Assembly: GCA_021018995.1 (NCBI GenBank)
Contig: CM037597.1
Coordinates: forward strand, 34,722,936-34,786,935
Direction: 5' to 3'
Source of the DNA: Chloranthus sessilifolius
Lineage: Eukaryota > Streptophyta > Magnoliopsida > Chloranthales > Chloranthaceae
Length of the DNA stretch: 64,000 nt
A program made the translations under genes and the position numbers. A model generated the notes under the pieces. It saw only the letters and a list, made by a program, of their open reading frames with translations. It ran no database searches and was not told the DNA's origin. Shown here in pieces: positions 1-64,000 of this stretch; position 1 is the first letter of the stretch; every line of letters begins with the position of its first letter.

Positions 1-606
1 ACTTGGTTGTCTTCGAAGAAGGCAACCTCTAAGCTTCTGGTACGGAGTAAGAACGCCGCACCGCCACCACCTACCCCATCACCGGTGAGGATTCCATCAC
101 CGTCAGCATCGGAGACCACCTCCGGTTCGACGAGCGCGTCTTCGCGCGAGTCTTCACGCGAGTCTACCCCCATGCTGCCACCACCCACTAACGTACTTCA
201 ACCCAATGAGTGGTGGGAGGCTAAGACTTTCGAGATCGAGTACATCATCGATCAAACCCTCTTCACAAATCCCGATGTACCGGGCAAGACCCAATGGGCT
301 CGTCATTACCTCCAAAATGCCGGTCTTGGCAACCTTTTGAAACCAAACCGTGGGTCCTACTACCCGAGGTTGGTTCGACTGTTTTAACAAGGTCTCATGG
401 ATGAACCTACCGACGACGTTGTCAAGACCACCATTGAGGGTCGCGACTACACATTCACCCGTCGCCACATACACGAGGTCTTTGAGTGCTACCTCGATTT
501 CGTACCCGAGACCACCCTTCTTCCACCCTTCGAGGAAGAGGTGAAATTTAAAGAGATCGTAACCCGCATGACCAACGGGAAGACAGGGTCGGGCCGCCTT
601 CCATAG
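1..606 (+). pseudogene. Element-encoded ORF resembling the 'putative plant transposon protein' domain, one in-frame stop
   Basis: The frame is open from the left edge of the window, so the gene starts outside it. Residues 1-60 are a Ser/Pro/Thr-rich low-complexity leader. A folded-looking segment follows (NEWWEAKTFEIEYIIDQ...) leading to a YYPRLVRLF motif and an IEGRDYTFTRRHIHEVF motif. This order (Y-x-x-L-V-R-x-F, then a G-R-x-Y-x-F beta segment) resembles the plant transposon-associated domain found next to many retroelements; this is family recognition by eye, not a search. One TAA at 385-387 interrupts an otherwise continuous frame that ends at 606. It lies on the same strand as, and just upstream of, the polypurine tract and 3' LTR at 1047-3639, so it is the last gene of that retroelement. 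Loss of function is likely but not certain. Confidence 0.5.
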
Positions 607-1046
607 GGGTACAGTCTTCCTTGCGACCACATCGGCGGCCGATGCATCTGGCTCGGTGCCCGAGCAGCCAGCTGACACGGTTCACCCATAGGCTACGGAG
701 ATGACCCAGCCGCCGCTAGTCTAGCCAGAGCAGCCAGTTCCACCAACGCAGCCTGCCCCTACATCAGATCATCCAGGGGAGGGGACAGTGTGAGCCTGAC
801 ACGAGGATGTTTTTTGTATGACTGATTTTGCGAGATTTGATGTAATTAAAATAATGTAATTCGACAAGTTGTAAATTTTGGAAATTAATGAAATACAAAA
901 AATTTTATGTATGTACTTGAATTAATTGTGTTTACTTGCTCAGTATAATGCATCCGTCAACTTCTGTGTGTGTGGGTACACAACACCCCAGTGTGTGGGG
1001 TACCCAAGCGAACACCCTTGGGTTATTTTTGAGGATAAAAATTCCC
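607..1046 (+). other. 3' untranslated internal region of the left-edge retroelement
   Basis: After the stop at 606 the DNA still encodes a Pro/Gln-rich tail in broken frames up to about 790 (repeated P-E-Q-P and P-T-Q-P motifs). It then becomes A/T-rich and non-coding. I see no further gene. Confidence 0.5.
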
Positions 1047-1059
1047 AAGGTGGGGAGAA
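1047..1059 (+). promoter_or_regulatory. Polypurine tract (plus-strand primer)
   Basis: AAGGTGGGGAGAA directly precedes the TG that opens the LTR at 1060. A purine-only run touching an LTR start marks the 3' LTR, so the body of this element lies to the left. Confidence 0.75.
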
Positions 1060-3639
1060 TGTAATATCCTAAAAAATTGACCATTTGACATTGACCTCGA
1101 GATCTGTGCCCGATTGATCGTAGGTTGACCAAGTGATGGTCAGACTTTGAATTCAAGGAGTGATGAACTGATGTGATGCAAATGGGACTCAAGTGTAGTG
1201 AGTGTTATTGGTTTAGAGTCACATACACCTATCTCAGGTATATGTGTTTAACACACAAGCAGGAGAGAGAATAAAAAGGGTTTTAATAACCCTAGTTCCC
1301 TTTTTGTTGGTTGTTGAAGAGAGAGTTAAGAAGAGAGAGAGAGAGAGAGTAAGGAGGAGTTATGGAAGTGGAGTTAATGCAAAGCAAGAGGAGATTGGAG
1401 CATTGATTCCAGATTCAAAGAGAGTTGAGATCGTTGAAGCAAATGAAGGAACCCTAGCCATCAAACCCAACAAATCAATCCCTTGAAGGGATTCTTGAGG
1501 TGAGTTTTAAATCAAAATTCATGCATATATGTGTAGTGATTAAATTCAGTCAAATATGCTTAAAAGGATAGATTAAAGGCTTAGAAAATAAAGAGAAAAA
1601 GATTTGGAAGAACAGCCAGAAAGGGGGCTAAATCGGACCAAATCGATTAATCGAAATTTGGGTTCGATTAATCGATTTTGGTCTGGAAGTTGAAAAGTCA
1701 AGTGAGCTCGATTTCAATTAATCGAATTGGATTTCGATTAATCGATTTGGATTTCGCTTAGTCGATTTGGAAATAGACTAATCGACTGGGTACCTCCAGT
1801 GGCTGGAGAAATGAGACCTGGGGAAATCGACTAATCGAGTTGGGAAATCGATTAATCGATTTTGGAATTCAATTAATTGATTTAGGATCTACTAATCGAT
1901 TTAAGAATTTCGACCACTCGATTTAAGAATCGACTACTTTATGTTGGAGACTTTGATTAATCGATTTGGGATTGATTAATCGAATTTAAATCTTGATTAA
2001 TCGATTTGAGTTTTGATTAATCGATTTTGGGAATCGGTTAATCGAATTGTGTTTCGATTAATCGAATTGTATTTCGATTAATCGATTTGGGAATCGATTA
2101 ATCGACTTTGGCAGTTTTGCTTAACTTTATGACTTTTCTTTGAGATTCATTGAGGGTCCAAGACCTTCTTCATTTCCTTTAGTGATGTATTGCATGTGTT
2201 ATGATGTACCGTAGGTGGTACGTGTGAAAGCGAGCACAAGGAGCCACGTGGGACCTTGATGCTTGGACCTTCAGAGAATTGAGGTAGGGAACACCTTGAA
2301 CATGTACTTTATTTTCAAGAGCATGTATGTAGTGATATAATTATCAAATTGAAGTTATTTTAAATTGTGAAAAGCTTTGTGAAAATGGGTGCGTGTGTGA
2401 CACCAAGAATGTGATAAAGGCATCTGTGTGATGTAAGTAATTAAGAACAAGTAATCTAATGAGATTGAGACATCCCCAGGGGATGAGAAAGAAATAAAGG
2501 CATCAGGTGTGATGCGGGTATGTATACATCCCAGGGATATATACATAGGATTGAATAATTACTGTTAAGGCCTAACTGATATAAGATAGCACACTTACAC
2601 GGTGAACAACTATATGTAAAGCACATATTTTTTTTGTTATTTGAGGTTTGATAGGATACCCCACCGACGTGACGGGATACCCACGACTGTCGCGGCAGGA
2701 TATCCATGACCGGTACGGCGGCGAATCCGTACTCCAGTACGAAGGTTTATCCGTAACCGTAAGTACATCCCAGGGATGTTGTGTGATATTTAACCCTGCC
2801 GCCTAGTGAGAAAGGGGCTTGGGTCATATTCCCAGGGAATATATTTTTTACAACTGTCTAATTAGATGACGATGAAGGGTATCTCATCAGGGCTCGATGC
2901 TATATTGCTCGGGGATTACTTAAGTTGAAGATTTAAGTTTTTGCTTTAGGCCTGTTCAGTGTCATTCATGATAAATCAACAGTAAAGTAAGACATGCTAA
3001 TTACCAGTAAAATTGAATGCAATTACCATCTTTTAAACTGTTTTCTAGCTAAGGCATAGACACATTACGCTTAGAATATCATGGAATATATGTGAGTCTT
3101 AATTTATATGTTCATTGTGTTTGTTCCCTATTGAGCTAGGATGTAGCTCACCCCTTAGACTATACGTCGCAGGATCATTGATAGCAGCAGTTGATGCTTC
3201 GGGGGATGTGGATCCGGGTGATTCGGATTACGTACCTGGAGACGAGTTGGAGCCTCCACCGAGGACTTCTTCTAGGAGACTCTGTTGTGTACTTTGACAG
3301 AGAGTTGTTTGAGAGCAGAATTGTATGGCTTGGTATGTGAAGCCTTTATTTTGATAAACATGTAATTAAATTGAATTATTCTTTTGGCGAACTGTCTGGG
3401 GTGATCCGTTTGTCACCGATGGTTCAGGTCGGTTCTCTGTTCATGCAGTGGCATGAAAGTAGAACTGCCTTTTGCGTATGTGAGTTGGACATATTAACTA
3501 TTTTATGCTTTATGAGATTATTTGCATAATTATTTAATTGTGCTTGTTATACCAATGTTTCGTGCATAGCTTTGGGGAACGGTCTGGAGGATCGTGCTGA
3601 TGGTACGGGTTTCGGGGTGCCGAAATCTGGGCTGTCACA
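1060..3639 (+). mobile_element. 3' LTR of a Ty3/gypsy-type retroelement (2.58 kb)
   Basis: It begins TGTAATATCC directly after a polypurine tract and ends GGCTGTCACA. The sequence after it (cctaggattttt...) matches element A's 5' LTR at 27181 onward, which places the right boundary at 3639. The expected 5-bp target duplication is CCTAG (3640-3644); its partner is outside the window. An AATAAAAAGGG stretch near 1270 could be the promoter TATA. The LTR contains an A/T palindrome array at 1636-2112. The terminal sequences look like those of chromovirus-type LTRs, but no pol is visible, so the lineage is not fixed. Confidence 0.8.
1636..2112. repeat. Array of ATCGATTAATCGA palindromes within the LTR
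   Basis: About two dozen copies or half copies of GATTAATCGA(T/A) occur in roughly 480 bp at irregular 15-40 bp spacing. Each unit is self-complementary (ATTAATCGATTAAT type). Spacer words such as 'tttgggaa' and 'ttggatttc' recur. No coding potential is visible. Confidence 0.85.
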
Positions 3640-5188
3640 CCTAGGATTTTTGAAGCTTTGAAATGTGTAGAAGGATCCTCCAATGGTGGATGATGGGGTG
3701 AGGCCTTAAGCCACTTAAGGGGTTACAAATAGATAGGTGTTGCGAGTCCCAGTGTGCTTACTTTATTTGTTGGTGGTAAAAGCAATTTAAAATCAAAGTA
3801 AAACAGGGGATGGAATCAGCACAACTGAGAAATCCTAGACCTGCAAGATGCAGGATCCATTTGTAGCAAGTTTTGATAAGTATGAGTTTGTCCCACAGGG
3901 AAAAGTGATCTACGGCTCCAAGGGAGCCATCTCTAGTAGTCCCTCCAGATCTGACTACAGATCTGGCAGTCCTAAAAGGAAGGGAGTTTAGGATCACTTA
4001 TTCTAAATATCCTAAGGTAGCCTAATAAATTAACTACAGAAAGGGTTGAGAGGATGGATGGAGTGTGGGAAAATAAATATAAAAGGGTGAGAAGTATGCT
4101 ATTGGGTCTAGATCAGAGGAGTTTTATAACTCAGATTCAGATCTGATGTTATAGAAATCCTGTCCAATGGCTACATTATCACCACTGAGGAGAAAGAATC
4201 CAACCCATCTCTGTGCCATGATCCAATCCCTTAAGGCTATAACCTGTCCACTCAAATGGTCATAGACTATCCCATAGGGGAACCACAGTCCAGAGATGGG
4301 TCAAAACAAGTTAATCATTGTAGGCACTACTTCATCCAGGCTACAAGTTCAAGAATCCATAGGGAACCTCAACCTCTAAAGCTCTATGTGTAGGGCTAGG
4401 GCTGTATAGGACCATGTTAGCCCAGACACATAGAACCAGCAAGGGATTGAGTACAACCTTCGATCTAGCTGTCCATTGCTTAAGTGGGACTACAATGGTC
4501 CAGTCACAAGCCTACAATCTCCATAACCAGATCAGATCTAACATCTGATGGCGGGTCTATACAAATATAGGGGAGTCTGCCTCTGTACAATCTCCCACAG
4601 GGCTACAAGCACATGTGCAGAGAAGAAGAATCCATCTTGGATCCTACGGATTGGCTTCACCCTAAGGCTATAGCCTGTCCACTTGAATGGTCACAGATTA
4701 TCCCAGAGGCTATCCACCTCATAGAGTCCAAAATAGAACAATAATATTGCTGCCACCACCATGGTCACAAGGCTACCAGCTCAGGCTCCCATGGGGATTT
4801 CAAATCTAGTGGGTCCTTTGGTGGGGCTAAGGCTGTATCGGACCATGATAGCCAAGACACACAGGTCACTTGGATCTGAATGGATCCTTAGAATCAGTCC
4901 TCCATTGCTTTGAATCACAGCCAAAGCAATGGTGGATCACAAGGCAGCCGCCTTGCACAGAGCAACTCTCATTCGCACACATCCCATAAAAGTACATATC
5001 CTATTACAAAACATCCATTAAACTAGTTCAAAGATACATACAAAGGCATAGCCAGCAAGTGCTGGACTATGGAGAGAAAGAAAAAGAAAAAGGAAAACTA
5101 CTTACAACTACAGAAGAACAGAAAAGAAAATGATCTCAGATCCCGTATCAGTGATAAAGTCTGAGCTCCTAAACCTAAACCAAGTTTT

Positions 5189-5200
5189 GGTTTATATAGC
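5189..5200 (-). promoter_or_regulatory. TATA box of the solo LTR
   Basis: On the minus strand the sequence reads GCTATATAAACC, a canonical plant TATA box in a sensible LTR position. Confidence 0.55.
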
Positions 5201-5454
5201 AGTGGTGTGGCGGCACATTAGGGTTAGGAAACCCTAATTTTAATGATGTCACATGGCCAAATACTGTTCCTTGGATGCCTCGAGGTGCGTGCACAAAGAT
5301 TTGAGTGTGGGAGTGCGTGCCCTAATCCTTGGAAATTCCTAAAAAGTCCTCTGCTGAAGCGATGGAAGGTTAAAGTTCAGAGCTTCGCTAGGTAGCCATC
5401 GTTTCCTAGACTTGTCGCGTGGTAGCTCTGTTCTTCACTTGGTTGAGTTTAACT

Positions 5455-5720
5455 CTGAAGCTTCAGCTGTCGCGAGGTTGGTGTGCTCTCGCTGGATTGA
5501 GCTTCGCGAGGTTGGGTTGGAATAGCGTAGGAACTGCGCGAGCATCACTCCAATGGATCTTCGCGAGGATCCTCGCGAGGCTTTAATAGTTTTTGAGCTG
5601 CGCGAGAGTCCATTTCTTGATAGATCTTCGCGAGGATCCTCGCGATAGCTTTGAGGCTTTTCTAAACTGCGCGACAACTCCTATGATGCTTTGTATCTCG
5701 CGACAACTGGGCGGCAGCTG
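5455..5720. repeat. TCGCGAG palindrome cluster in the solo LTR
   Basis: TCGCGAGGATCCTCGCGA, a perfect 18-bp palindrome, is present near 5564. A second copy near 5628 keeps the palindrome and differs only after it. At least eight further half sites (tcgcgagg, gcgcgag, gcgcgac, tcgcgac) fall in the same 270 bp, separated by short direct repeats such as 'agcttcgcgaggttgg'. Confidence 0.8.
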
Positions 5721-6175
5721 AGCGACAACTTTCCTGAAGCTCTCTGTCCTCAGCTATTCTGAGCGAACTGTGCGAGGGTGAGAGGGGTCTTCTTAAACTG
5801 TGTGAGACTCTGTGAAGCCTAAATTCCTGAATCCTTTGGAGCTTTGTCAGCTGCACAAGGCTTACCTCAGGTCTGGATTCATGGCTCATTCTTCTGAGAG
5901 ACTTCTGGTGCCAATCATGGGTTCCTTAGCAGGATTTATGGCCTTATTGCACTACTGTTTATTACCTACAAAAATAGCTTAACAAACATTTATTAAAGGG
6001 CTAAGGGTCTAATCACAGGTTAAGTTAAGGGGTGAAAAGTGGTACTTTTCAGGTCTTAACAATAGGGAATGGGTACAACAGAACTAGCAAAACACACCCC
6101 AAAGGTCAAGGGGGTCAACAAGTCAAACCCCAATCACAATTTTTGGGATAAAATCTAGAGGTTACTATTCATATG

Positions 6176-6382
6176 CCTGGCGCAACTAATAGTTGCGACA
6201 GGCAAATGTACAGTAAAATAGTGTTTAAACAGTGCCTGGAAGTTAGCTTGCGAGGGTGGGTCCATAATTAATACTGGCGCAACTATTAGTTGCACCCGGC
6301 TTAAATCTTGGGAGAATTAGCCTGGCACAACTAATAGTTGCTCCAGGCAAAGTTATAACTGGCGTAACTATTAGTTGTGCCA
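6176..6382. repeat. Four palindromes of the GCAACTATTAGTTGC family in element A's 3' LTR
   Basis: Copies lie at about 6176-6202, 6283-6310, 6321-6350 and 6358-6382. Each is an imperfect palindrome of 24-28 bp around CAACTA(A/T)TAGTTG, with CTGG...CCAG arms. The spacers between them are unrelated to each other. Confidence 0.9.
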
Positions 6383-6807
6383 TATTCCAAGGGGGGCCCA
6401 CTTGAAATTACCTTCCTGCCCTTCAGGTTAGGACCGCCATATCTTTCAATGTACAACTTTGATTGGGGCGATTCTTTGACCGTTGGAAAGCTGACGACTT
6501 CTACTTTTCAATAGTATGAGATTTGATCATAGTAGATGGCCGTAGCTAGTTTCGGTGCACCCCTCCTTAATCATTTGCTTGATAAGGTTAGGTTTAGGTT
6601 CAGAACGGGTTCTAAGGGTCGGGATTGATTTCTAAAGGTTCGAGTCAGGTTCCTAAGGAATCTAGGGTGATTCCTAAGGGTTTGGAAAGGTTCCTAAAGG
6701 TTTTACAGGGGGTCCTAAAGGTTCCAAACATGTCATCAAGAGCTTAAAATTGCAACTCTCTCGAAAGGTGTTTCGATCGGGCCTTGGGCCAAATTTGGGT
6801 GTCTACA

Positions 6808-6822
6808 GATGCCCATCTTTGG
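6808..6822 (-). promoter_or_regulatory. Element A polypurine-tract region
   Basis: On the minus strand CCAAAGATGGGCATC runs directly into TGTAGACACCC of the 3' LTR. It is a mostly purine primer region at the expected position. Confidence 0.6.
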
Positions 6823-8423
6823 TATCCGATCACTAATGATCAAATGCCAAAGAAAAAGAGACATCCGAAGAGGCCCAAGGCATTACTGATGGGTCTGCTG
6901 CATTCAAAATGAACTTCAAACATCAAATGAGTAACACGGTGAAAAAAGGAAAGCCCTAGATGCCAGGCTAAACATTCGTTTCTCGAGGTAATCGGTTCCC
7001 AAGTGCTTAGCGACATTACTGGGGATAATCGAGGCAGAATGAGTTGTGAACTCCCTATAGTCGGGAAGTACATTTGCTTCTCTGGATGATTTTGAAGGTA
7101 TTTGATGTTTACAATTCATTCTGAATGCAACAGCTTCGTGAGTAAGAGGGGTGATCAACCCACATTCAAAGATAGGTGAGAAGTAAACATACGCAAGGCT
7201 CTACAGTTTGCGTCTAATCCTACGAGGTATTTGAGGGCCCCATCGGACTATTCATGGGTGCCCCTGCTGAAAGTAGGGTTCGAGGTCTTTGGGCGAACTC
7301 ATCGATCCCAAAGTTTATTTAGCATGATTGCCTGAGCGAAGTGAATAGATGTCACAACGCTTTTTGCGAGTACATGATGTTTTTGAAAATGTGCCCTGGA
7401 TCAACATGACCTAGAGCATCCAGCTTCAACTACCTTGAACAGATCCAACCAAACATTATGGTGTCTCCATGAAGGGACATCCAATCCTGGTCTCTATTGA
7501 CAATGATTATAAACATCAATTAACTATGCATAATCATGCATCCATCAAGGGCAATAAGCAACAACAGAGGCGATGGAAGCCCCAACCCGGACCTGCCCGA
7601 GTATAATTTACGGGGACAAATGGCCATCATACGGATACCCAGACGCATGGCATACACTTTATGGACAAATGCCCATATAGGTTTTAAGCCTACAGAAAAT
7701 AAAAAGGGAAATGATCCCTTCTGAATGCATGGTTGCACATGATTTGATTGACACGTAATCTCATTCTCAATAGGTTGGTCTCAACCAACGATTGACCTTT
7801 TCCAACGGAGAATCTAAAGCTTAAGACACTTAAGTTCACATGAATCTAAAACAGAACGCTCGTTGCAAAGATTTAGCTGTGGAGTCGACTCGATCGAAAA
7901 CATTGACTGTTTGACCGGGATTGACACTGTTGCTCCTTCCTTAAAGTAGGATCCAAAAATCTGAGGTGAACCTCCGACTCAGGACTTTAGTATGGCACAA
8001 CTGTATTATGGATAAAATATTAATATTTTACCGCCTTATGCTTGTGTGTCTCTGCGGGGAATACAAATTTGTTTTTTATTTTTCTATCATTTTATGTGAT
8101 TTTTTTTTTAATTTTGCAACTATTATTTTATGTGATTTTTTTGAAGTTTTGAAGCTATTATTTTATGTGGATTTTTCTTGTGAATACTTCCGGCTTCTCT
8201 GTGGGGATGTTTTTTGGATTTTTCTTTATATTTTCCTATGTAGGACCGGGGTGCTCATTGACCTCAATCCGCTTTTATTTTAGCACGCCTCTCTTGACAA
8301 GTTGAAGGATGATCAAAATGCCGCCTTGAGAGCGCATGCATCTGCCGGGAGTGACAGAACAAACAAAAAGAGTGGAGGGACCGGTCTTCCCATTTAGCCC
8401 GTACCAAACCCAAGACCCGGCCT
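6823..8423. other. Non-coding 3' region of element A
   Basis: This lies between the 3' LTR and the aORF1 promoter. It has only short chance ORFs with no recognisable domain. A T-rich tract fills about 8040-8280. Confidence 0.5.
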
Positions 8424-8571
8424 AAGTGCCTGGCGCAACTATTAGTTGCGTCAGGCCACTAGGGGCCTCAAAATAGCCTCGCACAACTAATAGTTGCGCC
8501 AAGCAAGAGGTGGGCACAATTTTGCCTGGCGCAACTATTAGTTGCCCCAGGTTTGGCTGGGGGAATTTAAA
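8424..8571 (+). promoter_or_regulatory. Putative promoter of element A aORF1: three palindromes plus TTTAAA
   Basis: Three palindromes of the element-A family lie at about 8430-8458, 8474-8504 and 8524-8551. GAATTTAAACAG (TTTAAA at 8566-8571) begins 14 bp after the last one. Element B has the same layout before its aORF1, with a different palindrome and TTTTAAAA 15 bp away. Promoter function is inferred from this parallel. Confidence 0.55.
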
Positions 8572-10088
8572 CAGCCCGAGTTCGGGCTGGGGGTTTTATT
8601 TCAAAATTTTCTCCCCCTCCTTCCTCTTTGAAATTGAAAACCGCCCCCCCCCCCCCCCCCCCCCTCCTAGGGTTCCTTTACATTGCCTCTATGCATGTCC
8701 CATTGCCGTTTCTTTGCTTGTGTGGATCGTTCGTCAGCTCACGCTAGATTAAAGACCCTTTTTCTCTCTAAACGTAATCATTAAAACTCATTTTCTTTTA
8801 TTTTTCTTGCTTTTTCTTGTAGATATGATCATGATCTTGTATTCTTTGATGAGTAATTGTTTATTTTTATGGTGTGTATGTTTATTGATGAAGTGTGGAT
8901 GATTCTTTATGAACAATGCCCTATTTTGTTATTTCATGGATTTATTGGTACCTAATATATATATTTTTTATTGTTTTTATTTGTGTATATTGAATGATTC
9001 TTTTTTTGTTGCTTTTTGTTTGTGTTTTTTTTGTTTTTATTTTGCATATAAAGCAATGGATTTTGGGTTATTTTTTTGTGAACACTAATTTAGGGAAAAA
9101 AAGATTTTTTATTAAAAAAAGAAATGATTTTTGCTTTCTATATTTTTTTTGAAAGTTAAGGAGAATGATGAAGATTTTTTTTTGTCTATATAAATTTTTT
9201 GAAAACCGATTAAGGAAAAGGCTTTTTTTTGTTTTGTTTTTGTTTTGTTTTCTTTGTTCTAAGGAATTGGTTTTTTAATTTTTATTTTTAGTTATTTAAA
9301 AAGGGGCCTGGCTTCTTCTGGCTTCTTTTTGCACATAAGAGGAAGAGATTGTTTTTTTTTGGGTTTGTTTTAAGGAATAGAAAGAAATATATTTTTTTGT
9401 TTCTTCTCTTTTTTTTTTTTTTTAAACATAAGGACTTTTTCTCTGTTTTTTTGTTGTTTTATAAAAGAAACACCTAAAACAAGACTTCTCTCTCTCTCTC
9501 TCTTTTTTGTTTTGTTTTTATTAAATTAAAGCAAAGGATTTTTTTTTGTTTTTGTTTTTATTAAGATAAAGCAAAGGATTTTTTTTACGATATTTTTGTA
9601 AGTAAAGTAAAGGATTTTTTTTTTTTTTGTTTTTTTATTAAAATAAAGCAAGGGATTTTTTTATGATTTTTTTGTAAGTAAAGTAAAGGATTTTTTTGTT
9701 TTTGTTTTTTTATTAAAATAAAGCAAGGGATTTTTTAATGATTTTTTTGTAAGTAAAGTAAAGGATTTTTTTATTTTTCTAAGTGTAAAAGAAAGGTTTT
9801 TTTTCTTTTTTAGAAACATAAAAGAATGATTTTATTTGATTCTAACTTGCTTTATTTTCAAAGACGGGGAAACTTTATTCATTATCATTTTCTGAAGAAA
9901 AGATTTTTTTGCATTTTCAACCTAAAAGGGATTTCTTTTTTTTGTTTAGGCATGTGTATTTCTTATTTCTGAAAATATGTAAAAAGAAAGGGGAAGGGTG
10001 AGCATACTTACCTCCCTTTTGCAGCATAAAATATCATGGCTCTTTATCATTGATCTGCTCTGACATGATTGCTTTTTGTTGCCCTAGA
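8572..10088 (+). other. T-rich leader/5' intron region of aORF1
   Basis: It begins with a GC-rich inverted repeat (cagcccgagttcgggctg) and a run of about 20 C at 8643. From 8750 it is strongly T-rich on the plus strand. Between about 9525 and 9780 a degenerate tandem repeat (AAGTAAAGGATTTTTTT and AAAGCAAGGGATTTTTT) alternates. A T-rich 5' intron spliced to the exon carrying the ATG at 10089 is plausible; TTTTTCTTGTAG at about 8810-8821 is a possible acceptor. Confidence 0.4.
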
Positions 10089-12540
10089 ATGTCGGGTGAG
10101 GGTGAGCATATTCCTGAGGAGGGCCACGAGGAGGGGCCCGAGATTGTATACGGCCCGCGAGGGGAACAGTTCATTTGGGTAGAGCGGAGAGCGGGCCCAT
10201 GGCTTGAGATACAAGGCGAGGCTGCTTGAGTCGGCCTCCTTCACCAACAACATACCCACATTTCCAATTTCGGGATAGCGGGCAAGGTAAAAGAGAGGTT
10301 CAATTCATTTTCATTATGTAGTTTTTGCTTTGCCCTTGTGATCTGATGAGCATTTTCTTGGGTGCAGGACCTGCCCAACATTGTATTCTGTGGCGGGTGG
10401 CTCGACTTCCATGAGTTCTACCTCTACGTCCCTCCCGTAGTAAAGGTCCTTCTGGCACAGGTGGGCTTCGGAGAATTTCTGTCTTGTCCCGCCATGAGGG
10501 CCAACGCTACCTATTTGAAAGCCCAAATTGAACGGTTTCACCCTGAGACGATGACCTTTCACATGGCATATGCAGAGATGACTTTGGCACCCGTTGACTG
10601 GGCCATGATTACCGGCATCAGGATAGGGGGGATACCGATATCCGATCTCGCGGTGCCAAGTCGAGAGGACATCACTCGATTGATTGAGGCCTATCCTCCT
10701 CGCGGGCAGACACATGGCACCGAGGTCAAGATGTCTTGGTTGACCTCACTTTATACACCTAATGAGTTAGTGGATCTGGGTCAGCCAGACAGGATGCTCT
10801 ACATCACGCCCGAGCGGGCGATCATCCTAGCCCACATTACTCTCTAGGTCCTTCTTAGTAAGACCCTTTTCACCAATGCGAGCGGTGGCCGAGTCAGCCT
10901 AGCCCTGCTGAGTGTGATGGACAATTGGGGTGACGTCCACAGGTATGATTGGGGAGGGGCAGGGTATGCATGGCTGATGTACAATTTGTCTCGGGTCATG
11001 ACTGGGGATTCAAAGTCTGCTATTGGATTTTGGGCCGCCCTGGAGGTAATTCCTCATTCCTTTGCCTTTGCCATTTTTTTTGAATGATCCATATATGCTA
11101 CTGACCCGCTCTTGTGCAATCTCCCCCCTTTTCAGGTATGGGGATACCATCACTTTCACCCTGGGCGCCAACTTCTTTTCTCGGAGTTGCTTACCTATCC
11201 CCTCCTCAGCAACTGGAATCAGACCCGATGCCGTGATGTAGGTTTAAAGCACTTGGAGATGGGTCTGAGGTCCCAACTCGACTTGATGGTTCCTGAGCAG
11301 GTAAAACTCTCTTTCAACTTTATTTGTTTTTTTAGCTCGGGAATCTCCCTTTACTGATGTGCTAACTACTGGGATTCTCTCTCTTTTTTTTTCTTTTGAC
11401 TTGGGCAGATCCTCCCTGACCCGTACCTTGCATCACCCTTCTGGGACCGAGCAGCTGTAGGCGCTTCCCGCCTATTTAACAATCACCGCGTCGTTTTCTT
11501 CTATGGAGCATGCGCTAAATTCTATTATCTGGGGGAGCGAGTCGTGCACCAATTTCAGGGTTATTATGCCATACCTGTGGACCCTCCGGTGGATGTTTGG
11601 TATCCCGTTGGCAGTATCGAAGAGCTTACCACGACCTTCTTCAACAGTGGGCTTCCCATCCATGCTCTCCATGTGCCCAGGGACTACCATCTTTGGTACG
11701 AGTGCCTGCCGTACTAGTTTATCTTGCCGCGCTTTGTACCTAGCACCAATTTTCTTGCGTTCGGCGGCCCTCTCGGCTAGGTAATTCTTCTTAGCTTGGA
11801 TTAGTTCCCTTTATGCTTTAGTTCGGCCCTTCATTCCTTCTAAGCGGATCTTTATTTTGTTCATAGTTTACTCCAGGGGATGATTCAGATGGTGAAGGCA
11901 GACGGTGAGATATGTCGGGAATATCCTCCGATGTCGCCCTCTCGTGTGGGTCCTTGAGCAGGGCCTCGGTGCTGGGTCCGTCAGGTACCTCTCATGGTGG
12001 TATCCCTGGTGGCGATCCACCCATGGTCTATGGGACCTTCTGGCACCTGGATGACAGCTTCCATTCGGGCCTCTGTGCGGACGTGGATCGACAAGTGTGG
12101 CTTTCTGCTGAGGCGGCCCATGTCCCTCCTCCTGAGGTGGTTCCAGGGGTAAGTCTGCTTACAGCCCAATCTCTTTCCGCTTTAGCCTCCTATTATACAT
12201 GCTTTAAGATTGCCCTGATAATTGATGTTATATTATTCTGAACGTAGGATTTCAACTCGGCCATGGAATATGCGGAGTACCATCATCATCTTGCAGAGCT
12301 TAGGGAAGTGGAGACGGTGAGTACCCTGCTGCCCTACTCCTCTCATTCATTTCATTATCATTTGTCCCTTAACTGATCCTTACTCTTGACTTTGACTGTG
12401 CCTTGTAGCGTGCTCGTGCTAAGGAGTCGCGTTCTTTATTCAGTAGGATCTCGCAGGCGTGGTCCAGGGTGGGGGACATTCGGACCTTCCAGAGATCCTC
12501 TCGTCGTCGAAAGAAATCAAAGGGCGCGAGCAAGGAATAG
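10089..12540 (+). pseudogene. Element A aORF1: seven-exon plant-mobile-domain-like gene, nonsense-mutated
   Basis: Exons: 10089-10286, 10368-11045, 11136-11300, 11409-11780, 11867-12148, 12248-12316 and 12409-12540, all with GT..AG introns and phase 0, about 632 codons. Exon 2 holds the best domain match: ETMTFHMAYAEMTLAPVDW followed by MITGIRIGG, like the H-x-F-H/GEMT-x-T-L-E-D/GLPVDG signature of the plant mobile domain (aminotransferase-like family). Exon 5 starts acidic (GDDSDGE). The C-terminus is a basic RRRKKSKG, a likely nuclear signal. In-frame stops fall at 10227 (apparently CGA to TGA), 10845, 11715, 11778 (CAG in element B) and 11906; no frameshift is needed. It is antisense to gag-pol. 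PMD proteins act in transcription and transposon silencing; the role here is unknown. Confidence 0.72.
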
Positions 12541-12884
12541 GCTTTTAGTTTTTGTTTTGAAAACTCAGTACTCTTTGGAATTCGATTTGTTTAATTATTT
12601 TGGGGATGGTTGATGTGATACTTTGGATCATTTTTTGGAAAATATTTTTAGAATTTTTGCATTGATTTTATGCCACGATCTCCTTGTATTGGACCTGTTT
12701 CTCTGCAAGATGTGTTTGCCCAAAATGTTCTCGTAAGTTTAATTCTTGGGTGTATGCTTTGATGTAGATCAACTCATATGAATAAACAAAATAATTGCCA
12801 AACTGTTAGTGAAAGGAGGTGTGAAAGACAAAGGGTGTAAGTCCCCACAAATGGGTCCTGACGTTGAAGAGGGGGGTCGAGTGG
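12541..12884. other. Spacer after aORF1 in element A
   Basis: A/T-rich DNA follows the aORF1 stop, presumably its 3' UTR. No gene is visible. Confidence 0.4.
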
Positions 12885-13065
12885 CGAACTATTAGTTGCG
12901 CCAAAGTTGAAATCCTGTAAAATATATTAGCTAGAACTATTAGCGCGCATAAATGGGGACCAAAATGTCAGGTGTAACTAATAGTTGTTCCGTGCTCAAC
13001 TGGGGAGAAAACACCGCACAACTAATACGCCTGTTTAACCTGGGGAGCAGTGGGTCCTTATATAC
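12885..13065 (+). promoter_or_regulatory. Putative promoter of element A aORF2: three palindromes plus TATA box
   Basis: Palindromes lie at about 12885-12905, 12968-12995 and 13014-13032; the last is degenerate. CCTTATATACCC at 13056-13067 gives a TATA box starting 26 bp after the last palindrome and about 140 bp before the ATG at 13200. Element B has the same 26-bp gap and a TTATAA at the same distance from its aORF2. Function is inferred from this match. Confidence 0.6.
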
Positions 13066-13199
13066 CCGAGTTAGTCCAAAAATTACTTTGTTTTTATTTG
13101 ACTTGGCCCTTTTGACCGGTTCTTTTTGCTCTTGCTTTTCCAAGGCGGGTTCATCACCATACATTGATTTTTATCTTCTCAGAAGATCTTTGTACATTC

Positions 13200-14697
13200 A
13201 TGGACCCACTTTCTAACCCTCTTTTACGTGGAGGGCTTGGAGCCAATTTACCCCCTTCCTTGGGCCTGGGGCCCAAATTTCTAACAGCCTGGTTTGAGAG
13301 CATGAATGAGAGTGAGCTCGCCGACTTGGAGTGCCTTAGGCTATCTCGCCTTCCTTCCTTTCTAGAGGTTCCTCCACGGTGGGAACTCCTTTTCGCTACC
13401 GCTTCATTTTGGGATGTGAATTCCCATATATTCCATTTTGGGAAGCGGGAGCTAACCCCAACCCTTGAGGACCTATCCAATCTGTCTGACTTGAAGCTTC
13501 ACAGGGGCCTTGCAAGAGTCATGCCTCGGCCGGGCTACTCCAAATCCATCCACCTTACTCTCGATTTGATGAAACTTGAGTATGAGAAAAGTCTCATCGG
13601 GGGGCCCACAAGGTGTTTGCTAAAATTCGTCAAAGAACTTTTCGGTGATGAAAGTCTCCGAAAATTTTTTATTAGGAATATTTTAAACGTGAAAGCTCTA
13701 GCACTCGGGCTCATTTATGAAATCCTCTTCTTTACTAGGGGAGAGCTTCTCATTGGCAATTTGCGATGTTTTAACAGAGCTGGAGGTGGGCCGATCCATG
13801 ATGCATTTGGTGCTCGCCGAGCTGTATCGAGGCCTTGATTCATTTACTTTGGGCAAGGTGGAGGGCCTTCAGGGGTGCCCCTTGTTGCTTCAGGTCTGGT
13901 TGGATGAGCACCTCACTGTCTTGGGTCCTGTGCTCCGCTTTTATATTGCTCGAGGTGAGGTGGTTCAGTGCTTTCTGGGTAGATGTCACTTGCTTCCACA
14001 GGGCGATGTGTCAGCTCTTAAACTTTGGTTGACCGATGCTAAGCCGACATGGAGGCTTCTTTGGTTGGACCGGACATTCCCAGTAGTTCGTTCTAGAGAC
14101 CATGAGGGCATCACCCTCCTAGGTTTGACTGGCAGCACCTTCTACTTCCCATTCCGAGTATTGAGCTAATTCGGCTCCCCTCAGCACGTGCCTTGTGAGA
14201 CCAAACCCCCTCTATGTGATTTGATCTTTTCTAGGGGGTCCACTGGAGACATAGATCGGATTGCTACTCTTTGGGAGACGCATCAGTCGATGCTGATGTG
14301 TGATATTGGGTAGGGAGATTTGGTTAGAACTCCTCCTGAGTATGAGGCCTGGCTATTGACTGAGTGGCCTGTTGCTGATGGTCCAAATTCAGCAAAGATC
14401 GTTGATACTGGAGGCCCCTGGCCAAAGAAGGAGACGACACTCTGAGCCCATATCAAGCTACTTGCGGACGAGAAGAGGGTCCTGCAAGAACTTTTGGCAC
14501 ATGAAAAGGTTAGAGCAGAAATAGGAGAGAGAGAGGTCCTCCGTTTGAAGGGATCATTGAGCGTTGCTTTCGGAGTCGCCGACTCTTCTCGGAAGAGGTA
14601 TAAGAGCCTTCATGGTCACTGGCTGACTGAGTGGAATGTCCGGGAAGATGACCTTCATGCTGAGATTAGTGCATTGAAGCACGAGCTGGGCCGCTAA
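13200..14697 (+). pseudogene. Element A aORF2: second plant-mobile-domain-like gene, frameshifted
   Basis: The start MDPLSNPLL is chosen because element B's copy starts MDPLPDLN at the matching place. The N-terminal half has an IFHFGKRELTPTLEDLSNL motif, a plant-mobile-domain-like H-x-F-x-x-G/L-T-P-T-L-E-D signature, then GGPTRC and LFGDESLRK. A frameshift near 13740-13770 moves the frame to a second segment (MMHLVLAELYRGLD ... GITLLGLTGSTFYFP), which ends in TAA at 14167. Homology continues past this and further stops to a charged, coiled-coil-like C-terminus ending at 14697. No intron is evident. It follows aORF1 on the same strand, with its own promoter-like region, and is antisense to pol. 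Function is unknown. Confidence 0.65.
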
Positions 14698-16100
14698 CTC
14701 CTTGCACAAGTAACTTTTTTTGCACAAATCAGATACACAGAAAAGGGGCATAAAAATCCCATTATAGATACACACATTTTTGGTATACATATTTTCTTCA
14801 TGTTTTTGCTATTTTTTGTTTATTTGTAAAAAGGAAAGCATGCTAGTCATCATACCGGCTATTTTTTGGGATGTGGTGTAAGCCGTGTATTTTGTAAATG
14901 AAAGGTAGTTTATTATATACATAGACTTTTTGGTCTTTTTATTTTGTGCATATATATATATATATATTGTGTGGTGCCTTAATCACCTTGTGAAATCCTA
15001 GGTCCTCTTTTGAGCATGGTCGAATGCCTCTTTGACTGGTTGATTCTGAAAGAGTTTCAACAGTCTTACCAAGGCCGGAATGTCCATCCCCTTGGGTCGA
15101 GTCAAACCTTTCTCCTTACCTTGAGTCATACATTTGACAAAGCAATTTCATGAAAACAATTCTGGTCAGGACTCGATTCGAACTCACATGAGCGGCCCCG
15201 TCAGTCAAGAGGGTACAGGAAGAGTAACCAAGAGGGATCCTTAAACATTTAATTAATCATTCCAAACCCCTCTTCTCTTTCCTTTTTCTTTTCTTTCTTC
15301 TCTCTTTTTTTTTTTCATTTATCTCTTATTTTACCCGTGGCACCCTTTTGGGTTTTCACCACGTCCATGGGTTTAGCTCTCTTACCCCAAGAGTCCTTTT
15401 GGGTTTTCACCTGGTCTGCACAAACTCATTGTTTTTACCCATAGTGCCCTTTCGGGTTTTCACCACGTCCATCTTGCTTTGAGCTTGTATTTTTATTTTA
15501 TTTTTTTCTTTCTTTTTTTTATTTTTTCATTTCTTTTTTTCACAGCCACGACATAGACGTCGATTCCATCATAGCCGGCTAGATGGGGTTCTGGTGTCGT
15601 CTCACAACTCAGCTTGTGTTGACTTAACAGATGCTATGCTTGCTTGTGAACCTACGAAGAGGGCTTCCTTCAGGGTGTAGCTTGGCCATGGGATAGGTTA
15701 GGATTTGAAGGTATGCTGGGCTAAAAAGGTTTCCTTGACATGGCTTCAGTTTTCTCAATATACTTGGGGATCTTACTGTACATGCCCCATAATTTTTTGT
15801 TCTTTTCATTTTGTTTCAGGCAATCTCTTTTTGAGGTTTTGCTTTTCTGATTTTTTTAGATTTTGATAGTAACTTTACTTCATCTCCTTTTTTCTTTTTC
15901 TCTCTTTTTTGTATGCACACACACCTTTTTTGGGAAAGGGGTTTATCCGAAAGAAAGGCCCAAGCTCAAATGGGGTAGCAAAGGATATCATCATTTTTAG
16001 GGATACTTTTTGGCTACTATGCATGGAACAATGGCCTCTTTTGGGTGGTTCTTAAACAGTTACGTATCTATTTCACCAATACTTACCTTATCACGATAGA
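14698..16100. other. Spacer between the convergent aORF2 and pol of element A
   Basis: It contains T-rich and (TA)n tracts (about 14950-14968) and the conserved GGGTTTTCACC repeats described separately. Several short stretches match element B between 50240 and 52340 (for example 'ccatggccaagctacaccc' in one orientation or the other). The region is non-coding in both elements. Confidence 0.55.
15330..15480. repeat. Conserved ~50-bp repeats (GGGTTTTCACCACGTCCAT) downstream of pol, element A
   Basis: There are three clear units built of TTTTACCC(G/A)(T/A)..GCCCTTTTGGGTTTTCACC(A/T)(C/G)GTC. Element B carries four matching units in inverse orientation at 50925-51125, so the relation to pol is the same. 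The region is non-coding on both strands in both elements. Confidence 0.75.
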
Positions 16101-17240
16101 CTAAGAGTAGAACCGTCGGACGTATCCAGCATTGATGGGCTTAGGAAGGTGATCTCCGTCCATGGTGGCGAGGCGGATGGCGTACCTCGATAGTACTTCT
16201 CAGACGACGTAAGGCCCTTCCCAGTTCGGCTTGAACTTCCCTCTCGGATCGGCGTGGTGGGATTGGAAGATCTTATTCAGTATAGTGTCTCCTACCTTCG
16301 AATCTTGACCGCAGACACGTTTATTGTAAGTGCGTGCGATTCGCCCTTGGTAAACTTGAGTATGACACAAGGCTAGGAGTCTCTTCTCGTCCAATAAGTT
16401 TAATTGCTCGAAGTGGGATCTCTCTCTCTCTCTGCTTCGGGTAAGCCTAATTCCATAAGGATTCAGAGTGAGGGTACTTTAACCTCTATTGGTAGGGCAG
16501 CCTCAGTTCCATACACGAGGGAGAATGGTATTGCCCCCGTAGCGGTACGGATTGACGTTCTGTAGGCTCACAAAGTAAATAGCAACATTTTGCTCCAATC
16601 TCGATATGTGAGATCATTTTCTCAAGGATGCGGATGACTATTTTGTTTGCAGTTTCTACGGCTCCATTAGTTTGAGGTCGATAAGGTGACGAGCGATGAT
16701 GCTTGATTTTATATTGCTCACAGTAGGCTTGGATGCGCTTATTCACAAAATTGGTGCCATTGTCCGTGATGATGTCATTGGGTACTCCAAATCGGCACAC
16801 AATATTATTCTTGAGAAACTTCTCGACATGACTGGCTGTGATGTTGGCATATGACGCCGCTTCTACCCATTTGGTGAAGTATTCAATGGCGACGAGGATG
16901 AATCGATGCCCGTTTGATGCTTTTGGGCTAATCATTCCAATGACGTCAAGGCCCCAGGTAGCAAATGGCCAAGGAGTGGTCATGCAGTGTTGATCGATGG
17001 AAGGAGAATGTATCAGACTGAAGTGTTCCTGACACTTGTAGCATTTCTGAACATGTTTACAGCAATCCGATTCCATAGTGGTCCAAAAGTATCCCTACCG
17101 CAGAATTTTCTTAGCAAGCATGTGACCGCTAACGTGGGCTCTGCATACTCCCTCATGGATCTTGTTCATGATACTGGTTGCTTCACTTTTTCTAAGGCAC
17201 TTGGGCAAGATGTTATTGTATGATCGCTTGTAAAGGCACT
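16101..17240 (-). pseudogene. Integrase of element A (degenerate)
   Basis: The zinc-binding HHCC end (…CYKCQEH) precedes a catalytic core in which the D-D-E residues are visible: WGLDVIGMI, ITDNGTNF and PQTNGAVETANK. The frame runs 17076-16486 on the minus strand and then breaks. The C-terminal part resumes at 16394-16200 (RGKFKPNWEGPYVV) and ends near 16101 (RRFYS, stop). Element B's intact 355-residue copy shows the full length. The enzyme inserts the cDNA into the genome; this copy cannot make it. Confidence 0.88.
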
Positions 17241-17532
17241 CCTCGTAAACAACGTAGCCTGCTGCTAGACGTTGAATGGTTCACCGATCCGTCTTGGATG
17301 TACCCTCAGGGAAAGTTTGCATCTCGAGAAAATTCTTGATATCTGAGAACCAAGGTGGCTCATCATCAGGCTTTGTAGGTTCCTCAATCTGGAGGCAGAA
17401 GGCTGGCTCACTTCTCTGCTCGATCATGATTGGCTTCATCTCAGCACCATATGGGATTTCTATCATTGATGCCAACGTCTCTAGTGCGTCGGCAAAACGA
17501 TTCCTTATCCGGGGGACATATGAGAATATCAC

Positions 17533-17931
17533 GTCTTGGAAGCAAGCTATCAGATCCTCAAGGTGTTAAGGATAAGGGATCAGTTTCTCATCTTTCATCT
17601 TCCAGTCACCATTCGTCTGGCATATGATTAACTGTGAATCACCAAGCACTCAAAGGTGAGTTATATTTAGATCAAGAGCCGCCTGCAGGCCAGCGACACA
17701 AGCTTCATATTCAGCCATGTTGTTTGTGTAAGGAAAATTGAGCTTAATAGAGACCGGTACATGGGATCCTTTCGGAGAAATCAGAATGGCGCCAACTCCC
17801 TGACCTTCGATATTTACGGCCCTGTCAAAGTGCATTACCCACGATTCCTCTGCTTCCTTAGTATCATCTTCCGTCATGAAAAGGATGTCCTCATCAGAGA
17901 ACTTGGTTCTTAAAGGTTCATAATTTGGCAA
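17533..17931 (-). pseudogene. Archaeal-type second RNase H of element A (degenerate)
   Basis: The frame 17931-17650 has WVMHFDRAVNIEGQGVGAIL (catalytic Asp in HFD), NNMAEYEACVAGLQAAL (Glu in EYE) and continues toward a GDSQL motif (second Asp) before breaking near 17560. The tether continues in a separate frame at 17532-17281. An additional RNase H between the usual RNase H and integrase marks the Tat lineage. Element B has the same domain at 48463 onward with G in place of the R of HFDR. Confidence 0.8.
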
Positions 17932-19479
17932 AGGATTATTGGCAAGATGATCAGCAAGCGCCTACCCCTTAATCGACTTCTAAGTGACATATGTGATGTC
18001 AAACTCAAACAATAACAATTGCCATTGTGCAGTCCGCCCAGTGAGAGCTGGCTTTTCGAACAGGTATTTAATGGATTTATTTCGGCTAAGAGTAGAATGG
18101 CCTGAGATAGCAAGTAATGGCGGAGCCTCTGAGTAGCCCATACAAGAGCCAGGCATGCTTTCTCTGGATGAGAATAACGCATTTTATAATTAGTAAACTT
18201 CTTGCTTAGATAGTAAATGGCATGCTCTCTTCTTCCTGTCTCGTCATGCTTCCCTAAGACACATCCCATCGAGACTTCCATCATGGAGAGATACATTAAA
18301 AGTGGTCTCCTTGGCTCGGGTAGTACCAACACAGGTGGGTTAAGTAGCTTTTGATTTTATCGAATGCTACCTGACAATCATCATTCCATTCAATGAGTGA
18401 GTTCTTCCTTAGTAGCTTGAAGATCGGTGTACAGATGGGCATTAGCTGTGCAATGAGCCGACTGATATATTGTATTCTGCCTAAGAACCCTCTAACTTCT
18501 TTCTCAGTAGACGATGGTGGCATTTCTGTGATAGCTTTGACTTTGACTGGGTCGACCTCTATCCCTCTCCTGCTGACAATGAGCCCCAACAGCTTTCTAG
18601 ACATAACACCAAAAGCGCACTTCTATGGATTTGGACTAACTTGTACTTTCTCAGCCTCTCAAACAGCTTTTGAAGGTTTACCAGATGGTCGCTTTGCTCC
18701 GGTGACTTGGATATCATATCGTCAACATACACCTCAATCTCTAGGTGCATCATGTTGTGGAATAGCACAGTCATAGCTCTCTGGTACGTTGCATTGGCAT
18801 TCTTTAGCCCAAACGGCATGACTTTATAGCAGAAGGTTCCCCAAGGAGTGATAAACACTGCCTTCTCTCGATCTGTCTCTGCCATCTTTATTTGATTGTA
18901 TCCTGAAAATCCATCCATGAAAGAGAGCATCCCGTGCTTAGCAGTGTTATCGACTAAGATGTCGATGTGTGGCAATGGGAAATCATCTTTTGGGCTTGCT
19001 CTGTTCAAATTGCAGAAATCGATGCACATGCGGACCTTTCCATCTTTCTTTGGTACAGGCACGATATTGGCTAGCCACTGCGGGTATTTAGATACCATGA
19101 GAAACCCTGCATCATATTGCTTGATGACCTCATCCTTGACTTTCAGCATCCACTCGGGTCAGAGACGTCTCAGCTTCTGCTTAACCGGCTTCATCTCAAG
19201 GTAGAGGGGCAACTCATGCTCAACCAAATCGGTATCCAGACCAAGCATGTCCTCGTATGACCAGCCAAAAACCTCTTGATATGACCAAAGGAAGTCGATC
19301 ATGCCTTTTCTTTCTTCGGGAGACAGTGACGTTTCAATCTTTGTTATTCTGGGAATCTCCTCAGTCCCTTGATGGATATCCTCTATCTCTTCAACAACGG
19401 GGGTAGGGCCATGCTCAAAGTCGGCGAATCGATCAAGGAGCTCATTGGGGAGCTCCTCCAAAGGACCATCCTCGTCCAA
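17932..19479 (-). pseudogene. Reverse transcriptase and RNase H of element A (broken into several frames)
   Basis: 19479-19159 holds the N-terminal tether (GMIDFLWSYQEVFGWSYEDM). 19149-18559 holds the RT palm and fingers (VPVPKKDGKVRMCIDFCNLN, FMDGFSGYNQIKM, and YVDDM with the catalytic Asp pair). 18604-18296 is the connection (GFLGRIQYISRLI), and 18332-17910 is RNase H (YLSKKFTNYKMRYSHPEKACL, ALVWATQRLRHYL). At least three frame changes separate the pieces. Confidence 0.88.
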
Positions 19480-19833
19480 ACTCGTAACACCTACCTCTTC
19501 TTGTATTTCTACAGGGAAGGGGTTGATTTCATGTGGGACGGGTATTTCGATTAAGGCATCTTTTTGTGAGACTTTTTCTGGAATTTTAAATGACCATGTT
19601 TTTGGACTTGGTATTTTTTCAATGTTTTTGGGATTTGGTATTTTTGCAATGTTTTTGGGATATGATGTTTTTGCAATGTTTTTGAGATTTTGATTTTCTT
19701 TGGAGATGGACCCTTGGCGAGGCGGGTTGCTGTATATACAAGGTATTGCCTGCCAAGGGCTTATCTCACTTTTTATAGGTTATTTTTTTTTTAAATAGAT
19801 GCCAAACTTTAGGCCACTCCCTGCTTCTAGAGT

Positions 19834-20875
19834 TTAGGGCAAAGATACCCAATTGCATACCTGAGGGGCCACTCCTTTACCTGTTGGGATGGAGGGTGCT
19901 GACTGATATGGCTTATTGGAGTCAGCCTCTATCATATTGATCCCCAGTTCGTCTGAGATGATGTCCTCAAATGTCAATACCATTTTATGGTGATTTACCA
20001 TGGGGGGTGTTTGTTCAGGTACTGGTCGTCGTTCCTCGAAGAGGGACAACACAACCAAATCTATTTTCAGGCTAGGAAGGGAGATCTGGGGATTGGTGGG
20101 ATGTATTAGGGCTGTGGGTTTGTGTGGGGTCAAATGTGTTACCCCATTTCGGTCAATTTTGATGACCCATCCGCTGACAAAGGAATCCCTGATGTGCGGC
20201 CTAGGGCGAGGTTTCTCTTCTATGTTGATTCCTTGAGCTCTTGCCGCTACGGCGACCCTGGCTTTTTCTTTGGCCTCTCAGACCTCTTCCTCTGTGGGCT
20301 TGTACCCTAGCCCGAATCTTACTTTCCATCCCTTAGCCACCACTAGCTCTCTTCTACCTTATAATCTGGGCCTGAGTCCTCAGCCTTTCTGGAAGCCCTA
20401 CTTTTGGAGCATAGCCATCGCCGCTACCATACTGCCTCTTATTTTAGGCATGATGCCCTCAATGGGCTCCGGGAGTATCGCTGACACCTCATATTTAAAA
20501 CTGTGGAGGTCGACATCCTTAGCAGTGTGTGGTATATCCAACACATTGGGTTTTCTATGCTATTGGCAGCCTTTTCTTTCTCACTGTGCCCCTCACCAAT
20601 GATTGTAATAATTTTGTGCTCAGATGCAAACTTGAGTTTTTGGTGCAAAGTTGAAGGTATGTCTCCGACCTCGTGCAGCCACGGGAGCCCCAACAATAGA
20701 TTAAATGAAGATTTGATATCCATGACTTGAAACAAGATGGAAAAGGTCATTGGCCCTATCAACAGCTCAAGATCAACTTCTCCCATTATTTCTCTCCTGG
20801 TATTGTCAAAACCTCTTGTGCTGGTTCTGGTGGGCCTCAGCATGCATGGATCGACCCCAATCTTAGTGGCGGTTC
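19834..20875 (-). pseudogene. Protease C-terminal part and G-patch-like segment of element A
   Basis: The frame at 20843-20439 contains TRGFDNTRREIMGEVDLE and FNLLLGLPWLHEV, the C-terminal half of the retropepsin. Further down, a decayed G-patch-like stretch (RFGLGYKP type, about 20420-20280) and a linker ending PQVCNWVSLP (20133-19834) precede the RT. Several stops are present. Confidence 0.7.
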
Positions 20876-22387
20876 TTAATAGCCATTATCAATTAAAACC
20901 AGGGGAATGACCATATTTCCAGACTCAACGGTTATATTTAATGACCTGAAGTGGCTACACCCTTCTTCAGGTAAGTCAGCATCAGAGAATGAAATGGCAT
21001 TCGGAGCCATCACTTGCCCAATTATCTGCCCGACTTCATCGGGGCTAACTTGGAGCAACACATGCGCATTTTTCAACGCCCCCATCAATGCTTGGAAATG
21101 GAGTGGGGATGTCATTAATAGATCCCACACAGTGATATGGGCGGGCATTCTCCTTAGCTGAGTCTCTAGTATATGTTCCTGACTCATTTTTTCAAAGGGG
21201 TTTATTGCGCTATCTTTCTTCCCCTCTGGTTGGGCTTGTGTTGCTACTGGTGCTTCTGCCTGCTTCAATATCCTCTCAGACCGTGTGACAAAATCCACTG
21301 CCCCTTCTCTACTACTGCTGTCGGTATTGACATCTGTTTGCTCGTAGCTTAGCAGGACCTGATGAGGGTCATAGGTTGGTCCCGAGAGCTGGAAAGGTAT
21401 GGCTGCTGGTACTTGAGGCACTTGTACTGTCGGCTCAGGAGGTGTGGGCAACACCTGATTTATTTTGGTGGTAGCGGGTTGGGTGGAAAAATTGGGCCAG
21501 ATAAGGGTGGTTAAGCTTGAGGGTGGTGGCATTGGAGGGAAGGAGGTAAAAGTAAGCCATTGATAGCTGGTGGGCACTGGCGGGAGATGGGGGTCTGATG
21601 GGCCATTAAGTAATTGATCGGGGTGGTGGAGTTCACAGGCGAAACATGGGGTGATGGGATGGGCACAAGCCATTGATAACTGATGGGTGCGGGTGTGGGA
21701 TTGGGGGCCCTGATGGCTTATTGGGCAATTGATGGGGGCTGTGGAGTTTGTTGGTGGTTGAACTGGGGGAAATGGGGTGGACGCAAGCCATTGATAACTA
21801 GAGGGTGCAGGCGTAGGATTGGGGGCCTGTTGGCTCATCGGGTAATTGCTGGGGGTGGTGGTGTATGGTTTGTATGCATTGATATGTACATAATTGACAG
21901 GTGTGGTGGATGGAAAGTATGCCCTGAGATCCAAGGGTTCAATTTGCGAGGTCGGGTTGGGGAAATATTTAGATAAATTTAGGGGTTCAATTATCCCTAT
22001 GTTCCTTTCTTCCATGTTTCTTGACAATGGTACCACATAACTCTCCCGATCACTGATATAATCGGATCGGTCAAATTGAAACTCCTCATCTTCTATCATT
22101 CTAACGGTGTGTCTGGGACCTGCTTCTCCGGTAGGATGTGGGGGTAGTGGCACTTGGTGAATATTAGCATGCTGAGAAGGTGCAGGGGGAATGATTTTCT
22201 CGGCGTCGATCAAATCCTGGATTGCGTGCTTCAATGGGAAGCAGCAATCAGTTGGGTGACCCGAACCCTGATGAAAATTGCAGTGGGCATTCGGGTCATA
22301 GTTCTTTGGGATCGAGTGAGGAGGAGGTTGCGGTTGACAGATAGTGACTAATCCCTTTTCCACTAATAATGGCAGAAGTACACTCAA
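20876..22387 (-). pseudogene. Gag C-terminus, Pro-rich linker and protease N-terminus of element A (503-residue open frame)
   Basis: The frame starts within the Gag tail (MSVLLPLLVEKGLV). Next comes a zinc-knuckle variant, CNFHQGSGHPTDCCFPLKH, residues about 34-52. Residues about 170-330 are a Pro/Ser/Thr-rich linker with three or four diverged copies of a unit containing SSYQWLASTPFPP. The end reaches the retropepsin active-site strand LVLIDNGY and stops at once at 20876-20878, where the active-site triad should continue. The longest open frame in element A, it is still only a fragment of gag-pro. Confidence 0.8.
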
Positions 22388-23230
22388 CGATTACCTTAGG
22401 GGCATCAAAACTCGATCTTAGCGGGCTCTCCTCTACTCCGAAGTCATTTGCATTCATTGCCCATTCCCTATTTTCTACATCTGCTCTTGCCTGACTGGTG
22501 CTAGCGGGGCAGCCTGAAATTGAAACAGGGTAGTATTGTTATTGGGCCTGGTATTGGCAATATTCTGGACATTAGCCCCCGATTCTTTTATCATTTTTTT
22601 ACTCTGAACACCTCCTAACCCCACTGGGTCCACTTGGCATGTTCTTACTCAGACGACCCTCCCTGATGGCATCCTCACATCGGTTAACATTTCTCACTAG
22701 ATCAGCAAAGCTGGACTGCTACTGGTACACCAAAAAGTTCGAGATCACTGGCAGGATATTCTTTGAGATCATCTCAATCTGCTCATCATTGGGTATTCTA
22801 TTTTGCTCTCCAAATACCTCGTAGTCAGTCAAGGTCTGCTCGTTCTGTTTTAAGCAGGCCAAGTCTGATTTTTGTAGCTCAATGTCTATGTTGTAGACAT
22901 AATGTTCTTGAAAGAGGTGTGTCAAGTCCCTCCACATTTTTATCATGGATGGTTCTAAAGATGTGAACCATCTCAAAGCCGGACCGGTCAAAATCTTTTA
23001 AAAGACTTATTAGTAGTCTCTCGTCCCCTCCGTATTGGCACATGTCCCCACATAGAACTTCAGGTGCACAATAGGATTGCCAGTGCTATTATATTTGTCG
23101 AAGGCTGGTATTTTAAATTTGGGGGGCAGGGGGACCTCAGCAAACAAGCACAAATCTGTGAAGTCCATGGCATGGATTTCAACACCACCTATTTTCATCA
23201 GCTACTTCTGTATTTTGTCCAACTATTCTT
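22388..23230 (-). pseudogene. Gag capsid region of element A
   Basis: The pieces 23198-23010 (PPKFKIPAFDKYNSTGNP) and 22991-22719 (TGPALRWFTSLEPSMIKMW, LTHLFQEHYVYN) are the retrotransposon gag (capsid) domain, matching element B at 43010-43510. Stops and frame changes separate them from each other and from the zinc knuckle. Confidence 0.82.
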
Positions 23231-24938
23231 TTAGTTGTTCTGACTCTTTCGATGCAGGGGTCGCTTTCTCGGCCATCGGTTGGACTTCACTTTGGGCCAC
23301 CAAGGGGTGGGCATTTATAGGAGGAGGATTAAGGCTAGTCAATGCCCCAGTGTTGGCCCCGCTATTCCTAATCTCGTCCTCCTCATATTGTTGGTCGGTA
23401 TAATGTGCAGTGAGGGCAGGATTCTCTGGTTGTTGTTGCACGGGTTGGATGGGAATGACATGAGTGGTGGCTGGGTGTGCCCATTGAGGGTGAGGGAAGG
23501 TTTGTTGGGTGATGGGAATTTGGTTTTGAGGAGGGACCTGATGGGGCCATTGGGTATGGGGGAGGTTTGGAGATGGCCTTGGGGTGTGGGACCATGGGAA
23601 AATTGGGTTTGGGGTATGGCATGGGCTTGACCCGGCTGTGAAGGTTGGGTGAAATGTTGGGGGTATTGTGGAAGGTATGAGTGTGGGGTTTGGGTTTGAG
23701 CCATGAAGCCTTGGTCATTTTGGGCTATGGGCCACTGATGGGTTTGGGCTATGAGCCCTTGATGGGTTTGGCCCAATGGGCCTTGGTGGGTATGGGTCAT
23801 GGGCCCTTGTGGGTTTAGGCCCTTGATGAATTTAGCCCAATGGGCCTTGATGGGTCTGGGCCATGGGCCCTTGGTGGGATTGGCCCAATGGCCCTTGGTG
23901 GGTCTGGGCCATGGGCCCTTGGCGAGTCTGGGTCATGGGCCCTTAGTGGGTTTGGGCCATGGAGCCTTGATAGGTCTTGGCCATGGGCCCTGGGTAGTTT
24001 TGGGTGGTGGGGTATTGGGTCATGGAGCCCTGGGATATGTGGGAAAAGGGGGTTTGGGCCAATGGGCCTTGGGGTATGTGGGAGGTTGGAGATTAGGCCA
24101 TTTGGCCTTGGGGTGTATGAGTAGTGGGAGGTTGGGCCATGGGGCCTTGGGGCATGTGGGTAATGGGGGTTTCGATGGTGTGGATTATGGGGGGTTGATG
24201 GGGGTCATTGAGGAGTGAGGCATGGAGATTAGCTAGGGTGTGAGATGGGTTTAAGGACATGGGGTGTGGAGGAGGGGAGGTTTTTTTAGAAGCCTTCCAT
24301 ATGGAGTAGGCTTGGAACATCTCCTCCATCATGGTCATGGAGGGAGGATCGGGTGGTGGAGATGGGATGGAGAGGAAATTGTGCATGGCCCTGGTAAGAT
24401 CGGGCATGGCCATGGTGAGAGGTGGGATATGGGGTGAGATGGGGTATTGGGAAGGGGGAAGGTATGGTGCATGTATGGGGATGATGAAAGGTTAGGTGTA
24501 GGTGTTTGGGAAAAACTGGGTATGGCCTCGGTAAAAATGGGCATGACTCAGGTAGATGGTGGGATTTGTGGGGGATCGGATAGAGTGGAGGTGACATAGG
24601 TGAATGCGGGTGGATCGGGTCTATAGGGGGAAGATGGGAAATGGGGCATGGATGTGGATTGGGAGAATGGGTTTGGGTTTTGTATGGATGTGGATGGGAA
24701 ATGGGTTGGATTTGGCATGGGCATGGCTTGGGCAAAGGATGGAGAATGGGGGGTTGGATTTTGGATATTTTGGGGGGTAGTGGTTGGGAAGATGGGGGCG
24801 CCGAACGGGCCGATAATGGAAAAGGGCGGTTGGGTGAGGGGGATGGTGGAAAAGACTTCTCCCGAATGGGAGTGGGGTTGGAGAATGTGGTGGGGATGAG
24901 TCGGGATCGGCGTAAGCCGGGTCCGCTACCCACGACAT
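23231..24938 (-). pseudogene. Pro/Gln-rich N-terminal Gag extension of element A
   Basis: From an ATG near 24938 (MSWVADPAYADP) the minus strand codes a Pro/Ser/His-rich extension that needs several frame changes. At about 23740-24170 a tandem array of about 24-30 bp codes repeats of the type GP(M/L)(A/G)QTHQ. Element B has the same kind of Gln-rich segment (42050-42470) with a different spelling. Low-complexity, prion-like composition; the role is unknown. Confidence 0.6.
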
Positions 24939-25059
24939 TCTACGGGAATGGGTTGGGTAAGGGTGCCTTGGATAAGGCCCAAAAATCCTCCTCCTTCTCC
25001 CCCTACGGGATGGCGGAGGGCAAGATTATGCCGTTGTGCTGGCACCACAAACTATATTT

Positions 25060-25411
25060 TTTAGGTTTTAGATTTTTTTGAATTTTTGAAAAAGTTTTTG
25101 AAAAATAAAGGTTCCGAGGCCTTAGAATTCCCTTTTCAGGTGGCCCTCGTATGTTAATTCGGGACCCGCGATGACGATTCTGACACACTTCAAAAGAATC
25201 AAAGGAGAACCTTCAATCTATTGAAGGCACAGAAATCGAGGCAAACAACCCGATCCCTCAAAATGGGCCAAAAAGAGATTGCCCTCTCTTGACCGGCAGG
25301 GGCGTATTGGGTGTCGGAGATGGGGGGGCCTAAATAAGGCACTAAGCACACTGATTGGGGGACTCGGGAGGTGGAGAAGGCAATAGATTCGGACTGGTGT
25401 GTTGTTAAACA
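25060..25411. other. Leader between the gag start and the leader palindromes, element A
   Basis: Non-coding. It corresponds to 40800-41168 of element B. Confidence 0.4.
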
Positions 25412-25585
25412 GACTTGGCGCAACTAATACCTGCACCCAGGTGGCAGAGGCACGTTTTTACACTGGCACAACTATTAGTTGCGCCAAGGTAAAAATGTGG
25501 ATTTTAAAGGTGGCACAACTATTAGTTGCGCCAGTTATAAATTCTAGTTTTTTGCACTTGCGCAACTAATACTTGCGCCAGGTAA
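25412..25585 (-). promoter_or_regulatory. Four palindromes upstream of gag, element A
   Basis: Copies lie at about 25412-25443, 25460-25490, 25508-25535 and 25555-25585. All belong to the GCAACTATTAGTTGC family and sit about 0.47 kb upstream of the gag start. Element B has four copies of its own palindrome at the equivalent place (40617-40788). Confidence 0.7.
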
Positions 25586-25803
25586 AAACTGGTGCTCCAG
25601 AATGCATAACAGCAAAGACAGCAGCCCAAAATGAGTCTCTTTTTGGGTTTTTTTTGTGGAAGCTAGGCTTCCGGGAACTGAGCTATTTTTCAGTGATCGA
25701 TTCTCTCTTTACTACACCTAAGGGGTTTGAGTCCGGTATAACTCACTAGTGCGCTCTCCAAGGATTTTAAGCTTCGAAATGGGAACCCACCCGATATACC
25801 TCC

Positions 25804-25815
25804 GGCGTAAGCGCC
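25804..25815 (-). other. Conserved leader hairpin, element A
   Basis: On the minus strand GAAGGCGCTTACGCCGGAGG contains GGCG/CGCC arms around a 4-base loop. Element B has GAAGGCGCTTGCGCCGAAGG at the same place (40413-40430). Both lie beside a conserved GATCC/GATGATCCagaa block. Confidence 0.5.
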
Positions 25816-26088
25816 TTCTCATATACTAGGTGGGCTGGGACTTTTCTGGATCATCACCACTAGGGGCTGCCGCCATTCTAAGACCCGGTTGGTTGTGTGT
25901 TTACTTAATCCCAACCCTTTTTAAAATCTACCCCGTAAAAACTAATTAATTAAGCTCCCTCACTTGGTTCAATTTTAATTTTTTTTCAAAGCTTTTCTCT
26001 TTTTTTTGAAAGTTTTCTTTAGTTCAAAGACCGGGGGTGATGACCCCATGCCGCCACTACTGGCCGGCATCCACCGTCGGAATATGTT

Positions 26089-26275
26089 TGCACAAGTAGG
26101 CCCACCAATCAGCTAAGACACTTTAAATGACGAAAAATTAAAAAAATTGAAAGACAATGCTCAAGTAGGCCCGCCAATCGGCTAAGGCACCAAAAATGAT
26201 GGAAATGTAAGGAAAAAATAAGATAATGCACATGTAAGCCCGCCGATCAGCTAAGGCATGTAAATGACGGAAAAG
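26089..26275 (-). repeat. Triple leader repeat just inside the 5' LTR, element A
   Basis: On the minus strand three units read GCCTTAGC(C/T)GATTGGCGGGCC-like with 60-70 bp spacing (near 26100-26120, 26163-26190 and 26235-26260), each followed by an A/T-rich stretch and a CATTTA. Element B has three equivalent units at 39967-40145. Confidence 0.75.
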
Positions 26276-26391
26276 TAGGGGTGAGTAAAACAAAAATAAA
26301 ATAAAATAAATAAATAAAAAACAGCCAAATGGTTAGTAAAATAAAAATAAAAATGCCAAATTTCAAGGAGAAGCTCTACAAGCTCTCGCCG

Positions 26392-27610
26392 TGGGATTAA
26401 ACGCGATCAGACAGGCGATCGCTTCATGCAAAAAATATAGAGTCGCCACCCAGAGCTTTTGGTGTCCCGGGATACCTATATCATTTTTATGAGCACCAAA
26501 GTGCTAAAAATATGACTCTGAATCCGGTCCACACCAAAGGCTCTTGGGTAGGGGCTTTGGTTATCGATCGGGAAGGTGTTAGGCACCCGATCAACCCGCT
26601 TAACGCGGTCTCTACTTATGGCCAAAAATAAAATGAAGCAAAAGAAGGGAAATCGCTTCCTCTTGCCCAAAAGGTGTTAGAATCCTATTTGTGCCCCTCC
26701 GTTCCTACCGAAAAGTCGGCGGCATAACTGCATAAATGGGAGGATGGAGGGAGCTAGAAAGAGATAGGAGAAGAAAGGGGAGAGTCGGAGCCCTCGAGCC
26801 CTTGTAGCACCGTAGGAGAGCCTTGCGTGGCTTGCTTTGATGAATTTTTGAAGGCCTTGCATGGTGGAAAATGGGGTTCTAACTCTTAAGGCTTGAAGCT
26901 AGGAGGTAGGGAAGGGAGGCTAGGGGATCACACACACCTAGGCTAAGGGTTTTGGATGCAAGAACAAGCTTGGAATGAGGTTGGAAGATTTTAAAATTTG
27001 GGTGAAAATGGTGCATAAAAGGGAGGAAGAACTGCTCACTTTGAGCTCTTTCTCTCTTAAGCAAATTTCTCAACCCTTAACCTAGGGGTGGGGGTCTCTA
27101 TTTATAGGAAATGGGTGGATTAGGAGACCACTTAAGTGCTAATTGGGGTTAGCCATTAGGTAATCTCAAATCTAAGGTTTCCTAGGGTTTTTGGAGCCTT
27201 GAAATGTGTGGAAGGATCCTCCAATGGTGGATGATGGGGTGAGGCCTTAAGCCACTTAAGGGGTTACAAATAGAAAGGGAATGGGTGCAACAGAACTAGC
27301 AAAACACACCCCAAAGGTCAAGGTGGTCAACAAGTCAAACCCCAATCATGATTTTCAGGGCAAAATCTAGAGGTTACTGTTCATATGTCTGGCACAACTA
27401 ATAGTTGCGCCAGGCAAATGTACAGTAAAACAGTGTTTAAAATAGTGCCTGAAAGTTAGCTAGCGAGGATGGGGTCCACAATTAATATTGGCGCAACTAG
27501 GGGGTTCTAGGGGGGTCCTAAAGGTTTCAAACATGTCATCAAGAGCTCAGAATTGCACATCTCTCAAAAGGTATTTCGATCGGGCCTTGGGCCAAATTTG
27601 GGTGTCTATA
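26392..27610 (-). mobile_element. Element A 5' LTR (internally deleted)
   Basis: The right end is fixed by alignment to the 3' LTR: TGTAGACACCC, here TATA instead of TACA at 27607-27610. The left end is estimated from alignment with element B's LTR, which ends just before its primer site; the A sequence there (CGGCGAGAGCTTG) does not match the tRNA-Arg-type site seen in B. A TATA box lies at 27098-27107. Compared with the 3' LTR, about 400 bp is missing next to 27490, which removed most of the palindromes. Confidence 0.75.
27098..27107 (-). promoter_or_regulatory. TATA box of element A 5' LTR
   Basis: On the minus strand the sequence is CTATAAATAG. It lies 281 bp downstream of the nearest intact palindrome (27388-27414). 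In element B the same distance is 279 bp. Confidence 0.75.
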
Positions 27611-28092
27611 AAATCCTAAACTGCTTTGATCGGGAGAAAACACAGACCTCAATTGCCAATTGATGTTGTGAAATTCTTCGATGGTTATTCCTATATCGGA
27701 CCCTCTTATTTATAGATCATAAGGAGTTGGTTTAAAGAGATCTAATTCTAATGAAAGAAACTACTAAAATAAAAGATTCCTAATATAATCTAATTCTAAT
27801 TTTATTCTTCCTTGCTTCTGGATGTTTGATGTGTTCTGGATTTCTCTCCTTGATAGCAGCAGCAGAGTTCCTAGGAGTCTATCTTCATCAATCTTCTCAA
27901 ATCCATGATTAACCAAACTTCTAATTAAAGAGTTCTTCTAATTCTGTTCTTGGTGGTGGAAATTTTCATGTGACCCACATAGTCAACAAGAAAGCTTCAT
28001 AATCGTAATCGTAAATCACGATTATCCTTTTTCTTCTTTTTCTTAGAAAATCATAAATCATGATTTTTTATCTTTCATAGCTTCCTCAATAG
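27611..28092. other. Flank of element A: probable LTR remnant
   Basis: A/T-rich, non-coding. CTATAAATAAGAG on the minus strand (about 27704-27716) looks like an LTR TATA box, so this may be a remnant of another LTR. The copia pol fragment follows on the plus strand. Confidence 0.35.
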
Positions 28093-29930
28093 ATGATTCT
28101 CTATAACGATCTAAATCCTACTTTCAAAGCTTCCGATGGGGTTGTGAGAACATTGACCGATGTACGCCATCTTTCAGAACTGAAGAAAAACCTCATATCT
28201 CTTGGAACACCAGACTCTAATAGGCTCAAGTTTACAACTCAAGGTGGAGTATTGAAGGTGACAAAGGGATCTCTGGTTGTGACGAAAGTGGAAAAAGTTG
28301 GAAACTTTTACTTTCTATCAGGGAGTACAGTAACAAGTGGAGCAGTAGTATCTACGTCAGATGATAGTGGTTTGTCATCTACACAGTTATAGCACATGCG
28401 TATGGGGCACATGTCAGAAAGAGGGATGGCTGAGTTAAGTAAGCAAGGCTTGTTGAAACGTGTAAAGGCAGAAAAAATTGACTTTTGTGAGCATTGTGTC
28501 TTTGGGAAACAGTGTAGGGTTAAATTCAACACAACGGTTCATACTACAAAGGCACACTGGATTATATACATTCAAATATATGGGGACCTTCAATGGTCCC
28601 TTCTAAAGGTAGTGTCAGGTACTTCGTCTCCTTCATTGATGATTACTCTTGATATGTATGGATCTACATGATAAAGAGTAAGGATGAGGTGTTAGAAATC
28701 TTCAAGAGGTGAAAAATATTATTTGAGAATCAGACTAAAAGGAAGGACAAGCAGTTGATAATCGATAATGGTGGTGAGTACACCAGTGGACAGTTTCAGG
28801 AGTTCTGTAAAGAGAACAGTATTATTAGGCACTTCACAGTGAGGAATACACTGTAACAAAATGGGATAATAGAAGGTATGAACAGAACTCTACTTGAAAA
28901 GGCAAGATGTAAGTTATCCAATGTAGGATTGGATAGAAAGTTCTGGGCCAAGGCAGTCAGTACAACCTACTATCTAGTAAATAGACCACTGTTTATAACA
29001 ATAGAGTGCAAGATTTCGATTGAGATGTGGTCAACAAAGCCTATAGATTATAGTGCATTGAGGGTCTTTAGTTGCACAACTTGCTATCAAGTCAAAGATT
29101 GTAAAATTGACCCAAGGGCTAAGAAAATGATAGGGTATGCAAATGGTGTGAAAGGATTCAGGTTACGGTGTCCTGACTAGAATAAGGTTGTGATCAGCAG
29201 AGATGTAACCTTTGATGAATCTGTTATGCAAACTTTTAGCAAATAGATCATGAAAATTAGAGAAGAGGTGGCGAAAGATCAGTTTAAGGTGGAGTTAGAA
29301 ACTCCTACAGTTATTACATAAGAGGAAGGTGTAGAAACAGTTGAGAGAGTGCCAGTATAATCCTTAGCAGGTGGTAAACCTAAAAGGAATGTTAGAGCAT
29401 CAATTCGCTATGGTTACGATGGTATGGTTACCTATGCATTGATGTTGGATGGCAATGTGTCGTCTTCATTTAAGGATGCAATCAGTAGTAGATATCCATG
29501 AGAATGGAAGACCGTAATGGGTGAAGAGATGGATTCTATTTAAAGAATCAAACTTGAGAACTAACAGAGTTTTCTAAAGGAAAGAGAGCAATTGGGTGCA
29601 AGTGGATTTATCAGAAGAAAGAGGGTTCTCTGGAAAGTAGTGGTGCAAGGTTCAAAGCATGGTTGGTAGCAAAAGGCTATGTGCAAAAGAAAGGCATTGA
29701 TTATATTAAGGTGTTCTCATCGATTGTGAAACACACTTCAATTCGAATTTTCTTGTCAATTGTAGCACAATTAGACTTAGAGTTGAAGCAACTCGATGTA
29801 AAAACAATGTTTCTACATTGTGGTCTAGAGGAGGAGATCTACACGAACCAACCTAAAGGGTTCAAGTCTCCTATAGAAGAGAACTTAATCTGGAAACTAA
29901 AGAAGTCCTTGTACGGGTTGAAGGAATCAC
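28093..29930 (+). pseudogene. Ty1/copia pol fragment (GAG-pre-integrase, integrase, start of RT)
   Basis: Domains in order: GAG-pre-integrase (HMRMGHMSERGMAELSKQGL, about 28393-28470, and CEHCVFGKQ); integrase core with IDNGGEYTSGQF and NGIIEGMNRTLLEKAR (about 28755-28920); RWxTKPIDYSALRVF; then the RT start (LVAKGYVQKKGIDYIKVFS, VKHTSIRIFLSIVAQLDLEL, KKSLYGLKES). At least ten stops are present. It ends abruptly at 29930, where the LTR-like block begins. The RT words resemble the Tork group of copia elements. Confidence 0.85.
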
Positions 29931-30859
29931 TGATCGATTTTTAAAGTGTACTCTTGCAAGTGCACAAGATCTATCGTAGCAAGGCAAGAATACGAGTGTC
30001 GGACCCACAGGGAAGTGCAAAATTTAATTAATTTTTAAAAGAAAGAAACAACCTAAGGAAGCCAAAGGTGAGATTTGTTGCTATGATTTACCACTACACA
30101 ATGTAATAATAATAAAAATTAAAATAAAGCTATGCAAGGATGAACTCTGACAAATAAAATTACGATGATGAGATGATCAAGGACTCCGCTAACCCTAGAT
30201 GTGTAACTTTTTCTAGTAACAATCCCAACAATTCAATGTCAAATTATTTTACCATCATTTTACTACAAGCAAACGAATCGATAACACCGCGATTATTGAC
30301 TGGACATACAATATCCTAACACTATGACACATTCAATCATGATATGATTCATGCAAAAGGTATAACGTATCTCAAATATGAAATCACAACAATAAGATCC
30401 AATCGTACAACATCCTACATCGGTCTAGAAGATCCATCTAGGTGGAATAACTCTTTTAGCGTCACTGATAACCAAGATCAACGGCTATAAATGAGCATTC
30501 GATGATAAGACAATAAGTACACACTGAAAGTTGCACGATTCAATAATGATAACAAGAAATTGTAGGATTGCAAATAAATAAGTTACTCATCTAAGGGGTT
30601 TAGCCACTCCTCTCCAATCCACACGCGATGCATAGAATCGAAACCATCAAACGAACATTCTTTTATTTTCAACTGTTCGATCTTTTGGAAAAGATCGGAA
30701 CCTTACAATGCCTTAATTCCTAATTACAAACTACAACTAAAAACACTAAATAAAACTTGGAAAAACTCTCAAAAAATCTGCCAACAGGAAGTCCTCAAAC
30801 CCTAAACATAGCATTCTTTTTATAGGGCGCGGATAGGAAAACTTTCATAAAAGGCTCAA

Positions 30860-31035
30860 TCGATTGATTTTGAAATTTCAATCGATTGACTTCAAAATTT
30901 AATTTTGGTGGATTTCTTTGAATTTGAATTCAATCGATTGAATTACAAATCTTAATCGATTGAATTAGTTCAAATTCAAATTTAAGAAGGAAAAAACTGT
31001 CATCCAGATCAATCGATTGATTCATGAGATTCAAA
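30860..31035. repeat. CAATCGATTGA palindromes, first group
   Basis: Five copies, mostly perfect, of TCAATCGATTGA occur near 30864, 30885, 30933, 30954 and 31012, with a decayed sixth at about 31035. They are mostly arranged in pairs about 20 bp apart. Confidence 0.8.
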
Positions 31036-33019
31036 CAATTGATGATGACATGCAACATCTTCATTCCCTTGGTTGTGGCTAGACCAATCAATTCTTTTCA
31101 TGGATTTCAGTGTTTTCGCTGGCTCCCTGGTCCAATGTTCCCATGTAACCCTTAATTACGCTCAATTACACTCTTTTCAGATCCAACAGTCAAGAACATC
31201 TGAAACCACTAAATCTCCATAATAATCGTCAGATAGCTTTCATTGGATGACTAAGTATCGGTATTTGGGTGTGAAATATAGTGATACTTCGGCATAGATC
31301 AAACCCCAAAACCTACACTTTGCTAGTCAAAATATATCAGAAAAATAAACAAGCAATCTAGAAGAAAATAAATGCTACTTTCGTAGGGAGCACGATTGCA
31401 TTTAGCATATGCAATAACCTAGGTGATCCCTAGTGGAGGAGTTGCATCTCTTAAAGGTTTTCAGTGAAGGTACCTACAAACTTCAAAGCCTATAAATTTT
31501 AGCATTAGTTTTCACAATTATCAATTGTTTGCAACCTGCGAAGCTTTAGTAAAAATACACAACCATGCTAATCTTATCAATGCCAATTCAGATTAATTTA
31601 ATGCTTTGTTTTTCCAAAAAAAATTTTGTCCATGCCTAGAGTGTTGTGTGTGCTTATCAATGCTAAAATCCATCCGTCAGGGAACAAGCCCAAACAAGGA
31701 ATCTTTGGATCACATTCTCACTTTAGATATGCACTCAAAATGAAATTGCTTAGGATACAATCCTCACTTTAGATATGCACTCAAAATGAAATTGCTCCAA
31801 TGAATGGGTTACTTTTTCACACACATGTGAGAAGTAGAATTATAAAACAAATCAAAGAGTCTCACATGATACAAGAAATACAGTGCATCAAAGAAAAAGT
31901 AATCGCATAAGGAATGATGTTTGTATCCTAAGCATGTTATTCCAAGTACCATACTCATTGCATAATCACTCTCCACAAGGCATTTATCAACCGAGATCGA
32001 ATCACGAAGGTCTTTTCTAAGGTTGAAATGGGACTCGGGTGAAGGTTATGGAAGAAAGGGAAATTGGATTTAAATTTCTCTAAGAAATCGGAAAAAGAAA
32101 CATATTTGATTTTCTTATTTTCACTCTTTCTTTTTCGAATTGTTTGGAATTTTTCTTTCTCTTTTCTCAACTTTCTTTCCTTTCATTCCTTCTTTTTCTT
32201 TTCTTTTTGACATCACCTCATATATTTTTTTATTTCTCTTTGTTTTTTTGCCTCTTTCACACATGCATTCTTTTCCTTTTCTTTTCACCTTTTTCATCAA
32301 TATTTCTGCCCTAAGCTCCCAATGGTCACCACTATCACACCTCTCCACGCACAATCTTTTCATTTGCTTATTATCCCTCTTTCCCAGTTTTTTAGAGATT
32401 GATGGTTAAATCTTAATTTTCAGTGATAGTGTCGGGGTATGGTTAGTGTGGCTTAACAAGAAGTATTTTAAGGCAAAAATTTTCAACAAAGCTCAAAAGG
32501 GGCGCTAAAAGGTAAATTAATGTGAGGTGGGGCATTTTAGGTTCAAATGGGCCAAAGACTGCCTTTGATCATTTCCTCAAAAGGTGGTAACGATGCCTAT
32601 TTGTTTTGAGTTTAAACGCAATGTATTCTAGCCCAATGTTATAACAATGTAAAGTAATCAAACCAATGAAAAATGTATGAGAAAAAAAGTAAACACGAAT
32701 TGAAAAGATACTCCAAAGTTATTTTGGCACTCATCAAGAACGAGAAATTGGCTTTAAATTTTATAGGTTTTTAGTCTCCACTAGAATCCTAGGATTCAAA
32801 GTTTCAAACTAATTCCTTGACTTCAAAACTCAAGCATGGTAATGTGTAAAAATTTCTAGTCATGAATTGCAGGATCATCTTTAATATTTGCATGAAAATT
32901 AATAATCATAGGTAGTTATAATCTTAACATGGCATGGTAAATTTTCACTAAAGCTTCCTAGTATTAAGAAGTAAAAATCATGAAAACTCATGGAATTTCA
33001 TAAAATAGGCTTCAATTAC

Positions 33020-33172
33020 TCAGTCCATCGATTGACTTACACCTGTTGCATTCATTCTCGGCCCAAAGTTACCAATCAATTGATTGACTTGACTTAATTG
33101 CAAAAGTCTTCTTGGTGAATGGTTACCAGTCAATCGATTGAATTAAGGAAGTCAATCGATTGACTAACAAAG
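33020..33172. repeat. CAATCGATTGA palindromes, second group
   Basis: Four copies occur near 33026, 33074, 33131 and 33155, two of them perfect (GTCAATCGATTGA). This is the same motif as at 30860-31035, about 2 kb away. Confidence 0.75.
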
Positions 33173-33519
33173 TCTTTCAATAATTATGAGAACACACTTT
33201 TTTTTTAGCTGCTCCAATTTCATGATATCACCTGCTTCTCACCCCCAAACTTGATGCGTACAATGGCCTCATTGGTACCCCAAACCTTTGGAAAGCATAC
33301 CATAAATCAAAGGTGTAGACACCCCAATTTTACCCTCTCGGAGTACACAAACCTGTCCGGTCAACCTTTGACCTTTCCTATGATCTCCAAAGAAGGACTG
33401 ACCTTCTCCAAAGACCTTAAAATCCTAAATACAGGGACCACATACTGAAATAATAGTATATCGCTAAGACCCAAGCTGAAACAATAGCTCTGTGACTCAA
33501 ACCCGATCTAGTACGAGGA

Positions 33520-33992
33520 AGAACCCGAATTTCGCGCCCTCACAGAGGCACGTAATTCTATTACACGCATAGATGCATGAGCGCAACTAGCCCCACTTGG
33601 ACCATACCTGCTTCGCCCACGAACCGACTTGAGATCTGATTACGCGCCCTAACCAGAGCGCGCAATTGATTACACACCACACCATCGGCATGTAATGGCC
33701 CCCAGTCAAACCTGATCTTTGACTACCATGACCACCCAAACTCCATGATTAAGTCCACTAATAATGGGGCTTAATTGGATTACACACCCTATACATGGCG
33801 TGTAATTAGTTCCAAGTGAGTTGGAACTAGGATTCCTAGTTAAGCTAGCCAGTTAACCACCCTAGTCCGTGACCGACTCAAACTAGATCATGCGCCCAGT
33901 ACTGGGCGCATAATCAAATTACACGCCCCACAATGTGTGCGCAATTGAACCTGATCGACAAATTGCGCACCTCCCACAGGGCGCGTAATTAC
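33520..33992. repeat. ATTACGCGCCC...GGGCGCGTAAT inverted repeats in element C's LTR
   Basis: Five or six hairpin-type units: an arm like AATTACGCGCCC, a 5-12 base loop, and the complementary arm. Examples: gattacgcgccc...gcgcgcaatt near 33640-33670, gattacacaccc...ggcgtgtaatt at 33780-33808, and attgcgcacct...gggcgcgtaatt at 33962-33991. The last ends 11 bp before the TATA box. Confidence 0.75.
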
Positions 33993-34000
33993 CCCAATAC

Positions 34001-34010
34001 CTATAAAAAG
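34001..34010 (+). promoter_or_regulatory. TATA box of element C LTR
   Basis: CTATAAAAAG, followed 30-40 bp downstream by a pyrimidine/A-rich start-site-like region. Confidence 0.7.
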
Positions 34011-35268
34011 ACTCCCTACCTAGTCCAAACACACCAATTCACATATTTAAGTCTCGAGTTCCTTTCCTCCAAGCCTAGGATTTCAAGACTCCCTCTGCAG
34101 TGCTTAGCTTCAGGTAATCTTTCTTTAGTTTTTCAGTCCTAATTTCTAATTTTTAGTTCTAGTTCTTAGGTTCTAATCCCTAGTTCTTAATTTCTAGTAT
34201 TAGTTCTTAGTTCCTTAATTCCAATTTTTTTTAATTTTAGTTTCAGTTCTTAGTTCATAATTCCTTAGGTTCTTAAATCTAGCGCTAATTCTAGTTCTAG
34301 ATCTTAATTTCTAATCTTTTGTTGATAGTTCTTAATTCTTGAATTTTCGTCTCTAGTTTCTAATTCTTAATTTTGCTTCTAATCCTCACCATAGTTCTTA
34401 ATTCTGGTTCTAATTTTAGTTCTTAATTCAAATTTTAATTCTTAATCCAAATATTAGTTCTTAATTCAGATTTTAGTTCTTAATTCAAATCTTAGTTCTT
34501 AATTCAAGTTCGTAGTTCTTAACTCAAGTTCTTAGTTTCTAGTTTTCAGTCCCTAAATTCTCAGTTTTAATCTTTAAATCCCTAGTTTTCAAGCAAAATT
34601 CAGTCTTAAGCTCCAATATTTAAAATAATCCTTAGCCACCCAATTTTTCCAAGGGAGCTTATGGAGGGTACCCGGGAATGGGATCGATCCTCCTTAGCAT
34701 AACGGGCGACAACCCCCCTTTTTTTAGATTTTCAGTAGGATCAAGATATTTAAATTAATTAGACTCTTAGTAGGATTAGGATAGAAGATTAATTAGATTC
34801 CTAGTTGGATTATGAGATTAAGTTTATTAGAATCAGAGTAGCATCAGGAGACTAGGTTGATCGAAATTATAATAATATTAGGAATAGTTAGGATACGATT
34901 AAGGGACTAGATCTATTAGACTCCTAGTAAGACTAGGAAAACCAGAGTAATCAGACTTAGAGTAGGATTAGGAAAACTAAACTCCCAGGCAACCCAGAGC
35001 TGTTGGAGTCGGCCGACTGATGTTCAACAAAGAAGTCAAACCACACCCAAAAAAGCATGATCGGTAGCGTGTCACAGTGTTGATAAATATCTACAGCTGG
35101 CGATCCAAACAAACCAGGTATTTTTCGTTTAGAATTTACCTCTTTATTTTTCATATTTAATATCCCTTCATTTATTATCCACCGCCTTTGCCAGAGTCCA
35201 CCTAGACCGAATTGGGTCACTTATTCCGAGGACTGAGAGGAACCCAGAAAAAGCGCGTACCAACAGAC

Positions 35269-35287
35269 TGGCAATCACGATGGGACA
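35269..35287 (+). promoter_or_regulatory. Candidate primer-binding site of element C
   Basis: TGGCAATCACGATGGGACA starts 4 bases after the LTR end. It partly matches element B's site (TGGCGACTCTGCTGGGGA). The tRNA is not identified. Confidence 0.4.
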
Positions 35288-35518
35288 TCTTGTTGTTAAA
35301 GTCGCCTTTGTTTAGCTAAGTTTTCTTTTACTACATATATAGTTTTCTTTTTCCCACTCTACTTCTTTTCGGGCACACTCGTATTATCAAGAATTTCCCA
35401 AGAGTACATGAATGTCCACTGGAGACTCAAGATATCTGGGATATGAAGACTGGATCTTAGTGACCCACCATTATGGGGATACCACAACAATCCTGTGTAT
35501 AACAAAGACCCTTCCTTT

Positions 35519-38020
35519 GACTCAGCCCCACAACTGTCCGAAATCAACATGGCCAGTGGTGAGGAACCTCCCTTCACTCCCCCAAGCACAAGCAATAACG
35601 ATGAAAGCGGCACTAGGCAAAACTTCACGGCTCGACAACTTGTAGAGCTCAGTGTCCAGAAACTACAAACTAGAGGAGAAGAGGCCGATGAACTGCTTCG
35701 AAGTCTAGCAGCCGCATACGAGACCATCAAGGAATGACAAGACAGAGAAGAGCAAGAACGAAAAAGGCAAGAGAATCCACCATCTACTCTAAGCACGATA
35801 TCGCCTCACATATCACCACCAAGGCAAACTAACCACACCCTTTTCAATAATAATCGATAGGATAGGGGTCACCTCCAAGCTACCAAGAACGATACCACTG
35901 TAAGAGTAGAGGATCTTCCTAAGATGCTCGGCGACTACATGGCTAAGAGAGAGCGCCCCGACCGCTCATTTGGATTTGACAAATTCTGCTAGGACCTCGA
36001 GTTTAATTTGCCCACAGGGTTCAAGCCACCCAAGTTCAACAAATACAATGGCACGGGGAACCCGAATCATCACCTAGCCCTCTTCTACAATGATTGTCGA
36101 TCTATAAATGACAACCAGGGTCTTCTCATTCACTATTTTCAAAGGCCGCTAGAAGGAGAAGCCCTCGATTGGTTCGTCGACTGCCATTGCACAAGATCGA
36201 CACATTCGATGACTTAGCCGGCCAATTTCTCGATCAATACAAGCATTTTGATCCAAGTCATGGTTAGCCTCAATAACCTGATGGAAACGAAGTAAGAACC
36301 TAACGATAAGTTTACCAACTTCGTCGGACGATGGAGGAAACTCGCTGCAAGGACTGAGGCCTCGATGAATCTATCGACATCATTATTGACAACACCGGAG
36401 AACCCCTGAGGAGTGCGCTTATTATAAGCGACTGCCCAGACTTCGTCGCTCTTCACCTCCTAGCCTCCCGTTTAACACGACACATCAAGGGTGGCGACCT
36501 CTCTTTGTCCATAGTAGCATCACGAGGAGTCTCTTCCGGTGAGACCAAGACGAAGAATAGTAAGAAAGCCTCAGGATCTGAGCCAGTCAACACCATCACC
36601 AACCAAGAAAACTTCCAATCGAGAAACCTCAAACAAAACCAAGGCCAACAACGGTACACAAACTAGAACTAGGGTCAAAATCAGCAACGATACCCAAACC
36701 AAAACCCGAACCAAGGTCAGTATCTGAACAGGAATCAGTACCCCAATCAAAATACCTACCAAAACTAGAATTAAAATACAACACAGAGAAGGATGACCAA
36801 CCCTCCAAATAATAACAACGTGCCCCCACCTTAGAATTTCAACCACCAACCCAGAGGCCCCTACCAACTGAAGCATAAGCACTACCCTCCACTGCTCGAC
36901 ACCATTCCCGACATCTTCTATCTCCTCAGTAATCAAAACCTTCTCAAATTCCCACCAGAGCGGCCTTGACCTTGGCCCGCAAACCTAGACTATAATAAAT
37001 TATGTGCTTTTCATAGATTCACAGGTCATAACCTAGAAGACTGTTGGGTTCTTCGAGATGTGATCTATGACATGAATGATCAAAATCATATCAACTGGGA
37101 GTCACTCAGAAATTTCAACCCCAACAACAATCAACTTCCACAGAGTCTGGGGATTATCAACAACCCCATTCCTAACCCTAACCAAGGAGCAGTAGCTCAC
37201 ATCACCACTGTGGATCTCCCTAGTCAACTCCCCGTGCATCCTTCCGCTGTAATTACCCGTCACAACCCTTTCGGTGCCCCAGTAAATCCAGTCGAACCTC
37301 CTAGACTCTCGGCTACTCGGCCACACCCCTCGACCTTAATCACTCGAATCGCACCTCCAGATCCCCCTCCTTACCCAAACTTCACCAGGATCCGAGTCCA
37401 ATCATTTAGGGCTCAGAGACCAAACCATCATGAATCCTTATCAAAACCCTCGACCCCTCTAAACACTGAGCCCACTCCATCACTACTTCCTTCATCTGAC
37501 TCCGAATCAGAGAATGAGGACAATATCCTTCGAATCGTGGCCTAAATAGCAGCATGGGTAGATGGACCCTCCCAAAATACCTCAAGCCAAGAATGCGAGG
37601 CCATAGTTTAACGCCAGTCGAGTACAAAAATAAAGTAACAACAAGAAAATCTAGCAAGCAGGAAGCATTGATCTCCGCCTTCCTCGAAGAAGAAGACTAC
37701 ATGCAGTACCTCCTACCTTGGGATGGCATCACTACAGTATGCATTTCTTCTTCAAACTTCACCCCATTCATGACGAATACTCTAACAAGCTCATCAACTC
37801 AAGTCACAACATGGCTCAAGGATCGACAACCGACGTGCCTAGTTCTCAAATCAGGAACTACCTACCCGCAGCCACCATTCCCTCAGGAGAAAGAAGCTAC
37901 TGACACAACCACCAGAGAGGATAATGAAAGAGAAGGAAGCCAACTTGCCTCCCCCGCCTCACGTCATTCACCCACCACCGACTCAGGCACCTCAGCCACT
38001 TCAGCTAGCTGCGAGTAAAG
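35519..38020 (+). pseudogene. Degenerate gag of element C
   Basis: It starts near MASGEEPPFTPPS (ATG at 35549). 36008-36217 holds the capsid core (PTGFKPPKFNKYNGTGNP, LEGEALDWFVD). 37060-37545 continues with a linker (LEDCWVLRDVIYDM before it, and a Pro-rich part). 37554-38018 is a further broken piece. Stops at about 35735, 35858, 35988 and others leave no full product. Confidence 0.75.
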
Positions 38021-38574
38021 CGCATCGACCAAGAAAAGAGCATGCGCTCGAATCAGGCTAGGAGTATGACCTCTTGCGGCATATCTAAAGTGGTGTCTTC
38101 ATCGAATGTAGATATGCTGAAAGAATCCCTGCCAGGGAGCTCAACCTCCATATATCTAATGGTCATAATCAGAGGGTTTTCAATCCTGTAGACACCCAAA
38201 TTCGACCCAAGGCCCGATCAGTCTATACTCCGAGGGAGATGTACCCCTGTGCTTCCGATGGCACCCCTGAACCCTTGGGAATCTTTCCAGGCCTTTAGGA
38301 ATCACCTAAAACCCATTAGAACCATTCCCCCAACCCTTAGAGATGACCCCTAAACTCTAGGATCCCTTCCCAGACTCAACTTAAACCCTTATAAGCATTT
38401 GATGGGAGGAGAGCTACAAATTTTTATACAAACTATTGTCGAGGATGAGCCACATACTGTTAGAAAGAGGACTTCTCCAGCTTTCCAACAAGACAAAGAT
38501 CACCCAATTTGGATTTGTGGTTCGAAAGGTATGGCCAAATGAAGGTTCACATAAAATCATGACTTTTTGCTCAG

Positions 38575-38792
38575 GTGTATGTATTACATACGCCCGACAA
38601 ATATGGCCCCAGTTTGGTCAAGCGTATGTATTATATACGCCAGGCATTTTTGGGCCAAATTTGGCCGGGCATATATAATACATACGCCCAGCATAGGTAG
38701 CCACCAACACAGGCATCTATCTTCTCAGATCTCCCCTGGTTTTCATGAAAATTACTGTACATAAACTGGGCGTATGTAGTATATACGCCCAG
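38575..38792. repeat. Four palindromes of the GCGTATATAATATATACGC family in element B's LTR
   Basis: Copies lie at about 38575-38605, 38620-38646, 38665-38692 and 38766-38792. Each reads C(A/T)GGCGTATRTA-type arms around a TA centre. They occupy the position taken by element A's GCAACTATTAGTTGC palindromes. Confidence 0.9.
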
Positions 38793-39070
38793 CTTAGCTA
38801 CAGTAACTGTCATCAAATGCTCGAATTTCTTTCCTCTAGTTTGACCTTTTGACCATCCCCTTGGTTGAGGTGGGTGTCTTAAGGTTGGTTGCACCCCCTT
38901 TGAGCTTATTGGCAACCCTTAAGTCACCCATGGTCTCACCCCATCATCTGTCATTTGAAACCAGTTTCCCAAACCCCTAGGACCCTAAAAACCTAGAAAA
39001 CCTTAGATGGAGGATTACCTAATTCCTAAACCAATTAACTCTTAAGTAACCCTCTAACCCACCTCTTCTC

Positions 39071-39080
39071 TATAAATAGA
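39071..39080 (+). promoter_or_regulatory. TATA box of element B LTR
   Basis: CTCTATAAATAGAGAGG, with the TATA core at 39071-39079, 279 bp after the last LTR palindrome. Confidence 0.8.
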
Positions 39081-39801
39081 GAGGCCCCCCTCTTCCACAA
39101 GGGGTTGAAAAATTAAGGTTGAGAGTTAAGCTTAAGAGAGAGAGCCCTAGTGTGAGAAAAATATATATTATTTTACATTCTTCAACCAAAATTTCAGCAT
39201 GCTTAGTTCTTCCTTTGCAACCCTTTTCAACCATTAGATCACCCCTCTTTAGTCAAGCTTAGTCCCTAGCTCCATCTTACCCTTCCCATCTACCGAATCC
39301 TAGCATTAGAACCTATTCCTCTACCGTTTAAGCCATTTAAAGCCATCGGGAGCACGCCGAAGCAAAGGTCTTCCACAGTGCAACAAGGGCCCGTGAGCTC
39401 CGGCTCACCCCTCTCTTCCTCTACCTTCTTGGTGTTTCCTCCGTCCAAGGATTCAAGCCGTTATGCAGCTGAAATTTTGGTTTGGGTCAAAGCTTGATAG
39501 GACCGTATTGCCTTCAGGTAAGGGGAAGCTCCGCCCATTTGTTTTTATTTTGGCCATAGATAGAGACCGCTACGTGCGGGTTGATCAAGTGCCTAAACCC
39601 TTCCCGATCGATAACCGAAGCCCCTACCCTAGAGCCTTTGGCAAAGACCGGTAAATCAGAGCCATATTTAGCACTTCGGTGCTCAAAATATTGATTTAAA
39701 GGTTTCCCGGATCACCAAAAGCTCCGAATGGCGACTCTATATTTTATTCCACCACGTGCGCATCGCTGCGACGGGTTCGAGAGGATCCATGGTCGCACAA
39801 A

Positions 39802-39819
39802 TGGCGACTCTGCTGGGGA
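39802..39819 (+). promoter_or_regulatory. Primer-binding site of element B
   Basis: TGGCGACTCTGCTGGGGA, 2 bases after the LTR end. The sequence is of the type complementary to the 3' end of plant tRNA-Arg, as used by Ogre/Tat elements. Confidence 0.75.
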
Positions 39820-39966
39820 TGTCACCCTAGCGCTTCCCCTCTTGTTGGTCTTTCTTTTTATTTATTTTTACTAACCATGGCTATTTTTTTGTTCTAATTT
39901 TCTGCTATTTTCCTTTATTTTTATTATTTTTACTAACATACTCACCCCTACGATTCAGTCCTTTAA

Positions 39967-40145
39967 GTGCCTTAGCCGATTGGCGGGACTACTTGCGCAT
40001 TTAAATTTCAGTTTTTTATGATTTTTTCATTTAAGCCACCTTAGCTGATTGGCGGGCCTGCTCGCATCTACTTTCCACGTCATTTAAATTTCAGTCATTT
40101 ACGAGCCTTAGCAGTTTGGCGGGCCTACGTGCGCTCTTTATTTCA
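39967..40145 (+). repeat. Triple leader repeat, element B
   Basis: Three units: CCTTAGCCGATTGGCGGGAC, CCTTAGCTGATTGGCGGGCC and CCTTAGCAGTTTGGCGGGCC, 60-70 bp apart. Each is followed by CTTGCGC/CTCGCAT-like words and ATTTAAATTTCAGTCAT-like sequence. Homologous to 26089-26275 in element A. Confidence 0.8.
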
Positions 40146-40412
40146 GTCATCATATCTCACCATTGAACGTCGACCCGTTGAGGCGGCACGGGCTTGTCAT
40201 CCCTGACCCGATTTTGGACTTATATTCACTCCCCTTTAAAAATCTGTAATTAAAAGTGAACCAACAGTGTGGGGACATAATCAAATCTATTTTTACGTAT
40301 TTTGGGTAGTTTTCGGGGGGTTTAGGCACAAATATAACTTACCCGGTTCCCAGTAAGGTGGCAGTCCTAGTGGTGATGATCCTGAAAAGAACCACCCCTT
40401 CCAGTACCTAAG

Positions 40413-40430
40413 AAGGCGCTTGCGCCGAAG
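40413..40430 (+). other. Conserved leader hairpin, element B
   Basis: GGCGCTTGCGCC (40415-40426) is a perfect short stem within GAAGGCGCTTGCGCCGAAGG, placed as in element A. Confidence 0.5.
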
Positions 40431-40616
40431 GTATATCGATTAGGTTGCCAATTCCAATCAAGCAGTAAAACCCGCGATGGTGAGAGCGTAGATAGCCCAA
40501 ATTCAGTCATGTATCCTTAGGAAGTGGAAAGGAGGACAATCCATACCTCCCGGAAAACCCGATCCAAAAGACCCATCTCGGGCTTCTTGCATTTACTATC
40601 AAAACAAGGACAGATA

Positions 40617-40800
40617 TCTCAGGTATATATAATATATAGGCCCAGCCAAAAATCCCCAGAAATACTCAGGCGCATATAATATATACGCCCAGCCAAAATC
40701 CCTAAATTTAAGCCAGGCGTATATGATATATACGCCCAGCCAAATCTGCTTAATTTTGGTCAGGCATATATAATACATACGCCCAGTATATACTGGGTTC
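40617..40800 (+). promoter_or_regulatory. Four palindromes upstream of gag, element B
   Basis: Copies lie at about 40617-40643, 40668-40695, 40711-40740 and 40760-40788 (GCGTATATAATATATACGC family). CCAGTATATACTGG follows at 40787-40800 and contains a TATATA. The cluster ends about 0.4 kb before the gag frame. Confidence 0.65.
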
Positions 40801-41168
40801 AAGCAGCCCGATCTGAGGTCCAATCCACCACCCAAGTTTCCCGATTAGCAGTATTAGTGCCCACAATAGCCTCCCGCATTCTGTAACGCCCAATATGGCC
40901 CCTCCCAGTCAAAAGAATGTGACTTCTCATTGATTTGCTCCGGGGATCGGGTCGTTTGCGTGGATTCCCTCACCTTCAATAGAACGAAAGGGTTCCCTTT
41001 CGCTTCTTCCGAAATGTGTCGGATCCCGCCGTGGGACCTACTAAAGGTGCATATATCACCCGAGACGAGAATTTTTCTAGGGCGCCAGATCATCATTCAT
41101 TTAAATAGGGGAGATAATTTTCATTTGAAAAATCCAAAAAAATAAATATATAGAAAAATCAAAAATCC

Positions 41169-42660
41169 GTGTATACTTGCACTTTCGGTGCAACCGTCAC
41201 TACGGCAACCTCAAACCCAACCCGTAGAGGAAGAACTAGGAAAGTGTTCGACCCTTACCCAAGGCATCGGTACAACACTCGTCAACAAATCATGTCGACC
41301 GTCGATACATCCCCGCCATCATCCCCATCCCATTCCCATATAGGAGAAGACCCGATCTCCAACACCTTCACCCAAACCCGGTTCGATGTCACGGGTCCAT
41401 TTGGGGCACCCGTGTTGGCATCCACCCCATCCCCCGCCCTTACATTTTCCCAACATACCCCCATCTCATCCTCTACTAAAACACCTCATTTCCCAATCGA
41501 CCCATACATCCCCATCTCCCATCCATACACCCTTACCGCACCCCCCTACTCCCAAAGACCCCATTGGGAACCCCATCCCCCGCCTACCTCCCACACCCCG
41601 TCCACCTCATCATCCATGCCTCCTATATCCTATATCCCACCCACCTCATCTCACATGCCCTCCACATCACATGGCCCATCCACATCCCAACATACCCCCC
41701 TATTTACCCAGGTCATGCCCAACTTTGCCCAGGGTGTGACCAGTAACTCACCCTCTTCCTTAGCCATACATCCACACCCTCCAAGCACAATCATTCATAC
41801 CCCCATACCTGGGTCATGCCCAATTTCACCCAACCCCCTCCATCCTTGAATGGACCATCACCCTCCAATCTCACACCTGAATCCATGCCCTCAATGGAGG
41901 ACATGAGAATGATGTATGCCCTGTGGGCTACCTCTCAGAGTCCTACATTCCAAACCCCACATCTAGGTCTCCAAAACCTCCATACCCCATTCCCCCATGA
42001 CCATGCCCAACCACCATCATTCATACCATCCAAGATCCCCCACCTCAATTCCAGGCCCAAGCCCAACAGACCCAAGCCCACTCATCCCAGGCCCAAGTCC
42101 ACCAAACCCATCAGACTCAGGCCCAGGCTCAAAATCCTCAAGGACCATGGGCCCAAGCCCAAACCCATCAGGACCAGGCCCAAAACCTTCAAGGCCCATG
42201 GACCCCATCCCAAACCCACCAGACTCAGGCCCAATCCCAAGCCCCCCAAGGCCCTTGGACCCAGACCTATCAAACCCAAGCCCAAGGCCCATCATCCCAC
42301 ACCCAATACCCACATGGCCCATTAGCCCAAACCCAACAGGGCCCATTGGCCCAAAATCATACCAACCCCCACACCCAGGCTCAAGGCCCATCAACCCAAG
42401 CTTTCCAAAACCATCAAGCCCAAACCCAAGGCCCATCCACCCACACTCATCAAGGCCCGTTCACAAACCCCTTACCCCTTCGCCAATACCCTTCATTCAC
42501 CTACACCCCTTACGCCCCCATCCCGCCTCCAACGGAAAATCTGATCCACCCCATGCCTCAAAACCACGCCTACAACATCCCGCCACATCAACCACACCCC
42601 CATCACCCCCAGAATATACACCCAGCTCAGCACATCATTCATCCATAAACCACTCATCCG
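41169..42660 (+). pseudogene. Pro/Gln-rich N-terminal Gag extension of element B
   Basis: 41169-41849 is open: a basic stretch (RRGRTRKVFDPYPRHRYNTR), then MSTVDTSPPSSPSHSH and a Pro/Ser/His-rich chain. After frame changes a Gln-rich array follows, with QGPWAQAQTHQ-like repeats coded by 18-36 bp DNA repeats (42050-42460). The frame 42346-42648 ends this part (YPSFTYTPYAPIPPP). It corresponds to 24938-23231 of element A. Confidence 0.6.
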
Positions 42661-42959
42661 TTCACTCCCTCACATCCCCTACAAGCCTTATTGGCCCCAC
42701 CAAGTAGTCCAACCCATCACCCCCCAGGTCCAAATAGCAAACATCACCCCTCACCAGTATAATGACCAACAGTACGAGGAGGACGAGATCCGCAACAGTG
42801 GAGGAGCTGTAGCTGGCCCCAGTGCCCATCATCATCGTCACACTGGGCGAGCCAAACGAGAAGCAGTCAACTATAGCCTCAAAAGAATCAGGAAATGAGA
42901 GAACAGATGAGAATAAGTAGGCGATGAAGATGGGAGGGCTAGAACTACATTCGACAGAC

Positions 42960-44048
42960 TTTTCAGACTTGTGTCTGTTCTCGGATGTCCCCCTACCACA
43001 GAAATTCAAGATGCCATTATTCGATAAATATAATGGCACTGGCAACCCCATCGCCCACTTAAAATCTTACTGTGGGGATATGTGTTAGTACAGCGGAGAT
43101 GAACGACTCCTCATCAAAGTGCTCTAAAAGAGTCTAACGGGCCCAGCACTGAGATGGTTCATGTCCCTAGAACCATCCATGATAAAAACTTGGAAGGATC
43201 TGACACACTTATTCCAAGAACAGTATGTCTATAACATGGACATAGAGCCAAGGAAGTCGGATCTGGCCCGTTTGAAGCAAAGGCATGATCAAACTTTCAG
43301 TGCCTACTTAGGAAGGTGGAGGGCATTGGCTGCCCAAGTGACCCACCGGATTCCTGATGATGAGCAGATTGAATTGATAACTAAGGGAGCTCTCCCAGTC
43401 ATCGCAGAATTTTTGGTATATCAGCAACAGTCCAGTTTTGCTTATTTGGTCCGAAATGCCAACCGTTGTGAAGACGCCATTAGAGAGGGCAGGTTGGGAA
43501 GGAGCATGACCAACGGGGCCACCGGGGTTCGAAAAGCTACCGAACCAAGAATCAAAAGAAGACCAGGCACAGAGGTACAGAACATCGTTTACCCCCAGAC
43601 CAATACCAATGCCCCCCAGGTACAGCTCCAGGCCGTACAACCACCCCCAGCCCATTTTGAGCAAGCACCAAGGCCGAACAACGGACCGAGAGCCCCATTT
43701 ACCCAGGAACAGATGAGAGCACGATTCGAATGGGTGTTCACGCCCTTAGGACAATCTTTAAGTGTCTTATTGCCAGTATTGCTACAAAAGGGTCTGGTCA
43801 ATTTACTCTAGCCTTGCCCCCCACCCAATCCAATCCCGAGAAACTATGATCCGAACTTGCATTGTAACTTCCACCAAGGGCCGGGTCACCCGACGGACCG
43901 GTGCTTCCCACTAAAGCACGTGGTCCAAGATCTAATAAAGGCAAAAAAAATTATTCCCCCACCACTTCCTCAAGGGCAGAATCAAAGCATCCATCAGGCC
44001 CCTCTGCCACCGCATCCAGGAGCCCCAGGCCTAACATTCATTGCGTAG
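42960..44048 (+). pseudogene. Gag capsid and zinc knuckle of element B
   Basis: Capsid words KYNGTGNPIAHLKSY (about 43024) and LTGPALRWFMSLEPSM (about 43132) precede an open frame, 43161-43811, with LTHLFQEQYVYNMD, FSAYLGRWRALAAQV, EDAIREGRLG and RFEWVFTPLGQSLSVLLP. After a stop, 43857-44048 has the zinc-knuckle variant CNFHQGPGHPTDRCFPLKH. The product binds and packages element RNA in family members; here it is split by stops. Confidence 0.85.
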
Positions 44049-45862
44049 AAGAGGAAGAGGAAGAGTTTGACCCCTCGAATTACATCAGTAATCAAGAAGA
44101 GTTTTCATTTCCCAGGCTGAATGAGGGCGAACCAATTGTGGGGGTAATCGAGCCACTGTATTTAGCCGATTACTTCTCCACCCCGACATACCAAGAAGAG
44201 CCCCTAGATTTAGGGCAGTATTTTTTCACTTCCGCTCCTGCCTATCAAATCCAAATGGGCACAGCCCCGCCGCAATCATACGCATATCCGCCCCACTCCC
44301 AATTTACCCCATATACCTCTCCGTCACACCCAAACCACCCCACGCCATACATAAATCCACCATCCCCATACTACCCAACCCCATACACACCCCCAAATCT
44401 CTCCACCCAATACACCACTCTGCCATCCCTAAATTTTCCTATCCCGTACACACCCCCAAATCCCACCACCTAGGATACTATCCTGCCATCCCTAAATCAT
44501 CTCGCCCAATACACAACTCCACCATCCCCAAATCACCCCGCCCCGTGCATAACTCCATCATCCCCGATTTACCCTGTTTCATCCATGAACCCATCATCGC
44601 CCCACCATGCCGCCTGCCATAAAACCCTTCATATCAAGACTTCTACTCCATCCACACCCCACATACCCCTATCACCCCGCTCCACCTGCACCTCCGACGT
44701 TTCCCAGTCACCCCATCCCAATCACACCCCCACCATCCCTTCACTATTTCTCCCCCAATCCAACTCTATTCCCACCCAAACAAACAACCTCTCACCCACT
44801 CCCCTTATCACCCGCTCCCAATCACCACTGGTCTTACCACGCCCCGGTAATGCCTACACAAACCCACTCTGCACCCTCAAATCCAACTTTGTTAATTCCC
44901 GCCAATACCCCTCTTCCCCCTATCGGAGTCAACCTAGTTGGGCCCAAGAATCTGACATACCCGACCCAATCCGCCCCAGAATCGCCATGCACTCCCTTCC
45001 TCATTCTGAAACCAGCCTATGACCCGCATCAAGTGCCGTTAAGTTACGAGCAGACGGACATGAATGCTGGTCGCAATCAAGAAGAAACAGTCGAATTTAT
45101 CACTCGGTCAGGCAAGATTTCTACCCAGCCATAAGCATCGGGGGCCGTAAGAGGAGAAGAGAAGAAGAAAGAGTAGGCCGCAGGGAAACCCTTTGAAAAA
45201 ATGGCCAGAGAGCATGTGTTGGAGACACAACTCAAGAGGACACCCACACATATTACTATCTGGGATTTGTTAATCACATCCCCGCTCCACTTTCAAGCCT
45301 TAATGGGAGCACTCAAAGACACGCATGTTTCCGCCCACGTACCCCAGACGAGGTGGGAGAGATAATTGGGCAAGTATTGGCCCCAAATGCCATCTCATTC
45401 ACTGATGCGGATCTGTCGCTCGAGGGGAACAACCACTCTAAGCCCTTGAATATAATAGTGGAAGTAGGGAACCTGGTGGTGCCATTGATCTTAATAGGCA
45501 ACGGATCGGCATTGAACATATGCCCTCTAAGGACGGTAATCAAAATCAGTGCGAACCCCAACACCTTCTGGCCATCAGTAACAAGCACCAGGGGATTTGA
45601 CAACACCCGGAGAGAAATCATAGGAGAAGTAGACCTCGACCTGATCATCGAGCCACAAACCTTCACTATCCCCTTCCAGGTGATGGACATCAAGTCTACA
45701 TTTAATTTACTATTGGGCCGGCCGTGGCTGCATGAGATCGGGGTAATACCATCAACTCTACACCAAAAACTCTGATTCATCTCAGGTGGAAGAATCGTCA
45801 CCATCGGAGGTGAGAGAAGAGAAGACAGGGAGCAAAGTGCTCTGCATATTGAGAATCTTAAA
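44049..45862 (+). pseudogene. Pro-rich linker and protease of element B, catalytic Asp lost
   Basis: About 44270-44560 is a Pro/Thr/Tyr-rich linker made of short repeats (YTPPN, LPSLNFP), with further Pro-rich parts to about 45000. 45353-45775 is the retropepsin region: VGEIIGQVLAPNAISFTDAD, LVVPLILIGNGSALNICPL, TRGFDNTRREIIGEVDLD and FNLLLGRPWLHEIG. The active-site strand reads I-G-N-G-S; the family needs Asp at the first G (codon at 45497-45499), so the enzyme would be inactive. Element A keeps the Asp but stops two codons later. Confidence 0.78.
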
Positions 45863-46627
45863 GTGCTTGACATGCCGCAAATAGCAGATCACATCGATCT
45901 CCATCGATTTGAGTATGACTTTTCAGTTGTTACCATTGAGTCGCTTGAAAAAACCCCTGCCAAAACTGGGGTAGGAATGGACGCAGTAGTGTTCATGCTC
46001 CATAAATGGGGCCACCAAAAAGGGAAAGGGTTGGGCCCATGCCTTCAAGGAAGAAGAGACCCCGTCAAGGCTAAGGGGCAGCAAACCAGATTTGGCCTGG
46101 GCTATAGGCCCCTTGAAGAAGAAGTCAGAGAGGCCAAGGAAAAGATAAGAGCCGCAGTAGTCGCCAGGGCCAGAGGAATTAACCTGGAAGAAGAATCTCC
46201 AGCCCGACCCCACATCCGTCAAACCTTTGTGAGCACCGGGGTGGTAAAGATTGATCTGAATGGGGAGACAAGGGTAACCCTGCACAAGCCTGTTTTCGCC
46301 CATCCTACCAACCCTTACATCACCCCCCCAGACCTCGAGGTGGACTTAGCCGCCCTCTCCTTATTTGAGGAAGAAGTCCCCCGGTCCACCTATCACTCTA
46401 GCACCGACCACTTCGAGCCCATCCTAACCATAGAGGACAGGGTCCCAGAGGATCCCTCCATAAACATGCTGAGGGGGGAACTGCAAGAGCCTACCGATGT
46501 CATTTCCAACCAAATGGGTAAAGGCCAAGCCTCGCAGGTAAGTAACTGGGCATCTTTGCCCCAACTCCTAGGAGCCGCCAAATGCCGTGAATGCGGCACC
46601 GGCTCTCCAAAAAAAATTAACCTATAA
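45863..46627 (+). CDS. G-patch-like segment between protease and RT, element B (open frame)
   Basis: This 254-residue open frame has MLHKWGHQKGKGLGPCLQGR, then KGQQTRFGLGYRP, an arrangement like a G-patch (G-x-x-x-G-x-G-L-G...G-x-x-x-x-F-G-L-G). A charged helix (EEEVREAKEKIRAAVVARAR) and an acidic linker follow. In family members this is part of the gag-pol polyprotein, not a separate protein, and may contact nucleic acid; that role is inferred. Confidence 0.6.
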   Translation: MLDMPQIADHIDLHRFEYDFSVVTIESLEKTPAKTGVGMDAVVFMLHKWGHQKGKGLGPCLQGRRDPVKAKGQQTRFGLGYRPLEEEVREAKEKIRAAVVARARGINLEEESPARPHIRQTFVSTGVVKIDLNGETRVTLHKPVFAHPTNPYITPPDLEVDLAALSLFEEEVPRSTYHSSTDHFEPILTIEDRVPEDPSINMLRGELQEPTDVISNQMGKGQASQVSNWASLPQLLGAAKCRECGTGSPKKINL

Positions 46628-46788
46628 GAAGTGAGGTTAGCCTCTGGGACACTCTACCTTGTATATACAGAGGTCCACCGCATTAGGGGCTAACCTCTGA
46701 AAAATTATAAAAAACCATAAAAATAGAAAAAATACCAATTCCAAAAATATCGTCCTTTAAAATTCCTAATAAAATTGAAAATGATGTC

Positions 46789-48370
46789 GTGATACCCGTC
46801 CCACGCGAAGCCGACCCCTTCCCTGTAGAAATAAGAGAAGAGGTAGGAGTCACGAGTCTGGACGAGGAAGGTCAAGTCGATGAGCTCCCTAATGAGCTCC
46901 TCAAGCAATTTGCCGATTTTGAGCATGGCCCTACCCCGATCGTCGAAGAGACAGAGGACGTCAATTTGGGCACCGAAGAGGTCCCTAGAATCACCAAAAT
47001 CGGAGCATCGATGTCCCCTGTAGAGAGAAAGGGTATGATAGACTTCCTCCGATCATACCAAGACGTCTTCGCATGGTCGTATGAAGACATGCCTGGTCTG
47101 GATAACGATCTGGTTGATCATGAGTTGCCACTCTACCCTGATTGCAAGCCGATTAAACAGAAGCTGAGACGTCTCCGACCTGAGTGGATGTTAAGGTCAA
47201 AGATGAGGTCATCAAGCAGCACGACGCAGGTTTCCTCATGATATCCAAGTACCCGCAATGGCTGGCCAATATCGTCCCCGTGCCAAAGAAAGATGGAAAG
47301 GTTCGAATGTGCATTGATTTCTGAAACCTCAACAAGGCAAGCCCTAAGGATGACTTTCCATTACCCCACATCAATATCCTGGTCGATAACACTGCTAAGC
47401 ACGGAATGCTCTCATTCATGGATGGGTTCTCAGGCTACAATCAGATTAAGATGGCAGAGGCCGACCGAGAGAAAACCGCGTTCATCACTCCCTGGGGATC
47501 CTTCTGCTACAAGGTGATGCCATTCGGGCTCAAGAATGCTGGGGCAACATACTAGAGAGTAATGACGGCCCTATTCCACGACATGATGCACCGAGAGATC
47601 GAAGTGTATGTTGATGATATGATTGCCAAATCGCCGAAAAGGGATGACCACTTCGTAAACCTTCAGAAGCTGTTCGAGAGGTTGAGAAAGTACAGGTTGT
47701 GGTTGAATCCCCAGAAGTGCGCATTCGGTGCCATATCAGGAAAACTATTAGGTTTTATTGTCAGTAGGAGAGGCATCGAGGCCAATCCGACCAAGATCAA
47801 GGCCATCACTAAAATGCCACCACCGTCTATAGAGAAAGAGTCAGAGGCTTTTTAGGCAGAATCCAGTACATCAGTAGGTTCATCCCGCAGTTAACTTCGA
47901 TATGCGCATCGATCTTCAAACTACTAAGAAAGGATTCACCAATTGAGTGGAATGATGACTGCCAAGCTGCATTTGACAAGATCAAGGGTTACCTCCTAAA
48001 TCCTCCAGTATTGGTACCACCTGTACCTGGCAGACCCCTGATAATGTACCTATCCACGATAGAGTTTTCCATGGGTTGTGTGCTAGGACAACATGACGAG
48101 ACAGGAAGAAGAGAGCAGGCCATCTACTACCTGAGCAAGAAGTTCACTGATTATGAGACGCCCTACTCTCATCTAGAGAAGGCATGCCTGGCACTGGTGT
48201 GGGCTACTCAAAGGCTTCAACATTACCTCTTATCCCAAGCTGTTTTACTTCTAGCGCAGATGGATCTGTTGAAGTCTTATTCGAGAAACCTACTCTCACT
48301 GGCTGAACTGCATAATGGCAGCTTTTATTATTTGAATTTGACATCACGTACGTCACTCAGAAATTGATCA
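46789..48370 (+). pseudogene. Reverse transcriptase and RNase H of element B
   Basis: 46789-47241 is the tether (GMIDFLRSYQDVFAWSYEDM). A frameshift near 47190 leads to the RT: WLANIVPVPKKDGKVRMCID, stop at 47322, FMDGFSGYNQIKMAEADRE, stop at 47553, and EVYVDDMIAKSP with the catalytic YVDD. The frame at 47562-47855 continues to GFIVSRRGIEANP. A second shift leads to RNase H (48011-48367: MYLSTIEFSMGCVLGQHDET, YLSKKFTDYETPYSHLEKAC). Two stops and two frameshifts make it inactive. Confidence 0.9.
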
Positions 48371-48399
48371 AAGGGTAGGCGCTCGCCGATCATCTTGCT

Positions 48400-49059
48400 G
48401 AGAACCCTCTGACTGACTACGATCCTCTAAGGACTGAATTCCCTGATGAGGACATCCTGTTCGTGACAGAAGATGATATAGAAGAAGCAGAAGAATCATG
48501 GGTAAAGCACTTTGACGGAGCATCACATGTCAAAGGCCAAGGAGTTGGCACCATCCTAATTTCACCAAAAGGATCCCATGTACCGATCTCTATCAAGCTC
48601 AACTTCCCCTGCACTAATAATATGGTTGAGTATGAAGCTTGCGTTGCCGGTCTACAGGCAGCTCTCGATCTGAATGTAACTCACCTTCGAGTTTTTGGTG
48701 ATTCATAGTTAATTATATGTCAGACGAATGGTGACTGGAAGACGAAAGACGAGAAACGGATCCCCTATCATGAATACCTCGAGGATCTAATAGCTTGCTT
48801 CCAAGATGTGACTTTCTCATACGTCCCCCGGATAAGGAATCGCTTTGCCGACACATTAGCAACTTTGGCGTCAATGATTGAAATCCCCTATGGTGTTGAG
48901 ATGAAGCCGATCATGATCGAGCAGAGGAATGAGCTGGCCTTCTGCCTCCAGATTGAGGAACCTACAAAGCCTGATGATGAGCCACCTTGGTTCTCAAATA
49001 TCAAGAATTTCCTTGAGACCCTAACTTTCCCAGAGGGTACATCCAAGACAGACCGATGA
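48400..49059 (+). pseudogene. Archaeal-type second RNase H and tether of element B
   Basis: KHFDGASHVKGQGVGTILIS, NNMVEYEACVAGLQAALD and LRVFGDS give the three acidic catalytic positions. A TAG at about 48708 follows FGDS. The frame then continues (48808-49059: FSYVPRIRNRFADTLATLAS) into the linker to integrase and ends at a TGA where element A's homologous linker frame also breaks (17281). Confidence 0.82.
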
Positions 49060-50238
49060 ACCATTCAACGTTTAGCGGCAGGTTACGTCATTTGCGCAGA
49101 ATGCCTCTATAAGCGATCATACAATAACATCTTACTCAGGTGCCTCACTGAAACTGAAGCAGTCAGTATTATGAAAGAAATTCATGAGGGGGTATGCGGA
49201 GCCCACGCCAGCGGTCACATACTCGCTAAGAAAATCCTACGACAGGGATACTTTTGGACCACCATGGAATCGAATTGTTACAAACATGTTCAAAAATGCT
49301 ACAAGTGTCAAGAACACTCTAGCCTGATACACGCTCCTGCCATTGATCTTCACTGCATGGCCACTCCTTGGCCATTTGCTACCTGGGGCCTTGACGTTGT
49401 CGGAATGATTAATCTGAAAGCATCAAATGGACATCGGTTCATCCTCGTCGCCATTGAATACTTCACCAAGTGGGTAGAAGCGGCATCCTATGCCAATATC
49501 ACGGCCATTCACGTTGAGAAGATTCTCAAGAATAATATTGTGTGCCGATTTGGAGTACCCAAAGATATCATAACAGACAATGACACAAACTTTGCGAATA
49601 AGCGCATCCGAGACTTATGCGAGCAATACAAGATCAAACATCATCGCTCCTCCCCTTATAGGCCTCAAACTAATGGAGCCGTGGAGGCGGCCAACAAAAC
49701 TCTAATCCACATCCTGGAGAAAATGGTCGTCACTTATCGAGATTGGAGCGAGCAGTTACCCTTCGCGCTTTGGGCCTACAGAACATCGATCTGTACCACT
49801 ACAGGGGCAACACAATTCTCCCTTGTGTATGGAACCGAGGCCGTCCTCCCGGTGGAGGTTGAAGTACCCTCGCTCCAAATCCTCATGGAATCAGGCTTAC
49901 CCAAAGCAAAGAGAGAGAGATCCCACTTTGAACAATTAAACTTATTAGACCAGAAGAGACTCCTAGCCTTACGTCACACTCAAGTTTACCAAGGGAGAAT
50001 TGCACGCACTTTCAATAAATGTGTCCGCGATCGAGATCTAAAGGTAGGAGACATTGTATTGAAGAAGATCTTCCCTTCCCTCCATGCCGATCTAAGAGGA
50101 AAATTTAACCCAAACTGGGAAGGACCTTACGTCATTCGAGAGGTGCTACCGGGATATGTCATCCGCTTCGCCACCATGGACGGAGATCATCTCCCTGAGC
50201 CCATCAACGCTAGATACATCCGACGGTTCTACTCATAG
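49060..50238 (+). CDS. Integrase of element B (frame intact from 49171)
   Basis: The 355-residue open frame from 49171 contains the HHCC zinc-binding module (H-E-G-V-C-G-A-H-A-S-G-H ... CYKCQEH), the catalytic core with D (WGLDVVGMI), D (ITDNDTNF) and E (PQTNGAVEAANK), and a C-terminal domain (RGKFNPNWEGPYVIREVLPG) ending RRFYS at the stop. It is the only pol domain in the window without an internal stop. In the TDN motif the usual G is D (DNDTN), a possible weakening. As part of a broken polyprotein it is unlikely to be made. Confidence 0.9.
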   Translation, partial: TIQRLAAGYVICAECLYKRSYNNILLRCLTETEAVSIMKEIHEGVCGAHASGHILAKKILRQGYFWTTMESNCYKHVQKCYKCQEHSSLIHAPAIDLHCMATPWPFATWGLDVVGMINLKASNGHRFILVAIEYFTKWVEAASYANITAIHVEKILKNNIVCRFGVPKDIITDNDTNFANKRIRDLCEQYKIKHHRSSPYRPQTNGAVEAANKTLIHILEKMVVTYRDWSEQLPFALWAYRTSICTTTGATQFSLVYGTEAVLPVEVEVPSLQILMESGLPKAKRERSHFEQLNLLDQKRLLALRHTQVYQGRIARTFNKCVRDRDLKVGDIVLKKIFPSLHADLRGKFNPNWEGPYVIREVLPGYVIRFATMDGDHLPEPINARYIRRFYS

Positions 50239-50924
50239 TCTATCATGATAAGGTAAGTATTGATGAAACAGATACGTGACTGCTTAAGAATCATCCAAAA
50301 GAGGCCATCGTTCCAAGCACAGTAGCCCAAAAGCATCCCTAAAAAAGATGATATCCTTTGTTACCCCATTTGAGCCTGGGCCTTTCCTTCAATAAACCCT
50401 TTCCCCCCCAAAAAAATATACGTGTACATATACCAAAAAAGAGAGAGGAAAGATACATGAGTATAGAGTTACTATCAAATCCAAAAGAAAAAAAAAAAAG
50501 AAGAAAGAGAGAAGAGAAAAACCTCAAAAAGTGATTGTCTTAAATGAAAAAAAGGAAAACAGAGAGAAGAATAACAAAAAATGTGCATGTAGAAGAATCA
50601 TGGGGCATGTACAGTAGAAACCCCCAAGGAAGAAAGCATCTTGTGAAAACTAAAGCCATATTAAGGAAACCCTTTTAACCCAGCATAACTTCAAATCCTA
50701 ACCCTACCCATGGCCAAGCTACACCCCGAAGGAAGCCCTCTTTGTAGGTTTGCAAGTAGTCATATTATCTGATAGGTCAATATGAGCCGAGTCGTGAGAC
50801 GAAACCAGAACCCCATTCAGTCGATTATGATGGAATCTTTGTCCATGTCGTGGCTTTCTGGTTCTAAAAAAAAAGAGAGAAAAGAAAAAAAAAAGAGAAA
50901 GAAAATCAAATTGAGTTCAAAGCA

Positions 50925-51125
50925 AAATGGACGTGGTGAAAACCCACAAGGGCACCGCGGGTAAAAACAACGAACTCACGCGGACTAGGTGAAAACCCGA
51001 AAAGGCACTTGGGGTAAGAGAGCGGACCCATGGACGTAGTGAAAACCTGAAAGGGCGCTACGGGTAAAAACAGGGATGACAGGTATGGCGAAAACCCATC
51101 TTGGGCGCTATGAGCAAAAATATCA
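50925..51125. repeat. Conserved ~50-bp repeats (GTGAAAACCC...GGGTAAAAAC), element B
   Basis: Four units: GACGTGGTGAAAACCCACAA, then GGGCACCGCGGGTAAAAAC, and so on, with 45-60 bp period. Homologous to 15330-15480 of element A. Confidence 0.78.
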
Positions 51126-51424
51126 AGAAAAGAGAGATTAGGAGAGGATCTGTTCTGGCTCACCTATTTAACTCTGGACCCCTTAAGCCTCTTCTCCCCT
51201 TTGCTGGGCCGCTCATGTCAAAATTGGATCGGATCCTGATCAAGTATGTCGTCTCTACCGCATTGTCTGACACATGACCAAAGGTAAACTCAGAAGACCA
51301 ATCAATCTCGGGGAAGCTGACCTATCCATGTTTAAAAAGGAAAACTTGAGCCTCATAAACAGGGTTTGACCATGCTCATAAAAGGACCCACCAATTGGCC
51401 TTGAAAATACCGACATCACCGTGA

Positions 51425-51990
51425 AGAAGAAAATTTTAAAAAAAGATAATAGATTTTCCTTTCCTATAAAAAGCCTCGCACTGTGTAGGAGAAAATTTTA
51501 AAAAAGATAATAGATTTTCCTTTCCCATAAAAAGACTCACACTGTGTAGAAGAAAATTTTCAAAAAAGATAATGGATTTTCCTTTCCCATAAAAGCCTCA
51601 CACTGTGAAGGAGAAAATTTCAAAAAAGATAATGGATTTTCTTTTCCCATAAAAAGCCTCACACTGTGAAGGAGAAAATTTTCAAAAAAGATAATGGATT
51701 TTCCTTTCCCATAAAAAGCCTCACACTGTGAAGGAGAAAATTTCAAAAAAAGATAATAGATTTTCCTTTCCTATAAAAAGCCTCACACTGTGTAGGAGAA
51801 AATTTCAAAAAAGATAATAGATTTTCCTTTCCCATAAAAAGACTCACACTGTGTAGAAGAAAATTTTCAAAAAAAAGATAATAGATTTTCCTTTCCCATA
51901 AAAAGCATCACCCTGTGTAGGAGAAAAATTTTAAAAAAAAAAAAAGATAATAGATTTTTCCTTTTCCATAAAAAAACCTTACGTTGCGTA
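51425..51990. repeat. ~62-bp minisatellite, about nine units
   Basis: The unit contains GATAATAGATTTTCCTTTCC, CATAAAAAGCCTCACACTGTG and (T)AGGAGAAAATTT. CACTGTG-type anchors recur near 51479, 51540, 51600, 51662, 51725, 51786, 51848 and 51910, with a decayed last unit at 51972. Not present in element A's equivalent spacer. Confidence 0.9.
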
Positions 51991-52357
51991 TGGAAGAAAA
52001 TTCGAACACCAAAAAAAATATGTATATGTGTATATAGCAGATTTCATTTCTTTTCTTACAAGCATCACGTATGAAGTGTCACATCCCAAAAAGATAACAA
52101 CATGACACACTTTCTACTTTCTACCTTTTGTACAAGTATAAAACAAACAAAAAAAAGAAACAACCCAAAAAAGGAAGGAGATCTCTGTTAAGGGGCATCG
52201 GCCCCCCTCTATGCATATGATCTATGGTATATGCAGGAACATGTCAAGGGCAGGAACCACGCTTCAAAGCACTGATCTCTGCAAGAAGAGAGTCCTCACG
52301 GGCATTTCGATCAGTCAATCACCTACCATGAAGACTCTTCTGTCACCTCCGCGAAAT

Positions 52358-53760
52358 GTCAGTTGCACTGGGAGACTCAGTCAAAAGCCCAGTTAACCGA
52401 AGAACCTCACTCTCGGCCGTAGCAGCTCTCACCTCCGCCATCTCGGCTCTGGCCCTCTCCTTCCCCAAAGCCTCAGTCAAAGCCAGCTTCTTTATAGAAA
52501 GAGACTCAATCCTAGTCCAGAGCATCGTTTCTTTGTATGGCCAGGATCCCGTCTCTATCACATCTACCGAAACCAGGTTAGGGACAGGTAAGCACTCAGA
52601 TGCCAGCCAAACCTCGTAATCATAAGAGAAGATGCCCTCCTGAACCAAGCTACACATATGCGCCGATTGGCGGATCTCCCAGAAGGCTGCTATGCGATCT
52701 ATGTCACTGAGAGAACCCCGAGAGAATATCAGAGAGCACAAGGGCGGTATCACAGTGCACGACACGTGTTGGGTATATCCGAATTGACGGAGCACCCGAG
52801 ATGGGAAATAGTAGGTGCTACCGGTCAACCCCAGAAGCGTGATACCCTCAAAATCCCGAGAGCGGACAATCGGAAAGGTGCCATCCAGCCAGGGAAGTTG
52901 CCAGATCAACTCTGCATCAGATAGCCACAAGCTTAGTTCCTCGATGCTCCCATGGGGCAGCCTCGAGCAGCAGGTTAGAAAGCCCCGAGCCACATCCCCT
53001 CTTACCAAGCAAAATCTCGGCACAGGCCCCATGATAGCCAAATGCTCTCCTAGCCAAATCTGAATGAGGAGTGGACTCCCACGAAGAATCTCAACCCGGC
53101 CTGAGGCCGAGGCATCCAGGCCCCGATACATCTCAGCCAAGACTAGGTGTACCAGTGAACGACCTCCCTCCAATTCGGTCAAGACATTGCATTACTTGAG
53201 GGAAAATTTCTCGCCCCAGTAAAGAAGAGAACTTCCAATAACAAATAACGGGCAAAGGCATTCACATTGAAAGGATCTCGGATAGGCAGCTTTCGGAGAC
53301 TCGAGTCGCCAAAAAGTTCTCTCAGGAATTTCACCGAGCATCTAGTGGGCCCGCCGGCGAAGCCCTTCTCATACCCGCCTTTTTTCAAACCAAGAATCGC
53401 GTAGACCGCCTTTGCCTACCCCAGTTTGGGCACCACTTTGGCAAGTCCCCAATGCATCCTCAAGCCAGTGATAGAGGCTAGCTCCTCCAAGGTTGGGGTG
53501 AGCTCCTTGGACCCGAATCTGAAGACATGAGCCCTATGGTCCCATGACGCCAAGGCCGCCTGTAGGAGGTCGGGCAATAAAGGGACAGCAAGGAGAGAGG
53601 AGAGGTGGGATAACCCAAGGCGATCCAGAATAGCGAGCTCGCCCTCAGCCAAGCTAGCGCACCACTTTTGCAAAAAACTGGGCCTCGAGTCCAAACAAGG
53701 AAGTACACTAACCCCATCCCCCGTATGAGAATTTAGGTCGGGAAGCGGGTCCATAGACAT
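52358..53760 (-). pseudogene. Element B aORF2: plant-mobile-domain-like gene, broken
   Basis: The start is MDPLPDLN at 53754 (or MSMDP at 53760), aligned to element A's aORF2. Exon-like frame 53892-53416: HVFRFGSKELTPTLEELASI is the plant-mobile-domain-like signature. Then GGYEKGFAGGPTRC and LFGDSSLRKLPIRDPFNVN (53388-53179), and 53182-52343: SLVHLVLAEMYRGLD, GITLLGLTGSTYYFPSRVL, and an Ala/Glu-rich helical region (ALGKERARAEMAEVRAATAE), probably coiled coil. A stop near 53416 and a frame change near 53185 break it. It is convergent with pol, with its own TATA and palindrome array upstream. Confidence 0.68.
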
Positions 53761-53909
53761 ACAAAGATGTTCGATATAAAGCTCAGTCAATGTAGGGCGA
53801 TGGACCCGCTTGTCAATGAAACAAGGGAAGAAAGAGAAAAGAAAGAAAAAGGAGGGGCAAAAAGGCAAGGCCCTGGGTGAATAGTGAGGCAAGGAGGGCT
53901 GGGCGTGGA

Positions 53910-54110
53910 TTATAAGGAACCCGTCAAGCCCAGTTATACGGGGCGTGTATATTATATACGCCAGAGCAAAAACTGAACAAATTATGGTTGGCGTATATAT
54001 TATATACGCCCAGGTAAAAACTGAGCATTTTCTGCTAGGCGTATATATTATATACGCCCAAGCAAATTTTCAAAACTTTTACCCGGCGTATGTAATATAT
54101 GCGCCCACTT
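53910..54110 (-). promoter_or_regulatory. Putative promoter of element B aORF2: four palindromes plus TATA
   Basis: Palindromes lie at 53941-53962, about 53990-54015, 54036-54062 and 54081-54110 (GCGTATATATTATATACGC type). The minus-strand TTATAA at 53915-53910 lies 26 bp after the nearest one and about 155 bp before the ATG. Element A shows the same arrangement with its own palindrome. Confidence 0.62.
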
Positions 54111-54514
54111 GAAAAAGTAGGGTCGCGTGGCTTCCCTCACATCGGGCCATCCATTTTTTATTTCATATTGTTTCCTTCCCAAAGGGAGGGATGGGTTTCG
54201 CTTAGCCTACTTTTTCTCCCGGGGCAGCCCGCAGTCGGACACGCTCACGCACCCATGGGAAACCCTCAGATGATGTGGTATCTGTGGGTCATATGCGGGT
54301 AATCACACACGAGCTCAACCCCATCATTGGAGGGGCTCTGGCCCGCTTCATGCCAAGAAAAATACCATAAAGGCAGAGAGATAAACAAACGGAGCATTCA
54401 TATAAACCATAAAAGTCATAAAACCATCCAAAAAAATCAAAAGATAATTATTACATATTCCACAATATTTCAAAATCTAAACTGTTTCACTGTTTCCAAT
54501 TTAAAGAAAATGAA

Positions 54515-56835
54515 CTAATCCTGGGCAGCCCCCTTTGACTTCTTCCGGCGTCGGGTCGCGCTTTGAAAGGTACGGGTCTCCCCCACTCGAGTCCCCGCCT
54601 AAGAGATGCGGCCAAGCAGAGAGCGCGACTCCTTTTCACGAGCACGCTGCATAAGCACACGAAGGGCCATCAGTTAGGAAAACAAGCAGAAAGTAAATAT
54701 GAAGATAACTAGATACGGTTAATATTCACTCACCACCTCAACCTCCCTATGACCGACAATGTTGCGGTAATATTCGGCTTGGTTTATGGCCGACTCATAA
54801 TCCTGCAGTAAAAAGATAAAGAGAGAGGTATCAATCACACAGGCTATCGGCATGATCCAAGAAAACGGAAGAGCATGGTAACAAGGGAGAGATTACCCCA
54901 GGGATCAGCTCAGGGGGCGAAACCCGAATAGCTTCAGTGGATATGCGTGCCTTCTCAGCCACAACGGCACACATACGCGACAGAAAGGCATCATCCAAGC
55001 GCTTAAAAGTCCCTTGGACCTCAGTTGGCGAACTGCCAGAAGCGCCAGCATTGGAAGGGTCAGAAGGTCCAGCACCGGTAGCCTCATCAGGAACAGCTGT
55101 CTCATCCCCCTCATCTAAATCGTCATCCTGTCCAAACTATAGGGAGAAACAATCTTTGTTCAAATAGCAGGGCAATTAAGGTAATCATATGGAAGGTTGC
55201 TAATAGAAAGAGGAAAGAACATTACCTGAGATCGCGGACCACCAAAAGCCAAAAAGTTGGTGTCGGGCATGAATCGGGGCAGCAGAGAACGATAGGGCAG
55301 AGACTCATACCACATCTGATATCCCCCAGGAAAGAGAAGGTCATCAATGGGGACCCCGTGGTGGAGAAAGCGAGCAGTAAGCACTTCAGTAGAACCTTCG
55401 GGAGCCAATACATCAGCTGGAGGAGCTTGGGGCACAGCAGAAAGAGGTCGATACTGATGAACCACCCTCTCTCCTAAGTAATAGGCCCTAGCCCTGGACC
55501 CATAGAAGAAAATAATGCGTCGATCTAACAAAAGGTGAGAAGGGCCCACTACAGCCAGGTTCTAGAAGGGGGATCCGACGTAGGGATCAAGGATGACCTG
55601 CTCAACAAAAAGGAGGAGAGATTTATACATTTGGTCAGAACCCACATCCTATAAGAGCTATCAAATTTGGGAAGAGAGAAATTGTTATACCTGCTCAGGG
55701 ACCAGCAGATCAAACTGAGAGCGCAGCCCTAACTCCAAGTGCTTCATACCCACGTCCCGACGGCAGTTTGCGTGCCAATTGCTCATAAGGGGGAACGTAG
55801 GAACTTCCGAGAGAAGCAGAGGGCGACCAGGTTGGAAATGCCTCAGATAAAAATAGATATGCGAAAAAAAAAGGGGGGACGAATTGAGACCAAAGGATAA
55901 AATACCTCAAGTGCGGGCCAGAAGCCCACAACGGAGCTGAAGTTCCCAAGAACGGCTCGCACCAGGCTAGACATGAGCACCGCATAACCAGCACCTCCCC
56001 AATCAAACTGATGTACAGTGTCCCAATTCACCATAAGACTGAGAAGGGACAATGAGACCCGCCCTCCGGTAGTATTTGAAAGGAGAGTCTTGCCAAGGAG
56101 GAACAATAGAGAAATACGGGCCAGCATCAGTGCACACTCTGGCTCGAGATAGATGGCCGCATCAGGTTGGCCCAGATCCACTAACTCATGAGGCTCGAAC
56201 AAGCCAACTAGCCAGGATAGCTTGACTTCAGAACCGTGAGTGTTCCCGGAGGTTGGGTAGGCCCCTATCAGCCGACTCACCTCCTCCCTATCAGGGGTGC
56301 GGGCAAGTATCACTGGCACCCGTCCAATACGATCCCCAGTAATCATGGACCAGTCCGCGGGTGTGAGGGTCATCTCAGCCATGGCCATGTGAAACGTCAT
56401 GGTCTCAAGGCGGAAGTGCTCTATCAGGGCCTTCAGATAGGCCGTGTCAGCCCTCACAGCGGGGCAGGAGATGAAATCCCCAAAACCAGCTTAGGCAAGC
56501 AGGTCCTTCACCACCTAGGGGAGATAAAGTACGAGGCGCTGGAGGTTGAACCAACCACCCCAGAACATAATGTGTGGCAAAGGCTGCAAACAAAAGGCAT
56601 CGGTCAAATAGGAGCAAAGTGGTATAATGAAGGCATCAAAGGAAAAGAAAAAGGGCTCATCTGTTTACCTGGCCAGAGATCCCAAAGTTGGAAATATGGG
56701 TATGCTGACAATGAAGGAGGCCAGTACGGGCGGCTTCAACTTGCATTTCATACCAAGGTTGGGAGGAGCGTTGTGAAACAATGAACTGCTCCCCATGAGG
56801 ACCATAGGCCATCTCCGCCTTGATCCGCAGGACAT
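54515..56835 (-). pseudogene. Element B aORF1 (copy 1): seven-exon plant-mobile-domain-like gene, broken
   Basis: Exons on the minus strand: 56835-56669 (31 bp shorter than A, frameshifted), 56583-55906, about 55855-55691 (acceptor unclear), 55597-55226, 55136-54897, 54802-54734 and 54646-54515. Exons 2, 4, 6 and 7 have exactly the lengths of element A's (678, 372, 69, 132). Exon 2 has ETMTFHMAMAEMTLTPADW and ALMLARISLLFLLGK; exon 4 has FYGSRARAYYLGERVVHQY; exon 5 is acidic (QDDDLDEGDE); the end is basic (RRRKKSKG). Stops: two in exon 2 where copy 2 has Gln, one in exon 4 where copy 2 has Trp, and one in exon 7. Antisense to pol. Confidence 0.75.
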
Positions 56836-57316
56836 CTGAAAATATGGAACACATCGGTATAAGAAAGGGCTGCTAAAAAAAAAAAGGAGAATAACAAAAA
56901 AATGCACTAATCCATAAAAAAAAATGAATGAAGAATGAATGGTGATGAATAATGAGGAAAATGAAAAAAAAGAGGGGAGCATAGGCCTAAGGAATCACAT
57001 ATACCTGAAAAGAAAAAAGGAAGAACATCAAGCATTTCAAACAAAAAAAAAACGAGAGAATGAGAAAAGTAACAAAAAAATGCAAAAAAAAAATCATATA
57101 TGTGCACTAATCCATCATAAAAAATAAAAAAAAACAAACAAAAACAACAAACAAATAAGAATAAAGATGTTGAACGGTGATGATATATAATAATAATATG
57201 ATGAATGATGAATGATGGTATAATAGAAAAGGGGAAAAAGGATGATGATGAATGAAAAAAAAAAAAAAAAAAAGAGAAAAGGAAAGAGAAGGGCATGAGC
57301 ACAAGGAATCACATAT

Positions 57317-58064
57317 ACTTGAAAAAAAAAATATGCATCAATTTGTCACCACAAAAAGGAGGAACATCAAGCATTATCAAAATTCAAAAAGGAGATGAAA
57401 GAGGGGTTGATGATTACCTTCAAGGGGAGAAGAAATAGATCCAAAAATCGGCAGAGGATGAACGTTTCTGATCCACAAATACGAACCCCGGAGATAGAAC
57501 TCAAGCAAAATCAAATGCCAAAACCCTAAGGGGCTATCCCGGACTTGAGAAAGAAGGAGGGAAGAAGATAGAGTTTGAAAGAGGGGGTCCCTTTTGTGCT
57601 CGAGCTCCGGTAGTTTTAAAACTGCCAATTTTGGTTGGGCGTATATAATATATATGCTCGGCCAGGGCTCGGGCAGTTTTAAAACTGCCAATTTTGGTCA
57701 GGCGTATATAATATATACGCCCGGCCATTTTTTGCTACAGATTTGTCAGGCGTATATAATATATACGCCTGACCAAAATTGGCAGTTTTAAAACTGCCCG
57801 GCCATTTTTTGGCTTTGAGATCCGACGGATTCCCCCCTGTATGCTATGGACCAAGGCCCGGTCCCTCTTACAAGTCTACGTACCATCAAGCGATGGTGTG
57901 CGCATCCCCAAATGGCCCCTCGAGCTCCCTTCGATTAGCCCAAAGGGACCATGCTACAATAAGCGGATCTAAATCTGTAAGCGCTCACCAAGTGCTCCCA
58001 TAAAATCATAAAATCATGAAAAAAAAATTTGCATAAAAAAAAGAAAAAAAAGATTCACATAAAA
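57317..58064. other. Upstream region of aORF1 copy 1, element B
   Basis: It contains the palindrome/TTTTAAAA promoter-like block at 57614-57775 and A-rich DNA. 57800-58000 is non-coding and resembles the region upstream of element A's palindromes (gagggaccgggc type words on the minus strand). Confidence 0.45.
57614..57775 (-). promoter_or_regulatory. Putative promoter of element B aORF1: three palindromes plus TTTTAAAA
   Basis: Palindromes lie at 57637-57661, about 57699-57726 and 57746-57775. TTTTAAAA at 57621-57614 lies 15 bp from the nearest; in element A the gap is 14 bp. The segment GGCAGTTTTAAAACTGCC, itself palindromic, recurs between and after them (near 57671 and 57781). Confidence 0.58.
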
Positions 58065-59856
58065 TAATGCGTCGATCTAACAAAAGGCGAGAAGGGCCCA
58101 CTGCAACCAGGTTCCAGAAGGGGGATCCGACGTAGGGATCAAGGATGGCCTGCTCAACAAAAAGGAGGAGGGATTTATACATTTGGTCAGAACCCACAGC
58201 ATATAAGAGCTATCAAATTTGCGAAGAGAGAAATTGTTATACCTGCTCAGGGATCAGCAGATCAAACTAAGAGCGCAGCCCTAACTCCAGGTGCTTCATA
58301 CCCACGTCCCAACGGCAGTTCGCGTGCCAATTGCTCATAAGGGGGAACGTGGGAACTTCCGAGAGAAGCAGAGGGCGACCAGGTTGGAAAAACAGATATG
58401 CCAATAAAAAAGGGGGGACGAATTGAGACAAAAGGATAAAATACCTCAAGTGCGGGCCAGAATCCCACAACGGAGCTGGAGTCCCCAAGAACAGCTCGCA
58501 CCAGGCTAGACATGAGCACCGCGTAACCAGCACCTCCCCAATCAAGCCGATGTACAGTGTCCTAGTTCACCATAAGACTGAGAAGGGACAATGAGACCCG
58601 CCCTCCGCTGGTATTTGAAAGGAGAGTCTTGCCAAGGAGGAACAACACAGAAATATGGGCCAGCATCAGTGCACGCTCTGGCTCGAGATAGATGGCCGCA
58701 TCAAGTTGGCCCAAATCCACTAACTCATGAGGCTCGAACAAGCCAACTAGCCAGGATAGCTTGACTTCAGAACCGAGAACGTTCCCGGAGGTTGGGTAGG
58801 CCCCTATCAGCCGAGTCACCTCCTCCCTATCAGGCGTGCGGGCAGGTATCACTAGCAACCCTCCAATACGAACCCCAGTAATCATGGACCAGTCCGTGGG
58901 TGTGAGGGTCATCTCAGCCATGGCCATGTGAAACGTCATGCTCTCAGGGCAGAAGCGCTCTATCAGGGCCTTCAGATAGGCCGTGTTAGCCCTTACAGCG
59001 GGGCAGGAGATGAAATCCCCAAAACCAGCTTGGGCAAGCAGGTCCTTCACCACCTGGGGGAGATAAAGTACGAGGCGCTGGAGGTCGAACCAGCCACCCC
59101 GGAACATAATGTGTGGCAAAGGCTGCAAACAAAAGGCATCGGTCAAATAGGAGCAAAGTGGTATAATGAAGGCATCAAAGGAAAAGAAAAAGGGCTCATC
59201 TATTTACCTAGCCAGCGATCCCAAAGTTGGAAATTTGAGTATGTTGACAATGAAGGAGGCCAGTACGGGTGGCTTCACCTTGCATTTCATACCAAGGTTG
59301 GGAGGAGCGCTGTGAAACAATAAACTGCTCCCCATGAGGACCATAGGCCATCTCGGGCCCCTCCTGTGGATCCTACCCTTCGTCGCCAGACATATGAAAA
59401 TATGGAACACATCGGTATAAGAAAGGGTTGCTAAAAAAAAAAAGAGAATAACAAAAAAATGCACTAATCCATAAAAAAAAAATGAATGAAGAATGAATGG
59501 TGATAAATAATGAGGAAAATGAAAAAAAAGAGGGGAGCATAGGCCTAAGGAATCACATATACCTGAAAAGGAAAAAGGAAGAACATCAAACATTTCAAAC
59601 CAAAAAAAAACGAGAGAAAGAGAAAAGTAACAAAAAAATGCAAAAAAAAATAATATATGTGCACTAATCCATCATAAAAATAAAAAAAACAAACAAATAA
59701 GAATAAAGATGTTGAACGGTGATGATATATAATAATAATATGATGAATGATGAATGATGGTATAATAGAAAAGGGGAAAAAGGGTGATGATGAATGAAAA
59801 AAAAAAAAAAAAGAGAAAAGGAAAGAGAAGGGCATGACCACAAGGAATCACATATA
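58065..59856 (-). pseudogene. Partial second copy of aORF1 (exons 1 to part of 4), element B
   Basis: This repeats 55514-57316 at high identity, including the upstream A-rich tract. Exons: 59393-59208, 59122-58445 (678 bp, one TGG-to-TAG stop at 58562), about 58400-58243, and 58149-58065 (truncated). Where copy 1 has stops in exon 2 this copy keeps Gln codons (LYLPQVVKDLLAQAGFGD), and in exon 4 it keeps Trp. The left breakpoint falls at 'aaaataatgcg'; the right end is cut by the CACTA-type terminus. It is either a segmental duplication or part of a second nested element. Confidence 0.8.
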
Positions 59857-60185
59857 CACTACAAAAAATGTGTTTATTGAAGGCAACTTTTGGCCGTCTC
59901 GAATGGTATCTAAGCCATCTCCAATAGTATTAGAGACGACTTTCATGTAGTCTCAAATAGTCCCGTCTCGATTGCCTTTGGGGACCAAATGAGAGCCGTC
60001 TCTAATAGTAAGATTATTGGAGACGATCATAAGCCGTCTCCAAAGATATGTTGGAGACACCTCAATGCCGTCTCTAATAAGTCATCTCTTGTTATTAAAA
60101 ACGGCTTTTGGCCGTCTACAATAAGTGATCTGATGTTATTGGAGACAGCTTAAAGCCGTCTTCAATAAGTGATCTCCAATAAAAA
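59857..60185. repeat. Subterminal repeats of the CACTA-type end
   Basis: At least eight units of GGAGACGGCTTTTGGCCGTC / GCCGTCTCCAATAAGTGATC type occur in alternating orientation, 20-45 bp apart, many forming small hairpins (for example GAGACAGCTTAAAGCCGTCTT). Such arrays are typical binding regions for CACTA transposases. Confidence 0.8.
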
Positions 60186-60370
60186 AAATTTGACACTATT
60201 TTTTTTTTTTGCTCCAATCCACTACAAGCGATAAATTTGTTTATGAATTTCTATGAAAAAACCAAATCATGAAAATAACTTCTATAATTAACAACTTGCT
60301 ATCTTTCAATATCCCAAATAGCCTAAAAAAATTTTACAAATAATATCAAGAAACAAATTAAACTGGCACT

Positions 60371-60743
60371 TCAAAGCGATAGATGGGACAATAACTCAAC
60401 AATCTCTGCGGAAGAAAGAGACCCACCAGCAACAGCGCAGTGGAGGGCGGTCGCACCGTCTGATCCACTGGCCCGATTGACATCCACTTATCCAAGAGAT
60501 ATGATGTACTTCAATACTTCGGTGCTCCCAAACATAGCAGCAATCATAAGAGGTGTCCTCTCATCAAAACCCATCTTCTTCGACGACCCCCTTGAAGTTA
60601 ATCAAATCATTAGACACAAATAATTCCATGAGAATTGAACAGTGGCATGGGCTGTTCTTCGGCTTCATGACTTCCCCATCCATGATGGAATTGGGTGGCG
60701 ATAGATTCCTTTTGGCGCTGTCCACGGGACTACCACTGCACAT
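60371..60743 (-). pseudogene. Fragment of a plant CCCH zinc-finger protein with ankyrin repeats (N-terminal part)
   Basis: From ATG at 60743 the minus strand reads MCSGSPVDSAKRN and then CSILMELFVSNDLINFKGVV, the N-terminal pattern of the plant CCCH/ankyrin (TZF) family. After a short internal deletion with a frame change near 60570 it continues KKMGFDERTPLMIAAMFGS (first ankyrin repeat) and VDVNRASGSDGATALHCAVA (second). A TAA at 60488-60490 interrupts it, and similarity ends at about 60371. The zinc fingers are absent. The host gene is intronless, as is this fragment. It lies 0.5 kb inside the CACTA-type end. Confidence 0.82.
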
Positions 60744-60922
60744 GGAATCTATCTCCTTCCTGTAATATCACAAACAATTCACATCTAATAAGAAAAAAAA
60801 AACCCAAGCTTTCTTCCGGTCTTTGATTTCTCCGAAAAATACAGAGGCTACATAAAAATTTCTGTTTTAAATAATCAATTTGCGTGATTATTGATTCACA
60901 ATTAACTAATCAGATGTCTCAC

Positions 60923-60981
60923 CTTAAAGTAACTGATCACGAGCAGGTCAGTTGCAGTTTCTCTTAATGAGACAGAGTTAT
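60923..60981 (-). pseudogene. Exon-like fragment, unidentified gene
   Basis: Between a good acceptor (CTCTCTTAG) and donor (GTGAGA), 59 bases read NSVSLRETATDLLVISYFK without a stop. I do not recognise the protein. It is on the same strand as the neighbouring captured fragments. Confidence 0.4.
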
Positions 60982-61031
60982 CTAAGAGAGTGAAAGTTAA
61001 ACTGGTTGGTTGATCTTGACCGTCTCGTCTA

Positions 61032-61480
61032 TTATTGCATTTGAAGAGTTATGCTGATTAGGACCTATTTGCACCATACAAAACACATCTTTGCTCATTC
61101 TAGAATTATGAGAACTTCAATGAAACAAATATAGAGAAGAACAAAGAATGTTGATCAATCCTACAATAAACTCGATAAAACCATAAACTCACCCGAGAGA
61201 TCAGCCAGAAGCGCACGAGCTAGACCCTAGGAAGGAACACCAGGAAATTAATAGAAACACTGATAGAGTTATGATGCTAGTAAAACTGAAATTTAAAGAG
61301 CAGAGGATTTATAATCTGTTCAGATGCAAAATATGACTAGTGAACTGTAATCATTAGCACATTTGATCAAATAAATGATGGCAATGTAGACAGGAGAAAA
61401 CAACAATCATTAAAACATGCTTACTTGCACTGTATTGTTAGCAATATCCAGCATCCAAAAACCGATAACAAAAATAATAG
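61032..61480 (-). pseudogene. Three exons of a sucrose transporter (SUT2/SUC3-like), truncated
   Basis: Exon a, 61480-61425: AIIFVIGFWMLDIANNTVQ, a transmembrane segment and the ANNTVQ motif. Exon b, 61226-61193: GLARALLADLSG. Exon c, from 61064: GPNQHNSSNAI, then similarity stops at about 61032. All are joined by GT..AG introns of 80-200 bp with matching phases. The order and sequence fit the sucrose/proton symporter family (GP-x-RALLADLSG-P-D-Q-R-N motif). Short exons favour the SUT2/SUC3 branch. The conserved P of GPARALLADLSG is L here. Upstream and downstream exons were not found, so it is a captured or decayed fragment. Confidence 0.78.
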
Positions 61481-62756
61481 CTGCCTATGTAGGTTCTATA
61501 TTTGTGTAGGAAAGTTGATTAAAATTTTATTTAGCAAAAATATGTGTAGTTTGTCCAAGTCATATACATGATACACATGAAAATACTTGAAATACCGTCC
61601 TTAGAAGAGGCTTGTTTGCAGCCTGTTCCCAGCCAATATCATGACACCACCTACATGAGAAAATTACATTTTAGAGACTCTATACAAACTATTGTACCAT
61701 CTGACTGGGATCAACAAAATAAAGGGCCAATGTGTGGAACCAAAAGAAGCCTCGGTTATGTTAAATAAGCTTACATGTTTATGAGCACTATATCTGAGAC
61801 TGCAAGAGCAAAAAGAGCACATTTTGTATACAAACATAAATTTTTGAATTAATATCCTGGAAAGTGGTGGAGTGCTATGTAAGTTGATACCCGTCAATTT
61901 TCAACATATCTACCACATGGAATTATTATTGTTGCCCGTTTGATGGGTGAGCTATGATCTAAAGAACTTTGATGCAAAATATTTGGATGAAGAATGATCG
62001 CTTATCATCTAATTAAAAATAGTCTAACACCAACAAAAAAAATTAAAAATTAAAATAAAAATAGTCAAATGCCACTAAAATTAAACAGCTACTCTATAAA
62101 TCCAACGTACCATCAAGTTTTGAGGGCCTTGACCACTTCAAATCAAATGAAGCAAATCCTCTTTCGACCCAATTTTTGCATCATAGTTCGAGTCATGGGC
62201 ATCAAATGACATGGAACAAATGAGGGTTCCACACGGTACGCATCCCACAAATGACCCAGGTCTAAGAGCATCAATGCTCGGGTCGGTTACCGAACATCAA
62301 CTCCATTATATTTTGTTTATTTTGCCTCACCGTCTAATTAGTTAGCTAAACTAGCTGACATGCACTGATGTCTGCAACTCATGAGTACCACCTTCTCATC
62401 GCCCTTTCATTATTCCCACTAGCGGCTCAAAAACTGACTAAATTGAACACTGGACTAACCAATCCAAGAATTCAAAATCATCAGTGTGAAATAGAAGAAA
62501 GTGAAGTAATATAGTATCCTGAATGGAATTGAGCAGAGAAATAAGACTCACAAGACCAATATGCAATGATGATTATGATGATAAACTGAAAAATAAAAAT
62601 AACAAACAGAGCATCGAGGCAGAGTTTGTTGAACTGGAGCCATGATGGCCAGGCCACTTTAGCATACATAGTTCAACAAGACTAAAGCGCATTGTCTGTA
62701 TTTTCTGCACCCAAGATAAATTTGTACAATAATAAAAATAAAATGCTTGTAAAATG
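61481..62756. other. A/T-rich DNA between captured fragments
   Basis: Mostly non-coding. Two short stretches with splice-like borders (minus strand about 61645-61592, [18 protein letters not shown], and about 61811-61786) may be further exon remnants, but I cannot identify them. Confidence 0.3.
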
Positions 62757-63055
62757 AAAACAGATTCAAAATCTCTTCGCCCGACTCTTTTCACTATGAG
62801 ACTATCAGCTTCGTTGGTATTTATTAGCACTGCAGTGTTGCTAGGTAATAAAGAATTAGTTTGTAGCATTTGGCCACCACCACCAAAGACTATTAGTTCC
62901 TGCTCTGCGACTCTGGTGTCTATTGGCTTGTATGTCCCTAGAACTTTCTGTCTCTGTCTCCAAACAAACCATATTATAAATGTTGAAAAAATGACCAACA
63001 CGGCCACACTGCCTCCCACTATCACCGCCAAGAAGTGCTGCTGCCACACAGTCCT
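62757..63055 (-). pseudogene. Exon-like fragment coding a transmembrane segment, unidentified
   Basis: After a possible acceptor (GGGTTTATAG) the minus strand reads TVWQQHFLAVIVGG, then a hydrophobic helix (SVAVLVIFSTFIIWFVW), a basic stop-transfer (RQRQK), and a cytoplasmic-looking tail (KVLGTYKPIDTRVAEQELIV). No clear donor is seen; the frame runs on to 62573 into sequence that looks non-coding. It could come from a receptor-like protein; I do not recognise it. Confidence 0.35.
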
Positions 63056-63059
63056 ATAA

Positions 63060-64000
63060 ACCCCCACATGAAGAGAAGAAGAAAAAATTATATAAATTAT
63101 AAAATACAAGAAAATTTAATGAGCAACCCACAAACATCGTTGAACCTAGAATTTTTATCTCCTACAATTGAAGTGTGATTTAACATTATACCATGTGGCT
63201 GGCGTACTCTGTGGTCAATCTAAATTGAACAAGTACCAATCTGTTTTAGAACATGTCTCAGCCCAAAGAACATGCCTATAAGTGGATGTGAACCATCCGA
63301 TTAATGAAATTTAATACCAGCCATTAAAACTAAAAACAACGCTTGATATTATAGTCCACAAATCGGATTGTTTAAATCTCCTTAAAACACCATTTCTAGG
63401 ACTATTGCACTTCAATCTATGATCTATCACTTTGACGGTACAAATCACACACATGTTAAACCATTGATGGTGTACGATCATTTAAATACCATTTTGGTGT
63501 TTAAATGACGGTCACGAGAGTTGGGTCCAAAAAAAAAAAAAAGTTTTACCGAGACGTTTTCATAGCAAGGTTCACTGAGCATGTTTACAAGTACCACATC
63601 CAACTCGAAATATAATAATAGGTGGTTAAAAGTTTAACTTTTCATGGAGACTAAATAATTTGTCCATGGATAGGGTGGTGGATATATGGTAATAGTAAAC
63701 TTCTATATGCCTAGCATAATAGAATCAACATGATAGGACACCAATACTGACGAATACTTGCAAGATACTTGTAAGAGACAGTTTAACTATACAGTTTGTC
63801 ATAAATATTGTAAATGAACATGGGAATAATCACAAAATAAAAATTATCACTCACATATATATATATATATGGGAAAATACATCCATGAGCAGCCCGAAAA
63901 TGCTTCACACGAATGCTAGATCACGTGATCGCGAGTTGCACCACATCCTCTAAGGGTTATGTTAATAGAATTAGCATACAATATGAAAATAGTCTAAGAA
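63060..64000. other. Non-coding A/T-rich right edge
   Basis: No gene is recognised. A (TA)n run lies at about 63857-63870 and a poly-A tract at about 63530. No CACTA right end is seen. Confidence 0.5.

What the first reader, a model, noticed from the sequence alone, without database searches (positions are those of the whole stretch)
8424..57775. Two giant retrotransposons carry unrelated palindromes at the same four positions, at matching distances from TATA-like boxes
Seen: element A (minus) has three or four copies of a GCAACTATTAGTTGC palindrome at each of four sites: LTR, upstream of gag (25412-25585), upstream of aORF2 (12885-13032) and upstream of aORF1 (8430-8551). Element B (plus) has three or four copies of a GCGTATATAATATATACGC palindrome at the same four sites (38575-38792, 40617-40788, 53941-54110, 57637-57775). 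The gap from the nearest palindrome to the TATA-like box is 281 versus 279 bp in the LTRs, 26 versus 26 bp at aORF2, and 14 versus 15 bp at aORF1. The sequence changed wholesale and together at all sites while the layout was kept. Inference: these are upstream activating or anti-silencing sites for each transcription unit, read by a dimeric DNA-binding protein, with rapid motif turnover to escape host control or to separate families. It recalls the self-specific motif arrays bound by VANC anti-silencing proteins in VANDAL DNA transposons, here in retrotransposons.
Basis: partly seen in the sequence, partly recalled or inferred. Interest (0 to 1): 0.92.

Follow-up and report, generated by a model that had tools for sequence, protein, structure and literature searches.

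The report
Shared palindrome switches in giant retrotransposons
Two families of giant plant jumping genes carry, beside several of their own gene starts, rows of one short mirror-image DNA motif whose middle letters differ between the families, which looks like a private control code that each family may read for itself.

Summary
The window (C14 of an unnamed 2.17-Gb plant genome) holds two collinear Ogre/Tat-type Ty3-gypsy elements, A (minus) and B (plus). Both antisense genes are plant mobile domain (PMD) genes that show purifying selection.

The arrays recur in sampled genome copies. The A 15-mer occurs 21,369 times genome-wide and the B 19-mer 9,776 times, reversed-pattern controls 0.

Three corrections. 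The palindromes are not unrelated: both are a 23-bp GGCG-NNNN-TA-W-TA-NNNN-CGCC frame (29,462 places with a YANN core, control 0), differing mainly at half-site positions 6, 8 and 9 (CAAC versus TATA). Some A-like arrays mix cores, so change looks stepwise. The TATA link holds at the LTR and aORF2, not at gag, nor at aORF1 in B.

Best explanation: sites for a dimeric sequence-specific regulator serving the element's transcription units, quite possibly a PMD protein, which would make a retrotransposon counterpart of VANC/VANDAL. Binding is untested and the DUF1985 link weak. Sireviruses carry comparable arrays, so this is a new variant of a known kind.

The parts
3640..6808 (-). Element A 3' LTR, split by a nested solo LTR (3738-6063); U5 end not found
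   Evidence: Repeat pairs with the 5' LTR; alignment to B LTR start TGTAGACACCC; TSD ATAGG around the insert
6178..6382 (.). A LTR array, 4 palindromes, centres 6189, 6286, 6334, 6371
8431..8549 (.). A aORF1 array, 3 palindromes, centres 8442, 8490, 8538 (48-bp spacing)
8564..8572 (+). TTTAAA box 14 bp after the A aORF1 array
   Evidence: TTTAAA present in the 5 A copies read
10128..12589 (+). A aORF1, antisense to gag-pol; PMD, broken frames
   Evidence: PMD match 10350-10844 E 5e-8, 32.9 bits, just under the cut-off 34.9; Ka/Ks 0.13-0.18 against B where not saturated
12881..13036 (.). A aORF2 array: palindromes at 12892 and 12981, decayed ones near 12937-12952 and 13025
13058..13065 (+). TATA box TTATATAC of A aORF2
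13200..14679 (+). A aORF2, antisense to gag-pol; sub-threshold PMD/DUF7745 matches; ATGGACCC start shared with B
15376..21313 (-). A pol region (RT, RNase H, second RNase H RVT_3, integrase)
22163..23207 (-). A gag-like region
   Evidence: tblastx against B
25416..25580 (.). A gag-leader array, 4 palindromes, centres 25427, 25475, 25522, 25569
26378..27630 (-). A 5' LTR with an internal deletion; one intact palindrome (27401) and a fragment (27500); ends approximate, no PBS recognised
27096..27107 (-). LTR TATA box CTATAAATAGAG, 282 bp from the palindrome edge
38188..39800 (+). Element B 5' LTR (1,613 bp); 94.0% identical to a 3' LTR that begins about 4.8 kb beyond the window end
38573..38790 (.). 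B LTR array, 4 palindromes, centres 38584, 38631, 38678, 38779
39070..39081 (+). LTR TATA box CTATAAATAGAG, 279 bp after the array
39802..39819 (+). Primer binding site TGGCGACTCTGCTGGGGA (tRNA-Arg assignment recalled)
40621..40784 (.). B gag-leader array, 4 palindromes, centres 40632, 40679, 40726, 40773
42915..43982 (+). B gag
   Evidence: Retrotrans_gag E 2e-15
45075..51023 (+). B pol region with G-patch, RNase H, second RNase H (RVT_3), integrase
52262..53754 (-). B aORF2, antisense to gag-pol; PMD match 33.2 bits, just under the cut-off 34.9; ATGGACCC start at 53754
53907..53916 (-). TATA box CTTATAATCC of B aORF2
53941..54106 (.). B aORF2 array, 4 palindromes, centres 53952, 54000, 54048, 54095
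54466..56815 (-). B aORF1, antisense to gag-pol; PMD E 3e-17 (63 bits)
57604..57806 (.). B aORF1 array: palindromes at 57648, 57711, 57759, interleaved with a second palindrome GGCAGTTTTAAAACTGCC
58061..59868 (-). Duplicate of the B aORF1 segment (92.5% identical); two B-type palindromes at window-frame positions 66769 and 66817, beyond the window, look like its array

Best explanation
Each array is a cluster of binding sites for a dimeric, sequence-specific DNA-binding regulator that serves the transcription units of the element: the genomic RNA promoter in the LTR, the gag leader, and the promoters of two antisense PMD genes. One half-site is (T)GGCG-NNNN-TA and two face each other across an unread A/T. 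The frame GGCG...TA-W-TA...CGCC is shared between families, while half-site positions 6, 8 and 9 hold family specificity (CAAC in A, TATA in B). Shown: the arrays, their positions, the shared frame, their recurrence, and purifying selection on both PMD genes. Inferred: dimeric reading (from symmetry) and regulation. My split: DNA-binding regulatory sites about 0.75; element-encoded PMD reader about 0.4; anti-silencing in particular about 0.3.
For: Palindromes far above chance in the window; genome-wide 10,620+10,749 A 15-mers, 4,939+4,837 B 19-mers and 29,462 frame places with a YANN core, controls 0 each. Arrays next to PMD, gag and pol matches in A-type stretches and arrays with the same spacing in 20 of 20 B-type stretches picked by the core word, at least two palindromes in 19. 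No mixing of A and B cores: 0 of 86 and 0 of 65 array palindromes. Half-site profiles of A and B agree at 7 of 11 inner positions (column-permutation p 0.0028) and 15 of 20 (p 1e-5, the floor of that test). The promoter-proximal LTR palindrome keeps its flanks (CTGTACAT before, AGTAAC after) in A and B, so its core changed in place. Among 27 A-type arrays, half-site positions 7-11 differ by 0.00-0.05 per pair against 0.233 in flanks; positions 1 and 3, outside the search word, by 0.057 and 0.09; the centre W varies freely (0.25). Both antisense genes pass the PMD cut-off in some copies; aORF Ka/Ks is 0.13-0.33 in the 5 of 7 comparisons not saturated, and in 7 of 7 the antisense frame has the lowest pN/pS of the six frames.
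Against: No binding, expression, TSS or methylation data. Loci were found by exact core words, which lowers apparent divergence at positions 5-11. Position 2 (0.239), CpG positions 4 and 5 (0.21, 0.24) are as variable as flanks, position 6 is intermediate (0.12), and the outer arms beyond 23 bp are not constrained among A copies (0.233). The gag array has no conserved TATA and the aORF1 box is not conserved in B, so 'one array per promoter' is shown only for the LTR and aORF2; in the 6 B aORF2 copies a further TATAA starts 2 bp after the array, so which box is used is open. Two of nine A-type places (C1:2.72 and 30.3 Mb) run from LTR to LTR with no PMD match and no array between integrase and the 3' LTR; that fits joint loss of genes and arrays but is not proof. 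In one search the opposite-strand frame in the same codon register also gives low ratios (pN/pS 0.38-0.59 against 0.29-0.52), mostly with more stops, so the case for the antisense frame is by degree. The PMD-DUF1985 link is one match of 16 bits against a cut-off of 35 (1 of 3 aORF1 PMD pieces of the window; 0 of 6 PMD-matching pieces from genome copies, 3 of them aORF1). No correlation of core type with PMD clade could be tested. Structure prediction failed (pLDDT 34.6).
Confidence: 0.62

Rival explanations
1. The arrays are binding sites for a host transcription factor (activator), borrowed by the elements; the two cores recruit different members of one host factor family.
For: Symmetric sites upstream of a TATA box are a usual form of activator sites; Sirevirus repeats were matched mainly to stress-factor sites (PMC2829016, passage).
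Against: The sampled arrays of an element share one core type and A and B cores never mix, which is easier with one private reader; no known plant site was tested here.
Confidence: 0.25
2. The palindromes act as RNA hairpins in the genomic RNA (packaging, dimerisation or small-RNA source), not as DNA sites.
For: The internal arrays and the 3' U3 array would be part of the genomic RNA, and each unit can form a stem with a TAWTA loop (inference).
Against: Imperfect arm pairs show no clear bias to G-U on the gag-pol strand: A 7 sense, 5 antisense, 12 other of 130 pairs; B 10, 6, 1 of 150 (small numbers). The arrays lie upstream of TATA boxes in the LTR and at aORF2.
Confidence: 0.05
3. The arrays are sites where the host silences the elements, or insulator or recombination sites; they persist because they limit damage, not because the element needs them.
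For: They contain CpG sites that decay mostly by transitions, as methylated DNA does; tandem repeats are known silencing targets (PMC5735166, passage); Arabidopsis PMD proteins MAIN and MAIL1 help silence TEs (PMC7156037, passages).
Against: A site used only against the element should be lost; instead the core is constrained and retained in two diverged families. Placement near the LTR and aORF2 TATA boxes fits promotion better.
Confidence: 0.1
4. Neutral tandem-repeat by-products: palindromes multiply by slippage and are homogenised, without function.
For: Tandem 47-48 bp units; within B the arrays partly resemble each other (72-81% by blastn).
Against: Separate sites keep the same palindrome while spacers and flanks diverge; the frame is shared between families whose aORF synonymous sites have Ks above 1 or saturated; R-first cores are near the control level (6 places, control 2), so the core is limited.
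Confidence: 0.06

Closest known systems
VANDAL DNA transposons and their VANC anti-silencing proteins (Arabidopsis; PMC5735166, passages; PMC10398659, abstract and outline)
   Same: [quoted passage not shown] the element carries candidate regulator genes; weak domain hint (DUF1985).
   Different: Here LTR retrotransposons; palindromic 23-bp sites with mostly 47-48 bp spacing and a conserved frame; genes are PMD, antisense to gag-pol; no evidence yet for binding or loss of methylation.
Sirevirus (Ty1/copia) palindromic repeated motifs (PMC2829016, abstract and passages)
   Same: Arrays of palindromes in the LTR upstream of a conserved TATA box, and additional boxes upstream of an extra gene (ENV) in some elements; motif differs between families.
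   Different: Copia, CGG-CCG core, CpG-island setting, TATA soon after the array; here the LTR array is about 280 bp upstream of the TATA box, the frame is GGCG...TAWTA...CGCC, and arrays also lie before two antisense genes.
Ogre/Tat Ty3-gypsy elements with PMD extra ORFs (PMC6317226, PMC9289625, passages)
   Same: Second RNase H between RNase H and integrase, PMD in an extra ORF, G-patch; a tRNA-Arg-type PBS in B.
   Different: The passages I read do not mention palindrome arrays, or two antisense PMD genes with arrays of their own.
Retand elements with antisense ORFs between pol and the 3' LTR (PMC11963269, abstract and passages), and Grande, whose accessory gene has its own promoter (title in that paper's reference list)
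   Same: [quoted passage not shown] tandem repeats.
   Different: Retand genes mostly carry Transposase_28, not PMD; in the passages read no palindromic operator arrays are described.

Membership tests
Ogre/Tat Ty3-gypsy | Ty3-gypsy order RT - RNase H - second RNase H - integrase | tested here: met
   RVT_1, RT_RNaseH, RVT_3, rve in that order in A; RT_RNaseH, RVT_3, rve in B; the B piece for RT was not scanned (in error)
Ogre/Tat Ty3-gypsy | PBS complementary to tRNA-Arg | tested here: inconclusive
   TGGCGACTCTGCTGGGGA at 39802 in B, assignment to tRNA-Arg recalled; none recognised in A
Ogre/Tat Ty3-gypsy | Plant mobile domain in an extra ORF (57% of Ogre elements in PMC6317226) | tested here: met
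   Above the Pfam cut-off for B aORF1 and for aORF1 and aORF2 in genome copies
Ogre/Tat Ty3-gypsy | RT phylogeny; intron between PROT and RT | not tested
   no reference elements were available
[quoted passage not shown]
VANC/VANDAL anti-silencing system | Encodes a DUF1985/DUF287 protein | tested here: inconclusive
   One sub-threshold DUF1985 match (16.1 bits, cut-off 35.1), no DUF287
VANC/VANDAL anti-silencing system | Mutator-like DNA transposon | tested here: not met
   LTRs, gag and pol
VANC/VANDAL anti-silencing system | Protein binds the motif and removes DNA methylation | not testable with these tools
   no binding or methylation data
Sirevirus palindromic motifs | Ty1/copia element | tested here: not met
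   Integrase follows RNase H
Sirevirus palindromic motifs | CGG-CCG core signature | tested here: not met
   Frame is GGCG...CGCC with a TAWTA centre
Retand | Transposase_28 (PF04195) antisense ORF | tested here: not met
   No such match at E up to 1 in the aORF pieces scanned

The most novel reading that the evidence does not exclude
Ogre retrotransposons carry a private trans-acting system: their antisense PMD proteins bind, as dimers, family-specific palindromes placed at the transcription units of the element and keep those units open against host silencing. A and B are two specificities of one system that drifted apart at three half-site positions through intermediate cores still visible in the genome (CATC, CATG, CAAG). 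PMD, a domain of unknown function, would then be a DNA-reading domain, a retrotransposon counterpart of VANC, and host PMD silencing factors such as MAIN and MAIL1 would be domesticated versions of it.
Probability: 0.33. Interest if true: 0.9.

Novelty: new variant of a known kind. Interest (0 to 1): 0.74.

Why it matters
Sequence-specific anti-silencing by a plant mobile element is known from VANDAL DNA transposons (PMC5735166). If Ogre retrotransposons run a similar private code, it would bear on how an abundant part of plant genomes is controlled, give the plant mobile domain a testable molecular function, and offer thousands of natural sites with a fixed frame and a variable core for reading out protein-DNA coevolution.

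Tried and rejected
Unrelated palindromes: rejected. Wholesale simultaneous change: weakened by mixed-core arrays. CAAG as a third family: 119 places, of which the 50 or so listed lie scattered, and in the two arrays read that hold it it is mixed with other cores, so it is probably not a separate family. R-first cores: 6 places, control 2. Cores with C, G or T at the second letter were not counted, because that search did not complete. RNA hairpins: no clear G-U bias. Relatives in other collections: none from two protein searches, PDB, viral or prokaryote contigs. Structure prediction of an aORF1 piece: unusable. The first constraint estimate is biased by choosing loci through an exact word; one search separates positions outside that word. 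A de novo scan of 332 kb of fetched DNA and window for other palindrome pairs gave, apart from A and B types and AT-rich repeats, only the two window cases listed in passing. Waiting scripts (part of 99) computed nothing else.
Full report
WHAT IS THERE. The window lies on C14 of an unnamed 2.17-Gb genome. It holds two collinear Ty3-gypsy elements: A on the minus strand and B on the plus strand. Gag, RNase H, a second RNase H (RVT_3) and integrase were found in that order in B, and RT, RNase H, RVT_3 and integrase in A; B also has a G-patch. B has a PBS at 39802. Its 5' LTR (38188-39800) is matched by a 3' LTR beyond the window at window-frame position about 68,826, 94.0% identical over 1,613 bp and carrying four B-type palindromes with the same 47/47/101 spacing. 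Between pol and the 3' LTR both elements carry two genes antisense to gag-pol. Both are plant mobile domain (PMD) genes: in the window B aORF1 reaches E 3e-17 and the other pieces fall at or under the cut-off; in other genome copies both aORF1 and aORF2 pass it. A and B differ greatly (Ks above 1 or saturated in the seven aORF comparisons). Both aORFs show Ka/Ks of 0.13-0.33 in the five comparisons not saturated and pN/pS of 0.29-0.52 in all seven, the lowest of the six frames each time; the opposite-strand frame in the same register comes next (0.38-0.59), mostly with more stops. I read them as protein-coding genes that were under purifying selection.

THE PALINDROMES. Centres are mostly 47-48 bp apart. 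In sampled copies the spacings up to 150 bp were: A, 42 of 61 intervals 47-48 bp, 7 at 37-38, 9 at 96-99, 3 other; B, 36 of 46 intervals 47-48 bp, 5 at 100, 5 other. Many values lie near half-integral helical turns (3.5, 4.5, 9.5 at 10.5 bp), which would put neighbouring sites on opposite faces; that is an inference and much of the regularity is inherited.

ONE FRAME, TWO CORES. Aligned on their centres they are TGGCG-CAAC-TA-W-TA-GTTG-CGCCA (A) and NGGCG-TATA-TA-W-TA-TATA-CGCCN (B). Half-site profiles (26 A, 30 B half-sites) agree at 7 of 11 inner positions (column permutation p 0.0028) and at 15 of 20 with outer arms (p 1e-5). The outer arms, however, are not constrained among A copies, so the safe claim is the 23-bp frame. 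Genome-wide the frame with a YANN core occurs at 29,462 places, control 0, whereas the same frame with a purine-first core occurs at 6 places, control 2; YC, YG and YT cores were not counted. The frame was scored without regard to the core in 20 A-type stretches (200 kb) and 20 B-type stretches (28.7 kb): 86 of 86 array palindromes of A carry an A-like core (at least 3 of 4 letters) on at least one arm and none a B core, and 0 of 65 in B carries an A core; 8 single palindromes in A stretches (4 A-core, 4 other) and 1 in B were left out. The stretches had been chosen by their core words. The promoter-proximal LTR palindrome keeps flanking CTGTACAT and AGTAAC in both elements, so this site was probably present in the common ancestor and its core changed in place. 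Five further short A-like stretches, chosen because a search listed an unusual core there, each mix CAAC-like arms with CATC, CATG, CAAG or other arms, in three of the five with the same unusual core on both arms. The positions that vary there, 8 and 9 and in part 6, are those that separate A from B. The switch therefore looks stepwise, not wholesale.

POSITION. Nine A-type places were read on C1. In five, PMD matches lie with aORF-side arrays (the fullest, at 63.81-63.84 Mb, has LTR, aORF1, aORF2, gag and LTR arrays with pol between); two end before the aORF side; two run LTR to LTR with LTR and gag-side arrays but neither PMD matches nor arrays between integrase and the 3' LTR, as if genes and arrays were lost together. 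The LTR array lies 280-282 bp before CTATAAATAGAG in 11 of 12 A-type arrays that had the box, and 257-278 bp in 6 of 7 B-type ones (the seventh 371). At aORF2 a TATA-like box starts about 18-26 bp after the array in 11 copies; in the 6 B copies another TATAA starts 2 bp after it. ATGGACCC begins 161-186 bp after the array in the 7 copies with an exact match in the aORF direction. At aORF1 the TTTAAA box is in the 5 A copies read, but 4 of 4 other B loci lack it (3 of them have a second palindrome there). Gag arrays have no conserved TATA. The claim 'one array per promoter' therefore stands for the LTR and aORF2 and is open for gag and aORF1.

CONSTRAINT AND SYMMETRY. Among 27 A-type arrays aligned by site (12 LTR, 6 gag, 4 aORF2, 5 aORF1), flanks differ by 0.233 per pair, half-site positions 7-11 by 0.00-0.05, and positions 1 and 3, which were not in the search word, by 0.057 and 0.09. 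Position 6 is intermediate (0.12); position 2 (0.239), CpG positions 4 and 5 (0.21, 0.24) and the centre W (0.25) are not constrained. Positions 1-3 together fall below flanks at each site type, least at gag (0.159 against 0.199). Changes at positions 2, 4 and 5 are mostly transitions, as expected of methylated DNA. Most departures from the core sit on one arm (90 of 95 in A, 56 of 59 in B), as decay after insertion would give. Mismatched arm pairs show no clear preference for G-U on the gag-pol strand, which speaks against an RNA structure.

HOW IT MAY WORK. A symmetric site with an unread A/T centre, repeated beside an LTR and an antisense-gene promoter and of the family's own core type, is best read as a cluster of sites for a dimeric DNA-binding regulator. 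For the PMD protein speak its presence as two conserved genes in the same elements, and the parallel with VANC, a transposon-encoded protein that binds family-specific motif arrays and carries DUF1985 (PMC5735166, passages read). One aORF1 piece has a sub-threshold DUF1985 match (E 0.011); the other PMD pieces of window and genome have none. Arabidopsis PMD proteins act in TE silencing and gene expression and a promoter motif was found for part of their targets, with binding not shown (PMC7156037, passages).

COMPARISON. Sireviruses have palindromic arrays upstream of a TATA box and, in some, upstream of ENV (PMC2829016, abstract and passages). Retand elements have antisense genes, mostly Transposase_28, thought to be regulatory (PMC11963269, abstract and passages). 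PMD extra ORFs in Ogre are known (PMC6317226, PMC9289625, passages). In nine searches of the held open-access library (several lists were capped, and most papers were seen as listings only) I saw none that describes palindromic arrays at the transcription units of Ogre elements; most subscription papers are not in that library. The cis-architecture is therefore, as far as I could see, a new variant of a known kind.

LIMITS. Sampled copies came from capped lists on chromosome C1 and were chosen by exact core words. No RT or PMD tree, no census of families, no transcript, methylation or binding data. The PMD protein search of the genome did not complete.

Noticed in passing
window 3738-6063: A 2.3-kb solo LTR (TG...CA ends, TSD ATAGG) sits in A's 3' LTR; it has its own repeated palindrome TTCGCGAGGATCCTCGCGA (near 5569 and 5636), so another retrotransposon family may use palindromic repeats too.
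   Followed up: partly
window 16612-18330 against 48010-49728: Synonymous divergence between A and B in this pol stretch (pS 0.40) is lower than in the aORF pieces (0.61-0.84), two gag pieces (0.82) and a neighbouring RT piece (0.65); it may mark an old exchange of pol between families.
   Followed up: no
window 57604-57806: In B a second palindrome GGCAGTT...AACTGCC is interleaved with the main one at aORF1; a version of it is in 3 of 4 other B copies read.
   Followed up: partly
window 55509-57329 and 58061-59868: B's aORF1 segment is duplicated (92.5% identical); B-type palindromes at window-frame 66769 and 66817, beyond other sequence, look like the array of the second copy.
   Followed up: partly
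window 51417-51974: A 62-bp tandem repeat (about 9 copies, 90% matches) between pol and aORF2 of B, in a gap of the A-B alignment.
   Followed up: no
L014, position C1:68466533: A single palindrome with core CGAC on both arms, 2.2 kb from a gag array (the LTR distance): a symmetric double change in an A-type element.
   Followed up: no
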